64,000 bases of DNA, from assembly GCA_946894095.1 (NCBI GenBank), contig OX335653.1, positions 4,221,001 to 4,285,000 of the forward strand, given 5' to 3'. Every line of letters starts with the position of its first letter. Positions within the stretch are counted from its first letter, which is position 1. Origin of the DNA: Incurvaria masculella (taxonomy: Eukaryota; Arthropoda; Insecta; Lepidoptera; Incurvariidae). The position numbers and the translations under genes were made by a program. The notes beneath the pieces are model-generated. The model searched no databases, was not told the DNA's origin, and worked only from the letters and a program-made list of their open reading frames with translations. Positions 1-64,000 of the stretch are shown here, piece by piece.

Positions 1-118
1 TAGGCGCGCGCGCACTTCCAGCGCCAGCCAGCCCTGTTGCGGTTGCCCTTCGCGTACAAAAAGCCCCGGCACAGGATCATCGGTTTTCCACGGCGCGACA
101 GCGCGAACACTGCTCCAC
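1..118 (-). CDS. mod(mdg4): FLYWCH alternative terminal exon, cut by window edge
   Basis: Minus-strand reading after a 'ttagcag' acceptor gives GAVFALSRRGKPMILCRGF and then a WRWKC motif before the window ends. This matches the first half of the FLYWCH exons further right (hydrophobic start, S-x-x-G, L-C-R-G-F, W-x-C). A second AG nine bases further in would give the same phase, so the start could be 9 nt shorter. The second Cys, the H-x-H pair and the stop lie to the left of position 1. The exon is GC-rich against an AT-rich surround. Confidence 0.8.
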
Positions 119-949
119 CTGCTAAATAGATTCTACGTTAGCGTGACTTTCGCGTATTCGATAATGTTGAATTGTCTCAACGAAGAATGTCAGAGTTTTG
201 GGATCTAAGGGGAGGGCAACGATTAAAAGTAGAAAGTTTTCTTATAGCAATGGCTGTAATTTACATTTGTGCCAAAATCTGCTTTTCCTCCTCACGTCAG
301 TCATATTTCCTGAAATCATACAATTCAAATTGCTTCATCAAACATATTTAGTTTTGACGTAAATTTCAAGTCCGATTACAATGATTAAGGCGCTAGGACT
401 AGCCAACTACTCGCGCCATACAAATGCACTTTTTAACAAATGTAATAATATGTAGTGAAACGCTTCAGCAAATCCAAATAGAACTCCAGACTGATAATGG
501 ATTGTTAATATTTTTTTATTCCGTCATTTATTTAAATAATAATAAAAATAAAAAAGTTGATTTTTCTCATTAGAAATCTGAAAGTAATTCGATTTCTAGA
601 TATAAGCAAAAACAGCATATATGCATAAACAAAAAATTCCATTTGCTTTTAGGTTTCTACATTTAGTCAAAAAAGTTCGGAAATGGACACCGTTTCCGCA
701 ATGTATTTTGTATAGAAAAAGGAAACATACATTAACGAAAATAATTCGATTCCTAGACAAGGAATCATATATTGTAAGGATGACACTTATAATCCCCAGA
801 CTTACTTAGTTAACTTGGGGTGCCTCGTCTAACTTTGCGATTTGGCTAGTACCAGGCCCTTAAATGTAGATTTCGTTGCGTACCCTCAAATTAATGATAG
901 GTCGTATCCATTCTAGGATCATGATCTGTCTACTAAGATCTCAATTGAC
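119..949. other. gene-free spacer, AT-rich
   Basis: No exon, recognisable transposon or strong repeat is visible here. The only open frame (621-809, plus) has no family resemblance and sits in AT-rich sequence, so I treat it as chance. Confidence 0.5.
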
Positions 950-1188
950 TTAGGCCTTGACGTAGCGTCCGTCACGCGCGCGGCGGTAGTTCAGGGGTGG
1001 ATGGTTGTGCGCGTCGTTGGATTCGATGATGTGGTAGTCGTCAGCGATGAGGTAGCCCCGACATCTCTTGTTGTGGTTGGCCGAGCATTTCCAGCGGAAG
1101 CCTTTCTTCGTGTAATACAGCTTGGAGTAGGTGTAGCCACGGTATAGTACCAGCTGGGCCCCTTTCCTTGACGTGATGAATACTGCTT
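950..1188 (-). CDS. mod(mdg4): FLYWCH alternative terminal exon
   Basis: Acceptor 'caattacag', then 'aa' completing a codon, then 78 residues to a TAA. The finger runs AVFITSRKG, VLYRGYTYSK, W-K-C, then a second Cys seven residues on (C-x7-C) and HNHPP. It ends DGRYVKA. The upstream Met that opens a longer frame to 1264 lies in intron and is not the start. The partial exon at the left edge shares the AVF...SR.G start, so the two are probably neighbours by duplication. Expected role: sequence- or partner-specific C-terminus on a BTB nuclear protein. Confidence 0.88.
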
Positions 1189-1783
1189 CTGTAATTGTTT
1201 TGATTGTAACTGTAAGCACATCAGCAATGTAAAAGTTACAGCTCGGTTGAAAATTATAATGCAAGATGTATTATAATACCGCTTATTATATTACAGCCTG
1301 ATGAATATATGATAAATTACAATGTAAGTAGGTATATCTTAACTGAGCCCAGCGTATTTACTTTGCAGGAAACGGAATAATTAAGAGGAGGATAACACTA
1401 TCAATAGACTTCTTAATACTGGACAATGGTGTCCTTGTCTTAGTTTCACTGGAAAAAATATATTAAAACGTAGATTATGAAAAAAATCTTTTGCACTAGC
1501 CACAAAAACTTTACTATTTTGTGAAGCAATTTATCAGACACTTTTTTTTTATATTTTGCGTTCTTTCTTTTCCTTTTTTGTATGTCCTGGCCGTCTGCCC
1601 GTATTATTTCGATAATACTTTAAGTGACCATATTTTTTTCGATCATTTGCTTATGAAATAAATTTAATTTATGATTTAACTTAACATTTAAAGATTAACT
1701 AGTAAACACATTAATCTTTTCACATATGCTTAATAGATTACTGGAGGTAGACAAATACTGGTTCAGTATAAAAATATACTGAA
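1189..1783. other. spacer
   Basis: Apart from the splice acceptor at its left border, nothing is recognised. It contains T-rich runs near 1530-1580. Confidence 0.5.
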
Positions 1784-2028
1784 CTAGATTTTGACGAATG
1801 AGCCGTCCCTGGCGACGTGATAGTTCGCCGGCGCGTGGGTGTGATAGTGTTTCGCGGCGACCACGGTGTTGGCGGCGCCGACGACCAAGGCGGCCAGGCA
1901 CTTGTTCGGTCCCACGGAGCAGGTCCAGCGGCGGTGGCCCGATTTGTGCTGGTAGCTGCGGCTGTACGTGTAACCATTGTACAATACCATGGCGTTGCCC
2001 TGCCTGGATCTGATAAATGAGATTTCAC
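1784..2028 (-). CDS. mod(mdg4): FLYWCH alternative terminal exon
   Basis: Acceptor 'atttccag' followed by 'gt' and then EISFIRSRQGNAMVLYNGY. Total 80 residues to TAG. Zinc ligands: W-T-C, C-x6-C, then HTH. The end is RDGSFVKI. It is strongly GC-rich (the opposite strand is open in two frames, 1798-2020, which I read as shadows). The stretch between second Cys and HTH is Ala/Val-rich, unlike the Asn-Glu-Arg type found right of 12273, so this is a separate lineage. Confidence 0.88.
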
Positions 2029-2569
2029 CTGGAAATTTGAATGATTGAGTGAGCGTTCAGTAATGGTGAGGGGTCTCATTTTTTATACTTTGTAGTTTTT
2101 GGGAATTTAAATGCAAGGCGTTGCCAATTATCGTCTTCTTCTATACTTATAAAACTGACTGCCAGAAAACATACAGCTTAAACCTTAAGGACTGATAGAT
2201 TTTTAATTTGAAGGAAATATATGTCCGCCTATTATATTGGCTAATTCTGTTTATTCTTCTTATAAAAAAAAATGCTTTAGTTTTAAGTATTTTATCAATT
2301 TGCCTTTAATATAAGATTTTATAAACAGGGAGACGTTCCCTATTCAATTATATATAATTATATGTGTGCAAATAAATAAATCTGTAAAACCTTTATGAAT
2401 GAACTTGAACTGCTTTTTCTGATGCCAAATACGATGATTTGGTGACGAAGGCAATATGCTTGAATGTTCAATATTTGAAGTCAATGTCCGCGAGGCAGGT
2501 AAAGCGTTAAAACGGCAACAATAAGTACATGCCAGTAACATAATTAAATTTTTTTATGTTCTCTATCCT
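2029..2569. other. spacer
   Basis: AT-rich, with no exon or mobile element recognised. The small minus frame at 2344-2541 has no family features. Confidence 0.45.
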
Positions 2570-2760
2570 TAAGGAAAATCTATCTTTAGCTACACAGAAT
2601 TTGGGCGGGCTGTGAGTGTGATGATTGATATGTATGTGAGTATGATTCCGCTCAAAATGGTGTTGTCGAAGTCGGTGTGCAAGACGGCGAGCACACGAGC
2701 ATACAATATACAATAACGAATCATTTTCGGGCGGAAAAACAACAGGAAAATTTTCAGGTA
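2570..2760 (-). pseudogene. decayed FLYWCH exon
   Basis: Two minus-strand frames each carry half of a FLYWCH tail. One reads ARVLAVLHTDFDNTILSG, like the 'CxA.LTTD...ILS' block that follows the second Cys. The next frame reads HHTHSPPKFCVAKDRF, like HTHxPPxFxVAxDG. A frameshift between them and a missing W-x-C show a dead exon. No clean acceptor is evident. Confidence 0.5.
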
Positions 2761-3039
2761 ATAGTCGAATTACCGTTAATGTAGGAATTAGGAGATGCGA
2801 TTAATTAGAATCTTTATTCATTTATATATTGGAATTTTTTTATTCATGACCGTAGGTGTGATGTTAGAAATTCATATCCAGTTCAATGAAAAGACATATC
2901 GAATAAATCTTTTATCAAAAACCTGAAAAAGGTTTCAAAGCTTCAAACACGATCTTCCGTATATTTTATGTAATACTGATAGTGTAATTTTTTATGCGGA
3001 ACTGCGCATGGATAGCTAAACCTGCACCGGGGGAACGGC
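2761..3039. other. spacer
   Basis: Nothing recognised. It separates the decayed exon from the palindromic repeat region. Confidence 0.4.
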
Positions 3040-3659
3040 AGAACGTCTAATATGCAGATCGTATAATGTCATATTTTAACAAAATTTTAAAACCATGCAC
3101 AACGTATAATCGGCAGATAGTATAATCTTATACGTAGTGCATGAAGAAGTTTAAAAAATTAAATTACTTATTTCTCCATGCATAACGTATAATAGTCACA
3201 ACGTATAATATATTATGATCTTTATTTAACAAAAAAAGAAAACCATGCATATCATATAATCCAAAAACTTTTCATACGATAAGCGCCCTTATGAATATAC
3301 TTTTAAAGCGTATACTCGCACGCGACTTTTCGACCGTCTCAATTAGCGTTGTAGCAAATTGTTACTCTTCAACAAATATCGATTCGTAGCAATTTCAGCC
3401 TTAAATGTATCGTCATTAGGGCGCTTTATGCAGTGCTTCTTGGCATATTATACGTTCTGCATGGTTTTCTTTTTTGTGAATTCATGTTAGGAATATTATA
3501 CGTTGTGACTATTAGACGTTCTGCATGATGCAAAGAGTTGATTTTATTTTTAAATTCATGCACAACGTATAACATTATACGTTGTGAATATTATACGATA
3601 TGCATGGTTTTCATTTTTTGGAAAAAAATACTATTATACGTTGTGAATATTATACGTAG
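3040..3659. repeat. foldback/MITE-like region built on ACGTATAAT motifs
   Basis: The left part carries many copies of 'aacgtataat' next to 'catgcacaac' or 'catgcataac'. The right part carries the inverse 'attatacgtt' next to 'tgcatggttttc'. The two arms are inverted versions of each other around about 3300-3420. It looks like a composite inverted-repeat element. Its right end is interrupted at 3659/3660 by the LTR element, so it was there first. Confidence 0.55.
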
Positions 3660-4677
3660 TGTAGGATGTTATATTTAGTATTGTCTTTATTTCCGCGGCA
3701 AGTAAAATATAGGTTGCCCATAGACAACTGTCTATGGCTGAAGAAAGGAAAAAATATGAAAAAGCCAATCAAGAGAGGACATACTAGAAGTCTCAAATTT
3801 CGAAACGTTGCCATGGGGATGTGACAAGTTTGGAACATTCCGGAAAATAAAAATAAAAACAGGAGAATATCACTGAACTGAAAATGAAAATATTGGGTTC
3901 AGTTCGACTCCCGCGCCCGTACAGACCAGAGCTCCGTTGAGAGCTTTCATCGCGTTTTTGCAGCGCCATCTTGAAGGAATCCCCACCAATCGGAATGGTG
4001 TGAGGATCTCGCCTCTGGCCTTCGACGCAGCTGCACCCTGAGGGAAGTCCTCCCGCGAGTGTCCGCCGTATCCTCGACACCAGGTGGTGTGCGAGTCAGA
4101 TCACGCGGCCCGTGAAAGACATTATGACTCTTTGACCAGGTTCTCATAAGAGACCAAGTGTAGAGGCTGTGCAGTTTATTCCGGTGATGTTTGGAGTCAG
4201 CCAGTTGATGAGAGCGGAGTTGGAGCAGGGAGCCTGTAGCCGTCCGACCAGTTCCAGTTTCATCTGAGGAGCGGGACGAAGACCCTACAAACGAGACCGG
4301 CGGTAGGACTAGAGCTTCATCGGTATGTCGCATCAGCCTAACAGTTTTACACTTCTGTTTGTGCAATGATAAACTTCAATAAACATCACTTCACCTTCAT
4401 GCTGTGTGTTTGAATATTTCCTCAAAAGTCCTCTCAAAGCAGATGCATAGATTAGGTAGGGTTTGTACGTGTTTTCTTCCGTAGCTTCGACCCTGCACCC
4501 TGAGCTTCCGACTGAGCGACCCGAGGCATCGAGATTGAGGAATGCTCTACACGTCACCTGCATTTCCTAGATATCTAGCAAGTCGCCGTGGAGGAGTCAA
4601 AACCTTTACATCCTCACTCATCACTCACTCACCACCTTCTACACACTCCACACCACACCACCATCACGAACCCTACA
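3660..4677 (+). repeat. 5' long terminal repeat
   Basis: Matches 8692-9712 almost base for base. The visible differences are near the right end (around 4658-4668 against 9690-9702), in a CA-rich tract. It contains AATAAA at about 4378 on the plus strand. Small open frames inside it (for example minus 3947-4366) occur identically in the other LTR and show no protein family. Confidence 0.87.
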
Positions 4678-7600
4678 TCTGGCGCTCAATCTATAAAAAT
4701 GTATTCCTATGCATCTGTGTGATCGGAGGATTTGAGAAAATATTTGATTTTTCCATCCTATATTTCCATCTCGTCTAAATTTGGTGACTTTATTTCACCC
4801 CGCGTATATACGTACTATGTAATTTATATTTAGTACATATCACATTTGCCTTCGTGATTATGTACCGCGATCGGTGAATTTTTGCGTTTGCACTTTTCCT
4901 TTCTCCTGCGACTTATTAATTTTCGGAATTTAGTTCGGCAAATATCGTTTATGCGTTTTAATTTAATTGCGTAGTCTTTAATTTACTTTATGATACATAA
5001 AATATTTACTATTCACGTTGATCCGATGCGTATTTACATGCCAAATATCTATTGACATTGAATTGATAACAAAGAATGACAGCGTATGTCGTTTGACGTC
5101 CGCTTATTACTCGTCGAATAGTTTGGGCTATTCGTTTATACGTTTAATGTAAACAAAGGTGGGATATCTCAACTGTGTATTGCTGTTTGTCATGAAACAT
5201 ATTGTGTAGGGTTAATGAGATACTTATTCAATACATATGAAACAAGCACGAATGGTGACTATACACAAAATATTTTACAAACAAGGTGCCATGCCAGTTT
5301 AATTTTAAGACTTCATGTCTTATCTGAACTTGAACTGATTGTGCTATAACTTGATTAAAATAAATATAAACGGGGATTATAAACAAAATATTTTATTATC
5401 AAACTGATATGCCAGGAGGTTCTTAGTACTTCATGCTTTAATTGAGATTTATTTGATTATAGGTACTATATGATGGAGCAAAGGTTTTTTTCAAATAAAC
5501 TATCTCCACGTTTATTAAGTCAATCGTTTTAAAACGAAACTCTGAAAATACTTATTTGTTAGGGAATGTTGACGGAACAAGCGTGGGTATAATTCATGTC
5601 AGCGATATTATAAAAACCTAATTAAACTATACAATAGTTTCCCTTTAAACGTTCCAAAATAATGGTGCAATGTATATTTAATTTGGCTGCTTTAACGTAG
5701 TGCTTTTTGTATAGCTCGTGTAGTTTAGATTATATTAGTTTAGATTTAGTTAAATATTGAGTAATTAGTTGTATGCTAATTTAATCTAGTTTGTGTAAGC
5801 TCTGTGCTTAACCTTGTGAATAAATACTCTTTAAGAAAAAAGGGTTTTACGTTATTCTTGACTATAATGTATGGATTGAAATACATATTGAGTACTCTCT
5901 TATACTCAAATTTTTTTGGGGAAGCTGCTTGCTCCATAGTGAACTCTCCTTAGAGAAAGGGAGGTTTACATTAACTTTTCTAGAATGTATTACTTAAATA
6001 CATATTGAGTACATTCTTGTACTCAAATTTGTTCTATTTTGGGTGGCTATTTGCTCACTCTTTTTGGCGTACACTTCTTAGGAAAAAGGAGGTCGCCTAA
6101 ACTAGTCTATATAATGAATATACGTTAGTTAACGTGAATAATGGGGATAATAATTATCATATAAATGATAAAATGATTAATATATGATGATAAAATAAAC
6201 GTTAGGTAACGTGAATAAAGGGAGGTTTACATTAACTTGTCTAGAATGTATTACTTAAATACATATTGAATACATTCTTGTACTCAAATTTGTTCTATTT
6301 TGGGTGGCTATTTGCTCACTCTTTTTGGCGAACACTTCTTAGGAAAAAGGAGGTCGTCTAATCTAGTCTATATAATGAATATATGTTAGGTAACGTGAAT
6401 AAAGGGGGATAATATAAATAAAGTAAATATGAGTGAATATTTACCAAGTATGAAAGCGTGAAGAATTAGGGACACGAAAGACGACGTATACTTGAATCTA
6501 GGGAAATTTCACTCACTTAAATGATAGGATTTGCACCTGGCAAATCTTTCAATATTTTTACGGCCTCTTTAGGAAGTGAATTATGTAATGAACATTTCAG
6601 GAAAATGATTATTTTCTGGAATTTAAATAATGTCATTGGAGACATCATTAGGAATGACATATTTAAATAATACTTGACATCTCACTGTAGGAGTGTTAGG
6701 TAGTGAATTCTAAACTGACAATAGGAACGCATCTTAGCGAAGGGCGAATTTTATTATTTTGTCAAATGACAAACGAGAGAGATATGGATAACAATTGTGT
6801 TCATAATTTTCGATTCACTATAAGGTCTGATGGAGAAGAATCATTCATTATTTGTGAATCGAATGTTTGATCAACGCAAACATTTAAGAGCACTGATAGG
6901 TAGGATTTATTCCGGATATTAGGAAACACTATAGCTTGAACTTGACGGATAGCTACCACTGATGTTCAATCGCCGAAGTGTCGCTGTCAACTCGTCGGGA
7001 ACAACTCGTCGAAGCCTACTCGCCGAAGTGTCTGTGTCAACTCGTCGAAGCCTACTCGCCGAAGACATATATATATAGATATATATATAATTCAGTTCAG
7101 TAATTAAAAAAAAAAAAACAAAAAAAAAACAACAAAAAAAAATATACAGAATAAAAATAATATTGCCAATTAGTAAAAAAAAAAGTATTAAAAAAAACAA
7201 TTTCAATATTGTCAATTAGTAAAAAAAAAATAATAAAAAAAATTAAATATTGACAATTAGTAAAAAAAAAAAATAATAAAAAAAAAGGCGGAATTTATGA
7301 TAACAATATGATTACTAACTGAATTGCCTATAAACCAATATATTGGATTATACTGTTGATCTACTTTTTACTAAATGATTAAGAAAGACATTTTTTTTGA
7401 TCCATACATAAGGTATGTATCATTAAAATTGAATCCTTGTTTAATTTCAACAGCCCAATATATTGTACTGTACTAATGGTTCGATTTTCTTTTCAAAGAA
7501 TAATTTAAATAATTTTACTATTTTAATTTCATTAAATCGAACCATTTTTTTTTTACTTTTTTAATGTCTCTATAGCTATACTGAATGGTCAACCATTCTG

Positions 7601-8691
7601 AACTGATTGGATGGAAAACACAGACAGATCTCTTTGAAGTTTAAAAGAGATATTTATTTTGACTTAATTTATTAGATGCGCGAATGCGCAAGTAATAAGC
7701 CACTTTGGCATTGAATTTGAATTTAATTCTACTTTCATTCATCTTCATTTCATTATTTTTAAATATTGTCAATTAGTAAAAAAAATTATTAATTGTTAAG
7801 ATATGGAATTTTTGCTGGGAATTTTAAAGTCCGAATGTTATAAAGTCTAATGGGTTATTCTCTGTAATTTGAAAATTTACTTACTAGTAAATATTAAGAG
7901 TCATTAAGTACCAATCCGTAATTATAACTGCATTCAATTATCGCTGAGATTTTCGGTCGGAAAACTTTCAGTTTTTGAATTTTAATGAGCTCAGCTGTTT
8001 ATTAGAACAACTTCTTGTTTGTAACTTAACAAAATCTGGGGAGGGGAGGGTAGTCGAACTATTTTTTATTAAAATTTTTTTTTTGAAATTTTTCAATAAT
8101 ATGATGTGCTTACATGAAAACAAAGTCGATTTGTTTTTTTTTATGTTTTGGATATACTATATAAAGTTAGTGAATGTTTTTTACTTGTGATCAAGATATT
8201 CTTTTTAAATTCTGTTAAAGATTTAATACAAACTTGTTTGAAATTTTCAATTCGAGCATAAATTCACTTCCAGCTATGTTTGTTCAAAGAATTAGGAAAA
8301 TTTTGCATTGTTCCAACTTAAGCAGCTTTCGTTCAAATAATTAGAAAATTTTTGCATTGATAAAACTTTATTTGCAGTAAGCAATTGAAACTTTAAACAG
8401 ATTATACTTTTGCTGTTTGTCAAAGCCTTACTCTAAGTACACTTAGATGATTAATTAAGAATGAAAGTTTAGTAGGTTTTTAAAACATTCTGATGCATAA
8501 TCGTAAAGAGAATTTAATTTTGGAATCCCAAAAAATAGTTAATATTGTAAAATTTTATGGGATTAGGATTAGATAGCTTTGATTAGATTTAAAATGTATA
8601 TGATAACACTTTGTTAAAGTTATCATTCTATGATAGGGTGTTTTCTTTCTTTTTTTTTCATTATTTTTTTTTAACTGAAAATAGGGATATA
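4678..8691 (+). mobile_element. LTR element interior, non-coding
   Basis: There is no gag, protease, RT, RNase H or integrase motif in any frame. It holds direct repeats instead: a block of about 150 bp (aaatacatattgagtac...ggaggtcg...) at about 5965-6127 is repeated at about 6227-6377, with a shorter relative near 5880. A GC-richer tandem motif 'actcgccgaagtgtc' lies at 6970-7065, followed by a short (AT)n and A-rich tracts to about 7290. This is the make-up of a LARD-type passenger element. Confidence 0.75.
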
Positions 8692-9712
8692 TGTAGGATG
8701 TTATATTTAGTATTGTCTTTATTTCCGCGGCAAGTAAAATATAGGTTGCCCATAGACAACTGTCTATGGCTGAAGAAAGGAAAAAATATGAAAAAGCCAA
8801 TCAAGAGAGGACATACTAGAAGTCTCAAATTTCGAAACGTTGCCATGGGGATGTGACAAGTTTGGAACATTCCGGAAAATAAAAATAAAAACAGGAGAAT
8901 ATCACTGAACTGAAAATGAAAATATTGGGTTCAGTTCGACTCCCGCGCCCGTACAGACCAGAGCTCCGTTGAGAGCTTTCATCGCGTTTTTGCAGCGCCA
9001 TCTTGAAGGAATCCCCACCAATCGGAATGGTGTGAGGATCTCGCCTCTGGCCTTCGACGCAGCTGCACCCTGAGGGAAGTCCTCCCGCGAGTGTCCGCCG
9101 TATCCTCGACACCAGGTGGTGTGCGAGTCAGATCACGCGGCCCGTGAAAGACATTATGACTCTTTGACCAGGTTCTCATAAGAGACCAAGTGTAGAGGCT
9201 GTGCAGTTTATTCCGGTGATGTTTGGAGTCAGCCAGTTGATGAGAGCGGAGTTGGAGCAGGGAGCCTGTAGCCGTCCGACCAGTTCCAGTTTCATCTGAG
9301 GAGCGGGACGAAGACCCTACAAACGAGACCGGCGGTAGGACTAGAGCTTCATCGGTATGTCGCATCAGCCTAACAGTTTTACACTTCTGTTTGTGCAATG
9401 ATAAACTTCAATAAACATCACTTCACCTTCATGCTGTGTGTTTGAATATTTCCTCAAAAGTCCTCTCAAAGCAGATGCATAGATTAGGTAGGGTTTGTAC
9501 GTGTTTTCTTCCGTAGCTTCGACCCTGCACCCTGAGCTTCCGACTGAGCGACCCGAGGCATCGAGATTGAGGAATGCTCTACACGTCACCTGCATTTCCT
9601 AGATATCTAGCAAGTCGCCGTGGAGGAGTCAAAACCTTTACATCCTCACTCATCACTCACTCACCACCTTCTACACACTCCACACCACACACCCCATCCA
9701 ACGAACCCTACA
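8692..9712 (+). repeat. 3' long terminal repeat
   Basis: Copy of 3660-4677, ending CCCTACA and followed by the target duplication GTAG at 9713-9716. Confidence 0.87.
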
Positions 9713-10088
9713 GTAGTGAATACGACTCCCTGCACCTACTGTCATGATATCAGCCAACATATCATATGAATAATAAGTGCCATGCCGGGACCGTCCTTCT
9801 ATTGCACTGGATTAAAAACACGGAAAAACAATACAAATATTACGTCAGTGAAAACATAGTACAAATTGTCGGTGGTACAAATTGATAGGACGTCGAAAGT
9901 CTCGAAGCATTTTAACGCGCAAATCTTTGAGGTATACAAGATTCATCAAATATGGGGTATATCCACAAGAATTTGCGGATGATTCAATTTTATGCTTATC
10001 AATTTCAACGACCTTCGAACCAACGACGCCAATGACCAAGCAAACGCTGGCGGAGGCGTAAAGGGGTTCACTAGTCAAGGCGCGAATC
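9713..10088. repeat. spacer with partial SINE
   Basis: At about 9735-9825 the 'aagtgccatgc...ccttct...gattaaaaacacgg' stretch is a diverged piece of the SINE found complete at 40648. The rest of the interval is unremarkable. Confidence 0.45.
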
Positions 10089-10333
10089 TTAAATTTTGAC
10101 GTATCTCCCATCATGCGTGACGTAGAGTTTGCAAGGCTCGTGACAGTGCTCTCCGGAAGTTCGCAAGACCTCGCCCCGCTCGCTGAGATACAAGGCCACG
10201 GAGCAGTTGTCCTTTTTGATCGAACACACCCAGCGCCCGCCGCCGTCTCTCCGCTTCTTCTTCACTTCTGTGTAAGTGTAGCCGCGGTACAGAACCTGTG
10301 GCTGTCCCTTCTTCGACGTGATATACGTTACAT
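10089..10333 (-). CDS. mod(mdg4): FLYWCH alternative terminal exon
   Basis: Acceptor 'tatcgcag', then 'at', then VTYITSKKGQPQVLYRGY and on for 80 residues to TAA. W-V-C, C-x6-C (CSIKKDNC), and an unusual H-C-H (EHCHEP) where most exons have HTH or HNH. The end is DGRYVKI. It has no ATG inside, so a Met-based search misses it. The frames at 9845-10114 and 10111-10386 on the same strand are shadows. Confidence 0.9.
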
Positions 10334-10639
10334 CTGCGATAAATATTACGTTTATTTAGTGCCTTTAAAATAAGTGAATAGGGCATGGCCGGAGTTATTT
10401 TGTGGATCCTGCTTTTATCCTATAGCCTGAAGTCATACTGATAATAACAATTGCTGTTATGTTTTGTGTTTGTAGCAGATGCGGCACAATATCCAGACAT
10501 GAAGAAAACATTACGGAGTGAAAGGGATGACATTTTTTTAATGAAAAACTGGTGTGGATGGCTTTGCTGAGGACCAAAGGTGCTCAGAAAAGCCAAAAAT
10601 ACCTCGCCTTGCGAAACCACGCTCAGCGAGGCACCATGC
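10334..10639. other. spacer
   Basis: No feature recognised between the exon acceptor and the LINE fragment. Confidence 0.4.
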
Positions 10640-11030
10640 CAGCGGATTTGCGGACTATCGCTGAGCTATCGAGCTTGTTTAAATTAAGCTTGAAGACTTC
10701 CAGGTTACTGGTATGAGGAAAGGCACCAGCCTGGCGGTGTGGCAGTGACATGAGTTTGAGAACCGGTTCGTTCTCAAAAGCCTAATGTCAGCCTTAAGGA
10801 GGTGCTCTGATTCTCTGCGGTGGGTGCTCCGGATATAGGTAGGATGGGAAGGAATGAGAGATGCAAGTTCCGCAGAGCAACGTCCATGGTAGTACCTGTA
10901 GAACAGATTGAGCGACCCCACAAACCACCCGTGGCTCAGTGACTCTAAGCCAGCGGTGAGTTGTGGGTCCCCAACACGACGGACCGCTCGGCGCTGAATT
11001 GATTCCAAGGACGCCACCAGGCACTGGGGA
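10640..11030 (-). mobile_element. LINE reverse-transcriptase tail fragment (Jockey-like)
   Basis: A minus frame at 10679-11017 contains IQRRAVRRVGDPQLT, then 'FYRYYHGRCSAEL', then 'RTNRFSNS' and 'ARLVPF'. This order (QRRA, YRYYHG.C..EL, R-T-x-R, x-R-L-W-x-x-L) is that of the C-terminal tail of non-LTR retrotransposon ORF2 proteins. Both ends of the element are missing, and the usual W-N-S-L-P is damaged, so it is a dead fragment. Confidence 0.7.
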
Positions 11031-11814
11031 CTACCTGCCCATATGTTCTTTTTTCAGCAAAGAAGCCCTTTTAAAGGTATAACTGTCCATGTTTGTACTT
11101 GAATAGGTAACATGTAAGCTAGTTCAAGACTATATGTTCGTCGTCTTCAAAAGTATTAACTAGTACCTTTCCCTCAAAATGACATACATGCCGGGTTAAT
11201 GTTATTATTTTATTGCATATATTCCTATAATAAAAGTTAAGACGGAAGATAAAGTTTTCCATACCTCAGTTAATATTGCATGTATTGAATTTCTTGAAAG
11301 TGAACAATGGCATTGTTTAATTTACTTCGATTCATAGCATGCATGCATTAAGTTACTTACGTCGAATAAAACAATTTCAACTACTCTACCTATGCCATAA
11401 ATCGTAATATTTGAATGTTAAATATATTCAGTAAAACCGTTTAAAAATTAGACAATTCACGAAAGAATATTTTGTGCATGGTCGTACATAAGGTATACTT
11501 AAGTGTATGGTGCATATTCAACAGGGCGGCATTTCGCCAACACCTCAAACTCTCCAACATTGCATGGTACAATAGGCGCTTTTACCACAGTAGATATATA
11601 GCTGTGCGACCGGGGCCACAGCAGTAGCTCAACTCAGGCGATTTTTTAGATACGTTACCTCAATCTAGTGCGGGGTTGTCACTTTAATATTGGCGGAGCA
11701 CTGTTGGTTCTGTAACTTTTAAAAAGATGGCTTCGAAGGACCATTCGCGACAGTTAACTGAGCCGCGAAACTAGCTTAGAGACAATACAAACTAAATGTG
11801 CCTGTATAGGTGCA
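11031..11814. other. spacer
   Basis: AT-rich, with no exon or element recognised. Confidence 0.4.
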
Positions 11815-12205
11815 CGGAATCGGGAGTTTTTAAGGATTTTCCGACCCATACAATGTTTTTTTTTACACAGAGCGCAAAAAGGATTGCACTTTAAGGCACG
11901 AATTCGTCAATAATATTTAATATAGCCATAGTAGTTGCAGCGAAAACATAGTCACAATTTCAGGTTTAATGGTTTCGTTGTAATTGCCGATTGGAAGTTT
12001 TACACCGTTAGATGGCGCTGTTATAAAAAGACGTATTTAAATAAATTATAACAAAACCAATAATCCTGAAAGTGTGAAATAGTTTTCGCTGCAAGTAATA
12101 TGACAATATTAACCTTTCATTATTAATTCGTGGCTTAAAGTGCAATACTTTTTGCGTTATGTGTGCAAACAACTTTATATGGGTCGGAACAGCCTTAAGG
12201 AGTGG
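11815..12205. repeat. foldback MITE with long terminal inverted repeats
   Basis: The left arm (ttccgacccatacaatg...gcgcaaaaaggattgcac, on to gcagcgaaaacatagtcac and ttcagg) is mirrored by the right arm, read in reverse complement, in the same order (ttccgacccatataaagttg...gcaaaaagtattgcac...gcagcgaaaactatttcac...ttcagg). The arms are well over 90 bp, with a short unique centre carrying 'gatggcgctgtt'. A shorter relative with 'gcgccatctag' is at 31185-31365. Confidence 0.7.
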
Positions 12206-12272
12206 TGCTACTAGATGTAATTGTATATATATTTTGTGCTTTAACGGTGGTATTCGTGGTCACCAAAAGAGA

Positions 12273-12517
12273 TTAAATTTTGACGTATTCCCCGTCGGCC
12301 GTTAAGTGGAACTTTCCGGGCTCGTGGGTGTGCGTTTTGAATGTTTCCACCACCTCGTTCCACTCGTTGAGCACCAGCGCCGCGCTGCAGTTGTTCTTCT
12401 TCAGGGAGCATATCCAGCGCACGCCCCCGAGTTTGCGCGCCGCGCCAACCCTGCAGTACGTGTAGTCGCGGTACAGAACCAACGGGCGTCCCCTCTCCGA
12501 TGTGATAAACTTGACAT
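12273..12517 (-). CDS. mod(mdg4): FLYWCH alternative terminal exon
   Basis: Acceptor 'atttgcag', then 'at', then VKFITSERGRPLVLYRDY; 80 residues to TAA. Ligands: W-I-C, C-x6-C (CSLKKNNC), HTHEP. The end is ADGEYVKI. This is the first exon (left to right) of the large HTHEP subfamily that continues to 25215. Its 'LNEWNEVVETFK' block is the type seen in the exons at 18029-23069. Confidence 0.92.
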
Positions 12518-12693
12518 CTGCAAATAAATGTTGGAGTTTAAGTAATCGTGTACTGCGAATAAAAATATTTTTCGGCGGAAAGTCATTCAGCAGTAAACTT
12601 GAAATAAAAATATAATCATCACAGTTTTATTGCAGAAAAGAAACGTAATCAAAAATGCTTATAGGAAGCGCGGCATTTTGCGTGGTGTGGAAC

Positions 12694-13041
12694 CGATACC
12701 CTCAGCCAGCGCACATTAAATATTGATGTATTCCCCGTCTTCCGATACGCGGAACCTGGGGGGCTTGTGGGTGTGCACTTTGAGCACTATTCTTGAGGCC
12801 GGGACTCGTCGATACCCTTAGCCAGCGCACATTAAATGTTGATGTAGTCCCCGTCTTCCGATACGCCGAACCTGGGGGGCTTGTGGGTGTGCACTTTGAG
12901 CACTATTCTTGAGGCCGGGACTGGTCGATACCCTCAGCCAGCGCACATTAAATGTTGATGTATTCCCCGTCTTCCGATACGCGGAACCTTGAGAGCTTGT
13001 GGGTGTGCACTTTGAGCACTATTCTTGAGGCCGGGACTGGT
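12694..13041 (-). repeat. tandem array of exon tails, 3 x 116 bp
   Basis: Three units start at 12694, 12810 and 12926, exactly 116 bp apart. The fourth start, at 13042, runs into the parent exon 13064-13308. Each unit codes (minus) for about ASRIVLKVHTHKPPRF...DGEYIN and the stop, so it keeps only the H-x-H half of the finger. None has the W-x-C, the second Cys or a splice acceptor. Substitutions between units are few (tattgatgta/tgttgatgta, ctcgt/ctggt), so the array is young or homogenised. Confidence 0.9.
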
Positions 13042-13063
13042 CGATGCCCTCAGCAAGCGCACA

Positions 13064-13308
13064 TTAAATGTTGATGTATTCCCCGTCTTCCGATACGCGG
13101 AACCTGGGGGGCTTGTGGGTGTGCACTTTGATCGTCTCCATAACCTCGCACCGCCCGTTCAGCGCGACCGCGGCGGTGCAGTTGTTCTTCCGCACGGAGC
13201 ACACCCAGCGGACGCCGCCAGACCTGCACCTCTTGTTCGTCCTGACGTAAGTGAAGCCGCGGTAAACGAGCAGCTGGCAACCCTGGATTGATTTGATAAA
13301 CCCTACAT
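13064..13308 (-). CDS. mod(mdg4): FLYWCH alternative terminal exon, parent of 116-bp array
   Basis: Acceptor 'attttcag', then 'at', then VGFIKSIQGCQLLVYRGF; 80 residues to TAA. W-V-C, C-x6-C (CSVRKNNC), HTHKPPRF, end EDGEYINI (Asn where nearly all others have Lys). It holds no in-frame ATG near its start, and the open frames on both strands across it are shadows. Its last third is copied three times immediately downstream (12694-13041). Confidence 0.92.
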
Positions 13309-14149
13309 CTGAAAATTGGGATAAAATTAAGCTTAAAAAAAATTATGCTTCCAACCTTTGTCTTAGGAATTTAGGGGGAAAAAAACTAATTTGGATGTAG
13401 TGAGTTGTTAAGCTAGTGAAGAGCTGGTCTGGTGAGGCCAGTTCACAAATCAATGGTATGTACATGTTCGTTGATATTGCATATTCAACGACCATGTACA
13501 TAGACAACGACCATGACCATGTACAATGTTGGATGATGACCAACCCCTGATAACGCTGTGCATGATAGCGGGAAAAGATACACCTTTTTCATAAGAAGTT
13601 CATGTAAATGGTGCATAATGAAAAAGGCCGAATCCCAACAACACAACCTCCGATGCCACTGTACATTATAGCGCAGACAAAGATATCTTCGTTTTTAAGG
13701 ATTGGTTGTAAAAATAAACTGCTTCATAATATAAGATACTACTTTTAATAGTAATTCAACAGTAAAATATAATTAAATTATACTATGCATAACATACATT
13801 TTATACCCATTTATGCAATCTTTAATTCAGCGTTGAATGCCTGTTTCATGCCTAATAGCTATTAATTGCACTTTATTTTATTTACTTATTCCCATAAGTA
13901 GTTTTACAAAAAAAAACACTACCACGTAAACCAGTGGCCCACAGACTGTATCAAAAATGGTAGGACATATGTTTAAATTTAATGTTTACCTACGTATGCA
14001 TAGATAAATGAGTTGCAACAAATACTCGATCGTTACAAATAATTGCACATTCAAGTTCATTCCAACCTCATTGTCATGCGAATCCTGCATAGAGTGTATT
14101 CAATTTAAATCGATACAATACTTACATTTTACAAATATACAGTGTACAT
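13309..14149. other. spacer
   Basis: No exon seen. There is a short inverted repeat around 13460-13525 (gtacatg...catgtac, with ttcgttgatat/atattcaacga) that could form a hairpin. Confidence 0.4.
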
Positions 14150-14290
14150 CTTGGTTTTTCTTAAAGTTGACTTCTGACTGGACGACGCGTCAGAGGTCCT
14201 CGAGGTACGCGCCGCGATCCTGGTGATGTCCGCAACGTGGTGGACGAAACGTCAGAAAGAAGCAAGCTTTACACTGTGTATCCGTAAAAT
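14150..14290. repeat. dispersed repeat, 'ggacgaaacgtc' family
   Basis: Closely matches 20393-20500 (shared 'gaggtcctcgaggtacgc', 'gcgatcctg', 'gtccgcaacgtggtgg'), ending near 'gtgtatccgtaa' in both. The family is not recognised by name. Confidence 0.65.
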
Positions 14291-14741
14291 GTAAGCATCA
14301 AGCATTTACCATTAAGAGGATAATGAGTTGATCATGTTCCATGCAATAGCTCGTGCCTGAATCCTCAGTCAAATTTAAAAATTATTTTTTTTATTTTTAT
14401 TTTATTTTATTTGGGAAATCAACAGCTTACATATCTAGTACAATTTTAAAAAAATAAAATTACCTTCAACTAAAGCCAATTACAGATTTCCTCTAATTAC
14501 CGTTACAAATTTTGTAGATTAATATAAGTAAGTAGTATAAAATGCGTGAAAAGAGAAAAAAGGAGAACAAGTGAAAATACATTGTAGTATACATTACATT
14601 ACCTGCGCATGTTTGTGTAGGTAGGGTGAGTTACAAAAGTGTACGTGAGTGTGTATTTATGTATGAGTGTGTATATTTTGCATATTAAATGAACCAACTG
14701 AGAGCTACGTCTGTACGTTTTTTTGAATACGGTAACGTTTA
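14291..14741. other. spacer
   Basis: T/A-rich tract near 14380-14420. Nothing else recognised. Confidence 0.4.
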
Positions 14742-14801
14742 TCCATGACAAACGCATTTATAAATTTGTGTATGCAAAGACAAAAAGGCGTTTGTCATGG
14801 A
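14742..14801. repeat. short perfect-arm hairpin
   Basis: TCCATGACAAACGC at the left is mirrored by GCGTTTGTCATGGA at the right, with about 30 bp between. Probably a small foldback element or its footprint. Confidence 0.6.
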
Positions 14802-14984
14802 TACAAGTCGAGTTATCAAAAAAACCGAAACGTCCAGTTGATTATTTTGGTGATTTTCCTCAGGTGATTTATTTAATGTGCAAAATTTCAGAAAAATATT
14901 TCCTAACTGGACTGAGGAAACAGGCACGAACCATTGCATGAAACTTGACCATCTCATTATCCTCTCAATCGTAGGAGAAAAAAG

Positions 14985-15997
14985 GTAAATTTTGATATAT
15001 TGCCCGTCGGCCGTGACGTGGTACCTGGGCGGCTCGTGGGTGTGCGCTCTGAACGTCTTCACAATCTGATCCCGCTCGTTGAGTATGAGCGCAGCGGAGC
15101 AGCCGTTAATATTTGATCGCCTCATAATCCTCTTAATAATAGGAGAAAAAAGTTAAATTTTGATATATTGTCCGTCGGCCGTGACGTGGTACCTGGGCGG
15201 CTAATGGGTGTGCGCTCTGAACGTCTTCACACTCTGACCCCGCTCGTTGAGTACGAGCGCAGCGGAGCAGCCGTTAATTTTTTATTGCTTCATAATCCTC
15301 TTAATAATAGGAGAAAAAAAGTTAAATTTTGATATATTGCCCGTCGGCCGTGACGTGGTACCTGGGCGGCTCGTGGGTGTGCGCTCTGAACGTCTTCACA
15401 CTCTGACCCCGCTCGTTGAGTACGAGCGCAGCGGAGCAGCCGTTAATTTTTTATTGCTTTATAATCATCTTAATAATAGGAGAAAAAAAGTTAAATTTTG
15501 ATATATTGCCCGTCGGCCGTGACGTGGTACCGGGGCGGCTCGTGGGTGTGCGCTCTGAACGTCTTCACACTCTGACCCCGCTCGTTGAGTACGAGCGCAG
15601 CGGAGCAGCCGTTAATTTTTTATTGCTTCATAATCCTCTTAATAATAGGAGAAAAAAAGTTAAATTTTGATATATTGCCCGTCGGCCGTGACGTGGTACC
15701 GGGGCGGCTCGTGGGTGTGCGCTCTGAACGTCTTCACACTCTGACCCCGCTCGTTGAGTACGAGCGCAGCGGAGCAGCCGTTAATTTTTTATTGCTTTAT
15801 AATCATCTTAATAATAGGAGAAAAAAAGTTAAATTTTGATATATTGCCCGTCGGCCGTGACGTGGTACCGGGGCGGCTCGTGGGTGTGCGCTCTGAACGT
15901 CTTCACACTCTGACCCCGCTCGTTGAGTACGAGCGCAGCGGAGCAGCCGTTAATTTTTTATTGCTTTATAATCATCTTAATAATAGGAGAAAAAAAG
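14985..15997 (-). repeat. tandem array of exon tails, 6 x 169 bp
   Basis: Stop-codon positions are 14985 (stop lost), 15153, 15322, 15491, 15660 and 15829, then 15998 in the parent exon. Spacing is 169 bp throughout, apart from 168 for the first. Each unit begins (minus) near 'aacggctgctcc', so it keeps the second Cys and the HTHEPPRYHV tail but not W-x-C or an acceptor. In the outermost copy TAA has become TAC, so its frame runs on to 14739. The middle copies read Q-S-V-K where the parent reads Q-I-V-K. Confidence 0.93.
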
Positions 15998-16251
15998 TTA
16001 AATTTTGATATATTGCCCGTCGGCCGTGACGTGGTACCGGGGCGGCTCGTGGGTGTGCGCTCTGAACGTCTTCACAATCTGACCCCGCTCGTTGAGCACG
16101 AGCGCAGCGGAGCAGCCGTTGATTCTCTTCCGCGTGGAGCACTCCCAGCGAACTTCGCCAGCCTGGAGCCTCTTCTTATTGCTCCTGGTGTAGGTGAAGC
16201 CGCGGTGTAGAGCCAGCGGGTTCCCCCGCGTCGACGTGATGAATTTGATTT
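15998..16251 (-). CDS. mod(mdg4): FLYWCH alternative terminal exon, parent of 169-bp array
   Basis: Acceptor 'tatttcag', then 'aa', then IKFITSTRGNPLALHRGF; 83 residues to TAA. W-E-C, then C-x8-C (CSTRKRINGC), two residues longer than its neighbours' x6, and HTHEPPRY. The end is ADGQYIKI. The array on its downstream side copies only the part after the longer C-x8-C loop. Plus-strand frames at 15247-16210 are the antisense of the array, repeating every 84 residues. Confidence 0.93.
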
Positions 16252-16332
16252 CTGAAATATAGGTTAACGTGAGCTTTATTCACTGTTTATATTCGTAATA
16301 AAACTACTATTCCGTGAGGTCATGACATTTTT

Positions 16333-16790
16333 GGTCACGATAAGGTAAATGGCTGATTCTGGGTTCACATGTTCCGCCAACCCTCTGATGCTAAATAGGT
16401 CGGTCTGCCTGTGCCAAATGGTAGCGTTATCTAATATATATTGGCTATATCAAATAGAAGTTGGTATGTATCTGCTGATGAATATACTGATTGTCTAGAA
16501 ACATTGATACCTATCAATTATACAACAATAACCAGTCGGTTTTTTAATTAAATACTTATATGGTCACGATAAGGTAAATGGCTGATTCTGGGTTCACATG
16601 TTCCGCCAACCCTCTGATGCTAAATAGGTCGGTCTGCCTGTGCCAAATGGTAGCGTTATCTAATATATATTGGCTATATCAAATAGAAGTTGGTATGTAT
16701 CTGCTGATGAATATACTGATTGTCTAGAAACATTGATACCTATCAATTATACAACAATAACCAGTCGGTTTTTTAATTAAATACTTATAT
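16333..16790. repeat. tandem duplication, 2 x 229 bp
   Basis: 'ggtcacgataaggtaaatgg' starts at 16333 and again at 16562. The two copies are essentially identical through 'ttttttaattaaatacttatat', pointing to a very recent duplication of non-coding DNA just upstream of the parent exon. Confidence 0.9.
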
Positions 16791-18028
16791 TTACCTATAA
16801 CCTAAATCGCATATAATTACGAAATGCAACCAGAGATTTGTTCAGTTTTGGTATCGCTAAGCAGATATCTACTGATACTTTCATGCTTCGTTGTTTGCAG
16901 CAATTTACCTTATCATATATATTTTTTGTCACCATAACTACTTTTTCAGGCGCCTTACCTACGTAACGCAACCACTTGGCGCAGGCAGACTGACACATTT
17001 AGCTTCAGAGGGTTGGTCTTTTTTTTTCTGTGAACCCAGTTTCAGACATTTACGTTATCGTTACCAATTTTGTCGCGACCTCCAAGTCTATACGTTGTTC
17101 GTCGTAGAAAACTTCATCAACCGAGGCTGGTAGTTGTAATATTTCAAGAGCTTTCTTCTTTATAACAATGTGTTCTTATTTCTTGTTTTATTCATATAAT
17201 ACACAGTCGTTAAAAACATCGTAAGCATTTCTTAATATTTTTTTTGTGATAAACCGTAAAATAACAATTTTCATTGTTTTTCCATTAATTGCGCTGTGAC
17301 ATTGTGCTTCTTGCCATATTTCATTATTTTAAGCTACCGGGGAGTAAACGGCACAAATGACCGCGTTGACTTAGAAGCTTCCAAGGGACCGTATTCCTAA
17401 GACTTTCATATTAATTTCAACTTATAACCTCCACGAGTTACTGAGGAAAAGGGCTTGACAGACAGATAGGCAGACTAATAACGAAGTGATTCTATAAGGG
17501 TTCCTTTTTTCATTTTTAAAAAGGGTAATAAGTCGAATCGTCTGCTGCTGAATAGTGATTTGGCGACGAACGACAATTTGCAGGCTTATCTAATAATCGT
17601 TAGCAGATAAACCCGCAAATACTATTATTATAATAATATATTCCAAGATTTCTAGGGTGTCTAAAAAAGTGGTCAGAGGTTTCGAATGGTTAAGACGTAT
17701 AGGAAAGTGTTTACGTGCCCAGGGCGAATAGTTTAAAAACATTGATATGTATATAATAAAACATTAAATTTAAATGTTTTGAGTATCTAATAATTTTTCG
17801 AATGACCCTCGTGAAGAGGACAAAAACAAAAACCAGCTTACAGTCACAAAGCAATTGAAATATAAAAAAATAAAAAAACTACGATAAAATAAAAAAAAAC
17901 AGAACAAATCATGCATACATTAATGATACTACATATTAAATTATTGGTACTAGCAATTTGTTAGCTTCGTTAATACATTTATTTAGCTGTGTATGTCAAT
18001 GCGACGCCATACCCGATTCGTCCAATGA
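16791..18028. other. spacer; contains copied cassette flank
   Basis: There are no exons. At about 17756-17850, 'taaatgttttgagtatc...cgaatgaccctcgtgaag...aaaaacaaaaaccagc' recurs in diverged form at about 18871-18960 and 20543-20630. This marks the edge of the cassette that carries exons 18029, 19632 and 21322. Confidence 0.55.
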
Positions 18029-18273
18029 TTAAATTTTGACGTATTTCCCGTCGGCCGTGATATGTATCCTGACGGGCTCGTGAGTGTGCGCTCTGTACGT
18101 TTTGACAACTTCGTTCCGCTCGTTCACTAAAATGGCGGCGGTGCAATTGTTTCTCTGCAAGGAGCATTCCCAGCGCACGTCGCCAGTTTTGAGCGCGTTC
18201 TTCCTTCTAGTGTAAGTGAAGCCGCAGTACAGAATCTGTGGGTTCCCTTTGGCTGATTTGATGTATTTTACTT
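18029..18273 (-). CDS. mod(mdg4): FLYWCH alternative terminal exon
   Basis: Acceptor 'atttttcag', then 'aa', then VKYIKSAKGNPQILYCGF; 80 residues to TAA. W-E-C, C-x6-C (CSLQRNNC), HTHEP, end ADGKYVKI. It has no in-frame ATG, so it is easily missed; the annotated-looking frame at 17979-18167 is a shadow. Closest relatives are the next three exons to the right (19632, 21322, 22825), which share the acceptor context and an LYCGF or LYSGF core. Confidence 0.92.
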
Positions 18274-18364
18274 CTGAAAAATAGGTAAATAAAATAATTA
18301 TTGTTAATTTTTCTCGGCTAAACGTTTATCTGAAAACATAGTGAGGATAAAAAAGCAACATTTT

Positions 18365-18728
18365 TTGGATGGCTAATATAACACAACTACCGTAATGATA
18401 CTAGCCCAATACAACACATTCCCGAAGGAATAAGGTGCCATGCTAGAACCTTCCTTTTAATGAGCACGGCTATATTGAATTGGATAGAAAACCCGAGCTG
18501 TTGTTTCATCCAATGCAATGTACCAAACCGGGCGTGCTTAACCATACCACCTAGTAGGGGAAGAGGACCTACAATTTAACATGGGCTCCGAACCATGAAA
18601 CAGCTCGCATTCGTAACGAAATGCACTTATCCGTGTAAGAAAGTTGTGCATGAATGAGGCGAGGATTTGAACCCAGACCTCCCACATGAAAGGCAAGTCC
18701 TCTAGCCATTAGACCACAAGCTGTTGTA
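18365..18728 (-). mobile_element. SINE, tRNA-derived type
   Basis: Reverse-oriented copy of the element complete at 40648-41052. It contains the inverse of the B-box-like 'ggttcaaatcc', the 'gcagctcgcattcgt' block and 'catggatggctaata' at the other end. This copy is diverged, with several small differences from the others. Confidence 0.65.
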
Positions 18729-19631
18729 GGTAACATAATTTTCAATTAAACAAAATCTTTTCCACTCTGTTCTAAATTGTGTTAAGGGTATTTTTCGAAT
18801 AGTTGAGTTAGACGTGTCGAAAAGTGTTCACGTGCTCAAAGTGAATATTGTAAAAATATCGAAATATATGCAATAAAATGTTATCATTATGTTTTTAAGT
18901 ATCGAATAACTTCCGGCACGACCCTCGTAGCAGAAAATAAAACAAAAAACCAAGCCTGTTTGCGGTTACAATATGTTCAAAACATATATGTGACAAGCGG
19001 TTCGTAGCATGCATGTAATACTTGCCACGGTACCAGCCCAAGATCCGTAATGCACAACAGTGCAATAGAAGAAAATAACCCGCGAATAATAAGTCCTAAA
19101 TTATATTAAAAGTTTCTTCAGTCGTTAAAAGCGATTAAAAATAATAATGATCTTAGGTGCCGGTTAAAGAACCTGTTAACGAACAAACCTTACCACAAGG
19201 TGAATGATTATCTTAATAAACATTTGATCAAATCATATTCGTTGAAATTAAAGATTTTTATTCCTTACATTTATTTCTAGATATTATATTTGATATCATT
19301 AATGTAAGCAACTTTACTTTAAAATTTATGTAATTTTTAGAAAGTTTAATGTTTTTTTTATGTTTGAAACTATTGATGAATAAATCAAGGGACCACCATG
19401 TACCTGAGGATGTTTTGTTATACGTGTGTAGTTATATTTTTTCACTAATAAATACAAAACAATACAACACATAATATTTTTAGTGTATGCAAAATTACCA
19501 AAACACATTAATTAAATAATCAACGAATAAGAAATAGAATTCAGCTGTGTACACACATGGGTATATGTTAACTCGACTACCCAGACTTTCCAGCCGTAGA
19601 TGTACTGATGAATGCTTGCAACCAGAAATGA
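18729..19631. other. spacer; copied cassette flank
   Basis: Holds the second copy of the 'aagtatcgaataacttccggc...accctcgtagc' flank (18871-18960). Next to the exon stop it holds 'agctgtgtacacacatgggt' (19541-19560), a 3' flank also present downstream of 21322 and 22825. No protein-coding feature. Confidence 0.55.
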
Positions 19632-19876
19632 TTACATTTTGACATATCTCCCGTCGGCCGTGATGTGAAGTCTGACGGGCTCGTGAGTGTGCGCTCTGTA
19701 CGTCTTCACAACTTCGTTCCGCTGATTCACTAAAATCGCAGCAGTGCAATTGTTTTTCTGCCAAGAGCACACCCAGCGCACTTCGCCAGTTCTGAGCTTG
19801 TACTTAATCCTAGTGTAAGTGAAGCCACTGTATAGAACCTGAGGCCTCCCTTTGGCTGATGTGATGTATTTAAGTT
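19632..19876 (-). CDS. mod(mdg4): FLYWCH alternative terminal exon
   Basis: Acceptor 'atttttcag', then 'aa', then LKYITSAKGRPQVLYSGF; 80 residues to TAA. W-V-C, C-x6-C (CSWQKNNC), HTHEPVRLH, end ADGRYVKM. Sister of the exon at 18029, from which it differs mainly in the loop between the strands (RIKYKLRTGE against RRKNALKTGD). The Met near 19994 is intronic. Confidence 0.92.
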
Positions 19877-20392
19877 CTGAAAAATAGGTTAATACATGAA
19901 TATTTATTACATGTTCTGATGTTCGTTCTGCGTAATATGGTGGGGATAAAATAAGCAACATAATATTACATTTATAAAAATATTCTTCACTCACATTAAA
20001 TTGGTGTTACAGGTATTTTTTACAGGTTTGGACCTCAGATCAAAAATAAAGGAGAGAGAGCTATCTAGCAAACATATTCGCAAGCGTATGGTAAGGTTTG
20101 TGTGGGTGGGAAATGCCTTACCTAACACATTTCGGGAGCACATTCACGCGTGGTGGCAATGTTTGGACTGTGTGGCATTCGACGCGTAGCCAGCATCCCA
20201 AACGATTATATGCACATTCTGTCTATACGGTAGAGTCGACGATGCCACTTCTCCTTTTCTTTCTCTTCTTTGGTTCAGAGGTATCGAAAAGTGCTTACGA
20301 TTGTCGATATCTATGTAGTAACATATAAAGATATTACTTAAATCTTAGGGATACACAGAGTAAAGCTTACTTCTTTCTAACTTCAGTTGACT
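19877..20392. other. spacer
   Basis: No exon. Around 20120-20240 'acctaacacatttcgggagcac...gtggcaatgtttggactgtg' resembles 24660-24740 ('ggccaacgcatttcgggatcac...gtggcgatgtttggacagtg'), so it is a dispersed repeat. Confidence 0.5.
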
Positions 20393-20500
20393 TCTGATGA
20401 CGTTTTAGAGGTCCTCGAGGTACGCGCCGCGATCCTGATGATGTCCGCAACGTGGTGGACGAAACGTCGGAAAGAACTAAGCTTTAGTGTATCCGTAAGT
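20393..20500. repeat. dispersed repeat, 'ggacgaaacgtc' family
   Basis: Second copy of the sequence at 14150-14290, about 90% alike by eye. Confidence 0.65.
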
Positions 20501-21321
20501 TTTAAGTATTATGTCGAACAACAGGAAAAACCTAAATAAACATAAACATTTAAATAATATATTTTTAAGTATCTATAACTTTCGGTGCAACTCTCGTTGC
20601 AAAAACAAAAACCAAGCCGGTTGCAGTTAGAGTTGAAACGTATACGTTTGGGACAAACGGTTCGCTACGTGACTAAATTATTCTCCAAGGTACGAGACAA
20701 AAACTCACATTGCACCCACCACCACCAATGCAATGGTAGAAAAAAACATGCGAGGGATAGGCGCTTGGTTTTAAGTAATTTAATGTTTCTCGCTACCTGT
20801 TAATATATTGTCTAATATTAAGGTTAGCTGTTAGAGATTGCCTTTGGCAACAAGCTCGCCTTTGCATACTATGCAATAATAGTTGTAAGCTATAAATAAT
20901 ATGTTCATAGGCGCCAAATTGTATGAATAATCTTAATATTGTAGCAAAATTGACAAAATCAAAAATAAAACAAATAAAATCATGCATACATCATTGATAC
21001 TATTTTATTAAGAATACGCCTACTACTACTTCTAGTACTACTAGCAATACGTCGGCTGTAGATTAAACAACGAATATGAATTACAATTCATCTGTGTACA
21101 CACATGGGTAAATATTAACACGACATCACTTATACACAAACCACGTTACCAATAAACCTAGATCATCGTCTGAATAATAAAATAAATTTGTCCCTTTCTC
21201 TCGAATTCGAAACTACAGTTCAATACAAACGACAAAACATTGTATAACTATTCAGATGATGATCTTGGTTTATTAGTAAGAGGGAAACTCTCCAACCGTA
21301 GATGCTCTCAACTAGTGAAGA
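20501..21321. other. spacer; copied cassette flank
   Basis: Third copy of the 'aagtatctataactttcggtgc...ctctcgttgc' flank at 20543-20630. At 21088-21125 'atctgtgtacacacatgggt' matches the 3' flanks of the sister exons. A short inverted repeat joins 'aataaacctagatcatcgtctgaataa' (21151) to its mirror near 21249-21277. Confidence 0.55.
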
Positions 21322-21566
21322 TTAAATTTTGACGTATTGCCCGGTGGCCGTGACGTGGAACCTGGCGGGATCGTGGGTGTGCGCTTTGAATGTTTTCACA
21401 ACTTCGTTCCGCTCATTTATTACAATCGCGGCGGTGCATTTATTTCTCTGCAAGGAGCATCTCCAGCGCACGTCACCAGTTTTGGGCGCATTATTCCTTT
21501 TGGTGTAAGTGTAGCCGCAATATAGAGCTTGCGGCTTCCCTTTGGTCGATGTGATGTATTTAACTT
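21322..21566 (-). CDS. mod(mdg4): FLYWCH alternative terminal exon
   Basis: Acceptor 'atttttcag', then 'aa', then VKYITSTKGKPQALYCGY; 80 residues to TAA. W-R-C, C-x6-C (CSLQRNKC), HTHDPARFHV, end ATGQYVKI (Thr-Gly in place of the usual Asp-Gly). Very close to the exon at 22825; both have HTHDPARF rather than HTHEP. Confidence 0.93.
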
Positions 21567-21599
21567 CTGAAAAATAGGTGCATACATGCATTATTTTTT

Positions 21600-21895
21600 T
21601 ATCGATCTTACTTCCGTCCCCTTTCTACCATCGCACAATGCGAAACAGGCAAGAAATGCACCCGTTCACTGTCGACATTCCAAAAATCAGAACCAACCGA
21701 TCCTCTAGGTTCTTTATCTATGGGGTCGGAATGCACTACCTGCCGAGTTATTTATGCCCACAACCTGGGATCCTTCAAACATGGTGTGAAAAAGCACCTG
21801 GACGGCCGACATGGTTTTCGCAGCCTCCTTAAAGTTTGAAAGCTCATGAGCGTCGTCGGGCACCTTAAGAGGTCCTGGCGTACGCCATATGCCGC
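21600..21895 (+). mobile_element. LINE reverse-transcriptase tail fragment
   Basis: Plus-strand frames read RTNRSSRFF, then Y-x-W-G-R-N-A-L-P-A-E-L-F and a P-T-T-W-D-P motif across a frameshift. This is the R-T-x-R...W-N-x-L-P-x-x-x-F-P-x-x-Y tail of a non-LTR retrotransposon ORF2. It ends near an (AT)n run at 21906-21920. 5'-truncated and dead. Confidence 0.6.
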
Positions 21896-22824
21896 GCTTT
21901 AGATAAAAATATATATATATAATCAGCAGAACGTTTGTCAGAACAGGTTGGGGATCCGCTATCCGTACCGATGTTTTAAAACGCTGCTAACGCGAACGAG
22001 TCGGCGGATTTTATTTGATTTCCCTCGACGATTGTCTCTCTATGAGAGCGAGTGCGTGTTTTGAACTGAAGCCACACGACTCTATTCCGTGGGCCTACTT
22101 GTCACTACGCTCTCACGTTAATCGGTCGCTCCTGCGGCCGGTGCCAGCGTTCGCCGGCCGCCGCCTCGAGTCACAAAAAACCTCCCCCGGTGGCCAAGCG
22201 AGACTTCAATTTCATCAACACAACACATCGGACCCTTTGAGAATGGTTTGCATAACCACCCATTTATTGAGTCCGACCTAAAACCACCCATTCTCGATCT
22301 TTCGCGCAACCCGGTACCATACTGTTCCAGCATTTTCCCTTCGGTGATCTACAAACCCTCCTCTCATATCCTCGCAAGACGTAAGACGAAAAGCGGAAGC
22401 GATGAGCACTTCGAACTAACTCAGTGGACTAACCACGCACGAAAATTTAAAGGAGACGTCACAGTAATTTAATCTTTCGGGCCACCCGTAATATTTATTC
22501 GCCCGAGAGCTTCTGCATTTTTCAGCACAAATCGTTTTAAAAAAATTACAACCATTACAAATTTTGAAAACGAAATATTTATTTATTCGAATGTATTTTT
22601 TACATCTTTATTATTCTTCTGTTTGTGTATGTCAATGAACTCCTAAGCTGCTGGACCAATTTTGATGAAATTTACATGATGATGATAAGCCTACCAGCGA
22701 CTGTAAACGATTAATATGAAATATAATTAAGCTGTGTACACAAATGGGCATACGTTAACACGACACTATTTTTATACAAACTTCCCAACCGTAGATGCGT
22801 TGTAATGATCATAACGAATAATTA
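21896..22824. other. spacer, with a GC-richer unassigned block
   Basis: 22010-22480 is GC-richer than its surround and is open on both strands in short frames (plus 22015-22281 and 22248-22472), but no family is recognised. The segment 22727-22800 carries 'agctgtgtacacaaatgggc', the 3' flank shared with the sister exons. Confidence 0.4.
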
Positions 22825-23069
22825 CTAAATTTTGACGTATTTCCCGTCGGTCGTGATGTGGAATCTGGCGGGATCGTGAGTGTGCGCTTTGAATGTTTTC
22901 ACAACTATGTTCCGCTCATTTACTAAAATCGCGGCAGTGCATTTGTTTTTGCGCAAGGAGCATTCCCAGCGCACGTCACCAGCTTTTAGCTTATTCTTCT
23001 TTGTAGAGTAAGTGAAGCCGCAGTATAGAACCTGCGGGTTGCCTCTGGTCGATGTTATGTATTTAACTT
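22825..23069 (-). CDS. mod(mdg4): FLYWCH alternative terminal exon
   Basis: Acceptor 'atttttcag', then 'aa', then VKYITSTRGNPQVLYCGF; 80 residues to TAG. W-E-C, C-x6-C (CSLRKNKC), HTHDPARFHI, end TDGKYVKI. Sister of 21322; the pair, with 19632 and 18029, forms a tandem cassette series spaced 1603, 1690 and 1503 bp. Confidence 0.93.
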
Positions 23070-24184
23070 CTGAAAAATAGGGATATAGAAGCACTATTTT
23101 TAAATGTTCTTGATTAAACTTTTTATGAAACTATATGAAAGCTTTATACTTATATATGTTGGGGATAAAATCACCAACATTATTTTACATAAAAAACCTT
23201 ATTCGATTACTTTATTACCTCCACGCTTATCTTTATTGATTGGTAAGACAGTCTACTAATAAAGTGTTAATCAAAAACTGTATTCGGTAGCCGTCATCCG
23301 GATCGATGTAATAGCACCCTGCTAACTCAGGCGAATCCTCTGTACTCCCCATACAAACGTAGTTTACTTATGGTTTAAAAATCACTATGCCAATTGAATT
23401 GATATTAAATATCTAATATCAGACAGCACATATCTGTGTCTGCACGTTTTTTTAAAATATATTCTGTTTAGAAAGCTAAAATAAAATTTTCATATATTAT
23501 TTACATTTCATTATTATTTCATTATTTCATCACATTTCATGGATCACATGGAATCCGTCTGTAAAATTAGTTATAACCGTGAAGTGCCTGCAACGTCTGC
23601 ATACGACACAAGCTCGCCCACAATCAAACTTCGATTAGAGGTATGCTTGTGAGGATTTTGATTCGATTTGATTAGGTTCGGGTTTTCTAGAAAATTTCTA
23701 GATGACACTGCAATTGACTAGCCTAAAAACATTATTGCGCAAAAAGATATAGACACTAGACAAACACTAAGTACCCTGGGACCGTATATTGAGACCGGTG
23801 CTCGAGAACCAGAAATGTGTGTTTGTTTAATGTCCAATTGCATAAAAAAATCAAACGCAGGCCGTGTCAGCAACCTGTAAGTAATGTCTGCTGGTAAAGT
23901 ATATTCAGCTGGAACATAAATGGAACAGAATAATCAAATCATAAACAATAGAAAACAAATATAGAAAGAGAAAACCGTTTGTATTTATAGCATAATTCGT
24001 ATTTAAGTACAGAAGTTTACAATAATTTTAGGTGAACCTCATGAACTCCTAAACTAGCACGTACGTTTCATCTTCATTAAGCCGTTTTTATTTTGTGTAA
24101 AATTCTATATTCGTTCCCATCCAGAGAGATTCTGATTAGAGAATCCTTTTGGTTTATTTAGGCTTTTGAGACCGAATCGTTTCT
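23070..24184. other. spacer
   Basis: No exon. AT-rich, with no clear repeat identified. Confidence 0.4.
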
Positions 24185-24420
24185 CAAAATCATTTCTCTG
24201 CCGCATCGCCAGGATATGGAACTGTCTGCCTGCCGCACCATAAACCTACATCCTGGGAGTCTTTAAACGTGATTTGAACAAGCTCGATAGCGGTGCTATA
24301 CTCTGCAAATCCACTGGTACATGGTACCTCGCTGGGCGTGCTTTCACGAGGTGAGATAGATTTGGTTTTTGTGAGCACCTTTGGTCTCTCAGAACAGCCA
24401 CCGATTTTCATTTTAAGAAC
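24185..24420 (+). mobile_element. LINE reverse-transcriptase tail fragment
   Basis: One plus frame reads R-I-W-N-C-L-P-A-A-P followed by Y-I-L-G-V-F-K-R-D-L-N-K, matching the W-N-x-L-P...F-K-x-x-L tail of non-LTR retrotransposon ORF2. Internal stops are present. The minus frame at 24190-24411 is a shadow. Confidence 0.6.
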
Positions 24421-24970
24421 CCTTCGTTGAAACTGTTACGATCCAATACCAATACGATCTCATACAAACCTATCAACTGGTGCCGCCACAGAAGATAATA
24501 GTTGAGACCTCCGATTAAAAAAGTTATTAGATGTGCACATTTCACATCTCCTTACTTTTATAAATACTTTACAGCGCCTATACTACTAGACCCGCTGTCG
24601 CCAAACATACCACGCAAACATAGTCGCAGACGGATTGGATAGTTAGTGCTGATGGGAACTCACTTGGCCAACGCATTTCGGGATCACGATTGCGCTCGGT
24701 GGCGATGTTTGGACAGTGCGGCATACGACGCGCGATCAGCTTCTCACACAAATATGTACACAACCCATGTTACTAATAAACCCAGATCTTAAAGCCATAT
24801 CTTAAAACCAGATCTAAAAGCAGATCTTAAAAGCAGATCTTAAAACCAGATCTTAAAAGCAGATCTTAAAACCAGTCTCTATACGGCGGTAATGACCACA
24901 TGACACTTTTGACTTTCTGCGGTCGAGACAAAATTGCGAAATCACTGTCCGATGCCGATAAGGCGCAGTA
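24421..24970. repeat. spacer with 'cagatcttaaaa' minisatellite
   Basis: 24785-24870 is a run of a 14-16-bp unit, cagatcttaaaa(c/g)c, about six times. 24660-24740 is the dispersed repeat also seen near 20120. No exon. Confidence 0.65.
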
Positions 24971-25215
24971 TTAAATTTTGATGTATTTCCCGCCCGCCGT
25001 GACGTGGAACTTGTCGGGCTCGTGGGTGTGCGCTCTCAACGTTTTGACCACCTCGCTCCGCTCGTTCAGCACCACCGTAGCGGTGCAGCAGTTCCTCCGC
25101 ACGGAGCACACCCAGCGCTCGTCACCCGTTCGACGCTTCTTATGCGCTTTGGTGTAAGTGAAGCCGCGGTACAGAACCAGAGGGTGCCCCTTGTTCGATG
25201 TGATAAACGTAACGC
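24971..25215 (-). CDS. mod(mdg4): FLYWCH alternative terminal exon
   Basis: Acceptor 'tatttcag', then 'gc', then VTFITSNKGHPLVLYRGF; 80 residues to TAA. W-V-C, C-x6-C (CSVRRNCC, with an extra Cys beside the ligand), HTHEPDKFHV, end AGGKYIKI (Gly-Gly instead of Asp-Gly). There is no in-frame ATG; the plus-strand frame at 25004-25219 is its shadow. It is the last exon of the HTHEP block. Confidence 0.92.
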
Positions 25216-26055
25216 CTGAAATAAAGATAGAAACAAAACAAATGAGTTTGTAAATTTAGCTTATTTACGAAACCATTTAACCAAAAATGAGTTTAAAAAT
25301 TGGACGCTGCGCACGTAACACGTGCGCAGTAACACGTAAAAGGCGAGCAGAGTACAGATGATAATACTTTATTACATTTTTTTATTATTACGAGAAATTT
25401 CCATTGCGGCTTCTATTTCATCTCATTCAACATGATGGCACCAACCTGGGTGATGGTACCACCGCCAAGTAATTAAGGCAGTATTACGTAAAATCCAAAA
25501 AACGGCCAGCCTTATAGATGAAAATCAGTCAAGTATCAAAAGCCAGACTGCACCGAAAGTGGCTTAATTAGGACCAGCGAACTCAGAGACATCACACGAC
25601 GTGGCTACCGTGACTGTTTTTATTAGCTAACTAGTTTTGTCTGTCTGTTATGGGTTTAAATAATTTGTCTAAACTACCACTTTGGTGAGATAAGAATGAC
25701 GCAAGTCAAAATATTTGTCCACTCGGTCTGTGGAGCAGTATTTTTAGAGTTACCAAAGCAAGCAAATGTTGCTAAGACAGCTGTAGTCAATAAATTATTT
25801 GCATGCACAGCACTAAACCAGTTTAATAAATTATATTTTGAGGCACATTGTGCATAAAAAAATGCTTTTACAGTTTGCTCGTAGTCAATTTATATTCTGT
25901 TTTTTGGTTGAACATGTAAATTCATTTCGAGGACATAAAACCACCTCACACATCCGAATAAAACATCCATTACGCCAACACGATACGTAGTAAATACTAC
26001 GGAATTGGTTTTCCGTATATTTTATACATATAACATTCTCAATGTTGGAGCGTCA
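25216..26055. other. spacer
   Basis: No exon or known element recognised. 'cacgtaacacgtgcgcagtaacacgt' near 25315 is a small local repeat. Confidence 0.4.
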
Positions 26056-26315
26056 TTATGTCAACGAAACGCGACTCCGGTAGATGGCACGGCCGTCGGC
26101 GCCGATGTTGATGGTGTAGCGCGGCGCGTCGTGCGTGTGCCGACTGGACGCCGACAGCACGCGGTGGGCGTGCGTGGTGGTGACGGCGGCGCGGCACTGC
26201 TCGCCGCCGAGCGTGCACACCCACAGCAGCTTGGCGGTGGACGTCGCCTGCAGCGCGTACGTATGGTGGCAGTGGAGCAGCAGCTGGTTGCCGTCGGGGG
26301 AGGTTACCAACTCAG
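26056..26315 (-). CDS. mod(mdg4): FLYWCH alternative terminal exon, divergent
   Basis: Acceptor 'ttttttgcag', then 'ct', then ELVTSPDGNQLLLHCHHTY; 85 residues to TAA. W-V-C, C-x6-C (CTLGGEQC), HTHDAPRY. The tail is longer and atypical (ADGRAIYRSRVSLT), lacking the usual YVK[I/V]. It is very GC-rich and Ala/Ser/His-biased. A decayed copy lies immediately upstream at 26405-26619. Confidence 0.85.
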
Positions 26316-26404
26316 CTGCAAAAAACTGTATGGTTTGAAATCACTGTCCGGACTTTTCATTATGGTTTTTCCATGCTGATTCACATTTTTTTAAGAAATT
26401 GATT

Positions 26405-26619
26405 GTATCAAAGACGCGAGACCGGTAAGCGGCACGGCCGTTTACCGGTCTCGCGTAGCGAGGGGCATCGTGTGTGTGCCGACTAGAAGCCGACAGCACG
26501 CGGTAAGCGTGCGTGGTTGTGGCACCCACAGCAGCTTGGTAGTGAGCGTCGCCTGCGGCGCGCACGTGTGATGGCGGTGGAGCAGCAGCGAGCCAGGTGA
26601 CCAATTTGGATGCAATTAA
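26405..26619 (-). pseudogene. decayed duplicate of the 26056 exon
   Basis: Retains an acceptor-like 'cctaacag' and the blocks LLW.V and HAYRVLSASSRHTHDAPRYA. The segment from the first to the second Cys (about 37 nt in the parent, just after TGG GTG) is deleted, removing both Cys ligands and shifting the frame. It also carries ARPVNGRAAYRSRV, a match to the parent's unusual tail. Confidence 0.8.
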
Positions 26620-28112
26620 CTGTTAGGTTTAAATCTCTACCCTTAGAGTTTCGAGTTTTCAGGGTGTGTATTGGTAAACCTTAAAATTCTAATCAGCGCC
26701 CCAAATGAGACCGAAAAATCTACTTATGCGCGGTGTATCATGTGAGTGTTGGATTCTTGTTATCTTTTGAATCCTAGTAGAGTAGCAGCGAGCTGTCTTC
26801 GCTGTCAAACGGTTTCGAATTCACCTCGATTTAGGTACTAGTTTCAGAATGCATGCAAAGTCTATAGAGGTGGATGTAAGTTAAAAAAATATTTAATATG
26901 TTGAATGCATGTAACTTAAATGATCATTAATGTTTTTTTTTATTATTTAACTGAAGGTAAATAGGAACCGGATCACATTCTACACTTATCAACAAATACC
27001 CCGTTTCTATAAGATATATCTTAGTCCGAACCTCAAAACGAGAGTCTCTGAAAAATCTCTTTACAAACGAATAGCTTTTAACTAGATGATAAAGAACAGA
27101 ACAGATTTTTAAAGAAAATTAAATTTATATTATTGGAAGATGACTTCTTAATAATATAATACAATATTAATAGTTTTTAATGTACTGACAAAGAACCGAC
27201 AGAATTGACTACGGTCAGTGAGACCTGACTATGACCGTTGCTCTCATTGTGGTTGTAAACTTAGTCACAATAAAATTTCCTGAACCTACATTTCTAGTAA
27301 GATCCGGCAAGTATTTCAGTTGTTCACTTAATAAAATGTAACCAAGTCTGAGAATGCTCTTCTCGGATACCACTTGTTCTGATCATAACATATTCGTAAT
27401 CATGCAATTCTTCAAACTAAAAACAATATGGACCACTTAATTATACATTTGCATTTTTACAAAAATATTCATCAAAAAAAGTTAAGTCAAGGAACTTACA
27501 ACTTATGACAGAAAGGAAGAAACTGCAGCGCAGAGCATTACCACATCAGATTCCATTCTCAAAAATAATTCTGCCGATGAAGGTGCATGCGAAGACGCCA
27601 CGACTTCAATGTTAATCAAAGAAAGAACAAATGATAAAAATCATAAAATTTAAAAACAAAGCTAATTAACATAATTCTGAGTAGCTAATACAGCATATTT
27701 AGTAAAACCAAACAAAACTTTTCAAAACAAGGCTTTTCACTTGGATCTTTAAACAGCGGGATTGCAAATTCCGTATTGTTAGCATAAAAGGCATATGAAA
27801 TTCTTTGTTTCTTTCAGTACCAAGATAATAATGTTGCATTGACTGTAATTTTGGGAAGTTTCCAGCAAACACCATTGTTCATCATCATACCTCCAACATC
27901 CGTTGAAAGAAAGAAACCTTACTCTCTCTTGGGAATGTTTTTACGTCTGGTGATACATTGTTGCTAGGACATTGCAACTGAAATACGATTTGTGATTCAA
28001 CGCTGCGCCTACGCTAGGTGGCACTCTATTATCATAGATTGGTCATAGAGTACTTAACGCATCAATTATATAACATCAGGTGTATCCGCACCAATTTAAT
28101 GATTTCGTTTTC
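26620..28112. other. spacer
   Basis: About 1.5 kb with no exon, repeat or recognisable element. Confidence 0.4.
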
Positions 28113-28315
28113 AGAGCAGAAACTTTGCTTAAAATTGCCATTAATACTTTGACATTTCTTGTTGTTTTCGCGCAATATTTTAACTACATGTTTCTCTATT
28201 TCGAAAAACAGCATAAATTGCGTATTTTACCTTTATAATGCTGAGTGCTCAGAAGAAATAACAAGAAATGTGCTTATTTTGGCGATTGTTTCTACGGAGC
28301 AAAGTTTCTGCTGTG
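28113..28315. repeat. MITE-like inverted repeat
   Basis: 'gcagaaactttgct...acatttcttgtt' on the left (28113-28163) is mirrored on the right by 'aacaagaaatgt...gcaaagtttctgc' (28260-28313). About 200 bp overall, non-coding. Confidence 0.7.
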
Positions 28316-28503
28316 GAAACGAAAAGCATTCAGATTGTGCGGAACCTAAAGTTATATAACAATACATTTGAGCTCGATGAGTGCCACAAGCGGAGAGTAC
28401 AGAAACTAAACAAAAACAAAAAACATGATATGAAACAGAATTAATGACGACTTAGACTATTATCATTTTTCGTGGAAGAGGTAAAGTGACCGAACGTAGA
28501 TGA

Positions 28504-28721
28504 CTAGCCGTGGACCGACTTGGGCGGGTCGTGGTTATGGGACCTCTTGACGGAGGTAACGGCGTAGTCGTAGTCGGTGGTGAGGCTTGCCCGGCAGCCG
28601 TTCTTCCTGAACGCCGAGCAGAACCAGATGATCTTGTTGCTGGACTTGCCGCACACGTTGTAGGTGAAGCGGCGGAACATCAGCACCGAGTTGCCGCCCT
28701 TGGACGGGATGAGGATGGCCT
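28504..28721 (-). CDS. mod(mdg4): FLYWCH alternative terminal exon, short tail
   Basis: Acceptor 'cattgcag', then 'ag', then AILIPSKGGNSVLMFRRF; 71 residues to TAG. W-F-C, C-x7-C (CSAFRKNGC), HNHDPP, and then only KSVHG before the stop. The usual TADGxYVKI end is missing, so the stop is premature relative to every other intact exon. The two Cys and two His are all kept, so a folded finger remains plausible. Confidence 0.85.
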
Positions 28722-29559
28722 CTGCAATGAAACGGATTAAGTCAGTACTGATGAAATATTGTCCGTACTCTTCATCTAATTTAATTCCGCGGCGCTCACA
28801 AAGGAAAGATTCTGGTGTGACACCGGATTCCTTGGGGAATGCAGCGTATTTGGCTAAAGTTATGACGGTGGGTATAATATTGGTCTTTCAGGTGATACAT
28901 TAGTTAAGTTTTGAAGAAGCCAAGATTAATTTTTCAAATTGTAGTGTTTCAAAGCACGGATTTTCGAAGTTCGCTCGGAGCTGTAGGAGTGTTGGGGATT
29001 CTAGTTCTGTAGTTGACAGAGTCACAATAACACACACATTTATTTATTTAGGAAGTTTTTAATGCAAGATTTTTTTAATAATTGTAATACTCGTGCTCAT
29101 TTATTGCACTCCTTTTGCAACGAATACCATATTCATGCAGAAATAATTATTACGCTTGAATAAAAACAAAATAACAAAAAAAATGTTTTTATGTTAAACA
29201 GCGACGTATGGAAATAAAAGACGTGTAATTAGATTTTCAATATGAAAAAAAAAATACGGGCTGAATTAATCCGAACAGTATTCCTGTTATTCTTGACTGA
29301 ACCAAAATGTCTTACCACCAAGCGTCACAGTCCGAAACAATCGACAACGACGATAGAAGAGGTATCAGTTTGAGATTATAGAACGACATCTACATTGAAC
29401 TGCTTTGTAATTAGATTTTTTAAATAATCAGGAAAAAAATGGTGTGGACATTTATCTGAAGCAAAATTCGAACTTGCAACCTTTGGATTATGTATCGCAG
29501 GTAGTGAAAAGTTAAATCAGGGTTGACTCTCGAGTCCGATACCAAAAACGCAAAACGTG
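28722..29559. other. spacer
   Basis: No exon. The segment 29385-29460 ('acatctacattga...tttgtaattagatt...gtgtggacatttatctgaag') resembles 33405-33485, which lies at a similar distance downstream of exon 33920. This suggests duplicated flanks. Confidence 0.5.
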
Positions 29560-29827
29560 CAGCGTATGAACCCTCATCAACAGTGGTGATGAGGTACGCA
29601 TAGTCCGTTATAGTTTTAACCTCATTCCTCCAATGCCTTCGGCTTGTCAAGCGAGTCCGCCCCCGGACTAGAACAGGACATATTCTTAGACGTAATGACA
29701 AGCAGACAGCGCTCGATGACGGCTGCTAACAATAGTAGTGATGAGGCGCGCATAGACCGTTATGGTCTTGGCCTCGTAGCTTTTAATGCCTGCGGATCGA
29801 GCCATACCAAAGGAACCCATCGCTCGA
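29560..29827 (-). repeat. two decayed exon-tail copies
   Basis: Two pieces downstream of exon 29828 copy its second half: 29686-29800 (YEAKTITVYARLITTI...) and 29560-29680 (NEVKTITDYAYLITTV). Each ends near 'gaatatgtcctg' as the parent does. Both have lost the reading frame and W-x-C. Confidence 0.75.
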
Positions 29828-30069
29828 CTAAAGCAGGACATATTCTCCATTAGATCGAATGTGATAAGCGGGAGGTGCATGATCGTGATTGCCGACAACT
29901 CTGATGATTCGGTACGCCCTGTCAGTAGTGATCTTAGCTTTGCATTTCCCTTGGCTGCGACTCGAGCAGTACCACATGAACTGATTCTTTGACTCCTTGT
30001 TGATATAGTACCGGAAACCGTGGTACACCATCCGGGGCCTTCCCCGTATATTCGGTATGATGATAACAT
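29828..30069 (-). CDS. mod(mdg4): FLYWCH alternative terminal exon
   Basis: Acceptor 'ttcattacag', then 'at', then VIIIPNIRGRPRMVYHGF; 79 residues to TAG. W-Y-C, C-x7-C (CSSRSQGKC), HDHAPPAYH, end NGEYVLL (Val-Leu-Leu in place of VKI). First exon of the WYCSSR type that dominates 28.5-40 kb. Two tail copies lie downstream, and a dead relative is at 32446-32660. Confidence 0.9.
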
Positions 30070-30282
30070 CTGTAATGAACGAACTCGTTTAACTCTTATA
30101 TGGCTCAATAAATATATTAATACTATTGATATATTCGTTTATTGCTTAAGAGTGCTCGGTTTGTCCAAAAATATATTTGAATGTATGAGGCTAATATTCA
30201 TTATATATCCGGTCACTTCTCACTACATCTTAATAAACAACACTTATTTTTAATACGATGTTTTTTTTTATGCAACCTGACA

Positions 30283-30635
30283 TGGATGGCTAATATCACA
30301 CAACAACCGTTATGATATTAGCTCATATAGGGACCTTCCCTTTATGAGCACGGCTTCATTGATCTGGATGGAAAACACGGACAATTTTTCATTGCCGCTT
30401 CGATCATCTTTTCATCCAATGCGATGGTACCAACCCGGGTGGGCTTAAACCCTACCACCCAGGGGAAGGGGACCTACAGTTTTACATGGATTCCGAACCA
30501 TGGAGCAGATCGCATTCGTGACGAAATGCACTTATCGAACTCAGAAAGAAAGTGGTGCATGTCGGGGCGAAGAATTGAACCCAGACCTCTGGTACGCTAG
30601 GCCAGTCCCCGCGCCACTAGCCTACGAGCCGCTCT
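30283..30635 (-). mobile_element. SINE, tRNA-derived type
   Basis: Reverse-oriented, near-complete copy of the element at 40648: 'catggatggctaatatcac' at the left (the 3' end) and the inverse of 'tctgggttcaattc' and 'agtggcgcggggac' at the right (30575-30625). Confidence 0.75.
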
Positions 30636-31184
30636 AATGCGGTGCGATGTAAATAGCGGCATTTATGTTTACAATAATTTTACTCAGATTTTAAAAACAT
30701 TCTAAACACTTTTTGGTCTGTCATGTATCTGAATTGTAAAAAGAGGGGTGTTCATTTAAACATGCAAAATACGAAACTGCTTGTTACTATGAGCAAAAAT
30801 GCAAAAAAAAAATTACTGTAATAATGCTGAACTATATTGTTTCGACATTGGTACAATGTAAATAGAGAGTTGATCCAAGATTTAAATAATGCTAGATATA
30901 ATGCGAAATAAGTACACATGTCTAGCGGCAGGTTTCAATCAATGGTCGCCATTGGTCCATTTACATTTTCATGTACTCATATCGGTCAAACTCTCTTCCG
31001 TTATCGAACAAGTATCGGAAAAAAATCTCTTTCTCCTGTTCCACATAACTATCCTAGTTCAATTAAGGTGTATTCGATTATTTCCACACTTCTCTTTTAC
31101 GTGTACCTCGAATTGGGGTAATGTTTCTTGTAAACTCCGCACAATAAGTAATTGTCCTTAAGGCAATAATTAATCACAAATATA
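30636..31184. other. spacer
   Basis: No exon or element recognised. Plus-strand frames at 30889-31161 are short and unlike any family I know. Confidence 0.4.
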
Positions 31185-31365
31185 AAAAATTGCCATAGTT
31201 ATTGCCGCCAAGTAATTTTTAGAATTTCAGGTTTATTTCTTTTGTTGTAAGACCAATTAGAAGCTATCATTAGCGCCATCTAGTGGAATAAAACTTCTAA
31301 ATGCTATTAAAAGAAAAGCAAAGGACCTGAAATTCTGAAAATTATTTGGCCGCAACATCTAAGGT
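31185..31365. repeat. short foldback MITE
   Basis: 'gccgccaagtaatttttagaatttcagg' is mirrored by 'cctgaaattctgaaaattatttggccgc', with 'gcgccatctagtgg' between. It is a short relative of the foldback at 11815-12205, which has 'gatggcgc' at its centre. Confidence 0.7.
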
Positions 31366-32445
31366 ATATACAAAATATTTATCATAGTTTTTTATCTCAA
31401 AGTTCATGACTTTTTTGTGGTGTTGGGATCATCGTTTCAGAACAAAGCTGAGGTATTTTATTCAGAATTTCTGTTTCATTTTGAATTTAATCACGTATTT
31501 AGGAATAAAATAAAATTACAATTATGTTATTCCTTATGAGCGAGAACACACATTTATTGTATTCATGTAGAAGTTAAAACAACGACGTGACACATGGTTA
31601 ACTCAAATCAATTGTAGCAACAAAGATTGGCGTGTGCGCTGTGATCATCATCAGTTTATTATTACTTACGTAATTTTCAAGAAGAGAGTATTGAAAAAGT
31701 ATTATTTTGTTCAAATGTTTTACGATAATAAATACAATACATGAGAATATCATATTACGCGCATTGTCACATGATATATGTAGTCCCCGCCACAGATCTA
31801 AAGCCCTACACTAAAATAACAATTGAAAACACTATTGATGTTTTCGTTTGATTATCTTCAAGAAACACGATGCGCCATTTTGAAAAGCCAGAAACTACTT
31901 GACCAACATCGAAAACTTATTGCAATTTTCTATTTTTTGATCTATTTCTTCGTTTGTCTGCAGGATCAGCCAACCGTCAACTGTTCAAAAAGATAGCCTC
32001 TCTGACGATTTGAAGATGTTTTAAGAACAGAAGTTACGTTCTACTTATTTCTCCAACAATAATTCTGTTTCTGTTTTTGTCTCTGTCCAAAATTATCTTC
32101 TTAGCAGCAGCTGAAGACTTTACTTTATTTGTATCCTTTATTCCACTTTTTTTGACAGCTTTCCTATGCCCTATTTTACATTCGTCATAATTTCGTTCTC
32201 TTTTTTCTTTATACTTTGTCATTTTTTCCAGGATTATGAGAGGTATTGCTAAAACAAAATAAAGAAAAACATCAATGTATTTAAAGTGGAATGATATACC
32301 TCTTCACACATATTTAAAATTTCGTCTACAACTTGGAGTCACTCACATTAATCATGTGTAATGTGAGTGGTCATTCACATTGTGACACTTGAAAAAAAAA
32401 ATTACAGTACACGTAGAGTATGGGCCTCATACACTTTATCTGCGA
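31366..32445. other. spacer
   Basis: Nothing recognised. A Lys-rich minus frame (32034-32222) has no clear family and is probably chance. Confidence 0.4.
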
Positions 32446-32660
32446 CTACAACATTGTAAATTCTCCCTGAGCAGTGATGTGATAAGTGATCGACGCATAA
32501 GACGCGTTGGCTGCCGAAAACACTGATGATGTGATACGCGTGGTCGGTAGTGATTTTGGCATTGCAGTTAATAATAAACTTTGCCAGTATTGATGTAGTA
32601 TCTAACGCTGGGGTACATTATCCACGGCTTTCTTCCTAATATTCGATATGAGGATAGCGT
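32446..32660 (-). pseudogene. decayed FLYWCH exon
   Basis: The start (AILISNIRKK) matches the VIIIPNIRG start of exon 29828. The W-x-C segment is gone and an in-frame TAG follows the first strand. The second Cys survives in another frame (NCNAKITTDHAYHIIS), and the H-x-H is degenerate. The acceptor position reads 'gcac' rather than 'gcag', so splicing is lost as well. Confidence 0.8.
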
Positions 32661-33659
32661 GTGCAATTTAAACATAAAAATAAAACCCTTTTAATCGTTA
32701 GTATTCTTTCTGCCTATGGAATGAATATTGTAGGCAGTAATAATATTAATAACAACGATTGTTGTTGTTTGTATCTGTTGTAAAGACAGCATCATAAACA
32801 ATACTAATCGTTAGGATATATTGGTACATAATCTCAGATTGCTTATTGTGAACAGAACGCCAGGTTCAAATCAATAATTTCGTCAAAATAGCGATAAGTA
32901 AAGTAAATGTTTTCGTTTAATATCTTAAAATTTTAGTTTAACATCAACAGTGACTAGATAAAGTTATAATTAAGTCAAATGCTCCACAATATGAGCAAAT
33001 AAAAATTGTATATTTTTGTACGTAGTTGAACAGAAATGCCTTCCAGAATAAGTTAAAATACCAGAAACCGTTTATTTGGCTATGTCCCACTCTTTTATGA
33101 TGACTTAAACGTTAGTAGAATCGTTTTGGGTCTATGCAGTCAACACACAAGAATGGTTTTTAGCTCTCAATAACTTCTTACACACTGTAAAAATTTGTAT
33201 TTTCCAATCTTCAATGTCCATGCCCTTGAATTATTCATATCAACGTGAGAATAGATCGGAACGACAAGACATACGAATTAAATTTGGAAAACCACGCCTT
33301 TTTAAAAATATATCAATATTATGATTTCCTTATCTATATTGATAATTTTATCTTTGTATGTTTTTAATGAATACAACATCGCCATTATCTCATCAAGTTG
33401 AAGATATACAACTACATCTGCATTGTAATCAGATTATAAAATCAATCAGAAAAATGTTTAGTCTGGACGATTGTCTGAAGTAGGCTGTCCGAATTTCCAG
33501 GTCCGGACCTAACATTTATCTAATATTTTCAAAATCTTATAGCAATGCTGGATTGTAGACGTCATTGCATAACCTCACATTAATACATTACTAATGTTTA
33601 GGTTCCACAATTCAGCAATGACACACATGGGCTTCAGCTTAACCTCAATACTTCAGTCA
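32661..33659. other. spacer
   Basis: No exon. It contains the 33405-33485 segment that is similar to 29385-29460. Confidence 0.45.
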
Positions 33660-33915
33660 GTCAATCTGTCAGCGTGCTTGCGTCCACTGCTGGACATACG
33701 CCTCTCCAATTTTTCTCCAGTCCTCCCGGCACTCAGCGGTATGGAATCACTGCTTTCCGCCGATGCGCTTGAAGTCGTCCCACCTGGCGGGTGGTCTTCC
33801 CACACTCCGTTTTCTTGTCCATGGCCGCCAGTGTAGGACACGGTTACTCCAACGGTCGTCGTCTCTTCGGCTGACGTGGCCAGCCTACTGCCACTTGAGC
33901 TTAGCCAATCAATAG
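33660..33915 (-). mobile_element. LINE ORF2 C-terminal fragment (RTE-like)
   Basis: Minus-strand pieces read G-H-V-S-R-R...R-W, K-R-S-V-G-R-P-P-A-R-W-D-D-F-K, then E-D-W-R-K-I-G-E-A-Y-V-Q-Q-W-T. This is the GRP-x-x-RW...W-x-x-x-GEAYVQQWT tail of RTE-type ORF2, with frameshifts between pieces. Its 5' end abuts the stop codon of the FLYWCH exon at 33920. Confidence 0.7.
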
Positions 33916-33919
33916 CCGC

Positions 33920-34158
33920 TCAATACTTCACTCTGACATATTTCCCCCCCGCCAAGCGGTAAGGCGCGCCGTGGTTGTGCTCCAAGCTATAGCTGCTCAC
34001 TGCGTAAGCGCGGTCGGTGAAGACGTAGGCGCGACAGAAGCGGCTCCGCTTGCTCGAGCAGTACCAAAGGATCCGGTTGTTGGACGAGTTGTTGATAAAG
34101 AACGTGAAGCCTCGCAGCAGCAGCAGGTGGTTACCATGCTTGGTCGGCAGGAACGACA
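33920..34158 (-). CDS. mod(mdg4): FLYWCH alternative terminal exon
   Basis: Acceptor 'atattctag' (one of two TAG acceptors in the set), then 'tg', then SFLPTKHGNHLLLLRGF; 78 residues to TGA. W-Y-C, C-x7-C (CSSKRSRFC), HNHGAPY, end GGKYVRVKY. The stop lies within a few bases of a LINE fragment (33660-33915), so the present end and 3' UTR may be shaped by that insertion. Confidence 0.9.
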
Positions 34159-34925
34159 CTAGAATATGTAGAGTTTACTTAGCTGAGTGAGCGATGAAGA
34201 GAAGAACCCGTTGAATATGATATCTACTTAGTGTCCGTAATGAAGCAAGGGCTCAGAGATTAAAGCCATTTCTACCATTTCATTACAGTGAAAGATTTGA
34301 GTCGAACCACAAAGGTAACCAACCTTTCGGGAATAGTCGCGTACTAACTTCGCCTCCCGCGCTCATAGTTGGATCACGGTATGCTCAGACGTCTGGACGG
34401 CTTTTGACGAAGAACACCTCTCAGGGGCTGCTTGTCAACGTCTCTGTCATCTTTCTTGATCAACGACCTCTAGCTCTTCTTAGGGAATAGGAACAAGCCA
34501 GTGTACATTATTGTTCATGTATGTATTTGAATGGACAGGATGTTTCATGACAGGTAGTAGAAACTTCGACAGCAGAAAGCACTTAATATAAAAAGAAAAA
34601 AATTCTTATCACACAAATCGAAATCTCGATGTTTTTATACGCGGACCGGACGCGGACAAATTTAGTTGAAGTCACGTGACTAAATTGTATTTAACTTAAA
34701 GTTATATGTTTTGTATAATGAAACGAATACCATCTTATTTGCATTACAATGATGTGTTATTCACACACAAATATATTACTATTTACAATCAGGACCAAAA
34801 CACTGAAGTGAACATTCTAGTATTTTTTTCAGTAATTTAATATTACATAATATTATTATCTCATGAACTCATATTAAAGTTGTAATTCGAGCAGAGTGAA
34901 ATGCAATATTTTTGTTCGTTGCAGA
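34159..34925. other. spacer
   Basis: No exon. AT-rich except 34330-34450, which is not recognised. Confidence 0.4.
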
Positions 34926-35530
34926 TTGAACAATTTGATACAATGGCAATCTTTGGTTACTTGGCGGCTCGTGGTTGTGCCGCTCCGAGGCAATGGTCAC
35001 GCGGTACTCGAGATCGGCCGCCTTGCAAACGCTAGCGCGTCTGGAGCAGTACCAGAGACCGCCCCTACGGTATTATGGTGTAAGTAAGGAGTATACAACA
35101 AATAATTTCGAAAATCTTCAACGTACAATTAATGTAATTGCCATATTGCGATGGTAGCTTGGCTGCTTGTGGTTGTGCTGCTCCGTTGTCATCGTCATAC
35201 GGTGCTGGTGATTGGTCGCAACACTGACTTGCAACTGCTACCCCAACTGGAGCAGTACCAGAAACCTCCCCTTTTCTTAGCATATTGTAAGAAGAAAACG
35301 AATCAAATATAATGTCTTCAGCCTACAACTTGACGTAGTTGTCATCTTTGGTACGATGGTAGCTTGGCGGCTCGTGATTATGCTGCTCCGTGGTCATCGT
35401 TACGCGGTGTTCGTGATCAGTAGCAACACTGGCCTTGCAATTGCTACCCCGAATGGAGAAATGCCACAAAACTCCCCTTTTCGTAGCATATTGTAAGAAG
35501 TAGTCAATGAATCATTTATATTTTTTCAGC
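34926..35530 (-). repeat. tandem array of exon copies, 3 x about 200 bp
   Basis: Three copies of exon 35531 lacking its first third lie downstream, with stop-equivalent positions near 34926, 35123 and 35323 (periods about 197, 200 and 208). The copy at 35323 is open through HNHEPPSYHRTKD but its first Cys is replaced (W-H-F instead of W-Y-C). The copy at 35123 has a 1-nt loss after the second Cys and its stop is changed. The outermost copy is the most degraded. All lack an acceptor. Confidence 0.88.
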
Positions 35531-35772
35531 CTACAGCTTGATGTATTCGCCATCTTTGGTACGATGGTAGCTTGGCGGCTCGTGATTGTGCTGCTCCGTG
35601 GTCATCGTTACGCGGTGCTCGTGATCGGTCGCAACACTGGCCTTGCAACTGTTACTCCGACTGGAGCAGTACCAGAAACCTCCCCTTTTGGTCGTATGAT
35701 GTAAGGAGTAGGTGAAGCCATGATGCATTAATAAACTTTTCTTCCCTTTTCTAATTGGTATGAGAGCAGTTT
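35531..35772 (-). CDS. mod(mdg4): FLYWCH alternative terminal exon, parent of 200-bp array
   Basis: Acceptor 'attttcag', then 'aa', then TALIPIRKGKKSLLMHHGF; 79 residues to TAG. W-Y-C, C-x6-C (CSSRSNSC), HNHEPPSYH, end KDGEYIKL. Sister of the exon at 37295 (shared ALIP, LLM, YS.HH.TK.G.FWYCSSR). Confidence 0.92.
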
Positions 35773-36433
35773 CTGAAAATTATAAATCTCAGTTAACAAT
35801 TTTGATCTATAAACAAAATCTCCAACACCTATATCTATATTAAATTCATGTATTTTTCTACAACACCCTATAAACTCACCTACCTCACTAAACTCACCCT
35901 GGCAAAAATGCCTTGTCATTTATATTTATAGACGTATTTAATTGTACTTAAGTATATCAGACGCCAACACACCACAACAACAGAGACAAACATCATGTAA
36001 ATGTTTACTTCCCATCTTTAATAGAAATATGAGTAACGAGATCGCTTCATTAAATAACTTTCATCAGCTCCAACATTATTTCCGGAAAAATATCGAATTA
36101 AAATAATAAAATTTACTGCTTTCTTTCTTTCTTTTCGTCTACAGGCCATTCGGCCCGGCCATAGGATGTTGATGATGTATATGACGTCATTGTACATAGT
36201 AAACAGCGAAAGCGAAACAATTTTCCAAAGGCAAACGTCTCGTCAACAGATTAACAGGCCAGTATTTTCCATATATGTTCTTAGATTTACACCGTCGCTG
36301 CACATAATGTTTTGAAAACTTACGGTTTTCCGGTGTGCAATGCTGTGCTTGGCCGACATGTTTCGCCTCCCACGACGGAAGCATCGTCAGGGCCACTTCG
36401 TTGCCCCGGAGTTACGTCTGACAGCCCGGCTCG
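35773..36433. other. spacer
   Basis: No exon. A (CTTT)n run lies at about 36119-36138. The 36330-36430 stretch ('tcgcctcccacgacggaagcatcgtcagggcc') borders the Penelope-like fragment and is probably part of its 3' UTR. Confidence 0.45.
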
Positions 36434-36945
36434 TCAAACGTTATTTGGCGGGCGTCGGCTGCGGAGATTGTAGGTGTGGGTAGGTTCGGGCTGCCTCGTG
36501 GATGCGGGTAGGTTGTCAATTTGCTGCACCATAGACATATAGGGCTCCGTGCACACATAGCTAACGGTGTCAGCTGGTGCCACTGTGACGTGTGTGTCCT
36601 TCGGTCTATGTTGAGCAAGTAGTGACGGAGAGAGTCTGATACTGTCGTCCCTGTTGAAGTTTGCATGTCTGGAGATTTCAATGGATTCTCGAACTAAGCG
36701 TGGCATATAGTATTTTTCTGCTGCTAGTGTGGTTACTTGGTCGAATCTATTCCAGTGATTACTCCCGCTCTCGTGCACATTCTCACATATGGCTGACTTG
36801 TATCATTCATTATTCTTCACCGCCTTGATATGCTCCGTTACCCTTGTTTGAATACTCCGCTTGGTTTGCCCGATGTAGCTCTTGCCGCAACTACAAGGAA
36901 TCTTGTACACACCTGGAGACTGGAGTGGTATCTTGTCCATGTATT
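36434..36945 (-). mobile_element. Penelope-like element fragment, GIY-YIG endonuclease
   Basis: The minus frame reads GVYKIPCSCGKSYIGQTKRS (the GIY-YIG signature, with C-S-C just before the Y-I-G and the following T-K-R), TEHIKAVKN, then SAICENVHESGSNHWNRFD and ESIEISRHANFNRDD. This is the C-terminal endonuclease of Penelope-like retroelements. A Trp codon between VKNNE and YKSAIC has become TGA, and the RT domain is absent, so it is a 5'-truncated pseudogene. Confidence 0.8.
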
Positions 36946-37294
36946 TTCCATGTTATCGCAGATCAAAAAATTTATCTTTCGATCCGCGTAGAATAAAAAT
37001 GCGTACAAAACTAAAAATGAACAACTAAGGCCATATCGCTTCAATACAATTACAGGTTACAAATAAAATTTTCACTGCCATAGTTTGGCGACCTGATATG
37101 GAAATCATTCTATGAAAATAGTTTACACTTTTATGGTTGGTATTACAGCAAATCTTTGCGTAACTCCGCCTACTCTTCTCAAGCCGTATAATATTTTTCA
37201 TACACTGTGGTGATGATATAATTTAGGTGGAGGATTGTCGGTTTAAAAGCCCCTTACGCGATTTGAGTTGCTTTGTAGATCATTTATGGATCTT
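36946..37294. other. spacer
   Basis: No feature recognised. Confidence 0.4.
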
Positions 37295-37542
37295 TCAAGA
37301 CCTAAACTTGATATATTGGCCCTCTTTGGTGCGATGGTAATTTGGGGGCTCATGTTGGTGCTCTTCCGTGACCATCATCACGTGGTGCTCGCGATCAGTT
37401 ACAACACTGACCTTGCAGCCGCCACCGCGACTGGAGCAGTACCAGAATTCTCCTTTCTTGGTCGCATGGTGGAAGGAGTAGGTGAAACCTTGAAACATCA
37501 ATAAACTGTTCTTCCCCTTTGCAGTCGGTATGAGAACGGCTT
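37295..37542 (-). CDS. mod(mdg4): FLYWCH alternative terminal exon
   Basis: Acceptor 'atttttacag', then 'aa', then AVLIPTAKGKNSLLMFQGF; 81 residues to TGA. W-Y-C, C-x6-C (CSSRGGGC), HQH (EEHQHEPPNYH), end EGQYIKFRS, two residues past the usual stop. No tail copies accompany it, unlike its sister at 35531. Confidence 0.92.
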
Positions 37543-37639
37543 CTGTAAAATATAATAGGCAATGTTGTACTCTTATTATCCCAGATGTCTTTTTATGTCA
37601 AAAAAATACTTTAACATAAAATAAAGCACTTCAAGCGGC

Positions 37640-38337
37640 ACGAGCAGCACCAGCCGATTGTGACACAGTTTTCAGGACGTACGACATAGAAAACAGATAT
37701 AATGTTTACGTTTTCTTTGTATGTTTATAATCAAAAGTGTCATTGTATCGTAAAAAATACTTTATCATCATAAAAGACATTACTACACACCATATAAGCA
37801 CTACACCCTGCTCCAGCAGTACCAACCGATGGTGTATCTCGAGACTGTTTTCAAGACATAGAAAATTATACGGCATGTGGTAACATTACAGTTGTATTCC
37901 TACACTTTGCAACAGCGTCCTTCTGAAGCGAAGCAATAGTTTGGCGGTCCATGGGTGTGCTCGGTATTCATACTGACTATGTTGTGCTGGTGGTCGGTGA
38001 AGTGCTGTACTTTACACGAGAACTTCAGGTGGCTCGAGTAGAACCAGCAAATGGTGTGATTCAAAACAGTTGGCAAGGAAATTAAATGGCATGTGGTAAT
38101 ATTACATTTGTATTCCTACACTTTGCAATAGCGTCCATCTGAAGCGATGTAATAGTTCGGTGGTCCGTGAGTGTGCTTGGTATTCACGCTGATGATGTTG
38201 TGCTGACCGGAGAGCTGTGCCTCACGCGAGAGCTTTAGGTGGCTCGAGCAGAACCAGCAAATGGTGTGTTTCAAGACAGTTTCCACGACATATGGCAAGG
38301 AAATTAGATGGCATATGGTAATATTACAGTTGTATTC
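37640..38337 (-). repeat. tandem array of exon copies downstream of 38338
   Basis: Two well-kept copies end at 37900 and 38116 (periods 216 and 222 to the parent). Copy 38116 reads ICWFCSSHLKLSREAQ, so its second Cys is Arg. Copy 37900 reads ICWFYSSHLKFSCK, so its first Cys is Tyr; its H-x-H is intact. Two shorter relics further left (about 37640-37690 and 37780-37860) keep only the W-x-C side. Sequence between units (gcatgtggtaatattac) is also repeated. Confidence 0.87.
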
Positions 38338-38579
38338 CTACACTTTGCAATAGCGTCCATCTGAAGCGAAGCAATAGTTTGGCGGTCCGTGGTTGTGCTC
38401 GGTGTACATACTGACGATGTTGTGCTGGTGGTCAGTGGAGAGCCGCGCCTTACACGAGAACTTCAGACGGCTCGAGCAGTACCAGTAGATGGCGTTGGTC
38501 GATACTTTATTCTTGAAATACGTGAAACTGCGGTGCATTAGCAAGTTCTTTCCTTTTTTCGTAGGCAGGAAAGTTATTT
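38338..38579 (-). CDS. mod(mdg4): FLYWCH alternative terminal exon, parent of 220-bp array
   Basis: Acceptor 'ttaatttcag', then 'aa', then ITFLPTKKGKNLLMHRSF; 79 residues to TAG. W-Y-C, C-x7-C (CSSRLKFSC), HNHGPPNYC, end DGRYCKV (Cys where others have Val, shared with its array copies). A transposase remnant starts about 60 bp upstream of the acceptor, in the intron. Confidence 0.92.
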
Positions 38580-38639
38580 CTGAAATTAAAATGAGCAGAG
38601 TAAAAGACAAACAAAAAAGTGAGTAAATGTGATTGAACA

Positions 38640-39470
38640 TATTAGTGTAGTATTGTTGTGGGACGGGGAAGAGTCTTGTTGGAACGTCCAGCTGTTCGTA
38701 CAGAATTTATTGCGTGCCCATGGTATGAGCGCATCATTTAACACCGTTTGCTGGTACACTTGCCGGTTGACTTTGACGCCCTTCTCGATAAACAAGAGTG
38801 GAGAGCAACCATTTGCGGTCACTGCAGCCCAGACTATAACAGAAGCATGCGCTTGCTTACGAACGGCAACTTTATCGTCTAAATTCTCGTTTGACTTGCC
38901 CTGCAGCCAAACACGATCATTTTGTTTGTTTTGCATACTGTTGGACAGTAAACTATTATTCATCATCAAAAACAATGCTTTCCAGATCGCCACGTTTGTG
39001 CAAGGCTTTCAGTGCTCGAGCCCTTTATAGTCGGACAGCCTTCTGCGTTGAACTAAGATGCTGTACTTTTTGTATCTTGTAGAGTTTCAGTTCTTTTTTC
39101 AGTATGCGCCGAATACTTGAGTCGGATACTTTCAGACTTTTCGCCAATTTGCATCACTCTAGCGAGGATTTCTTTGAATTCGAGCCTTCATCTTTGAACC
39201 ATATCAAGTGATGTTGCTGTTTTCGGATAACCGCCTCCATGCCGGTTGACAATGCACCCGGTTTGGTTATAACGCTTAATGGTTCGATGCACTAACATTT
39301 TGTTCACACGTAAATGTCGGAGCTCCCGAACGATGACAGGTTGTGATTTTCCGGCCAAATGCAAAACAATCACATTGTTACGATTGATATCCATAGCGAT
39401 ATAGATAGCGAGATATTTTATAGAAAATTTATTATCAAATTCAAAGATGTTCCCGCTCTTTTCGCCCACT
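38640..39470 (-). pseudogene. Tc1/mariner-superfamily transposase remnant
   Basis: The minus strand has an N-terminal helix-turn-helix region (39188-39469: REL.HLRV, VHRTIKRYNQTG, PKTATSLDMVQR). Broken middle frames follow, then a catalytic part (38586-38993: NDRVWL, SVIVWAAVTANG, then WTFQQDSSPSH). Stops and frameshifts separate these, and the sequence is truncated right after the second catalytic Asp (QQD), so the third is absent. The resemblance is to the IS630/Tc1 side with long HTH linkers rather than to the intact mariner at 61331. Confidence 0.75.
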
Positions 39471-39834
39471 TAAATACAATGAAACAAATTGACGTTTCAC
39501 CAAAATTTGGCGCGCTGTTATTATTATTTTGAAAATAGAAGCAGTGTGAAGATAGTAACAGTTCGAGTGACGGACCCTGTAGTAAGACGGTTGTTACTAT
39601 TGGAATTAAAGTTAGATTCAGTGATTTTGTTTTCAGTATTCTACTAGCAACTTAATTCAAATAAACATCATCAGAAACTCGTTATGCTTCCGATATATCT
39701 TTTCAACTTGAGATCTTTTAATATCAATCGCTTTCTTATATTGCTAAAATGTATTAAGTACGATTCAAAATTTTTTTCATTTATTTCTTATTTTTCCTTT
39801 TGCAATGGTCATTATTATTTGCTTACTAATTCTG
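39471..39834. other. spacer; copied cassette flank
   Basis: 39675-39770 ('gttatgcttccgatatat...tttaatatcaatcgctt...attaagtacgattc') is matched by 44130-44230, the equivalent flank of the dead exon at 44265. No gene. Confidence 0.55.
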
Positions 39835-40076
39835 TTAAACTTTAACATATTGACCGTCCGCAGTGACGTGGTAGATTGGAGGTGGGTGGTTGTGCTCCCC
39901 AGTTATTGAGATTATTTCGTTCCGATGATCCGTGGATACGCCGGCTTTGCAGCTTTGGCGAACTCGACTAGAGCAGTACCACATGATGTACTTTTTCGTT
40001 CTGTTATTCATGAAGTAGGTATAACGTCGGTACATTAACAAGTGTCTACCTTTCTTAGTGGGTAGAAAACGGACCT
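39835..40076 (-). CDS. mod(mdg4): FLYWCH alternative terminal exon
   Basis: Acceptor 'tatatttcag', then 'ag', then VRFLPTKKGRHLLMYRRY; 79 residues to TAA. W-Y-C, C-x7-C (CSSRVRQSC), HNHPPPIYHV, end ADGQYVKV. A full-length but dead duplicate with the same intronic flank ('ttaggaggtctgcaaag') is at 44265-44507. Confidence 0.93.
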
Positions 40077-40334
40077 CTGAAATATAAAAAAAATAATTAG
40101 GAGGTCTGCAAAGAGTACAGCAAAATATGTTGTGAGTTAGTGAAATGTTACATTAATAATCGTATGCAATAATTGTTTGTGAGCTTCGTGGTCAATTCAA
40201 AAAATAAGATGGAAAAGTGAATCAGCAACGAGAAACAGTGGTTTCCGCGATTTTGAAAAATCCTAACACATTTTTTTTGGAGATTACGGCGGTCGTTAAA
40301 TATTTTGAAAATGTTATGTCTCCTCCCGCAGCGT
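40077..40334. other. spacer; upstream intronic flank
   Basis: Contains 'aattaggaggtctgcaaag', shared with 44520-44545. Confidence 0.5.
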
Positions 40335-40570
40335 GAAAAGCCGTCACATTTTTCAAACAAGCCTAACACATTTAAATACATACAAACATACATACAAACA
40401 AACATAAATACATCCCTTCACGTCATTTTCCCGGAGGAGTAGGCAGAGAAGATAGAGCACTATACGGTACGATCACAGCACACCTCTTCGCTTCATATGC
40501 TGCTTCATTGATCTTTTCATACATGCTCTACGATTAAGGGTGTCTGATGACCTGACCTTAACAAAGTATT
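40335..40570. repeat. dispersed repeat, LINE-tail-like
   Basis: Contains 'cccggaggagtaggcagag' followed by 'gcactatacggtacgatcac' and 'tgctctacgattaagggtg', an arrangement I associate with widespread lepidopteran retroelement 3' ends. There is no open frame, and a short (cata)n run stands at its left part. Confidence 0.45.
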
Positions 40571-40647
40571 ACATCGATTTGGTCGCGGAACGTTCACTTA
40601 GGCCGCCCGGGCACGACATTTCCGCTCATATCTATTTGATATTTGAG

Positions 40648-41052
40648 CGGCTCGGAGCATAGTGGCGCGGGGACTGGCCTAGCATACCAGAGGTCTGGGT
40701 TCAATTCCGACATGCACCACTGTCTTTCTCTTTCTGAGTTCGATAAGTGCATTTCGTCACGAATGCGAGCTGCTCCATGGTTCGGAAACCATGTAAAACT
40801 GTTGGTCCCCTTCCCCTACTAGGTGGTAGGGTTAAGCCCGCCCGGGCTGGTACCATCGCATTGGATGAAAGATGGTCGAAGCGGCAATGAAAGATTGTCC
40901 GTGTTTTCCATCCAGTTCAATGTAGCCGTGCTCATAAGGGGAAGGTCCTGGCATGGCACGAATTCCTTCGGGAATGTGGTGTAATGGGCTAATATCATCA
41001 CATCGTAGTTTTGTGGTATTAGCCATCCATGTCAGGTCGCATAAAAAAAAAT
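40648..41052 (+). mobile_element. SINE, tRNA-derived, near complete
   Basis: Starts near 'cggagcatagtggcgcgggg' (A-box-like) and has 'gggttcaattcc' at about 40697-40708, a match to the Pol III B box GGTTCAANNC. It continues through conserved blocks ('gaatgcgagctgctccatgg', 'gatggtcgaagcggcaatga', 'gcatggcac') and ends '...atgtcaggtcgcat' plus an A-run at 41041-41050. Diverged copies are at 18365, 30283, 48869 and 52440, with fragments at 9735 and 53588. Non-coding; depends on LINE machinery. Confidence 0.82.
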
Positions 41053-41795
41053 CTGATCTGTAAATTTGTTTCGTCATTCTTTCGTCACCCATTCCGTCAC
41101 ACATTTAAATGGTTGTCGAAAACTACACAAGGTGACTGCCCACACGATTCCTGTCGCCGTATGAGTTAGCAAGGTTACATGCCTTCGCCGCAAGTTCGAT
41201 TACATTCGATTACAAGGCGCTGCCACTGCACCTCGGCGTGGTAGTGTATATATTCATATTCTTTGACCACGGCAAAAAATATATACATGGCCGAGGCGCA
41301 ATACTGGAAAACACTCGCCGCAAGAATAGAGAGTTTACACAGTTTACGGCGCCATGGACGGACCGAAACCGAACTTATTCGGTGGCAGCATTCTTAGTGT
41401 TTTTTTCACATACTGCTGATTAGCTTAATCGCAAGATAATCAGCAATTTAGTAATAAAGGCCTTTTAAGTGTCGATTAAAATTAATCAGCACTTGTGAAA
41501 ACCAGGCTTACTCTAGTTAGTAGCTAGCTTATAAATTCGCAATTCAGTTAGCTTACGAATTCGGGAAGAGCAACATTTAATGTTTGTTGCACTAAATAGC
41601 GCCCTGTGATATTCGTACGTGTCGTTGGAATTCGAGAAAATCAATAGTAAGCGAAATAATACATACAATAGGTAAGTGGCTACGCCTTGGCCCCGATACA
41701 AACTAGTTTCGGTTTCCACTCCCGTCCGTCCATGCTCGCTGGTCGTCATTGACCGCGCGTACAGAAACGCAAAAGTATACATGTTTGAAAAATGT
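41053..41795. other. spacer
   Basis: No exon found. Short frames at 41238-41423 and 41513-41782 show no family. Confidence 0.4.
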
Positions 41796-41990
41796 TACGG
41801 CTTTTCACGCGGCAGGTAGAGATATTCTCCGACGTTTCGAGCTAATCATTCAGCCCGTTGTCAAGGACGCATCCGCCGCGCTCGTGCGCAGCAGACACGA
41901 CGTCGGAGAATATCTCTACCTGCTGCGTGAAAAGTCGTAACATTTTTCAAACATGTCTAACGACCGCGGTAACCTCAAAAGTAGCAAAAG
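41796..41990. repeat. foldback repeat, 'cgtcggagaatatctctacc' family
   Basis: 'ggtagagatattctccgacg' at 41815 is mirrored by 'cgtcggagaatatctctacc' at 41901, enclosing 'gtcaaggacgcatccgccgcgctcg'. The right flank 'aacgaccgcggtaacctcaa' recurs at 58348-58375, so this and 58186-58380 are one family. Confidence 0.75.
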
Positions 41991-42635
41991 TATACAATAA
42001 ATAAATGACATTAGTTGTAGCCGTGTTGATCAAAGTTGAATCAAATAATTTCCTTTAAAGTTAAAGCAGAAAATAATATAAAGTTATGCAACAATGATAA
42101 TTGTCCAATCTAGTGCCCGACCTCAAAAGCTTACTGCTGATTCTCAATTCGTAACGAGTATGTTTATATGCAATGCTAAAAGATATAGGCCCTACAAAAT
42201 TAAAAATATAGTAGTAAAGAAAAATACTTTTGTTTTACTTAATCAAGTACATATTTTGTTCAGCAATTTTTTGTTGCAACAATAAGTTAGTTAAATAAAT
42301 ATTTAATTGACTAACAATAACCATTAAACGGATCAAGAAACCTTTTTACATTCAGGTTCAGCACAGCTACACTACATATCGTCAGTATACTGATAAAACC
42401 CTTTAATTGTAGAAATGAGAGTTTCGAGATAATTGGACTTGAAAGTTTAATAGCTCATAATGGTTGGTATAAATTGTCCATGTGTTTACACAACGTTACT
42501 TTAAAACTAAACGTCATAGCAATATATGGGGTGTACCATAAAAAAGAGCTTAGAAAATTAAGTAGCATTACTAACTCATTTTACTAAAAAATGTCAATTA
42601 GCGGTTTTACCAGTATACCGACGATATGCATACTA
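41991..42635. other. spacer
   Basis: Nothing recognised. Confidence 0.4.
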
Positions 42636-43467
42636 CACTTTTACATAGACACCATCAGCGGATTTATAATAGTAGGGAGATTCGTGGGTGCGGTCGTTGT
42701 TTGCCAGACAATTACACTTTTATAAACACAACATCAGCGGATTTATAATGGTTGGAAGGTTCGTAGGTGTGGTCGCTGTTTGCAAGACAATTACACTACA
42801 CTTTTATAAAGACACCATCAACGGATTTATAATAGTTGGGAGGTTCGTGGTTGTGGTCGTTGTTTGCAAAACAATTACACTACACTTTTATAAATACACC
42901 ATCGGCGGATTTATAATAGTTGGGAGGTTCGTGGTTGTGGTCGTTGTTTGCAAAACAATTACACTACACTTTTATAAATACACCATCGGCGGATTTATAA
43001 TAGTTGGGAGGTTCGTGGTTGTGGTCGTTATTTGTAAAACAATTACACTACACTTTTATAAATACACCATCAGCGGATTTATAATAGTTGGGAGGTTCGT
43101 GGTTGTGGTCGTTGTTTGTAAAACAATTACACTACACTTTTATAAATAAACCATCGGCGGATTTATAATAGTTGGGAGGTTCGTGGTTGTGGTCGTTGTT
43201 TGTAAAACAATTACACTACACTTTTATAAATACACCATCGGCGGATTTATAATAGTTGGGAGGTTCGTGGTTGTGGTCGTTGTTTGTAAAACAATTACAC
43301 TACACTTTTATAAATACATCATCAGCGGATTTAAAATAATTGGGAGGTTCGTGGTTGTGGTCGTTGTTTGTAAAACAATAACACTACACTTTTATAAATA
43401 CACCATCAGCGGATTTATAATAGTTGGGAGGTTCGTGGTTGTGGTCGTTGTTTGCATAACAATTACA
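42636..43467 (-). repeat. tandem array of exon tails, 10 x 84 bp
   Basis: Ten units of 84 bp (the outermost ones differ by a few bases) precede the parent exon 43468. Each codes on the minus strand for NDHNHEPPNYYKSADGVFIK-like residues and a stop, so each keeps only the H-x-H end, followed by 'tgtaattgttttgc' linker. There is no Cys ligand and no acceptor. Units are nearly identical (ggcgga/gcgga, atttg/tttg changes). Because 84 is a multiple of 3, the opposite strand is open for long stretches (42688-43149, 43183-43569), an artefact. Confidence 0.95.
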
Positions 43468-43712
43468 CTACACTTTTATAAAGACACCATCAGTGGATTT
43501 ATAATAGTTGGGAGGTTCGTGGTTGTGGTCGTTGTTCATTTTGAGAATGGCGAGCCGATGGTTGGTTAAAATTTTCGCTTTGCAGGCATTCTTTGCTGAA
43601 TGACGAGAGCAGGTCCACGAATAGGTGGTCTTAGATTTGTAATTCTTGCAGAACGTGTATCCTCGAAACATGAGCAGATGGTTTCCGTTCTTGATCGGAA
43701 GTAACACTAATT
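43468..43712 (-). CDS. mod(mdg4): FLYWCH alternative terminal exon, parent of 84-bp array
   Basis: Acceptor 'cttttgcag', then 'aa', then LVLLPIKNGNHLLMFRGY; 80 residues to TAG. W-T-C, C-x8-C (CSRHSAKNAC), HNHEPPNYY, end DGVFIKV. First of six C-x8-C exons (43468-53108). Its intron start 'tctgcaaaagtcgatatc' is nearly the same as that of exon 46901. Confidence 0.93.
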
Positions 43713-44264
43713 CTGCAAAAGTCGATATCTCTAAGAACATGAAATGTTTTGGTAAAAATAGTAAATAAGGAAAACTTTATTAACGTATAGCAATGAAACG
43801 AAACAAAATAAAAAACAATAAAGAAGAAAACAGACTGTCAATATAGTGCTTCGATTACATAAATATCTCAAAAGATTGTATTTGGTTCAGTGATTATTGT
43901 TAATCCAAGCAAAATATTTTTGGAATTATCTCATATACCGTACATGGATACACTTAACATAATTTATTGATCATTAATATTAAAGCAACTTGCTTTTCCC
44001 ATACCATATCAAGGATATTTTATTTTGAAAAAAAAACGATGAATTTATTTAAATTAATTTACACCAACATATTAAATTACTATAAAATTGTAAAAAAATG
44101 TGAAGACGTGGTTTTCTTTTCTCGACATTTTGTTGTGCTTCCGATGCATATTATATGTATAATCAACTCACAAACCTTTAATATCAATGGCTTACTTTAT
44201 GAATTGCTAAATTGTTTTAAGTACGAATCGCAAAAAAAAATAGGTCCTTTGCTTACTAATTCAG
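43713..44264. other. spacer; copied cassette flank
   Basis: 44130-44230 matches 39675-39770. No gene. Confidence 0.5.
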
Positions 44265-44507
44265 TTAAACTTTAACATATCGACCGTCCGCAGTGACGTG
44301 GTAGATGGGAGGTGGGTGGTCGTGCTACCCACTCACTGAGATGATTTCGTTCCGATGATCCGTGGTGACTTCGGCTTTGCAGGCTTGGCTATTTCGACTA
44401 GAGCAGTACCATACGATGTACTTTTTTCGATTTGTTATTCAAGAAGTAGGTATAACGTCGATACATTAACAAGTGTCTACCTTTCTTTGAAGGTAGAAGT
44501 AGGACCT
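44265..44507 (-). pseudogene. dead FLYWCH exon, duplicate of 39835
   Basis: Good acceptor ('tgtttcag'), phase and final stop. The start reads VLLLPSKKGRHLLMYRRY and the end DGRYVKV, as in exon 39835. There are two lesions: a 1-nt insertion in an A-run before W-Y-C, which leads to a TAG, and a Glu codon changed to TAG just before the first His of H-x-H. Splicing might still occur, but it would give a truncated finger. Confidence 0.88.
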
Positions 44508-44843
44508 CTGAAACAAAAAAAGAGTTAGGAGGTCTGCAAAGTGGACAGTCAAATATGCTCTGTTAGTGAAATGTTTTATCCTATAATTACATGTTCAAGA
44601 TTCATAATAATAATATGCAATAAATGTTTGTGAGCACTGTGATGGGTTTATGAAAATAAGTTGAAAGTATTATTTTGAAATGCTTTACTTGAAATTAAAT
44701 TCATTATACTATGTGATCCAGGGTGTGCAGCGACAAACTTATATCAGCGATTTCCGGGATTTTGAAAAACACAGAATTAACGGATAAGAAATTAATAGGA
44801 TAGGGTAACGACCCCCTAAAAGCTACGTAGCAAGATAAGTACA
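44508..44843. other. spacer
   Basis: Includes 'gagttaggaggtctgcaaag', the intronic flank shared with exon 39835. Nothing else. Confidence 0.5.
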
Positions 44844-45088
44844 CTACACTTTTACATATATCCCGTCAGAGGTTTTATAATAGTTGGGTGGTTCGTGGTT
44901 GTGATCGGTGTACATTTTAAGGATGTCGAGCCGATGGTTGGTTGTGATTTTAGCTTTGCAGGCATTCTTCGCTGAATGGCGGGAGCAGGTCCAAATATAG
45001 GTGGTTTTGGATTCCTTATTTTTGCCGAACGTATATCGTCGAAACATAAGCAAATTGTTTCCGTTCTTGATCGGCAGTAACGTTATTT
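44844..45088 (-). CDS. mod(mdg4): FLYWCH alternative terminal exon
   Basis: Acceptor 'ttcttgcag', then 'aa', then ITLLPIKNGNNLLMFRRY; 80 residues to TAG. W-T-C, C-x8-C (CSRHSAKNAC), HNHEPPNYY, end DGIYVKV. It is very close to 43468 but has no tail array. The longer frame to 45188 is intron. Confidence 0.93.
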
Positions 45089-45535
45089 CTGCAAGAACGT
45101 GTAGAAATATAAAACGGTAAACATATATAAGTAGTAAATGAAAACATAAATGAGTGATGGCATTGGAACAAAATGAAAAAACAAACAAGAAAACAGAAAA
45201 CTTACGGTCACTATTATAAAGTGTTTTCAGCGAGAACTTTAATTTTCATATACCTAAAATATGAAGTTTTGTTTTTTTCGGGTCGCCTTCATAAAGTCCA
45301 AAAAGCATAAGGTCCAAACGTCAAAAACAAGAACATCCAAAAGTATATTTTTGCGTGGGTATTACAAAATGCATAACTAACATAACCTAACCTAATTGAA
45401 AATATCCGTATTCATAAGTGTTTTGGACGGTATGGGTTTTGGACTTTATGATGCGTCACCGCAGTGATGATGTTTAGAAATGAAATTTAATATCGCTTGG
45501 ATTTCATTTAAATGGCCGTTGCTCTGCTGGAAGTT
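45089..45535. other. spacer
   Basis: Nothing recognised except local near-repeats of 'aaagtccaaaa' and 'aaggtccaaac' around 45293-45320. Confidence 0.4.
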
Positions 45536-45850
45536 ATGCACTCTTTTTAACCGACTTATAAAAAGGAAAAGGTTCTCAATTCGTCTGTATGGTTTTTTTT
45601 GCTTTTTTTTTGTTTGTTACCTCATAACTTTCGCCTGGGTGAACCGATTTTGATGATTATTTTTTTATTTGAAAGCTGGTGCTTCTCATGTGGTCCCGTT
45701 TTAATTTGGTTTAGTTCTGACAATGATATCCATGAGAAAATTATAAAAATCTTAAATTTGTATTAATTAGTTGCGCGAAAAATGGAGGAAAAACTCAACC
45801 GATTTCGAGGATTCTTTTTTTATGGAAAGGACGTGTACAAATTAGTTAGT
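45536..45850. repeat. dispersed repeat, '[t/a]accgacttataaaa' family
   Basis: Begins 'ttttaaccgacttataaaaa', then 'aaggttctcaattcgtctgt' and 'aactttcgcctgggtgaacc'. I recognise the layout as a common lepidopteran repeat, but cannot name it. Confidence 0.5.
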
Positions 45851-45905
45851 GGACTTCAGATTCACTAAGAATAAGCAAATAAAAAAAACCTTTAAACAAA
45901 AAATT

Positions 45906-46112
45906 AACCGACTTCAAAGAAAAAGCACTAAAAAGTAAAAAAAATATAGTCATTTTTGTAGTTACGATTATTGTTATTTTTTGAGTCGGTGTCAGCCAAA
46001 GTAGCCAAGGTTGTCTTGACTGGCGCAGCGCGTGCCCGGCTGACCCCGACTCTAAAAATAACAATAATCGCAATTATTTTTTTTTTTTAGTGCTTTTTCT
46101 TTGAAGTCGGTT
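45906..46112. mobile_element. MITE with about 28-bp terminal inverted repeats
   Basis: Starts AACCGACTTCAAAGAAAAAG and ends with its mirror CTTTTTCTTTGAAGTCGGTT. Inner arms 'gattattgttattttt...agtcgg' and 'ccgactctaaaaataacaataatc' also pair, so the 207-bp element folds almost end to end around a GC-rich loop (ggcgcagcgcgtgcccgg). Confidence 0.85.
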
Positions 46113-46900
46113 ACTGTTTTTGTTAAACGTTTTGACACCTCGACTGTTGACATCCATTGTACCGGACCATGTTGCCAGACTTTTTTTGGTAGAATTAGAG
46201 GAATTAATTTCATTTCAACATGATGGTGAGCAATGTAATTTGACCCTAAAATTTTATTAAAAATAAACAGTTTCGTTTAAGGTGACTGATTAATTTACCT
46301 CCACCAAAGTGTTAAATATATATTGCTCGAGTTATTTTATAACATATCTAAATACGTGAATATGAAAACTAATTGGAATTGTTAGTAAAAATAACATTTT
46401 AAAAATTGACAGCAGCAGAACTCGTTATGATTTACTCATAGGCTTAGACTGTGAAGACATACAGAGTCAACTGACGGATGAGACCAAAATCGTTTAATAC
46501 AAAATGTAATGACATTTCTTTTCTTACTCAAAACAATTTCTAAATCACTGTGTAGCTTCAAAATAATGATCTGAAGTCATGTTTTAAGTTTTACTTTGAA
46601 ATATTGAGGAAAAATTAAGAAATTTGATCGACAAAGACTCAGGGGTCATCCCTTATTTACCAGCAAAAAAGGGGTTTTTTCCGGGTTTTGTACTCCCGTT
46701 CACTAAACAATCTATAAATACACAGTTCATCATGCTTTCTCTAAATAAAACTAGAGAAATCATAAACATTTCAGAAGTTGTCTCATCGGGCAGATGTGTT
46801 CCATCTCCCTCTAACTCGGGGTAGCGGTACTCGAATTGACGTCTCACTCCCACGCTTCGTTCGTCTTGTAAGCACAGCGCGCTATGCTAGGTCTATGGAT
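46113..46900. other. spacer
   Basis: No exon or element recognised. Confidence 0.4.
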
Positions 46901-47148
46901 TCACTTCACTTTTACGTAATAACCATCGTCGGTTTGATGATAGCTGGGAGGTTCGTGGTTGTGGTCGGTGTTCATTTTGAGGATTTCAAGCCGATGGTTG
47001 GTTGTGATTTTCGCTTTGCAGACATCCTTCGCGGAATGGCGGGAGCAGATCCACTTATAGGTCGTTTTGGTTACGTGATGTTTGCAGAATGAGTATTCTC
47101 GAAACATGAGCAAATAGTTTCCGTTCTTGATCGGCAGTAACGTTATTT
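46901..47148 (-). CDS. mod(mdg4): FLYWCH alternative terminal exon
   Basis: Acceptor 'cttttgcag', then 'aa', then ITLLPIKNGNYLLMFREY; 81 residues to TGA. W-I-C, C-x8-C (CSRHSAKDVC), HNHEPPSYHQ, end DGYYVKVK (one residue past the usual stop). Sister of 43468 and 44844. Confidence 0.93.
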
Positions 47149-48868
47149 CTGCAAAAGTCGATATCCGTAAAACATTGAAAAATATGGACAGAGATAGTAA
47201 AAGGGAATGCAAATAATACGTACACCAGTTATAGCAGTGAAACATAATGAAAAAAAAAACGCCCATATAACTTTCTGTGTAAAATTAAGTAGAATATATA
47301 ACTCATAAGATTTGATATGGATTTGCGTTTACTTTATTACTAACGTAAGCAAAATATTTACTGGTATATTAATGAGTATAATGGTATTAATACCATTTGC
47401 TCTTTCAATCTGAAGTTGCGGTAAGGTCCTTTTAAACAACCAAAGTGTTTCTTGAATGCATGTTTGCTTGAATTTAATAATTGTAATACGACATCCAAAA
47501 CAGATACTGTAAACTGATACAGAAAATCAGCAAATGGTTTCATTTAATGTGGGGTAAATTAGTGACAAAATTAATAATGTGTTTAAAATAATTTAAAATT
47601 TTGAAAACAATTAAACGATAACATTTAATTTACTTTATTAAATACGCATAAACGTTCTTTACAATTGCAAACAAATGATAATTATTTGTATTAAAGTCTC
47701 TTTCTAGTCATAAAATGTTCATATTGAGGTAATTATGGTCGATAATTTGTTTTAACACTTTGTGAAATAGTATTTAAGTACTTAAGAATAGTTCTTGAAG
47801 ATAACTATTAGGTAAGCCGCTCTGTCTAATCCCATAATTAGGTTCTCTTCCGGAGTTCATCTTTACCACGGAGAATGTTCTTTGAAGGTTGCATAAAGCA
47901 ATATCTCCACCCCCTTTCTGCCATCTCTCTCTCGCAAAACAGGAAGGGATTGTACAGGCACATTCCCAAAATAATAACCAACCTATCCTATAGATCCTAT
48001 ATGAACAGAGTCCGTGGAGGCTAACGCCCAAGGCACCTACATGATTTAAGGGGGTGTTACCACCCGATCACATTTAATTACATAAGGGCGTAAGTGAAAG
48101 CACATTTTATAATTTAAAAAAATAACTACAACTGATTTTGAAATTTAAAAAAGATGAAAGATAAATTCATTATTTAGCTGTATTTGAAACATATGATTAT
48201 ATATATCTGAGGCTACCTTTCTTTGTTCAAACTTTATTATGCATTTTTTTACATATTTGCCCCGTTTGAGCAATCAAAGCATCGGGGTCTTACAGTTTTG
48301 CCTTTTAATTATGGTTAGACCATAAATCTAAAATGTTATTTTTTATTAATCGGAATTAATTGTAGTTGTTTTTAAATTAAATCAAATGTTGTTCTACTTA
48401 CGCTATTATGGAACTAAATGCAATTAGGTGCTAAACGCCCTCAAAGAAACACCTGCACTGAGAAAAGGGACGTATTGTATATTTTGGTTAAATGTTATCT
48501 AGTTCCATCAGCACAATTTTAGTACACTCAACTATACAATTAAGTGTAGTCACAACAACCACTCGGCGATAGCCAACACGATCAAGTAAAACCTTAAGAT
48601 TTAGCAAGTTGAGTTTAATTTAGACATAATGCTCATCATCATCATATCAAATAATAGCATATGAGCTACAAAAATACTAGTTTAGTATTTTTAATCACAT
48701 AGCATTTGGCATGCACCTGATATAGTTGAATTTTCCAGATCATTTCAACTAGAAACGTTTTAGTAACTGTGGCCAGACTCTTGGCCTGTCCCGTTATTAC
48801 CCGATTTTCGGGATGCGGTGACAGAACATTAGAAACTATTTATCTATCACGATACCTTCCTCATTTTG
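47149..48868. other. spacer
   Basis: The longest stretch (1.7 kb) with nothing recognised. The small GC-richer piece 47860-48060 has no identified family. Confidence 0.4.
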
Positions 48869-49258
48869 AGCGGCTCAAAGCCTAGTGGAGCGGGGACTGA
48901 CCTAGCGTACCAGAGGCCTGGGTTCAATTCCGACATGCACCACTGTATTTCTCTTTCCGAGTTCGATAAGTGCTTTTCGTCACGAATGCGAGCTGCTCCA
49001 TGGTTCGGAATCCATGTAAAACTGTAGGTCTCTTCCCCTACCAGTTTAAGCCCGCCCGGGTTGGTACCATCGCATTGTATAGAAAGATGGTCGAAGCGGC
49101 AATGAAAAATTGGCCGTGTTTTCCAACCAGTTCAATGTAGCCGTGCTCATAAAGGGAAGGTCCTGGCATGGCACCTAATTCCTTCGGGAATAAGGTGTAT
49201 TGGGCTAATATCATAACGGTCGTTGTGTGGTATTAACCATCCGTGTCAGGTCGCATAA
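48869..49258 (+). mobile_element. SINE, tRNA-derived type
   Basis: Same orientation and extent as 40648-41052: 'agtggagcggggactg', 'gggttcaattccgacatgc', and '...gtcaggtcgcat' followed by an (AT)n tail in place of poly(A). It ends just left of the tail array 49313. Confidence 0.78.
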
Positions 49259-49312
49259 ATATATATATGGTCGATCATCTTCCATTCAATGCGATGGTAA
49301 CATCGGAATGAT

Positions 49313-49758
49313 TCACGACAACTTCACATATTCGCCATCGGCGGTTACATGATACTTAGGCGGATCGTGGTTGTGATCGATGTTCATCTGGATGACGCCG
49401 AGCTGATGGTTCGTGGTGATGCTCGCTCGGCAGATCTTCGTTACAAAACGACGGGAGCAACACCACCCGAGCCTACCTTTGGTTTCGTAGTTTTGGTCGA
49501 TCATCTTTCATTCAATGCGATGACATTAGAATGATTCACGACAACTTCACATATTCGCCATCGGCGGTTACATGATACTTGGGCGAATCGTGGTTGTGAT
49601 CGATGTTCATCTTGATGACGCCGAGCTGATGGTTCGTGGTGATGCTCGCTCGGCAGATCTTCGTTGCAAAACGACGGGAGCAACACCACCCGAGCCTACC
49701 TTTGGTTTCGTAGTTTTGGTCGATCATCTTTCATTCAATGTGAGGACATTAGAATGAT
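49313..49758 (-). repeat. tandem array of exon copies, 2 x 223 bp
   Basis: Copies ending at 49313 and 49536 repeat exon 49759 with a period of exactly 223. Both keep all four zinc ligands (W-C-C, C-x8-C, HNH), the stop and an open frame, but lack the first 25 or so residues and an evident acceptor. The upstream join reads '...gatgatcgaccaaaactacg'. In both copies W-M-C of the parent has become W-C-C, so they copied each other after the first duplication. Confidence 0.92.
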
Positions 49759-50006
49759 TCACGACAACTTCACATATTCGCCATCGGCGGTTACATGATA
49801 CTTGGGCGGTTCGTGGTTGTGATCGATGTTCATCTTGATGACGCCGAGCTGATGGTTCGTGGTGATGCTCGCTCGGCAGATCTTCGTTGCAAAACGACGG
49901 GAGCACATCCACCCAAGCCTACCTTTGGTTTCGTAGTTTTTTGAAAATGTATATCCCCGATGCATGATCAAGTGCTTTCCTCTCTTGGTCGGCAGCAAAG
50001 TAAACT
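49759..50006 (-). CDS. mod(mdg4): FLYWCH alternative terminal exon, parent of 223-bp array
   Basis: Acceptor 'atttttccag', then 'ag', then FTLLPTKRGKHLIMHRGY; 81 residues to TGA. W-M-C, C-x8-C (CSRRFATKIC), HNHEPPKYHV, end DGEYVKLS. Sister of 51231 and 52864 in sequence and in intron flank (all have '[a/g]cccatggt' or '[a/g]accatggt' 40-60 bp upstream). Confidence 0.93.
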
Positions 50007-50599
50007 CTGGAAAAATGTAGATTAAAGTTTGATAGCTTTCTTAAAACCCATGGTCGATGGTTCATGAATTATCCAGAAAAACATTAACAAAAGGAACTAA
50101 ATATTAACCTACAGTAAAATAAACTTTAAAATCATTTTTTTTACCGTGAATGAGTGAACCACATTGTCAAGGAAAAAATATGTATATTTATTTATATATG
50201 TTTATCGCACTAAAAACAATTTTAACAAAATGGATAACTTAATGACAGAGGAGACCTTCCCTTTATAGAAAAGGCTTCAACCATAGTAATAAAAATTAAA
50301 TTACATAAATCTAAACTATTTTTTGTTAAAACTAATCATTTTCAAGCGAACAATGCAACTCCTTATTAAATTAGTTGTAAGTTTTATTGTGAATGCGCAA
50401 TGTCGACAAATTGAATGTACTTGCTTTTTTTTTAAACTTGCTTCCTATATTGCAGCCGAAAGGCCTGTTTAGGTGGTAATTTCTTACAAATTGGATATTT
50501 TACATAAAATTTACACAATAGGCCGTTGTGTGTGCAATAGAAAGTAACATTTTTATCCATCCATTGGCCATCACACCAATAGTAATGTTAACAATTTAT
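50007..50599. other. spacer
   Basis: Nothing recognised beyond the shared intronic flank next to the exon. Confidence 0.4.
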
Positions 50600-50768
50600 C
50601 ATGTTACTGACATTAATAAGTTACTTAAGTTACATTTCGTTACTTAAATTAAAACGTTTCTTAAGTTACATGTGGTTACTTAAATTAACAAGTTACTCAA
50701 GAAACGCTTCGTTACTTAAATTAACAAGTTAATTAAGTTGCATTTCGTTACTTAAAATGACGAGTTAC
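50600..50768. repeat. minisatellite, 'ttacttaaattaacaagtta' unit
   Basis: About four and a half copies of a unit near 37 bp built on 'aagttacttaagttacatttcgttacttaaatta', with small changes. It directly abuts the TTAA-flanked MITE. Confidence 0.8.
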
Positions 50769-50772
50769 TTAA

Positions 50773-51191
50773 GGTGGTCCAACCCGGCGGGACTAACTCA
50801 TTCGCGGGCACTGTAGCGCTCTGGGACCTTCTGTTTCAAAAAAAGAGATAGGCTCCGTGATGAGGAAGATGCAACATGTCCACAAAAAGACAATGTGCAT
50901 AGTGTATGATTTGGTAAGATTTACGAAAATTTTGATGAAAACGACTTATAGCTAAAAGTAAACCACCACCGCTGTAGTCACAAATAGAACAAAAACCAAA
51001 TAGATTATAAATCTTGATTAAATAAGCTATAAAACTTAGAAACCAAACATATTTTTACAATTCCAACGGTCATCAGACATCTAGTTCGATCAAATAAAGC
51101 TCTTTTGAGCAAAATTTGGGATCTCTGATAAGAAATATGGGCGTGATCTTCTTTACCCGTTTGTATGGGTAGATGAGCGGGTTAGGCCACC
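50773..51191. mobile_element. TTAA-flanked MITE, copy 1
   Basis: Terminal inverted repeats GGTGGTCCAACCCGGC and GCGGGTTAGGCCACC, bounded by TTAA at 50769-50772 and 51192-51195. It is 419 bp, with no open frame. The TTAA duplication is that of piggyBac-type elements, but the ends do not show the usual CCC start, so superfamily is open. A longer copy (542 bp) is at 54822. Confidence 0.85.
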
Positions 51192-51230
51192 TTAAGGTAA
51201 CAAATGAAACCACATCTTTACAATCATTTA

Positions 51231-51475
51231 CTACACTTTTATATATTTCCCATCAGAGGTTTTATGATATTTAGGAGGAGCGTGGCTGTGATCTACGTTC
51301 ATTTTGATGATGCCGAGCTGATGGTCGGTGGTAATCCTCGCTCTGCAGCCACTCCTTGTTAAACGACTGGAGCAAAGCCACCCGAATGTAATTTTGGATT
51401 CGTGGTTTTTAGAGAATGTGTATCCTCTATACATAAGCAAATGCTTTCCGTTCTTGATTGGTAAAAAAGTAAATT
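51231..51475 (-). CDS. mod(mdg4): FLYWCH alternative terminal exon
   Basis: Acceptor 'atttttgcag', then 'aa', then FTFLPIKNGKHLLMYRGY; 80 residues to TAG. W-L-C, C-x8-C (CSSRLTRSGC), H-S-H (the only HSH in the set), HAPPKYHK, end DGKYIKV. The MITE at 50773-51191 sits only about 40 bp beyond its stop, so any 3' UTR must run into it. Confidence 0.93.
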
Positions 51476-52439
51476 CTGCAAAAATATGGATTACAGTTTC
51501 AACAGTTTCTTTGCAACCATGGTGGAGAGTATTTTTTTATTTTATACTTAAAAAAAAAACATACTTGGCTATACCATTTTTTTTTCAAATATTTTAATAG
51601 TAAATTAAAATTAATAGGTTCCTTATTTTTAAAGCATTTTATTACTGTAATCGAACCAAATATCGAGACAGAGTTTAGTGCGAGAAGAGTATAAAAGTAT
51701 AATTTTAGTTTAGCAGAATAAGTAACAAATGTCAAACATTTACAATGGAGAAGTCATGAGTAAATATTGTTAAATATTGTTTATTATTTTATTGTTTATT
51801 TATCATTAGCCAGTTCAGCAATCCCAGCGAAGAAGAACTGCTAAGAAACTCCGCTGGATTTTTGTACAACGTCCAGTTAGTCTAAGTTCAACAAAGTATT
51901 TTCCTCTGCTTACAGTCACAGGTAAAAACAGTAAATTGATATGAATTGACGAGAATCAACAATTCATGTCATATGCAACATGTGCGTAATGACAAATATC
52001 CGTTTATTTGTAAAGACCATGCCCACCATCTAACATGTCGCCAATTGGAGCAAGCCAGTCCCTACAAACAGCACGCCGGGCACAGCTATCGCCTCTCTCA
52101 ACCATATTTTAGGGAATTAGGAGACCGAACTTAGCGTCACCGCAAGCAAGGCCCTTAAAGCGATGCACTACTCCACTGGCAACAAGAAAAATATGTGAAA
52201 CCTTAGTACGATTTAGTTTTAATACTATTGTTTCTGCCAAGAACTACTACAGATACCTCTAAATATTTTATATTTCTTTAAATATACATAATATATAACA
52301 CATGCTGCAAGGGCTTGGCTACGTTAAAAAAAATCAATTGGCCCGCATATATTTACGTGCATGTCTAAGAGCCAACTAAGTGATTCGTCGATCTTGGTTG
52401 GAATTCCACGTAAAATTGTAGATTCCCCTTTATTACTTA
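51476..52439. other. spacer; copied cassette flank
   Basis: 51540-51735 ('acatacttggctatacca...attactgtaatcgaac...agaataagtaac') is matched by 53220-53400 upstream of exon 52864, so a 300-bp or longer intronic flank was duplicated with the exon. Confidence 0.6.
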
Positions 52440-52680
52440 CTAGATGGTTAGCCCGCCCTGGTTGGTACCATCGCAATGAATGAACAATGGTCAAAGCGGC
52501 AGTTTGAGCTCGGTTACATTAAACTGGATGGAAAACACGGACAATTTTCATTGCCGCTTCGACCATCGTTCATTCAATGCGATGGTACCAACCCGGGCGG
52601 GATTAACCCTACCACCTAGAAAGTAAGGAAAGTGACCTACAGTTTTACTTGGAATCCGAACCACGGCCAGCATCAACGGT
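52440..52680. mobile_element. two partial SINE copies in opposite orientation
   Basis: 52440-52510 carries the plus-orientation 'tagcccgccctggttggtaccatcg'. 52535-52680 carries the reverse orientation ('ggatggaaaacacggac', 'ccgcttcgaccatcg', 'ggtaccaacccgggcggg'). A nested or inverted insertion pair. Confidence 0.7.
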
Positions 52681-52863
52681 TGAAAATGGTCACCCATCCA
52701 GAACCCAACGGCGCTTACCCAGCTTATCGAATCTCAAGCCGTCGCCCCACTGGTCGTTCTAAACCTAAAATGGTTAATTGTATTGCCCTATGCAGCACAA
52801 AATATAGGTCAATCAACAGATATTTAATAGACAAATAATTGAGCCACAATCATAGACAATTCG

Positions 52864-53108
52864 CTACAATTTTAGATATTTCCCATCAGAGGTTTTATGA
52901 TACTTGGGAGGTGAGTGATTGTGATCGATGTTCATTTTGATGACGCCGAGCTGACGGTCGGTGGTGATAGTCGCTTTGCAGGCTTTCTTTGCTGAACGAC
53001 GAGAGCAAGTCCACCCAAGTTTACCTTTTGCTTCGTAGTATTTGGAGAATGTGTATTCTTGATACATGATCAAATGCTTTCCACTCACGGTCGGTATTAA
53101 AGTAAACT
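52864..53108 (-). CDS. mod(mdg4): FLYWCH alternative terminal exon
   Basis: Acceptor 'atatttgcag', then 'ag', then FTLIPTVSGKHLIMYQEY; 80 residues to TAG. W-T-C, C-x8-C (CSRRSAKKAC), HNHSPPKYHK, end DGKYLKL. Last exon of the C-x8-C block. Confidence 0.93.
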
Positions 53109-54734
53109 CTGCAAATATACGGATTATATTTTTACCTGTTTCTTAGAGCCCATGGTTTAAGGCAATATATATTTTAAAAACAACAATAAAAGGTTAATTT
53201 TTTATTGCATTCTTAAAAAAAATACATACTTAGCTATATATTAAAATATTTTAATGGCATATCAAATGAATAAGTTACTTATTTTTATAGTATTTAATTA
53301 CTGTAATCGACTCAAATACTTTTCAGACGAAGATAATGTTGTTCAAATTCAGCATAAAAAGTAGCATTTTCGTTTAACAGAAAAAGTAACGTTTGTCAAA
53401 AATATTATACAGGGTCTCGTAATGGCCAGTAAAATTTAAATTTGATTGAAACAAACAAAAAAGTTTAATAAATGTTTGCTGAATATCCTCTTAATAAATT
53501 GTTTGACTTTCCATACAAAGTAATTCGATAATTTACTGTAAAAAGTTTTTAACGTTCCGTAAGAACGTGGGAACGTTGTTGTACTTGGACATGGATGGCT
53601 AATATTAAATTAATGTACTGGCCGTTTATATGCCTGTATATATTATATTTCAATATATTTTTTCTTTAAATAGAAAAATGGGTCCCTTTCGCGCGATGGG
53701 TTTTAAACATCAGAATCATCAACATTAATGTAGAAGCAGATGTCATTATGGTTCAATATTTTAATTTCCGCCTTCATGTGGACACAAAAGTCGAATTAAG
53801 TAGTAAGTTAACTTAAACTTTCATTTCATTTCATTTCATTTTTATTCATCTTATAGGTACATTACATACACTCAGATACGTCAGATGGTTGCAATAAGTA
53901 ACATACAAATTTTTACACTACACTACTCAGATCACTACTACTATACATCTCAGATCATATAAACATATCTATTATTATAAAGTTTTACTTTCATCATCAG
54001 CTGTTAAGAGGCCTTGTCATAAATAGAGAGTCAGATAAAAAAGAATACATTAATTATTAGATAGACTACTTTATATCGAACATCTTACGTCAGATTTCGC
54101 GATAAATAGCAAGCGAAAGATGATTTCATTACTCTTAAAATTATGTAAAAAAAATTACTTCATTGTTACAAGCATACAATATTTTATATATCAGGTTTTA
54201 ATAACAGTAACAAAGAAAAGTAAAAAATAAATCTCTTCGAGTTATTAATAAAAATATAATATTGTAAAAATTTACGAAAAATCTTAAGTTTAGTATAGTA
54301 TATATCTTAAGTATAGCTCATAAAGATGTAAAATATATATCGTGCACAAGTTTGCTGAGCATCAGTCAACAACGATGTAAATTTAAATGCCGTCTTACAC
54401 ATATAGAGCATTTTCTTATCTGTTCGGATACATTAATTTTAAAATAAAATATTGTATGAAAAGATTTTAAATTATTCATTCTGATACAGCATTTTCTGGT
54501 AACTGTTTACATCTAAACAATTGTAATTATTTTCTCTGGCGCTGCACAAAGATAAATATGTAATACCCGTACGATTTAATATCATGAAAATACATAAAAA
54601 TAAATACATTTCATTACTTTAGTTATTATATTTATGTTTGTTTATATATATTATATTTTATTTAAATGAAATTAAGAAAATATTTATTTATATTATATTT
54701 ATAACAATTATTTCCCTAAATTTATTAACTTAAG
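53109..54734. other. spacer
   Basis: Copied intronic flank up to about 53400, a small SINE 3'-end fragment near 53588-53640, a (TTTCA)n run at 53820-53845, then AT-rich sequence with nothing recognised. Confidence 0.45.
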
Positions 54735-55755
54735 AGGATGGTCCCATAAATATCCGACCTATCAGAGAAAACACATTTTTTATTACTTGTTATTTCTTCA
54801 CAAAGTCTTATTTTAACTTAAGGTGGCCCAACCCGGCGGGCCCAACTCATTCGCGGGCACGGTACAAAACCGTGCTGTTGCGCTCTGGGACCTTCTCTGT
54901 TTCAAAGAATAAGACAGGCTCCGTGATGAGGAAGATGCAACATGTCCACAAAAAAGACAATGTGCATAGTGTATGATTTGGTAAGATTTACGAAAATTTT
55001 AATTTCAAAACTACTTATAGCTAAAAGTAAACCACGACCGCTGTAGTCAAAAATCTAACAAAAACCAAAAAGATCATAAATCTTGATTAAACAAGCTATG
55101 TCTGATGACTAATCTTTTTACGATGTTCTTATTTTATCATTGCGTAATCCACCTCCAAAGTTATTGTATAAAACGCGCGACAAATTCGAACTTTCGGACC
55201 TTATAACTTAGAAACCAAACACAATTTTACAATACCAATGGTCATCAGACATCTAGTTCGATCAAATAAAGCTATTTTGAGCAAAATTTTGGATCTCTGA
55301 CAAGAAATATGGGCGTGATCTTCTTTCCCCTTTTGTATGGGGAGATGAGCGGGTTGGGCCACCTTAATACACTTTTTCCAGCGATGTTCGATAGCTTCGA
55401 TACCTTGTTCATAATGAGAACCGACGATCTCCTCAAAATAGCGATAAACCGTAGACTCTACTTCTTCGTTGTTGGTAAATCGTTTACCGCCGAGCCATTT
55501 TTTCAAGTTTGGAAAGATTAAAAAATAATCCGAGGGGGCCAAATCTGGCGAATAAGGGACACGAGGAAGCAATTGGGACTTTAACTCATTGATTTTGGCC
55601 ATCGCAATTACGGACCTGTGAACTGGTGCATTGTCTTATCTCGATGAAACAAAACTTAATTTTTTGCCAAATGTAGCCGTTTTTTTTTATTTCATCACTG
55701 AAACGCTGCAATAAGATCGCATGATATTCACCGTTGATTGTACACAAAAAATAAT
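54735..55755 (-). pseudogene. mariner transposase 3' half, interrupted by a MITE
   Basis: The minus frame 55201-55602 starts MAKINELKSQLLPRVPYSPDL and continues with APSDY, NLKKWLGGKRFTNNEEVES, and IEAIEHRWKKCI. This is the last catalytic-Asp region and the C-terminus of a mariner transposase. Upstream pieces to about 55750 show LLQRFSDEIKK in another frame. The coding tail is broken at 55367 by the TTAA-flanked MITE. The mariner's own 3' end, with 'ggtcggatatttatgggacc', lies on the other side, at 54740-54770. Confidence 0.78.
54822..55363. mobile_element. TTAA-flanked MITE, copy 2 (nested in mariner)
   Basis: Ends GGTGGCCCAACCCGGC and GCGGGTTGGGCCACC, with TTAA at 54818-54821 and 55364-55367. 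It is 542 bp and shares blocks with copy 1 ('ctcattcgcgggcac', 'gtgatgaggaagatgcaac', 'tggtcatcagacatctagtt', 'gatgagcgggtt'). Copy 1 lacks an inner piece corresponding to about 55100-55200. Confidence 0.88.
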
Positions 55756-55765
55756 GAGTAATGTT

Positions 55766-56229
55766 CTATAACTTCACGTACTTCCCATCTTGGATAAAGT
55801 GGTAAGCGGGTGGTTCGTGATCGTGGTCGTTCCTAACAGATACCACTCGGTACGTCTTCGCGGTGTGCATACTGGCCTTGCAGCCCTCTCTTGATAGGAA
55901 CACACCCAGTTCAGAATAGGTTTTTCCAGTGATTTATTCCAGATCAGCCTTTTCGTGTGAATTGTCAACTCTTAACTGTACATAAATGAATGAGTAATAT
56001 TCTATAACTTCACATAATTCCCACCTTGGGTGAAGTGGTAAGCGGGTGGTTCGTGATCGTGGTCACTGCTAACAGAAACCACTCGGTACGTGTGCGTTGT
56101 GTGCATACTGGCCTTGCAGCCCCTCTTATGAGAGGAACACACCCAGTACAGAATATTTTTCAGTGATTTATTCCAAACCAGCTTTTTCGTGTAAACTGTC
56201 AACCTGTACAAAAAATAATGAGTAATGTT
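55766..56229 (-). repeat. tandem array of exon copies, 2 x about 232 bp
   Basis: Copies of exon 56230 end at 55766 and 56002 (periods 236 and 228). The 56002 copy is open with all four zinc ligands (W-V-C, C-x6-C, HDH), but its first strand is replaced by an unrelated TVYTKKLVWNKSLKN. The 55766 copy has the same replacement and a 1-nt frameshift between the two Cys. No acceptor is evident in front of either. Confidence 0.9.
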
Positions 56230-56468
56230 CTATAACTTCACATACTTCCCATCTTGGGTAAAGTGGTAAGCGGGCGGTTCGTGATCGTGGTCGTTCCTAA
56301 CAGAAACCACTCGGTACGTGTGCGTGGTGTGCATACTGGCCTTGCAGCCCCTCTTATGAGAGGAACACACCCAGTACAGAATACGTTTTGATTTCCCGGT
56401 GATGCTAAAGGTGTATCCCTGGTACAACATGATGTTCTTTCCTTGTGGTGTCGGTATAAGAACGCCTT
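56230..56468 (-). CDS. mod(mdg4): FLYWCH alternative terminal exon, parent of 232-bp array
   Basis: Acceptor 'attgttgcag', then 'aa', then GVLIPTPQGKNIMLYQGY; 78 residues to TAG. W-V-C, C-x6-C (CSSHKRGC), HDHEPPAYHF, end DGKYVKL. It resembles 57743 and 62582 (YWVCSS or YWSCSS, HTT or RTS middle), the x6 group at the right end of the window. Confidence 0.93.
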
Positions 56469-57500
56469 CTGCAACAATATTTCAGGGGTACCTAAAAAGT
56501 ATTGAATTCTGGCACATTTAATAAAAGTGACATTGCCAAAGCTTTTTTAAAACCATAGATCTGAATAGAAATCTAGGACGTATTTCATTACCGCTTCGTT
56601 TACCTTTCATAAAATGCTATGGTAACAAACTATAGTCTGTCAAATCATTTATTTTGCTTTTGACAGATCGAGTAATAATCGATTAGTGATATCCTTGTGC
56701 CTTACCGATTCCATTTATTTTAATAGTCGACTTTATTTATGAAGAAACGAATAGATTTAACACATTGATATTCTATTTTTGCTTAATAAATCTTAAAAGC
56801 GTCTTGCAAATATTGAATCTATTTTTCTATTATTGCCTATCAATAATTATGGAACTTCATAAGCGTGCTACAACTATTTGATTTAATCAAATTAGCAAAT
56901 ATGCATAAAAAAGTTGAAACAAACAGAGCGTCATGTGTTATCAGCTTTGCTTAAAATATAGATAGATCATCGATTTAAATATTTTTTAAACTACAGTTTA
57001 TGTAGCAATTTTTTTAACTAAATTTTTCTTTTCCCTTTTGGAACTTCATCCAACTATCTGCTACTATCACGCTCTTATGATGTTTGAAGTGTCTACAAAA
57101 TTTTAAATAATGATTTATCCAGATTTTAAGACTTTTTTATTAATTGGCAGTGATTAGAAATAAACTAAAATTCGTAAGAAACGTTTATAAATTATTGCTA
57201 CCTAGACACATGTCTTGAATAATTCAGTAAATATTCAAGTATGCTTTCATGACAAGATCCTAAACTATAAGAAATAGCGAAAAACACTAAACGGAGTCAT
57301 GGGGCTGGTTTTGATAAAAACGAAAACTACATTATTTGATTTTTAAACCAAATTTTTATTTTAGCCGGAAATTTTACATATTAATTTTAAAAAAAATAAG
57401 GCACGCTGTATTATTGCACCAGCAATAGTATCGATTATAAGTAACACATTCTGTAAAGTAAAAGTTAAATTAATGCTTTCCGTCGAGTTACTTTGATTTT
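56469..57500. other. spacer
   Basis: About 1 kb with no exon or recognisable repeat. Confidence 0.4.
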
Positions 57501-57808
57501 TAGGGTTCCGTACCCAAAGGGTGAAAACGGAACCCTATTACTAAGCCTCCGCTGCCCGGCTGTCCGTCCGTCCTTCCGTCCGTCCGTCTGTCACAGGGCT
57601 GTATCTCATTAACCGTAATAGGTAGGCAGCTGAAAATTTTACAGAGTGTGTATTTATTTTGCCGATATAACAACAAGTAGGTAAAATAAAATAATAAAAA
57701 TTTAAAGGGGGTTTCCATTCAAGAAACGTGATTTTTTTTGTGTTAAATCTTGTACGATGGTACGGAACCCATCGTGTGCGAGTCCGACTCGCACTTGGCC
57801 GATTTTTT
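57501..57808. repeat. dispersed repeat, 'agggttccgtaccc' / 'gtccgtccgtc' family
   Basis: Begins 'tagggttccgtacccaaagg' and runs through 'gaaaacggaaccctattac', a (gtcc/gtct)n tract and 'cagggctgtatctcattaac'. It ends 'gagtccgactcgcacttggc' and 'cgatttttt'. I recognise this as a very common lepidopteran repeat. Its right end lies inside the coding sequence of exon 57743. Confidence 0.7.
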
Positions 57809-58041
57809 AAGTTTTATGTATTTCCCATCACTCGTCAAATGATACGTAGGTGGTAGGTGGTTATGATCATTCTTAACTCTCATTACATCATGGGTGCGTG
57901 TAGTGTGAATAATTGCCCTGCACATTTTTTTCGTTGAAGAGCAAACCCAATACAGCATATTTTTCGAGTGACCACTTGCACTGAAGGTATATCCTCGGTA
58001 CATTAGTAATTTGGTTCCGCTAGAGTCTACCAGGACGGCTC
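57743..58041 (-). CDS. mod(mdg4): FLYWCH alternative terminal exon with repeat-derived C-terminus
   Basis: Acceptor 'gtttttcag', then 'ga', then AVLVDSSGTKLLMYRGY; 98 residues to TAA. W-V-C, C-x6-C (CSSTKKMC), HNHLPPTYHL, then DGKYIKL, where every sister exon stops. Here the frame goes on as KKSAKCESDSHTMGSVPSYK and a final Ile, translated from the dispersed repeat 57501-57808. The original stop appears to have been replaced by the repeat's junction. All finger residues are intact, so the extension adds a Ser/Lys-rich tail. Confidence 0.88.
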
Positions 58042-58380
58042 CTGAAAAACAAATGGGAAAATCAAATAAGCCAGCATGCAAACGTATGGGCGCAAGACAT
58101 AAGTCGGATTCTTTTAAAATTAGATTTACGACTTCGACGGGCATTGTGCATTTTACTCGAGTTTGTAAATATTATAAATAGAGGTATTAACATGATGTCT
58201 TAACATTCAGCCCGCAGTCAAGGAGGCAGCCGCTACTGCTGCGTACGGACGTAGCGGCTGCCTCCTTGACAACATGCTAAACGATCAGCTCGAAACGTCG
58301 GAGAATGTCTCTTCCCGCCGTGAGAAAAACCATAAGTTTTCGAACATGTTCAACGACCGCGGTAATCTCAAAAGTATCAT
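58042..58380. repeat. spacer with foldback repeat
   Basis: 'gtcaaggaggcagccgctac' (58218) is mirrored by 'gtagcggctgcctccttgac' (58251), a near-perfect hairpin. It is followed by 'cgaaacgtcggagaatgtctc' and 'aacgaccgcggtaatctcaa', as in 41796-41990. Confidence 0.75.
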
Positions 58381-60125
58381 AGAAGCATTAAGTTACTTTT
58401 GGAGTAACTTAATTATGACATGTTACATGAAAACATATGATTGAATCAATGATAAACGGAGTTAAACGATATAAATGATGAAATTGTGAAAAAGGTAAAA
58501 AAGGACATTTGACCTTAATTAAAAAACAATTAATATATTTAAATATTGAAGGGTGTTTTTATTCGAGATAATAAAAGTAGATTTTAAACAATATAATTTA
58601 TGAACCTTATTATCTAGTTAATTTTATAATGAACCGTCGATTAATCACACTCTTTAATTTACTTCCCGCGATGATGATGAAATTGAATGAATGCATTATC
58701 GGTTGAGTATGGAACATCGAAACAGTGAAAGTTTTTTTTTCCAACAACTGTTATCCCAGTTCACCCAAGTTCTGACTCAATGCATGTTCTAATAGTGTAC
58801 GAGTCATATTGTAAATGTACGATGTGCTGAAATATCGCGACTTTTAAGCGTCAATCCGTTTGAGAAAACAATACCGCACTCTGCGAACAAGCGAAGTAAG
58901 ACTGCTTCTATACTTTAAAATATCTCAAAAACATGTTTTATCTCCCTGACATATAGACGTTTTGCTTTCGGATTTTTATGGTTGCAACACATTTAATTAA
59001 TCCATACTCAACCGCGGACACCCTGTATTTAAAAACCAATGGAAGTATAGATCCAGTTCGTTTTCGCAGCTTTTGAGTGGGTGGTGGATGGTGAACAATA
59101 ATAACATCGGCTTATCATGACATGGCGTTGGTGCATATTCCATTACATGTAAAGTCTACAGCGCTGTTCAAATTATTCTCGCAAAGAGGAGATCAGCCAC
59201 TTGGGAGGCTCATGATTATGAAAATCGAAAACAAAGTTCAATATCTTGTAGTGTATTTGATTCTAGTATCTTACTAAAATGCTTCGATGCAGATTTCTAG
59301 CAAAAATGAAAATATTTACATCATGCAGTCATGTATGTATGTAAGTTGTCACTAGTTAGTATCTCGACTCCTTACATAATTCGATTAACTTATGGTTAGG
59401 CGGGGTGTGCGCAATTTACCAAACCAAGTAATATAGATGATTTCAGTACATATTACACTAGAAAAATTATGTCTTTAAGCATATCGTTAAAACCAACAGG
59501 GTCTCTTGTGCTCACTTCGCATTTATCGACCTACGATTATGTTGCAACCCAGAGAAAACGTTGATTTTTTTTATGGAATTTTTATTTATGTACAAATGTA
59601 AATTTATTTTTATTTCATACAAAATCAGCGCCATCTCTTTTCGAGTAGCAGACAAACCAATAATTAAAATCGTGGAAAGTAAACTAGGCTCCTTTTGTTA
59701 AGCTCTTAAAGTATTTATTGCGGTATCATCAGTAGAAACAAGTCTAATGGCAAATTATGGTAATTTATACTCCCATTTGAAGTATGGTATAATTGTCTGG
59801 GGAAATTCTGTAAATGTACAAAAAAAGAGTTAATTTATGTACAAAAAAATTGTTAATTTAGGGTAACATGTTTTCAACCAATGCTTTGTTCACACACCTT
59901 AAAGTTTTTTCTTGTGTTTTGTTGGTTTTAAGTGCTAATTTGCTAAAATTAGCAATTGCAAACATTGCCACACCTATATTTACGTAGCATTTCTATAAAC
60001 TGAGTAAGTCATTGTAACATATGTTCATACTAAAAGAGTACAATGCGTAAGAAATGTCATGCAATAAAAAAATGAGATTGAATTTTAATAATCCAGTGAC
60101 GTTTACCCCATGTGAAAATCACACA
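58381..60125. other. spacer with small relics
   Basis: 58990-59125 ('ggacaccctgtattt...cagttcgtttt...gtggatggtgaa...tcatgacatggcg') recurs in diverged form at 60985-61110. 59190-59230 reads on the minus strand HNHEPPKWLIS, a bare H-x-H tail of a lost FLYWCH exon. 59720-59820 in plus reads MANYGNLYSHLKYGIIVWGN, a LINE reverse-transcriptase piece. No intact gene. Confidence 0.5.
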
Positions 60126-60361
60126 TCACATTTTTACGTATTGGCCACCACTGGTGACGTGGTATTTGGGGGGCTCGTGGTTATGGGGTCTGATTTTGGT
60201 GGTCACCACGTAGTCGAGTGTGGTAGCGAGACTGGACTTGCAGCCTGTCCGGTACGATGTGCACGTCCAGGAGATATTTCGTCTCGGTTTACCGTTCATG
60301 TGGTACGTATACTTGCGATGCATCAGCATCTGTTTTCCACGCGATGACTTTATCAAGGCAC
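60126..60361 (-). CDS. mod(mdg4): FLYWCH alternative terminal exon
   Basis: Acceptor 'gtattttttag' (TAG), then 'gt', then ALIKSSRGKQMLMHRKY; 77 residues to TAA. W-T-C, C-x6-C (CTSYRTGC), HNHEPPKYHV, end GGQYVKM (Gly-Gly for Asp-Gly). It stands somewhat apart from its neighbours in the inter-strand loop (NGKPRRNIS). Confidence 0.9.
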
Positions 60362-61149
60362 CTAAAAAATACATGAACACAGTTAGGCTTGTCCGAAGCC
60401 ATCAAATAATTACTTAAATGCATCATCCACCCAAGCGTTTCTATGCATTAAGGCTGTCGTAAGGTCACAGAAATTCTAAGAAACGCATTGTTTGTCCATT
60501 GGCCAAGGCACAATTTCGCACGGCGACTGCCATTAAACTAGCTATCATCTTTCCGTTTCCCTACCCCTAAACTTTGTCAGATTTTCATATATTTTTTATA
60601 ACTTGAGAAAACTTCATTCTATGTCCGTATGTATTGTTTATTTTTTTGTAAATATCTGTATTTTTCAGTAAATAAAAATCTAAAATGAACGTAAAAAGAC
60701 AATGTTTTTTCAATGTTTTCTATTTACCAATCTAAAAGGTATATTAAACAAAATTTAAACATACAGACATAGATTTCTACAATATTTTTTAGAATCCAAA
60801 ATTAAAAAAAAACAGTCATCGCCCGTAGTAAAGGGAATTGATAGGGTAACGACTCTATGGGTCTATCTCGGAACATCTCTCAAATCTGGAATGTTACTGT
60901 TACAAAATCTCAAGAACGAAAGGACCTTGATACATAATATTCTTTTTACCTTTCAGGTTTTATGAGAAGCTCTACATCCTTGGACACCCAACCCTGGACA
61001 CCCTGTATTTTGGAAAAAATGTAAAATTAAAACAGTTCGTTTCCACAGTTTTAAAGTGGACGATGGTTGGTGAAAAAATGATCACATCTAATTATCGGTT
61101 TTTCATGGCGCGATGTATCAAGAACTACAGAATTTATCGAAATATATAA
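60362..61149. other. spacer
   Basis: No exon. The dispersed repeat copy 60985-61110 (see 58990-59125) ends shortly before the mariner. Confidence 0.5.
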
Positions 61150-62432
61150 TAGGTCGGGGAAAAAGTCTTTTCGCATTATAGTATGTATGAACTTGTAATA
61201 AAATCTCTTTGGCTATACTATTTGTATCTGGCTGGTTTTGGTATCATTGAAAGTTTAAATTTTAAAGAACATAATTCCAAATTCAAATTAGGAAAATGTG
61301 TGATTCTCATTTGTTTTTCGTACTGTCAAAATGAGTGAAACTAATGAAGAAATTCGATACATTTTAAAATGTTACTACAAAAAAGGTAAAAATGCAACGC
61401 AAGCCGCGAAAAAAATTTGCGATGTTTATGGACCTAGTGCAGTGTCTGTGAGAGTAGCACAAATTTGGTTTAAGCGTTTTCAATCCGGAAATTTTGATGT
61501 CAAAGATGCACGTCGCTCTGGTCGCCCTACTACGGATAAAATGGATGCCATTTTTGAAAAAGTGGAGCAAGATCGGCATATCAGTAGTTACGACGTAGCT
61601 GAAGAACTAGGAATTGACCACAAAACAGTTTTGGCGCATTTGAAAAAAACTGGGTACACAAAAAAGCTCGATATTTGGGTACCTCACGAGCTCACTGAAA
61701 GAAACCTAATGAACCGTGTACTCATTTGTGATTCTTTATTACGACGTAATAAAACCGAACCATTTTTGAAGAAGCTGATAACTGGTGATGAAAAGTGGAT
61801 CACGTACGACAAGAACGTGCGAAAAAGGTCGTGGTCAAAGGCCGGTCAAGCTTCACAGACTGTGGCGAAACCCGGGTTAACTCGCAACAAGGTGATGCTG
61901 TGTGTGTGGTGGGATTGGAAGGGCATTATTCATTATGAGCTGTTACCACCAGGCAGGACCATCGATTCTGAACTCTACTGCGAACAACTGATGAGATTAA
62001 AGCAAGAAGTTGAGAGAAAGCGGCCGGAATTAATCAACAGAAGGGGTGTGGTTTTTCATCATGATAACGCTAGACCTCACACATCTTTAGCCACTCAGCA
62101 AAAACTAAGAGAGTTTGGCTGGGAGGTGTTAATGCATCCGCCGTATAGTCCTGACCTTGCACCTTCAGATTTCCACCTGTTTAGGTCTCTTCAGAATTCT
62201 TTAGGCAGTGTCAGGTTAACATCACGAGAGGACTGCCAAAACCACTTGTCGCGGTATATTGATCAGAAGTCCCAATATTTCTATAGCAATGGGATCATGT
62301 CCCTACCTACAAGATGGCAAAAAGTTATCGAACAAAATGGTACCTACATACTTTAGTTAAATGTAAATAAACCATATTAAAAAATGTTTTGAATTTTCTT
62401 AAAAAATGCGAAGAAACTTTTTCCCCAACCAA
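61150..62432 (+). mobile_element. full-length mariner element
   Basis: Imperfect terminal inverted repeats of about 26-28 bp: left GGTCGGGGAAAAAGTCTTTT then CGCATT, right (read inward) GGTTGGGGAAAAAGTTTCTT then CGCATT. TA dinucleotides flank both ends, but the exact junction is uncertain by 2-3 bases. Total about 1.28 kb, the usual length for a complete mariner, with one intact transposase gene inside. Confidence 0.9.
61331..62356 (+). CDS. mariner transposase, intact
   Basis: 341 residues, the family's usual size. It acts in the nucleus as a cut-and-paste DDE/D transposase on the flanking inverted repeats. An N-terminal paired helix-turn-helix domain spans about 1-110 (R-F-x-S-G-N-F at 49-55, G-R-P at 64-66), with WVPHEL at 116-121. 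Catalytic Asp residues are D153 (TGDEKWI), D245 (HHDNARPH) and D280 (YSPDLAPSD). D245 to D280 has 34 residues between, the mariner DD34D signature. The W-Q-K-V-I-E-x-N-G-x-Y end is also typical. There is no stop or frameshift, so it could be active. It is the only plus-strand gene, and it is not part of the host exon array. Confidence 0.95.
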   Translation: MSETNEEIRYILKCYYKKGKNATQAAKKICDVYGPSAVSVRVAQIWFKRFQSGNFDVKDARRSGRPTTDKMDAIFEKVEQDRHISSYDVAEELGIDHKTVLAHLKKTGYTKKLDIWVPHELTERNLMNRVLICDSLLRRNKTEPFLKKLITGDEKWITYDKNVRKRSWSKAGQASQTVAKPGLTRNKVMLCVWWDWKGIIHYELLPPGRTIDSELYCEQLMRLKQEVERKRPELINRRGVVFHHDNARPHTSLATQQKLREFGWEVLMHPPYSPDLAPSDFHLFRSLQNSLGSVRLTSREDCQNHLSRYIDQKSQYFYSNGIMSLPTRWQKVIEQNGTYIL

Positions 62433-62581
62433 TATTTATTTAAAATTTTAATGTGACATTATCGAGTGATTGCCTTAATAATGGATCACCAAAAAACCAC
62501 TAACATAAAATACATAAGACAATAATTAACGAATATTCAAAGATAGGGCTAAAATGGATGTTGCTTAAACTGGAACAAAAC

Positions 62582-62820
62582 CTATAGTTTTATGTAGGTC
62601 CCGTTAGTCATAATGGCGTATTTGGGAGGTTCGTGGGTATGGTAGTTTTTGAGAGCCATCAACTTGTACTCGTGGCTAGTCCTCATTGTTGCGTTACAAC
62701 CTTTCTTGGTCGATGAACAAGACCAGTATATGCTATTTGATGTTTTCGTGCGAAAACTGAACGTGTGTTCTTGATACATCATCAGTCTACTTCCTCTCGT
62801 CGTCCGTATCAGAACTGCCT
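62582..62820 (-). CDS. mod(mdg4): FLYWCH alternative terminal exon
   Basis: Acceptor 'ttatttgcag', then 'ag', then AVLIRTTRGSRLMMYQEH; 78 residues to TAG. W-S-C, C-x6-C (CSSTKKGC), HTHEPPKYAI, end NGTYIKL. Rightmost exon seen, so on the minus strand it is the one closest to the presumed shared BTB exons. The mariner sits 150 bp past its stop. Confidence 0.92.
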
Positions 62821-63349
62821 CTGCAAATAAAATGTTTTTCTCTTCTTTATGCAGACCGGCATGGATGGCAACATGACAAATTTAGATGCTGGGAATTAAG
62901 CCCTGTAGAGCGAGGTAACATGCAGAATTCGAAGAGATTAGTGTCGGAGGCCGCGGTACAAGGAACAGCAAATTAGTTCCGGAAATGTTTCAATAAAATA
63001 CATTAAGTTACAAACCAAATTTTACTATCGACCTTCAAAATAATCTCCCCCTAACTCTACACAACGAGTCCAACGTTGATTGCACCTTTGGTAATCGTCC
63101 GAAGTTAATTCCTTCAGCAATGCGGTTACAGCTTGAAAATATCCTATTTTGCTTACCACTTTGATTAACAGGATGCAAAGGCTAGCTTATTGCCAGAGAT
63201 AATCTCTAACGGCTAACCGTAAGTTTAGACGAAATTAATAATTAAAATTAACAGGTACAAATAATGTTTACTTAAAACTATAATCAGCTTTGAAAACATT
63301 ATTTAACTTAAGACTATGCATAAAAATCAGACATTAATTGATTAATCAA
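62821..63349. pseudogene. spacer with mariner transposase C-terminal relic
   Basis: Minus strand 63025-63153 reads ALLKELTSDDYQRCNQRW and then TRCVELGGDYFEGR and stop. The W-x-x-R-W/C-V...G-G-D-Y-F-E-G end is that of mariner-type transposases of a lineage different from 61331. The rest of the element is missing. Nothing else in the interval. Confidence 0.6.
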
Positions 63350-63950
63350 ATTTTTATAATACGTTAAGTACTAAGATATAAATATTACCATAAAAATAAC
63401 AAAAAAGGTTAAGGGGTAATTGATTCCACAATGGTGCAGAATTAACGGTAAAAGAAACCGAAAAGCAGTGGAAAAATGTGACGGAATAAGAAGCAGGAGA
63501 TTTTCCGCAGACCTGAAAATCTTTGAGTGGGACACCATGACAAGAGAGATAACTAAAACGATCTTTAAGATAAAGTGGGGATTTGGGATCATTTAGGATT
63601 GAGTAAAGAAGGAAGAGAACGTGCAAATTACGCCTTGGCGAATGTTAAGCCATTTTAGTTTCGCACGATAAGTGGATACATGATCGAACTTCCTCAAACC
63701 AAAAATATAAAGAACACCATAATAAGTAAGCGATCTAGTTTGACCAGAAGTTCCTCGTTTAATTTAAGATTATATATGTCACCATAATTTAAAATAGAAT
63801 GAAATAGCGATTGAACCAACTTAATCTTAGTTTCGATTGGTATGAGGCGATTGATAAGCCAGAGAGTGTGGATGGGTCCATACATTTTGCTGCACAGGTC
63901 AAGGAAATTACCTTAATTTTTAACCCGGGCATAGTAATACCATACTCTTA
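63350..63950 (-). mobile_element. LINE reverse-transcriptase tail, degraded
   Basis: Minus frames 63694-63885 (KIKLVQSLFHSILNYGDIYN, then L-D-R-L-L) and 63354-63626 (LYSILNDPKSPLYLKD, then N-S-A-P-L-W-N-Q-L-P-L-N-L) give, in order, the 'QSLF.SILNYGD' and 'LWNxLPxxL' motifs of the C-terminal part of a Jockey/CR1-like ORF2. Frameshifts separate the pieces, so it is non-functional. Confidence 0.7.
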
Positions 63951-64000
63951 TCAATTTTAGTCAAGAGCTTGCTGCCACCAACAATTATGAGCTTTGTTTA

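Follow-up and report, generated by a model that had tools for sequence, protein, structure and literature searches.

Tandem arrays of exon tails and their polarity in a predicted lepidopteran mod(mdg4)-type locus

The window, i.e. the whole 64,000-bp stretch of DNA under analysis, appears from its sequence to be part of a mod(mdg4)-type locus in a lepidopteran genome. FLYWCH exons were spread across approximately 1.3 Mb of the locus, on both strands. In the 324 kb of DNA examined (the window plus 260 kb of the wider locus), 136 FLYWCH exons were called (57 on the plus and 79 on the minus strand), each with an acceptor, a FLYWCH domain and a stop. Exons were called with an HMM and an automatic acceptor call in which the acceptor phase was imposed, so that agreement in phase is no independent test; a few automatic acceptor calls were wrong or absent, and a few of the 136 exon calls overlapped. 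BTB exons were found at one end of the locus (C13:5.22 Mb):

C13:5221951-5222082, minus strand: BTB exon (PF00651, 46.6 bits)
C13:5221435-5221578, minus strand: BTB exon (PF00651, 36.3 bits)

The BTB protein joined by hand from both exons had 95-96% identity to the best 120 of 1798 matches. The names among the matches listed were mostly lepidopteran "tramtrack beta isoform", with one "modifier of mdg4-like" and the rest uncharacterized or fruitless. On its own, the first BTB exon was assigned to no Pfam family at E 0.001; in PDB it matched other BTB proteins. The locus is predicted to be a gene whose alternative last exons number well over a hundred. In the part of PMC4667647 available here, mod(mdg4) of Diptera and Lepidoptera is a trans-spliced BTB/FLYWCH locus, for which five insects have 31, 9, 34, 41 and 40 isoforms. 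Like the mod(mdg4) of that partial account, the present locus has common BTB 5' exons, many alternative FLYWCH 3' exons on both strands, and exon families arising through tandem duplication; unlike it, the present locus has a larger number of exons (136 calls in 324 kb). No mention of exon-tail arrays was found in the same part of PMC4667647.

The preliminary description had claimed eight tandem arrays of exon tails in the window. Seven were clear by TRF and/or self-BLAST, with measured periods of approximately 116, 169, 208, 216-228, 84, 223 and 228 bp, and each spanned the stop of a minus-strand FLYWCH exon and excluded its acceptor; the eighth, at 29560, was only a degenerate remnant. All eight parent exons (HMM and acceptor call) were intact FLYWCH exons, above the Pfam cut-off for PF04500. 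The features of the window were:

13064..13308, minus strand: parent exon of array 1 (HMM, acceptor call; Pfam PF04500, 39.4 bits)
12694..13131, minus strand: tail array 1, 116 bp x 3.8, beginning 177 bp into the exon (TRF, 95% match); 3 full copies, 95.6-98.5% identical to parent
15998..16251, minus strand: parent exon of array 2 (HMM, acceptor call, Pfam)
14945..16124, minus strand: tail array 2, 169 bp x 7 (TRF); copies 94.5-97.6% identical to parent
29828..30069, minus strand: parent exon of degenerate array 3 (HMM, acceptor call, Pfam)
29578..29816, minus strand: degenerate tail copies of array 3, 29668-29816 clear and 29578-29644 marginal (Smith-Waterman; coordinates converted by hand)
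35531..35772, minus strand: parent exon of array 4 (HMM, acceptor call, Pfam)
34954..35711, minus strand: tail array 4, approximately 208 bp x 3.8, in part decayed (self-BLAST); copies 86.7, 85.7 and 74.5% identical to parent
38338..38579, minus strand: parent exon of array 5 (HMM, acceptor call, Pfam)
37810..38495, minus strand: tail array 5, 216-228 bp x 3 (self-BLAST); copies 79.7 and 86.7% identical to parent
43468..43730, minus strand: parent exon of array 6 (HMM, automatic acceptor, Pfam)
42632..43536, minus strand: tail array 6, 84 bp x 11 (TRF); 10 copies, 87.0-97.1% identical to parent
49759..50006, minus strand: parent exon of array 7 (HMM, acceptor call, Pfam)
49268..49940, minus strand: tail array 7, 223 bp x 3 (TRF); copies 96.7 and 95.6% identical to parent
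56230..56468, minus strand: parent exon of array 8 (HMM, acceptor call, Pfam)
55744..56394, minus strand: tail array 8, approximately 228 bp x 2.8 (TRF); copies 93.7 and 91.9% identical to parent
16332..16790, minus strand: exact duplication, 229 bp x 2 (TRF, 100% match)

The array at 29560 was found by neither TRF nor self-BLAST. Smith-Waterman alignment of its exon to the downstream DNA gave one degenerate copy (score 62) and a marginal second one (score 32), against a best score of 30 in 200 dinucleotide shuffles, and the array was therefore read as an old remnant. In the parent of array 6, TTTTGCAG lay 18 bp further in, resembled the acceptor of the neighbour exon 46901-47148, and on a reading of the sequence gave an alternative extent of 43468-43712. 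The duplication at 16332..16790 lay on the upstream side of exon 15998-16251, stopping 81 bp before its acceptor, and that acceptor stayed single. It is extremely unlikely that the arrays are an assembly artefact, as there was no N in the window or in loci L001-L028, the genome was in 31 contigs for 552 Mb, copies differed individually, and the decayed ones (74-87% identity) were unlike the product of collapse or of a duplication error.

Within the window, the polarity originally described (copies 3' of the parent, with the stop and without the acceptor) held in eight of eight cases. When array classes were assigned by reading the relation of exon to array, the 42 self-BLAST arrays of the 324 kb comprised 16 tail (including A 165551, placed there by hand, in which the TRF array overlapped the stop), 2 head and 6 whole-exon arrays, and 18 that held no exon boundary; the 32 TRF arrays comprised 15, 2, 5 and 10, respectively. 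As read from the list, GC content in the arrays lacking an exon boundary was close to that of the locus. The rule that copies are always 3' and never include an acceptor thus failed in the wider locus, with its 2 head and 6 whole-exon arrays, and strict polarity was ruled out by the two head arrays:

Region A (C13:3900001-4100000) 79486-80507: head array, seven clear 119-bp copies plus a degenerate outermost copy
Region A 182906-183405: head array, two extra TTGCAG acceptors

Each clear copy at 79486-80507 consisted of TTTTAG plus 59 bp of exon, and the copies preceded the intact exon 80447-80649. The two head arrays are the mirror image of the tail arrays, with extra acceptors upstream of the intact exon. 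Polarity tracked the gene strand, with 5 of the 16 tail arrays downstream of plus-strand exons and 11 downstream of minus-strand exons. If a unit has the exon end and lacks the exon start, its copies necessarily lie on the 3' side of the intact exon, which makes polarity partly geometric. By TRF, tail arrays outnumbered head arrays 15 to 2 (p = 0.002). With one unit per array placed at random (32 TRF arrays), 2.1 of the 32 were expected to be tail arrays and 15 were seen, an approximately seven-fold excess with 15 reached in 0 of 4000 simulations; head arrays were not depleted (2 seen, 2.1 expected).

The first unit was continuous with the parent and the copies were head-to-tail direct repeats, for the 29560 remnant by alignment only. 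The 5' breaks differed between arrays, as had been claimed, and fell 36-196 bp into the exon (automatic acceptor calls). Breakpoints, periods and parents all differed, which supports the independent, recurrent origin proposed earlier. In 15 of 16 tail arrays the 3' breakpoint was 15-82 bp beyond the stop, and these breakpoints were not evenly spread (KS p = 3e-5); the boundary of the sixteenth was 24 bp past the stop if the nearest partial copy is used. For exon A 161735, with an internally complex array, the distance was 37 bp as measured and approximately 73 bp from the TRF boundary. Each tail unit held only the tail and flank of its own exon. Of the 10 arrays in the TRF list that lacked an exon boundary, four ended <100 bp upstream of an acceptor (limit chosen afterwards; approximate p = 0.0005), and some TRF arrays ended 22-81 bp short of acceptors. 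Tail arrays had a higher copy number than arrays that lacked an exon boundary (p = 0.0004). GC-richness alone was not obviously an attractor of arrays, this reading not being decisive.

Hexamers of the poly(A) type (AATAAA or ATTAAA) were present inside 3 of 16 tail arrays; in array 2 five units carried one, the distances from the stop being 35, 204, 373, 542 and 711 bp. Setting of unit ends by poly(A) signals was not supported, since 13 of 16 tail arrays had neither hexamer. No poly(A) run was found at the first junctions of the 16 arrays, except possibly CAATAAAAAA in array 2, and an origin as 5'-truncated retrocopies was rejected because the junctions lacked poly(A). With hexamers in few arrays and a junction poly(A) run in possibly one, the unit boundary may not be the transcript end. 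The first hexamer after the stop was beyond the array in 13 of 16 tail arrays, so that transcripts could run through the array, and the distance from array end to signal (median 201.5 bp, 16 arrays) was similar to that from stop to signal in 106 array-free exons (205 bp; p = 0.82), both in line with arrays being maintained for a role between neighbouring exon units, in the 3' UTR, in termination or in insulation. Such maintenance is nonetheless quite unlikely: a hexamer was at a median of 280 bp from a random point, which makes the distance test weak, only 16 of the 136 exon calls had an array, each unit was merely the tail and flank of its own exon, and the copies drifted as if neutral.

The parental stop was kept in 47 of 48 copies from 14 arrays, these copies being full-length, ungapped and >85% identical (gapped copies and those with ≤85% identity were left out of codon-position counts). 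With sites pooled over arrays, and excluding the +764 match of exon A 197319 (a neighbouring exon), sites variable among copies were spread over codon positions (37/28/45; p = 0.14), and sites fixed between parent and copies were in excess at third positions (12/7/29; p = 0.0002); variable and fixed sites differed in the proportion of third versus first plus second positions (Fisher p = 0.026). With variable sites spread and parent-copy differences at third positions, the tail copies are best read as probable neutral debris adjoining a constrained exon. Unit-by-unit alignment to the parent, a check proposed in the preliminary description, revealed no clear gradient of divergence with distance; in arrays 2 and 6, divergence was highest in the outermost copies.

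A role of the copies as gene-conversion donors that diversify or repair the parent finger, also raised at the outset, would agree with the absence of a premature stop from 38 of 48 ungapped copies, 8 of the 10 stop-bearing ones being from a single array. Against it, copies were nearer each other than the parent in 6 of 10 arrays with at least 2 comparable copies, and 48 sites, 29 of them third positions, were fixed between parent and copies. Exchange with the parent thus looks rare, frequent use as donors was not supported, and this explanation is very unlikely.

The explanation we favour, with a probability of roughly 0.68, is recurrent partial tandem duplication, tolerated past the stop and mostly purged where the acceptor alone is doubled. 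Partial tandem duplications of approximately 80-300 bp would arise repeatedly in this rapidly evolving set of alternative terminal exons, and the arrays would later expand and contract via unequal exchange, as we infer. When a unit reaches from inside the exon to past the stop, its first copy stays continuous with the start of the exon and the intact exon always comes first; that every extra copy is 3' of it, with the stop and without the acceptor, is a matter of geometry, as the junctions show. Copies located past the stop would drift neutrally. A unit with the acceptor and without the stop would place decoy acceptors upstream and would mostly, not always, be selected away. Purging of heads is suggested by the 15:2 ratio and by the arrays ending just short of acceptors. 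Whole-exon units could yield new exons. In favour of this explanation are the head and whole-exon arrays of the same locus, the match of polarity to gene strand, the scattered 5' breaks, the codon-position pattern and the array ends just upstream of acceptors. Selection against duplicated acceptors was the best fit among the options of the preliminary description, on the same ratio and the same array ends, but arrays that bear acceptors, which had been named as refuting a strict rule, occur in the locus. With heads not depleted and tails approximately seven-fold in excess, selection against acceptors alone does not explain the ratio, so that a raised duplication rate at exons, an exon-centred hotspot, is assumed as well. 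The one-sidedness would mostly reflect geometry and selection, not a special machine.

In the part of PMC10946897 available here, extra AG acceptors near the real one have a documented reason for removal; that part concerns selection on AG motifs in short Drosophila introns, and here acceptors are duplicated. Small tandem duplications in Drosophila (PMC6380325, PMC5460883, each available in part) are short, mostly <500 bp, or ignore gene boundaries, arise frequently, and are largely lost through purifying selection. Those surveyed were polymorphic and mostly rare, whereas here multi-copy arrays, known from a single assembly, gather at the 3' ends within one family of exons.

Also counting against recurrent duplication with purging are the 3' breakpoints 15-82 bp past the stop, unlike plain random breakage, and the greater copy number of tail arrays (p = 0.0004). 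A polar mutational process acting near the 3' ends of transcripts (through termination-linked breaks, R-loops or template switching) might instead duplicate tails, a near-fixed point just past the stop being joined again and again to a variable point of the exon. It remains a candidate because of the approximately seven-fold tail enrichment, with heads at the random level, and because of the 3' boundaries near the stop (15 of 16 arrays, and possibly 24 bp in the sixteenth). Exon-tail arrays also occurred in two cuticle-protein (PF00379) genes on other chromosomes of this genome (L036 and L037, periods 172 and 130 bp), which counts for the polar process and for recurrent duplication with purging alike; as with the FLYWCH tails, an exon tail was repeated in direct orientation downstream of an intact exon. 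Unlike the FLYWCH tails, the cuticle exon copies ended at a donor-like GT rather than a stop, and those of L036 were each preceded by AG, a possible acceptor. Together with the existence of head and whole-exon arrays, the clustering of arrays just upstream of acceptors, and the scarcity of AATAAA/ATTAAA (3 of 16 tail arrays) and of junction poly(A) runs (possibly one array), this makes the polar process rather improbable. The claim of a 3'-anchored, strand-polar duplication process on the terminal exons of this insect, making tail arrays at approximately seven times the random rate with selection secondary, is equally improbable.

The locus is a natural experiment, with well over 100 similar terminal exons around whose acceptor and stop small tandem duplications are countable. 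In it, geometry can be told apart from selection against decoy acceptors and from mutational bias, and the last is directly testable through population long reads. The locus also suggests how a single process could give both new exons, as whole-unit arrays, and neutral debris, as tail arrays. Among the matches listed from the open-licence PMC literature, no similar exon-tail arrays were found. In surveys of other families, for which detection differed from the in-locus scan so that rates are not comparable, the two cuticle clusters were the tail clusters seen among 150 PF00379 candidates scored of 181 (read by eye). Trypsin (PF00089) had no tail cluster by eye among the matches listed, of 154, and one doubled exon pair. 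BTB (PF00651) had one whole-exon array in 75 matches, also read by eye.

Tandem arrays of FLYWCH exon ends, here tail arrays (copies with the stop codon and without the acceptor), were a real, recurrent and statistically strong pattern. The preliminary description had claimed eight of them in the window, and seven were plain by TRF or self-BLAST; at the eighth (29560), one copy scored 62 (shuffle maximum 30) and a second was marginal, so that this array stands only as what appears to be a decayed remnant. Within the window, all eight followed the rule that copies always lie 3' of the intact parent exon, with its stop and without its acceptor. Self-BLAST of the window (periods 50-600 bp) returned 11 arrays: 7 tail, 0 head (acceptor-bearing, without stop), 0 whole-exon and 4 without an exon boundary. 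A 229-bp tandem pair at window 16332-16790, 100% identical and evidently recent, ended 81 bp upstream of an acceptor.

The window is at C13:4221001-4285000 in a genome of 31 contigs (552 Mb). A profile search of the genome gave 614 first-look FLYWCH candidates, with PF04500 exons spread over about 3.92-5.20 Mb of C13 and all but one of 150 scored matches on that contig.

C13:5221951-5222082, minus strand, BTB match
C13:5221435-5221578, minus strand, BTB match
Window 950-62844, FLYWCH exons

The two BTB exons, joined by hand, gave a protein 95-96% identical to the best 120 of 1798 matches; these 120 were mostly lepidopteran BTB/FLYWCH proteins named tramtrack beta isoform, and one was named modifier of mdg4-like. 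The first BTB exon by itself returned no Pfam family, and against PDB it matched other BTB proteins only. PMC4667647 describes mod(mdg4) as a shared BTB part combined with alternative 3' exons that encode FLYWCH and lie on both strands; the exon architecture here is the same, with trans-splicing only putative. The 3'-exon repertoire was very large, with 136 FLYWCH exon calls (a few overlapping) in the 324 kb sampled, compared with 9-41 isoforms reported there for five insects.

That sample comprised the window, region A (C13:3900001-4100000) and region B (C13:4745001-4805000). Self-BLAST found 42 arrays in it (16 tail, 2 head, 6 whole-exon, 18 other), and TRF found 32 (15 tail, 2 head, 5 whole-exon, 10 other). 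One of three further loci checked, chosen by rank (L002, L003 and L008), carried a tail array (L008, 275 bp x 4.5).

Region A 79486-80507, head array, 119-bp copies, seven clear and a degenerate outermost one
Region A 182906-183405, head array, two extra TTGCAG acceptors

A unit running from inside the exon to beyond the stop leaves the exon start attached to the first unit, so that the intact exon comes first in every such array and each extra copy falls on its 3' side, carrying the stop but no acceptor. The mirror unit gives copies that bear acceptors and lie on the 5' side of the intact exon, as in both head arrays. At region A 79486-80507, each clear copy had TTTTAG plus 59 bp of exon, and the intact exon (80447-80649) lay downstream of the copies. 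Because both head arrays carry acceptors upstream of the exon in the same locus, strict polarity was ruled out there. Their extra acceptors may be natural decoys.

The tail:head bias was 15:2 with TRF (p = 0.0023) and 16:2 with self-BLAST (p = 0.0013). When one unit of every TRF period was dropped randomly in the 324 kb (4000 simulations), 2.1 tail, 2.1 head, 0.26 whole-exon and 27.5 other arrays were expected, against 15, 2, 5 and 10 seen; at least 15 tails occurred in 0 of 4000 simulations. Tail and whole-exon arrays were thus in excess, and head arrays at chance level. Of the 10 TRF arrays that include no exon boundary, 4 ended upstream of an acceptor and no more than 100 bp from it (approximate p = 0.0005, limit set post hoc). 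We interpret this as tandem duplication in excess around exons, to either side of them, and loss by selection of units that hold only the acceptor. Selection against duplicated acceptors, as proposed earlier, agreed with the 15:2 ratio but would not by itself explain it, head arrays being at, rather than below, the random level (2 vs. 2.1); alternatively, a process peculiar to 3' ends would make the tail arrays. In Drosophila, small duplications are common, for the most part <500 bp and largely purged by selection (PMC6380325), duplications ignoring gene boundaries are on record (PMC5460883), and spurious AG signals upstream of acceptors are selected against (PMC10946897). The one-sidedness is largely geometry plus, presumably, selection, and is not absolute.

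The 5' breaks fell 36-196 bp into the exon depending on the array, bearing out their earlier description as variable. The 3' breaks lay 15-82 bp beyond the stop in 15 of 16 tail arrays as measured; the sixteenth was at 187 bp (nearest copy partial), or 24 bp when the partial copy was used. With the 187 value kept, 3' breaks were nearer the stop than uniform placement given each period (KS p = 3e-5). Junctions of the 16 tail arrays had no poly(A) run, array 2 (14945..16124, minus strand) possibly excepted, and AATAAA or ATTAAA occurred inside only 3 of 16. What merits further work is the seven-fold excess of tails together with the narrow range of the 3' boundary; no description of terminal-exon tail arrays was found among the literature matches listed.

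Codon positions were counted in 48 full-length, ungapped copies from 14 arrays. Sites varying among copies were distributed 37/28/45 over positions 1/2/3 (p = 0.14), and sites fixed between parent and all copies 12/7/29 (p = 0.0002; Fisher p = 0.026 vs. among-copy sites). Premature stops occurred in 10 of 48 copies (8 from one array), and the terminal stop was lost in one. In 6 of 10 comparable arrays, the copies resembled one another more closely than they did the parent. This and the codon-position pattern speak against the copies often converting the parent, and so against their suggested role as gene-conversion donors. The copies fit neutral debris next to a constrained exon. Copy number was greater in tail arrays than in those that include no exon boundary (p = 0.0004).

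Exon-tail arrays were not restricted to mod(mdg4). Match lists of the cuticle-protein family in the same genome contained two clusters in which a fuller copy was followed downstream by copies without the start of the domain, and the sequences (L036, L037) confirmed repeated exon tails, with periods of 172 and 130 bp, led by the fuller exon. No tail cluster was seen among the trypsin-family matches listed.

C1:14185001-14186400 (L036), cuticle-protein exon-tail array, 172 bp x 6.7, copies between AG and GT
C4:16322001-16324700 (L038), whole-exon array, 244 bp x 5, first BTB coding exon of another gene

Unlike the FLYWCH tails, both cuticle arrays end their copies at a donor-like GT; AG precedes every copy in L036 only, whose copies are possibly mini-exons. 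In L038, a donor-like GT followed each of four copies viewed.

In region A, 28604-29619 held four 250-bp whole-exon copies, 99% identical and all preceded by an acceptor; in the first ones, the open frame continues into the copy that follows. Two FLYWCH matches shared one open frame at region B 29460-30268, perhaps a two-finger exon. Window 3650-4375 and 8661-9407, about 5 kb apart, had matching open-frame translations and are probably an interspersed repeat, and window 61304-62356 held an open mariner-type transposase frame of 350 aa (PF01359, PF17906).
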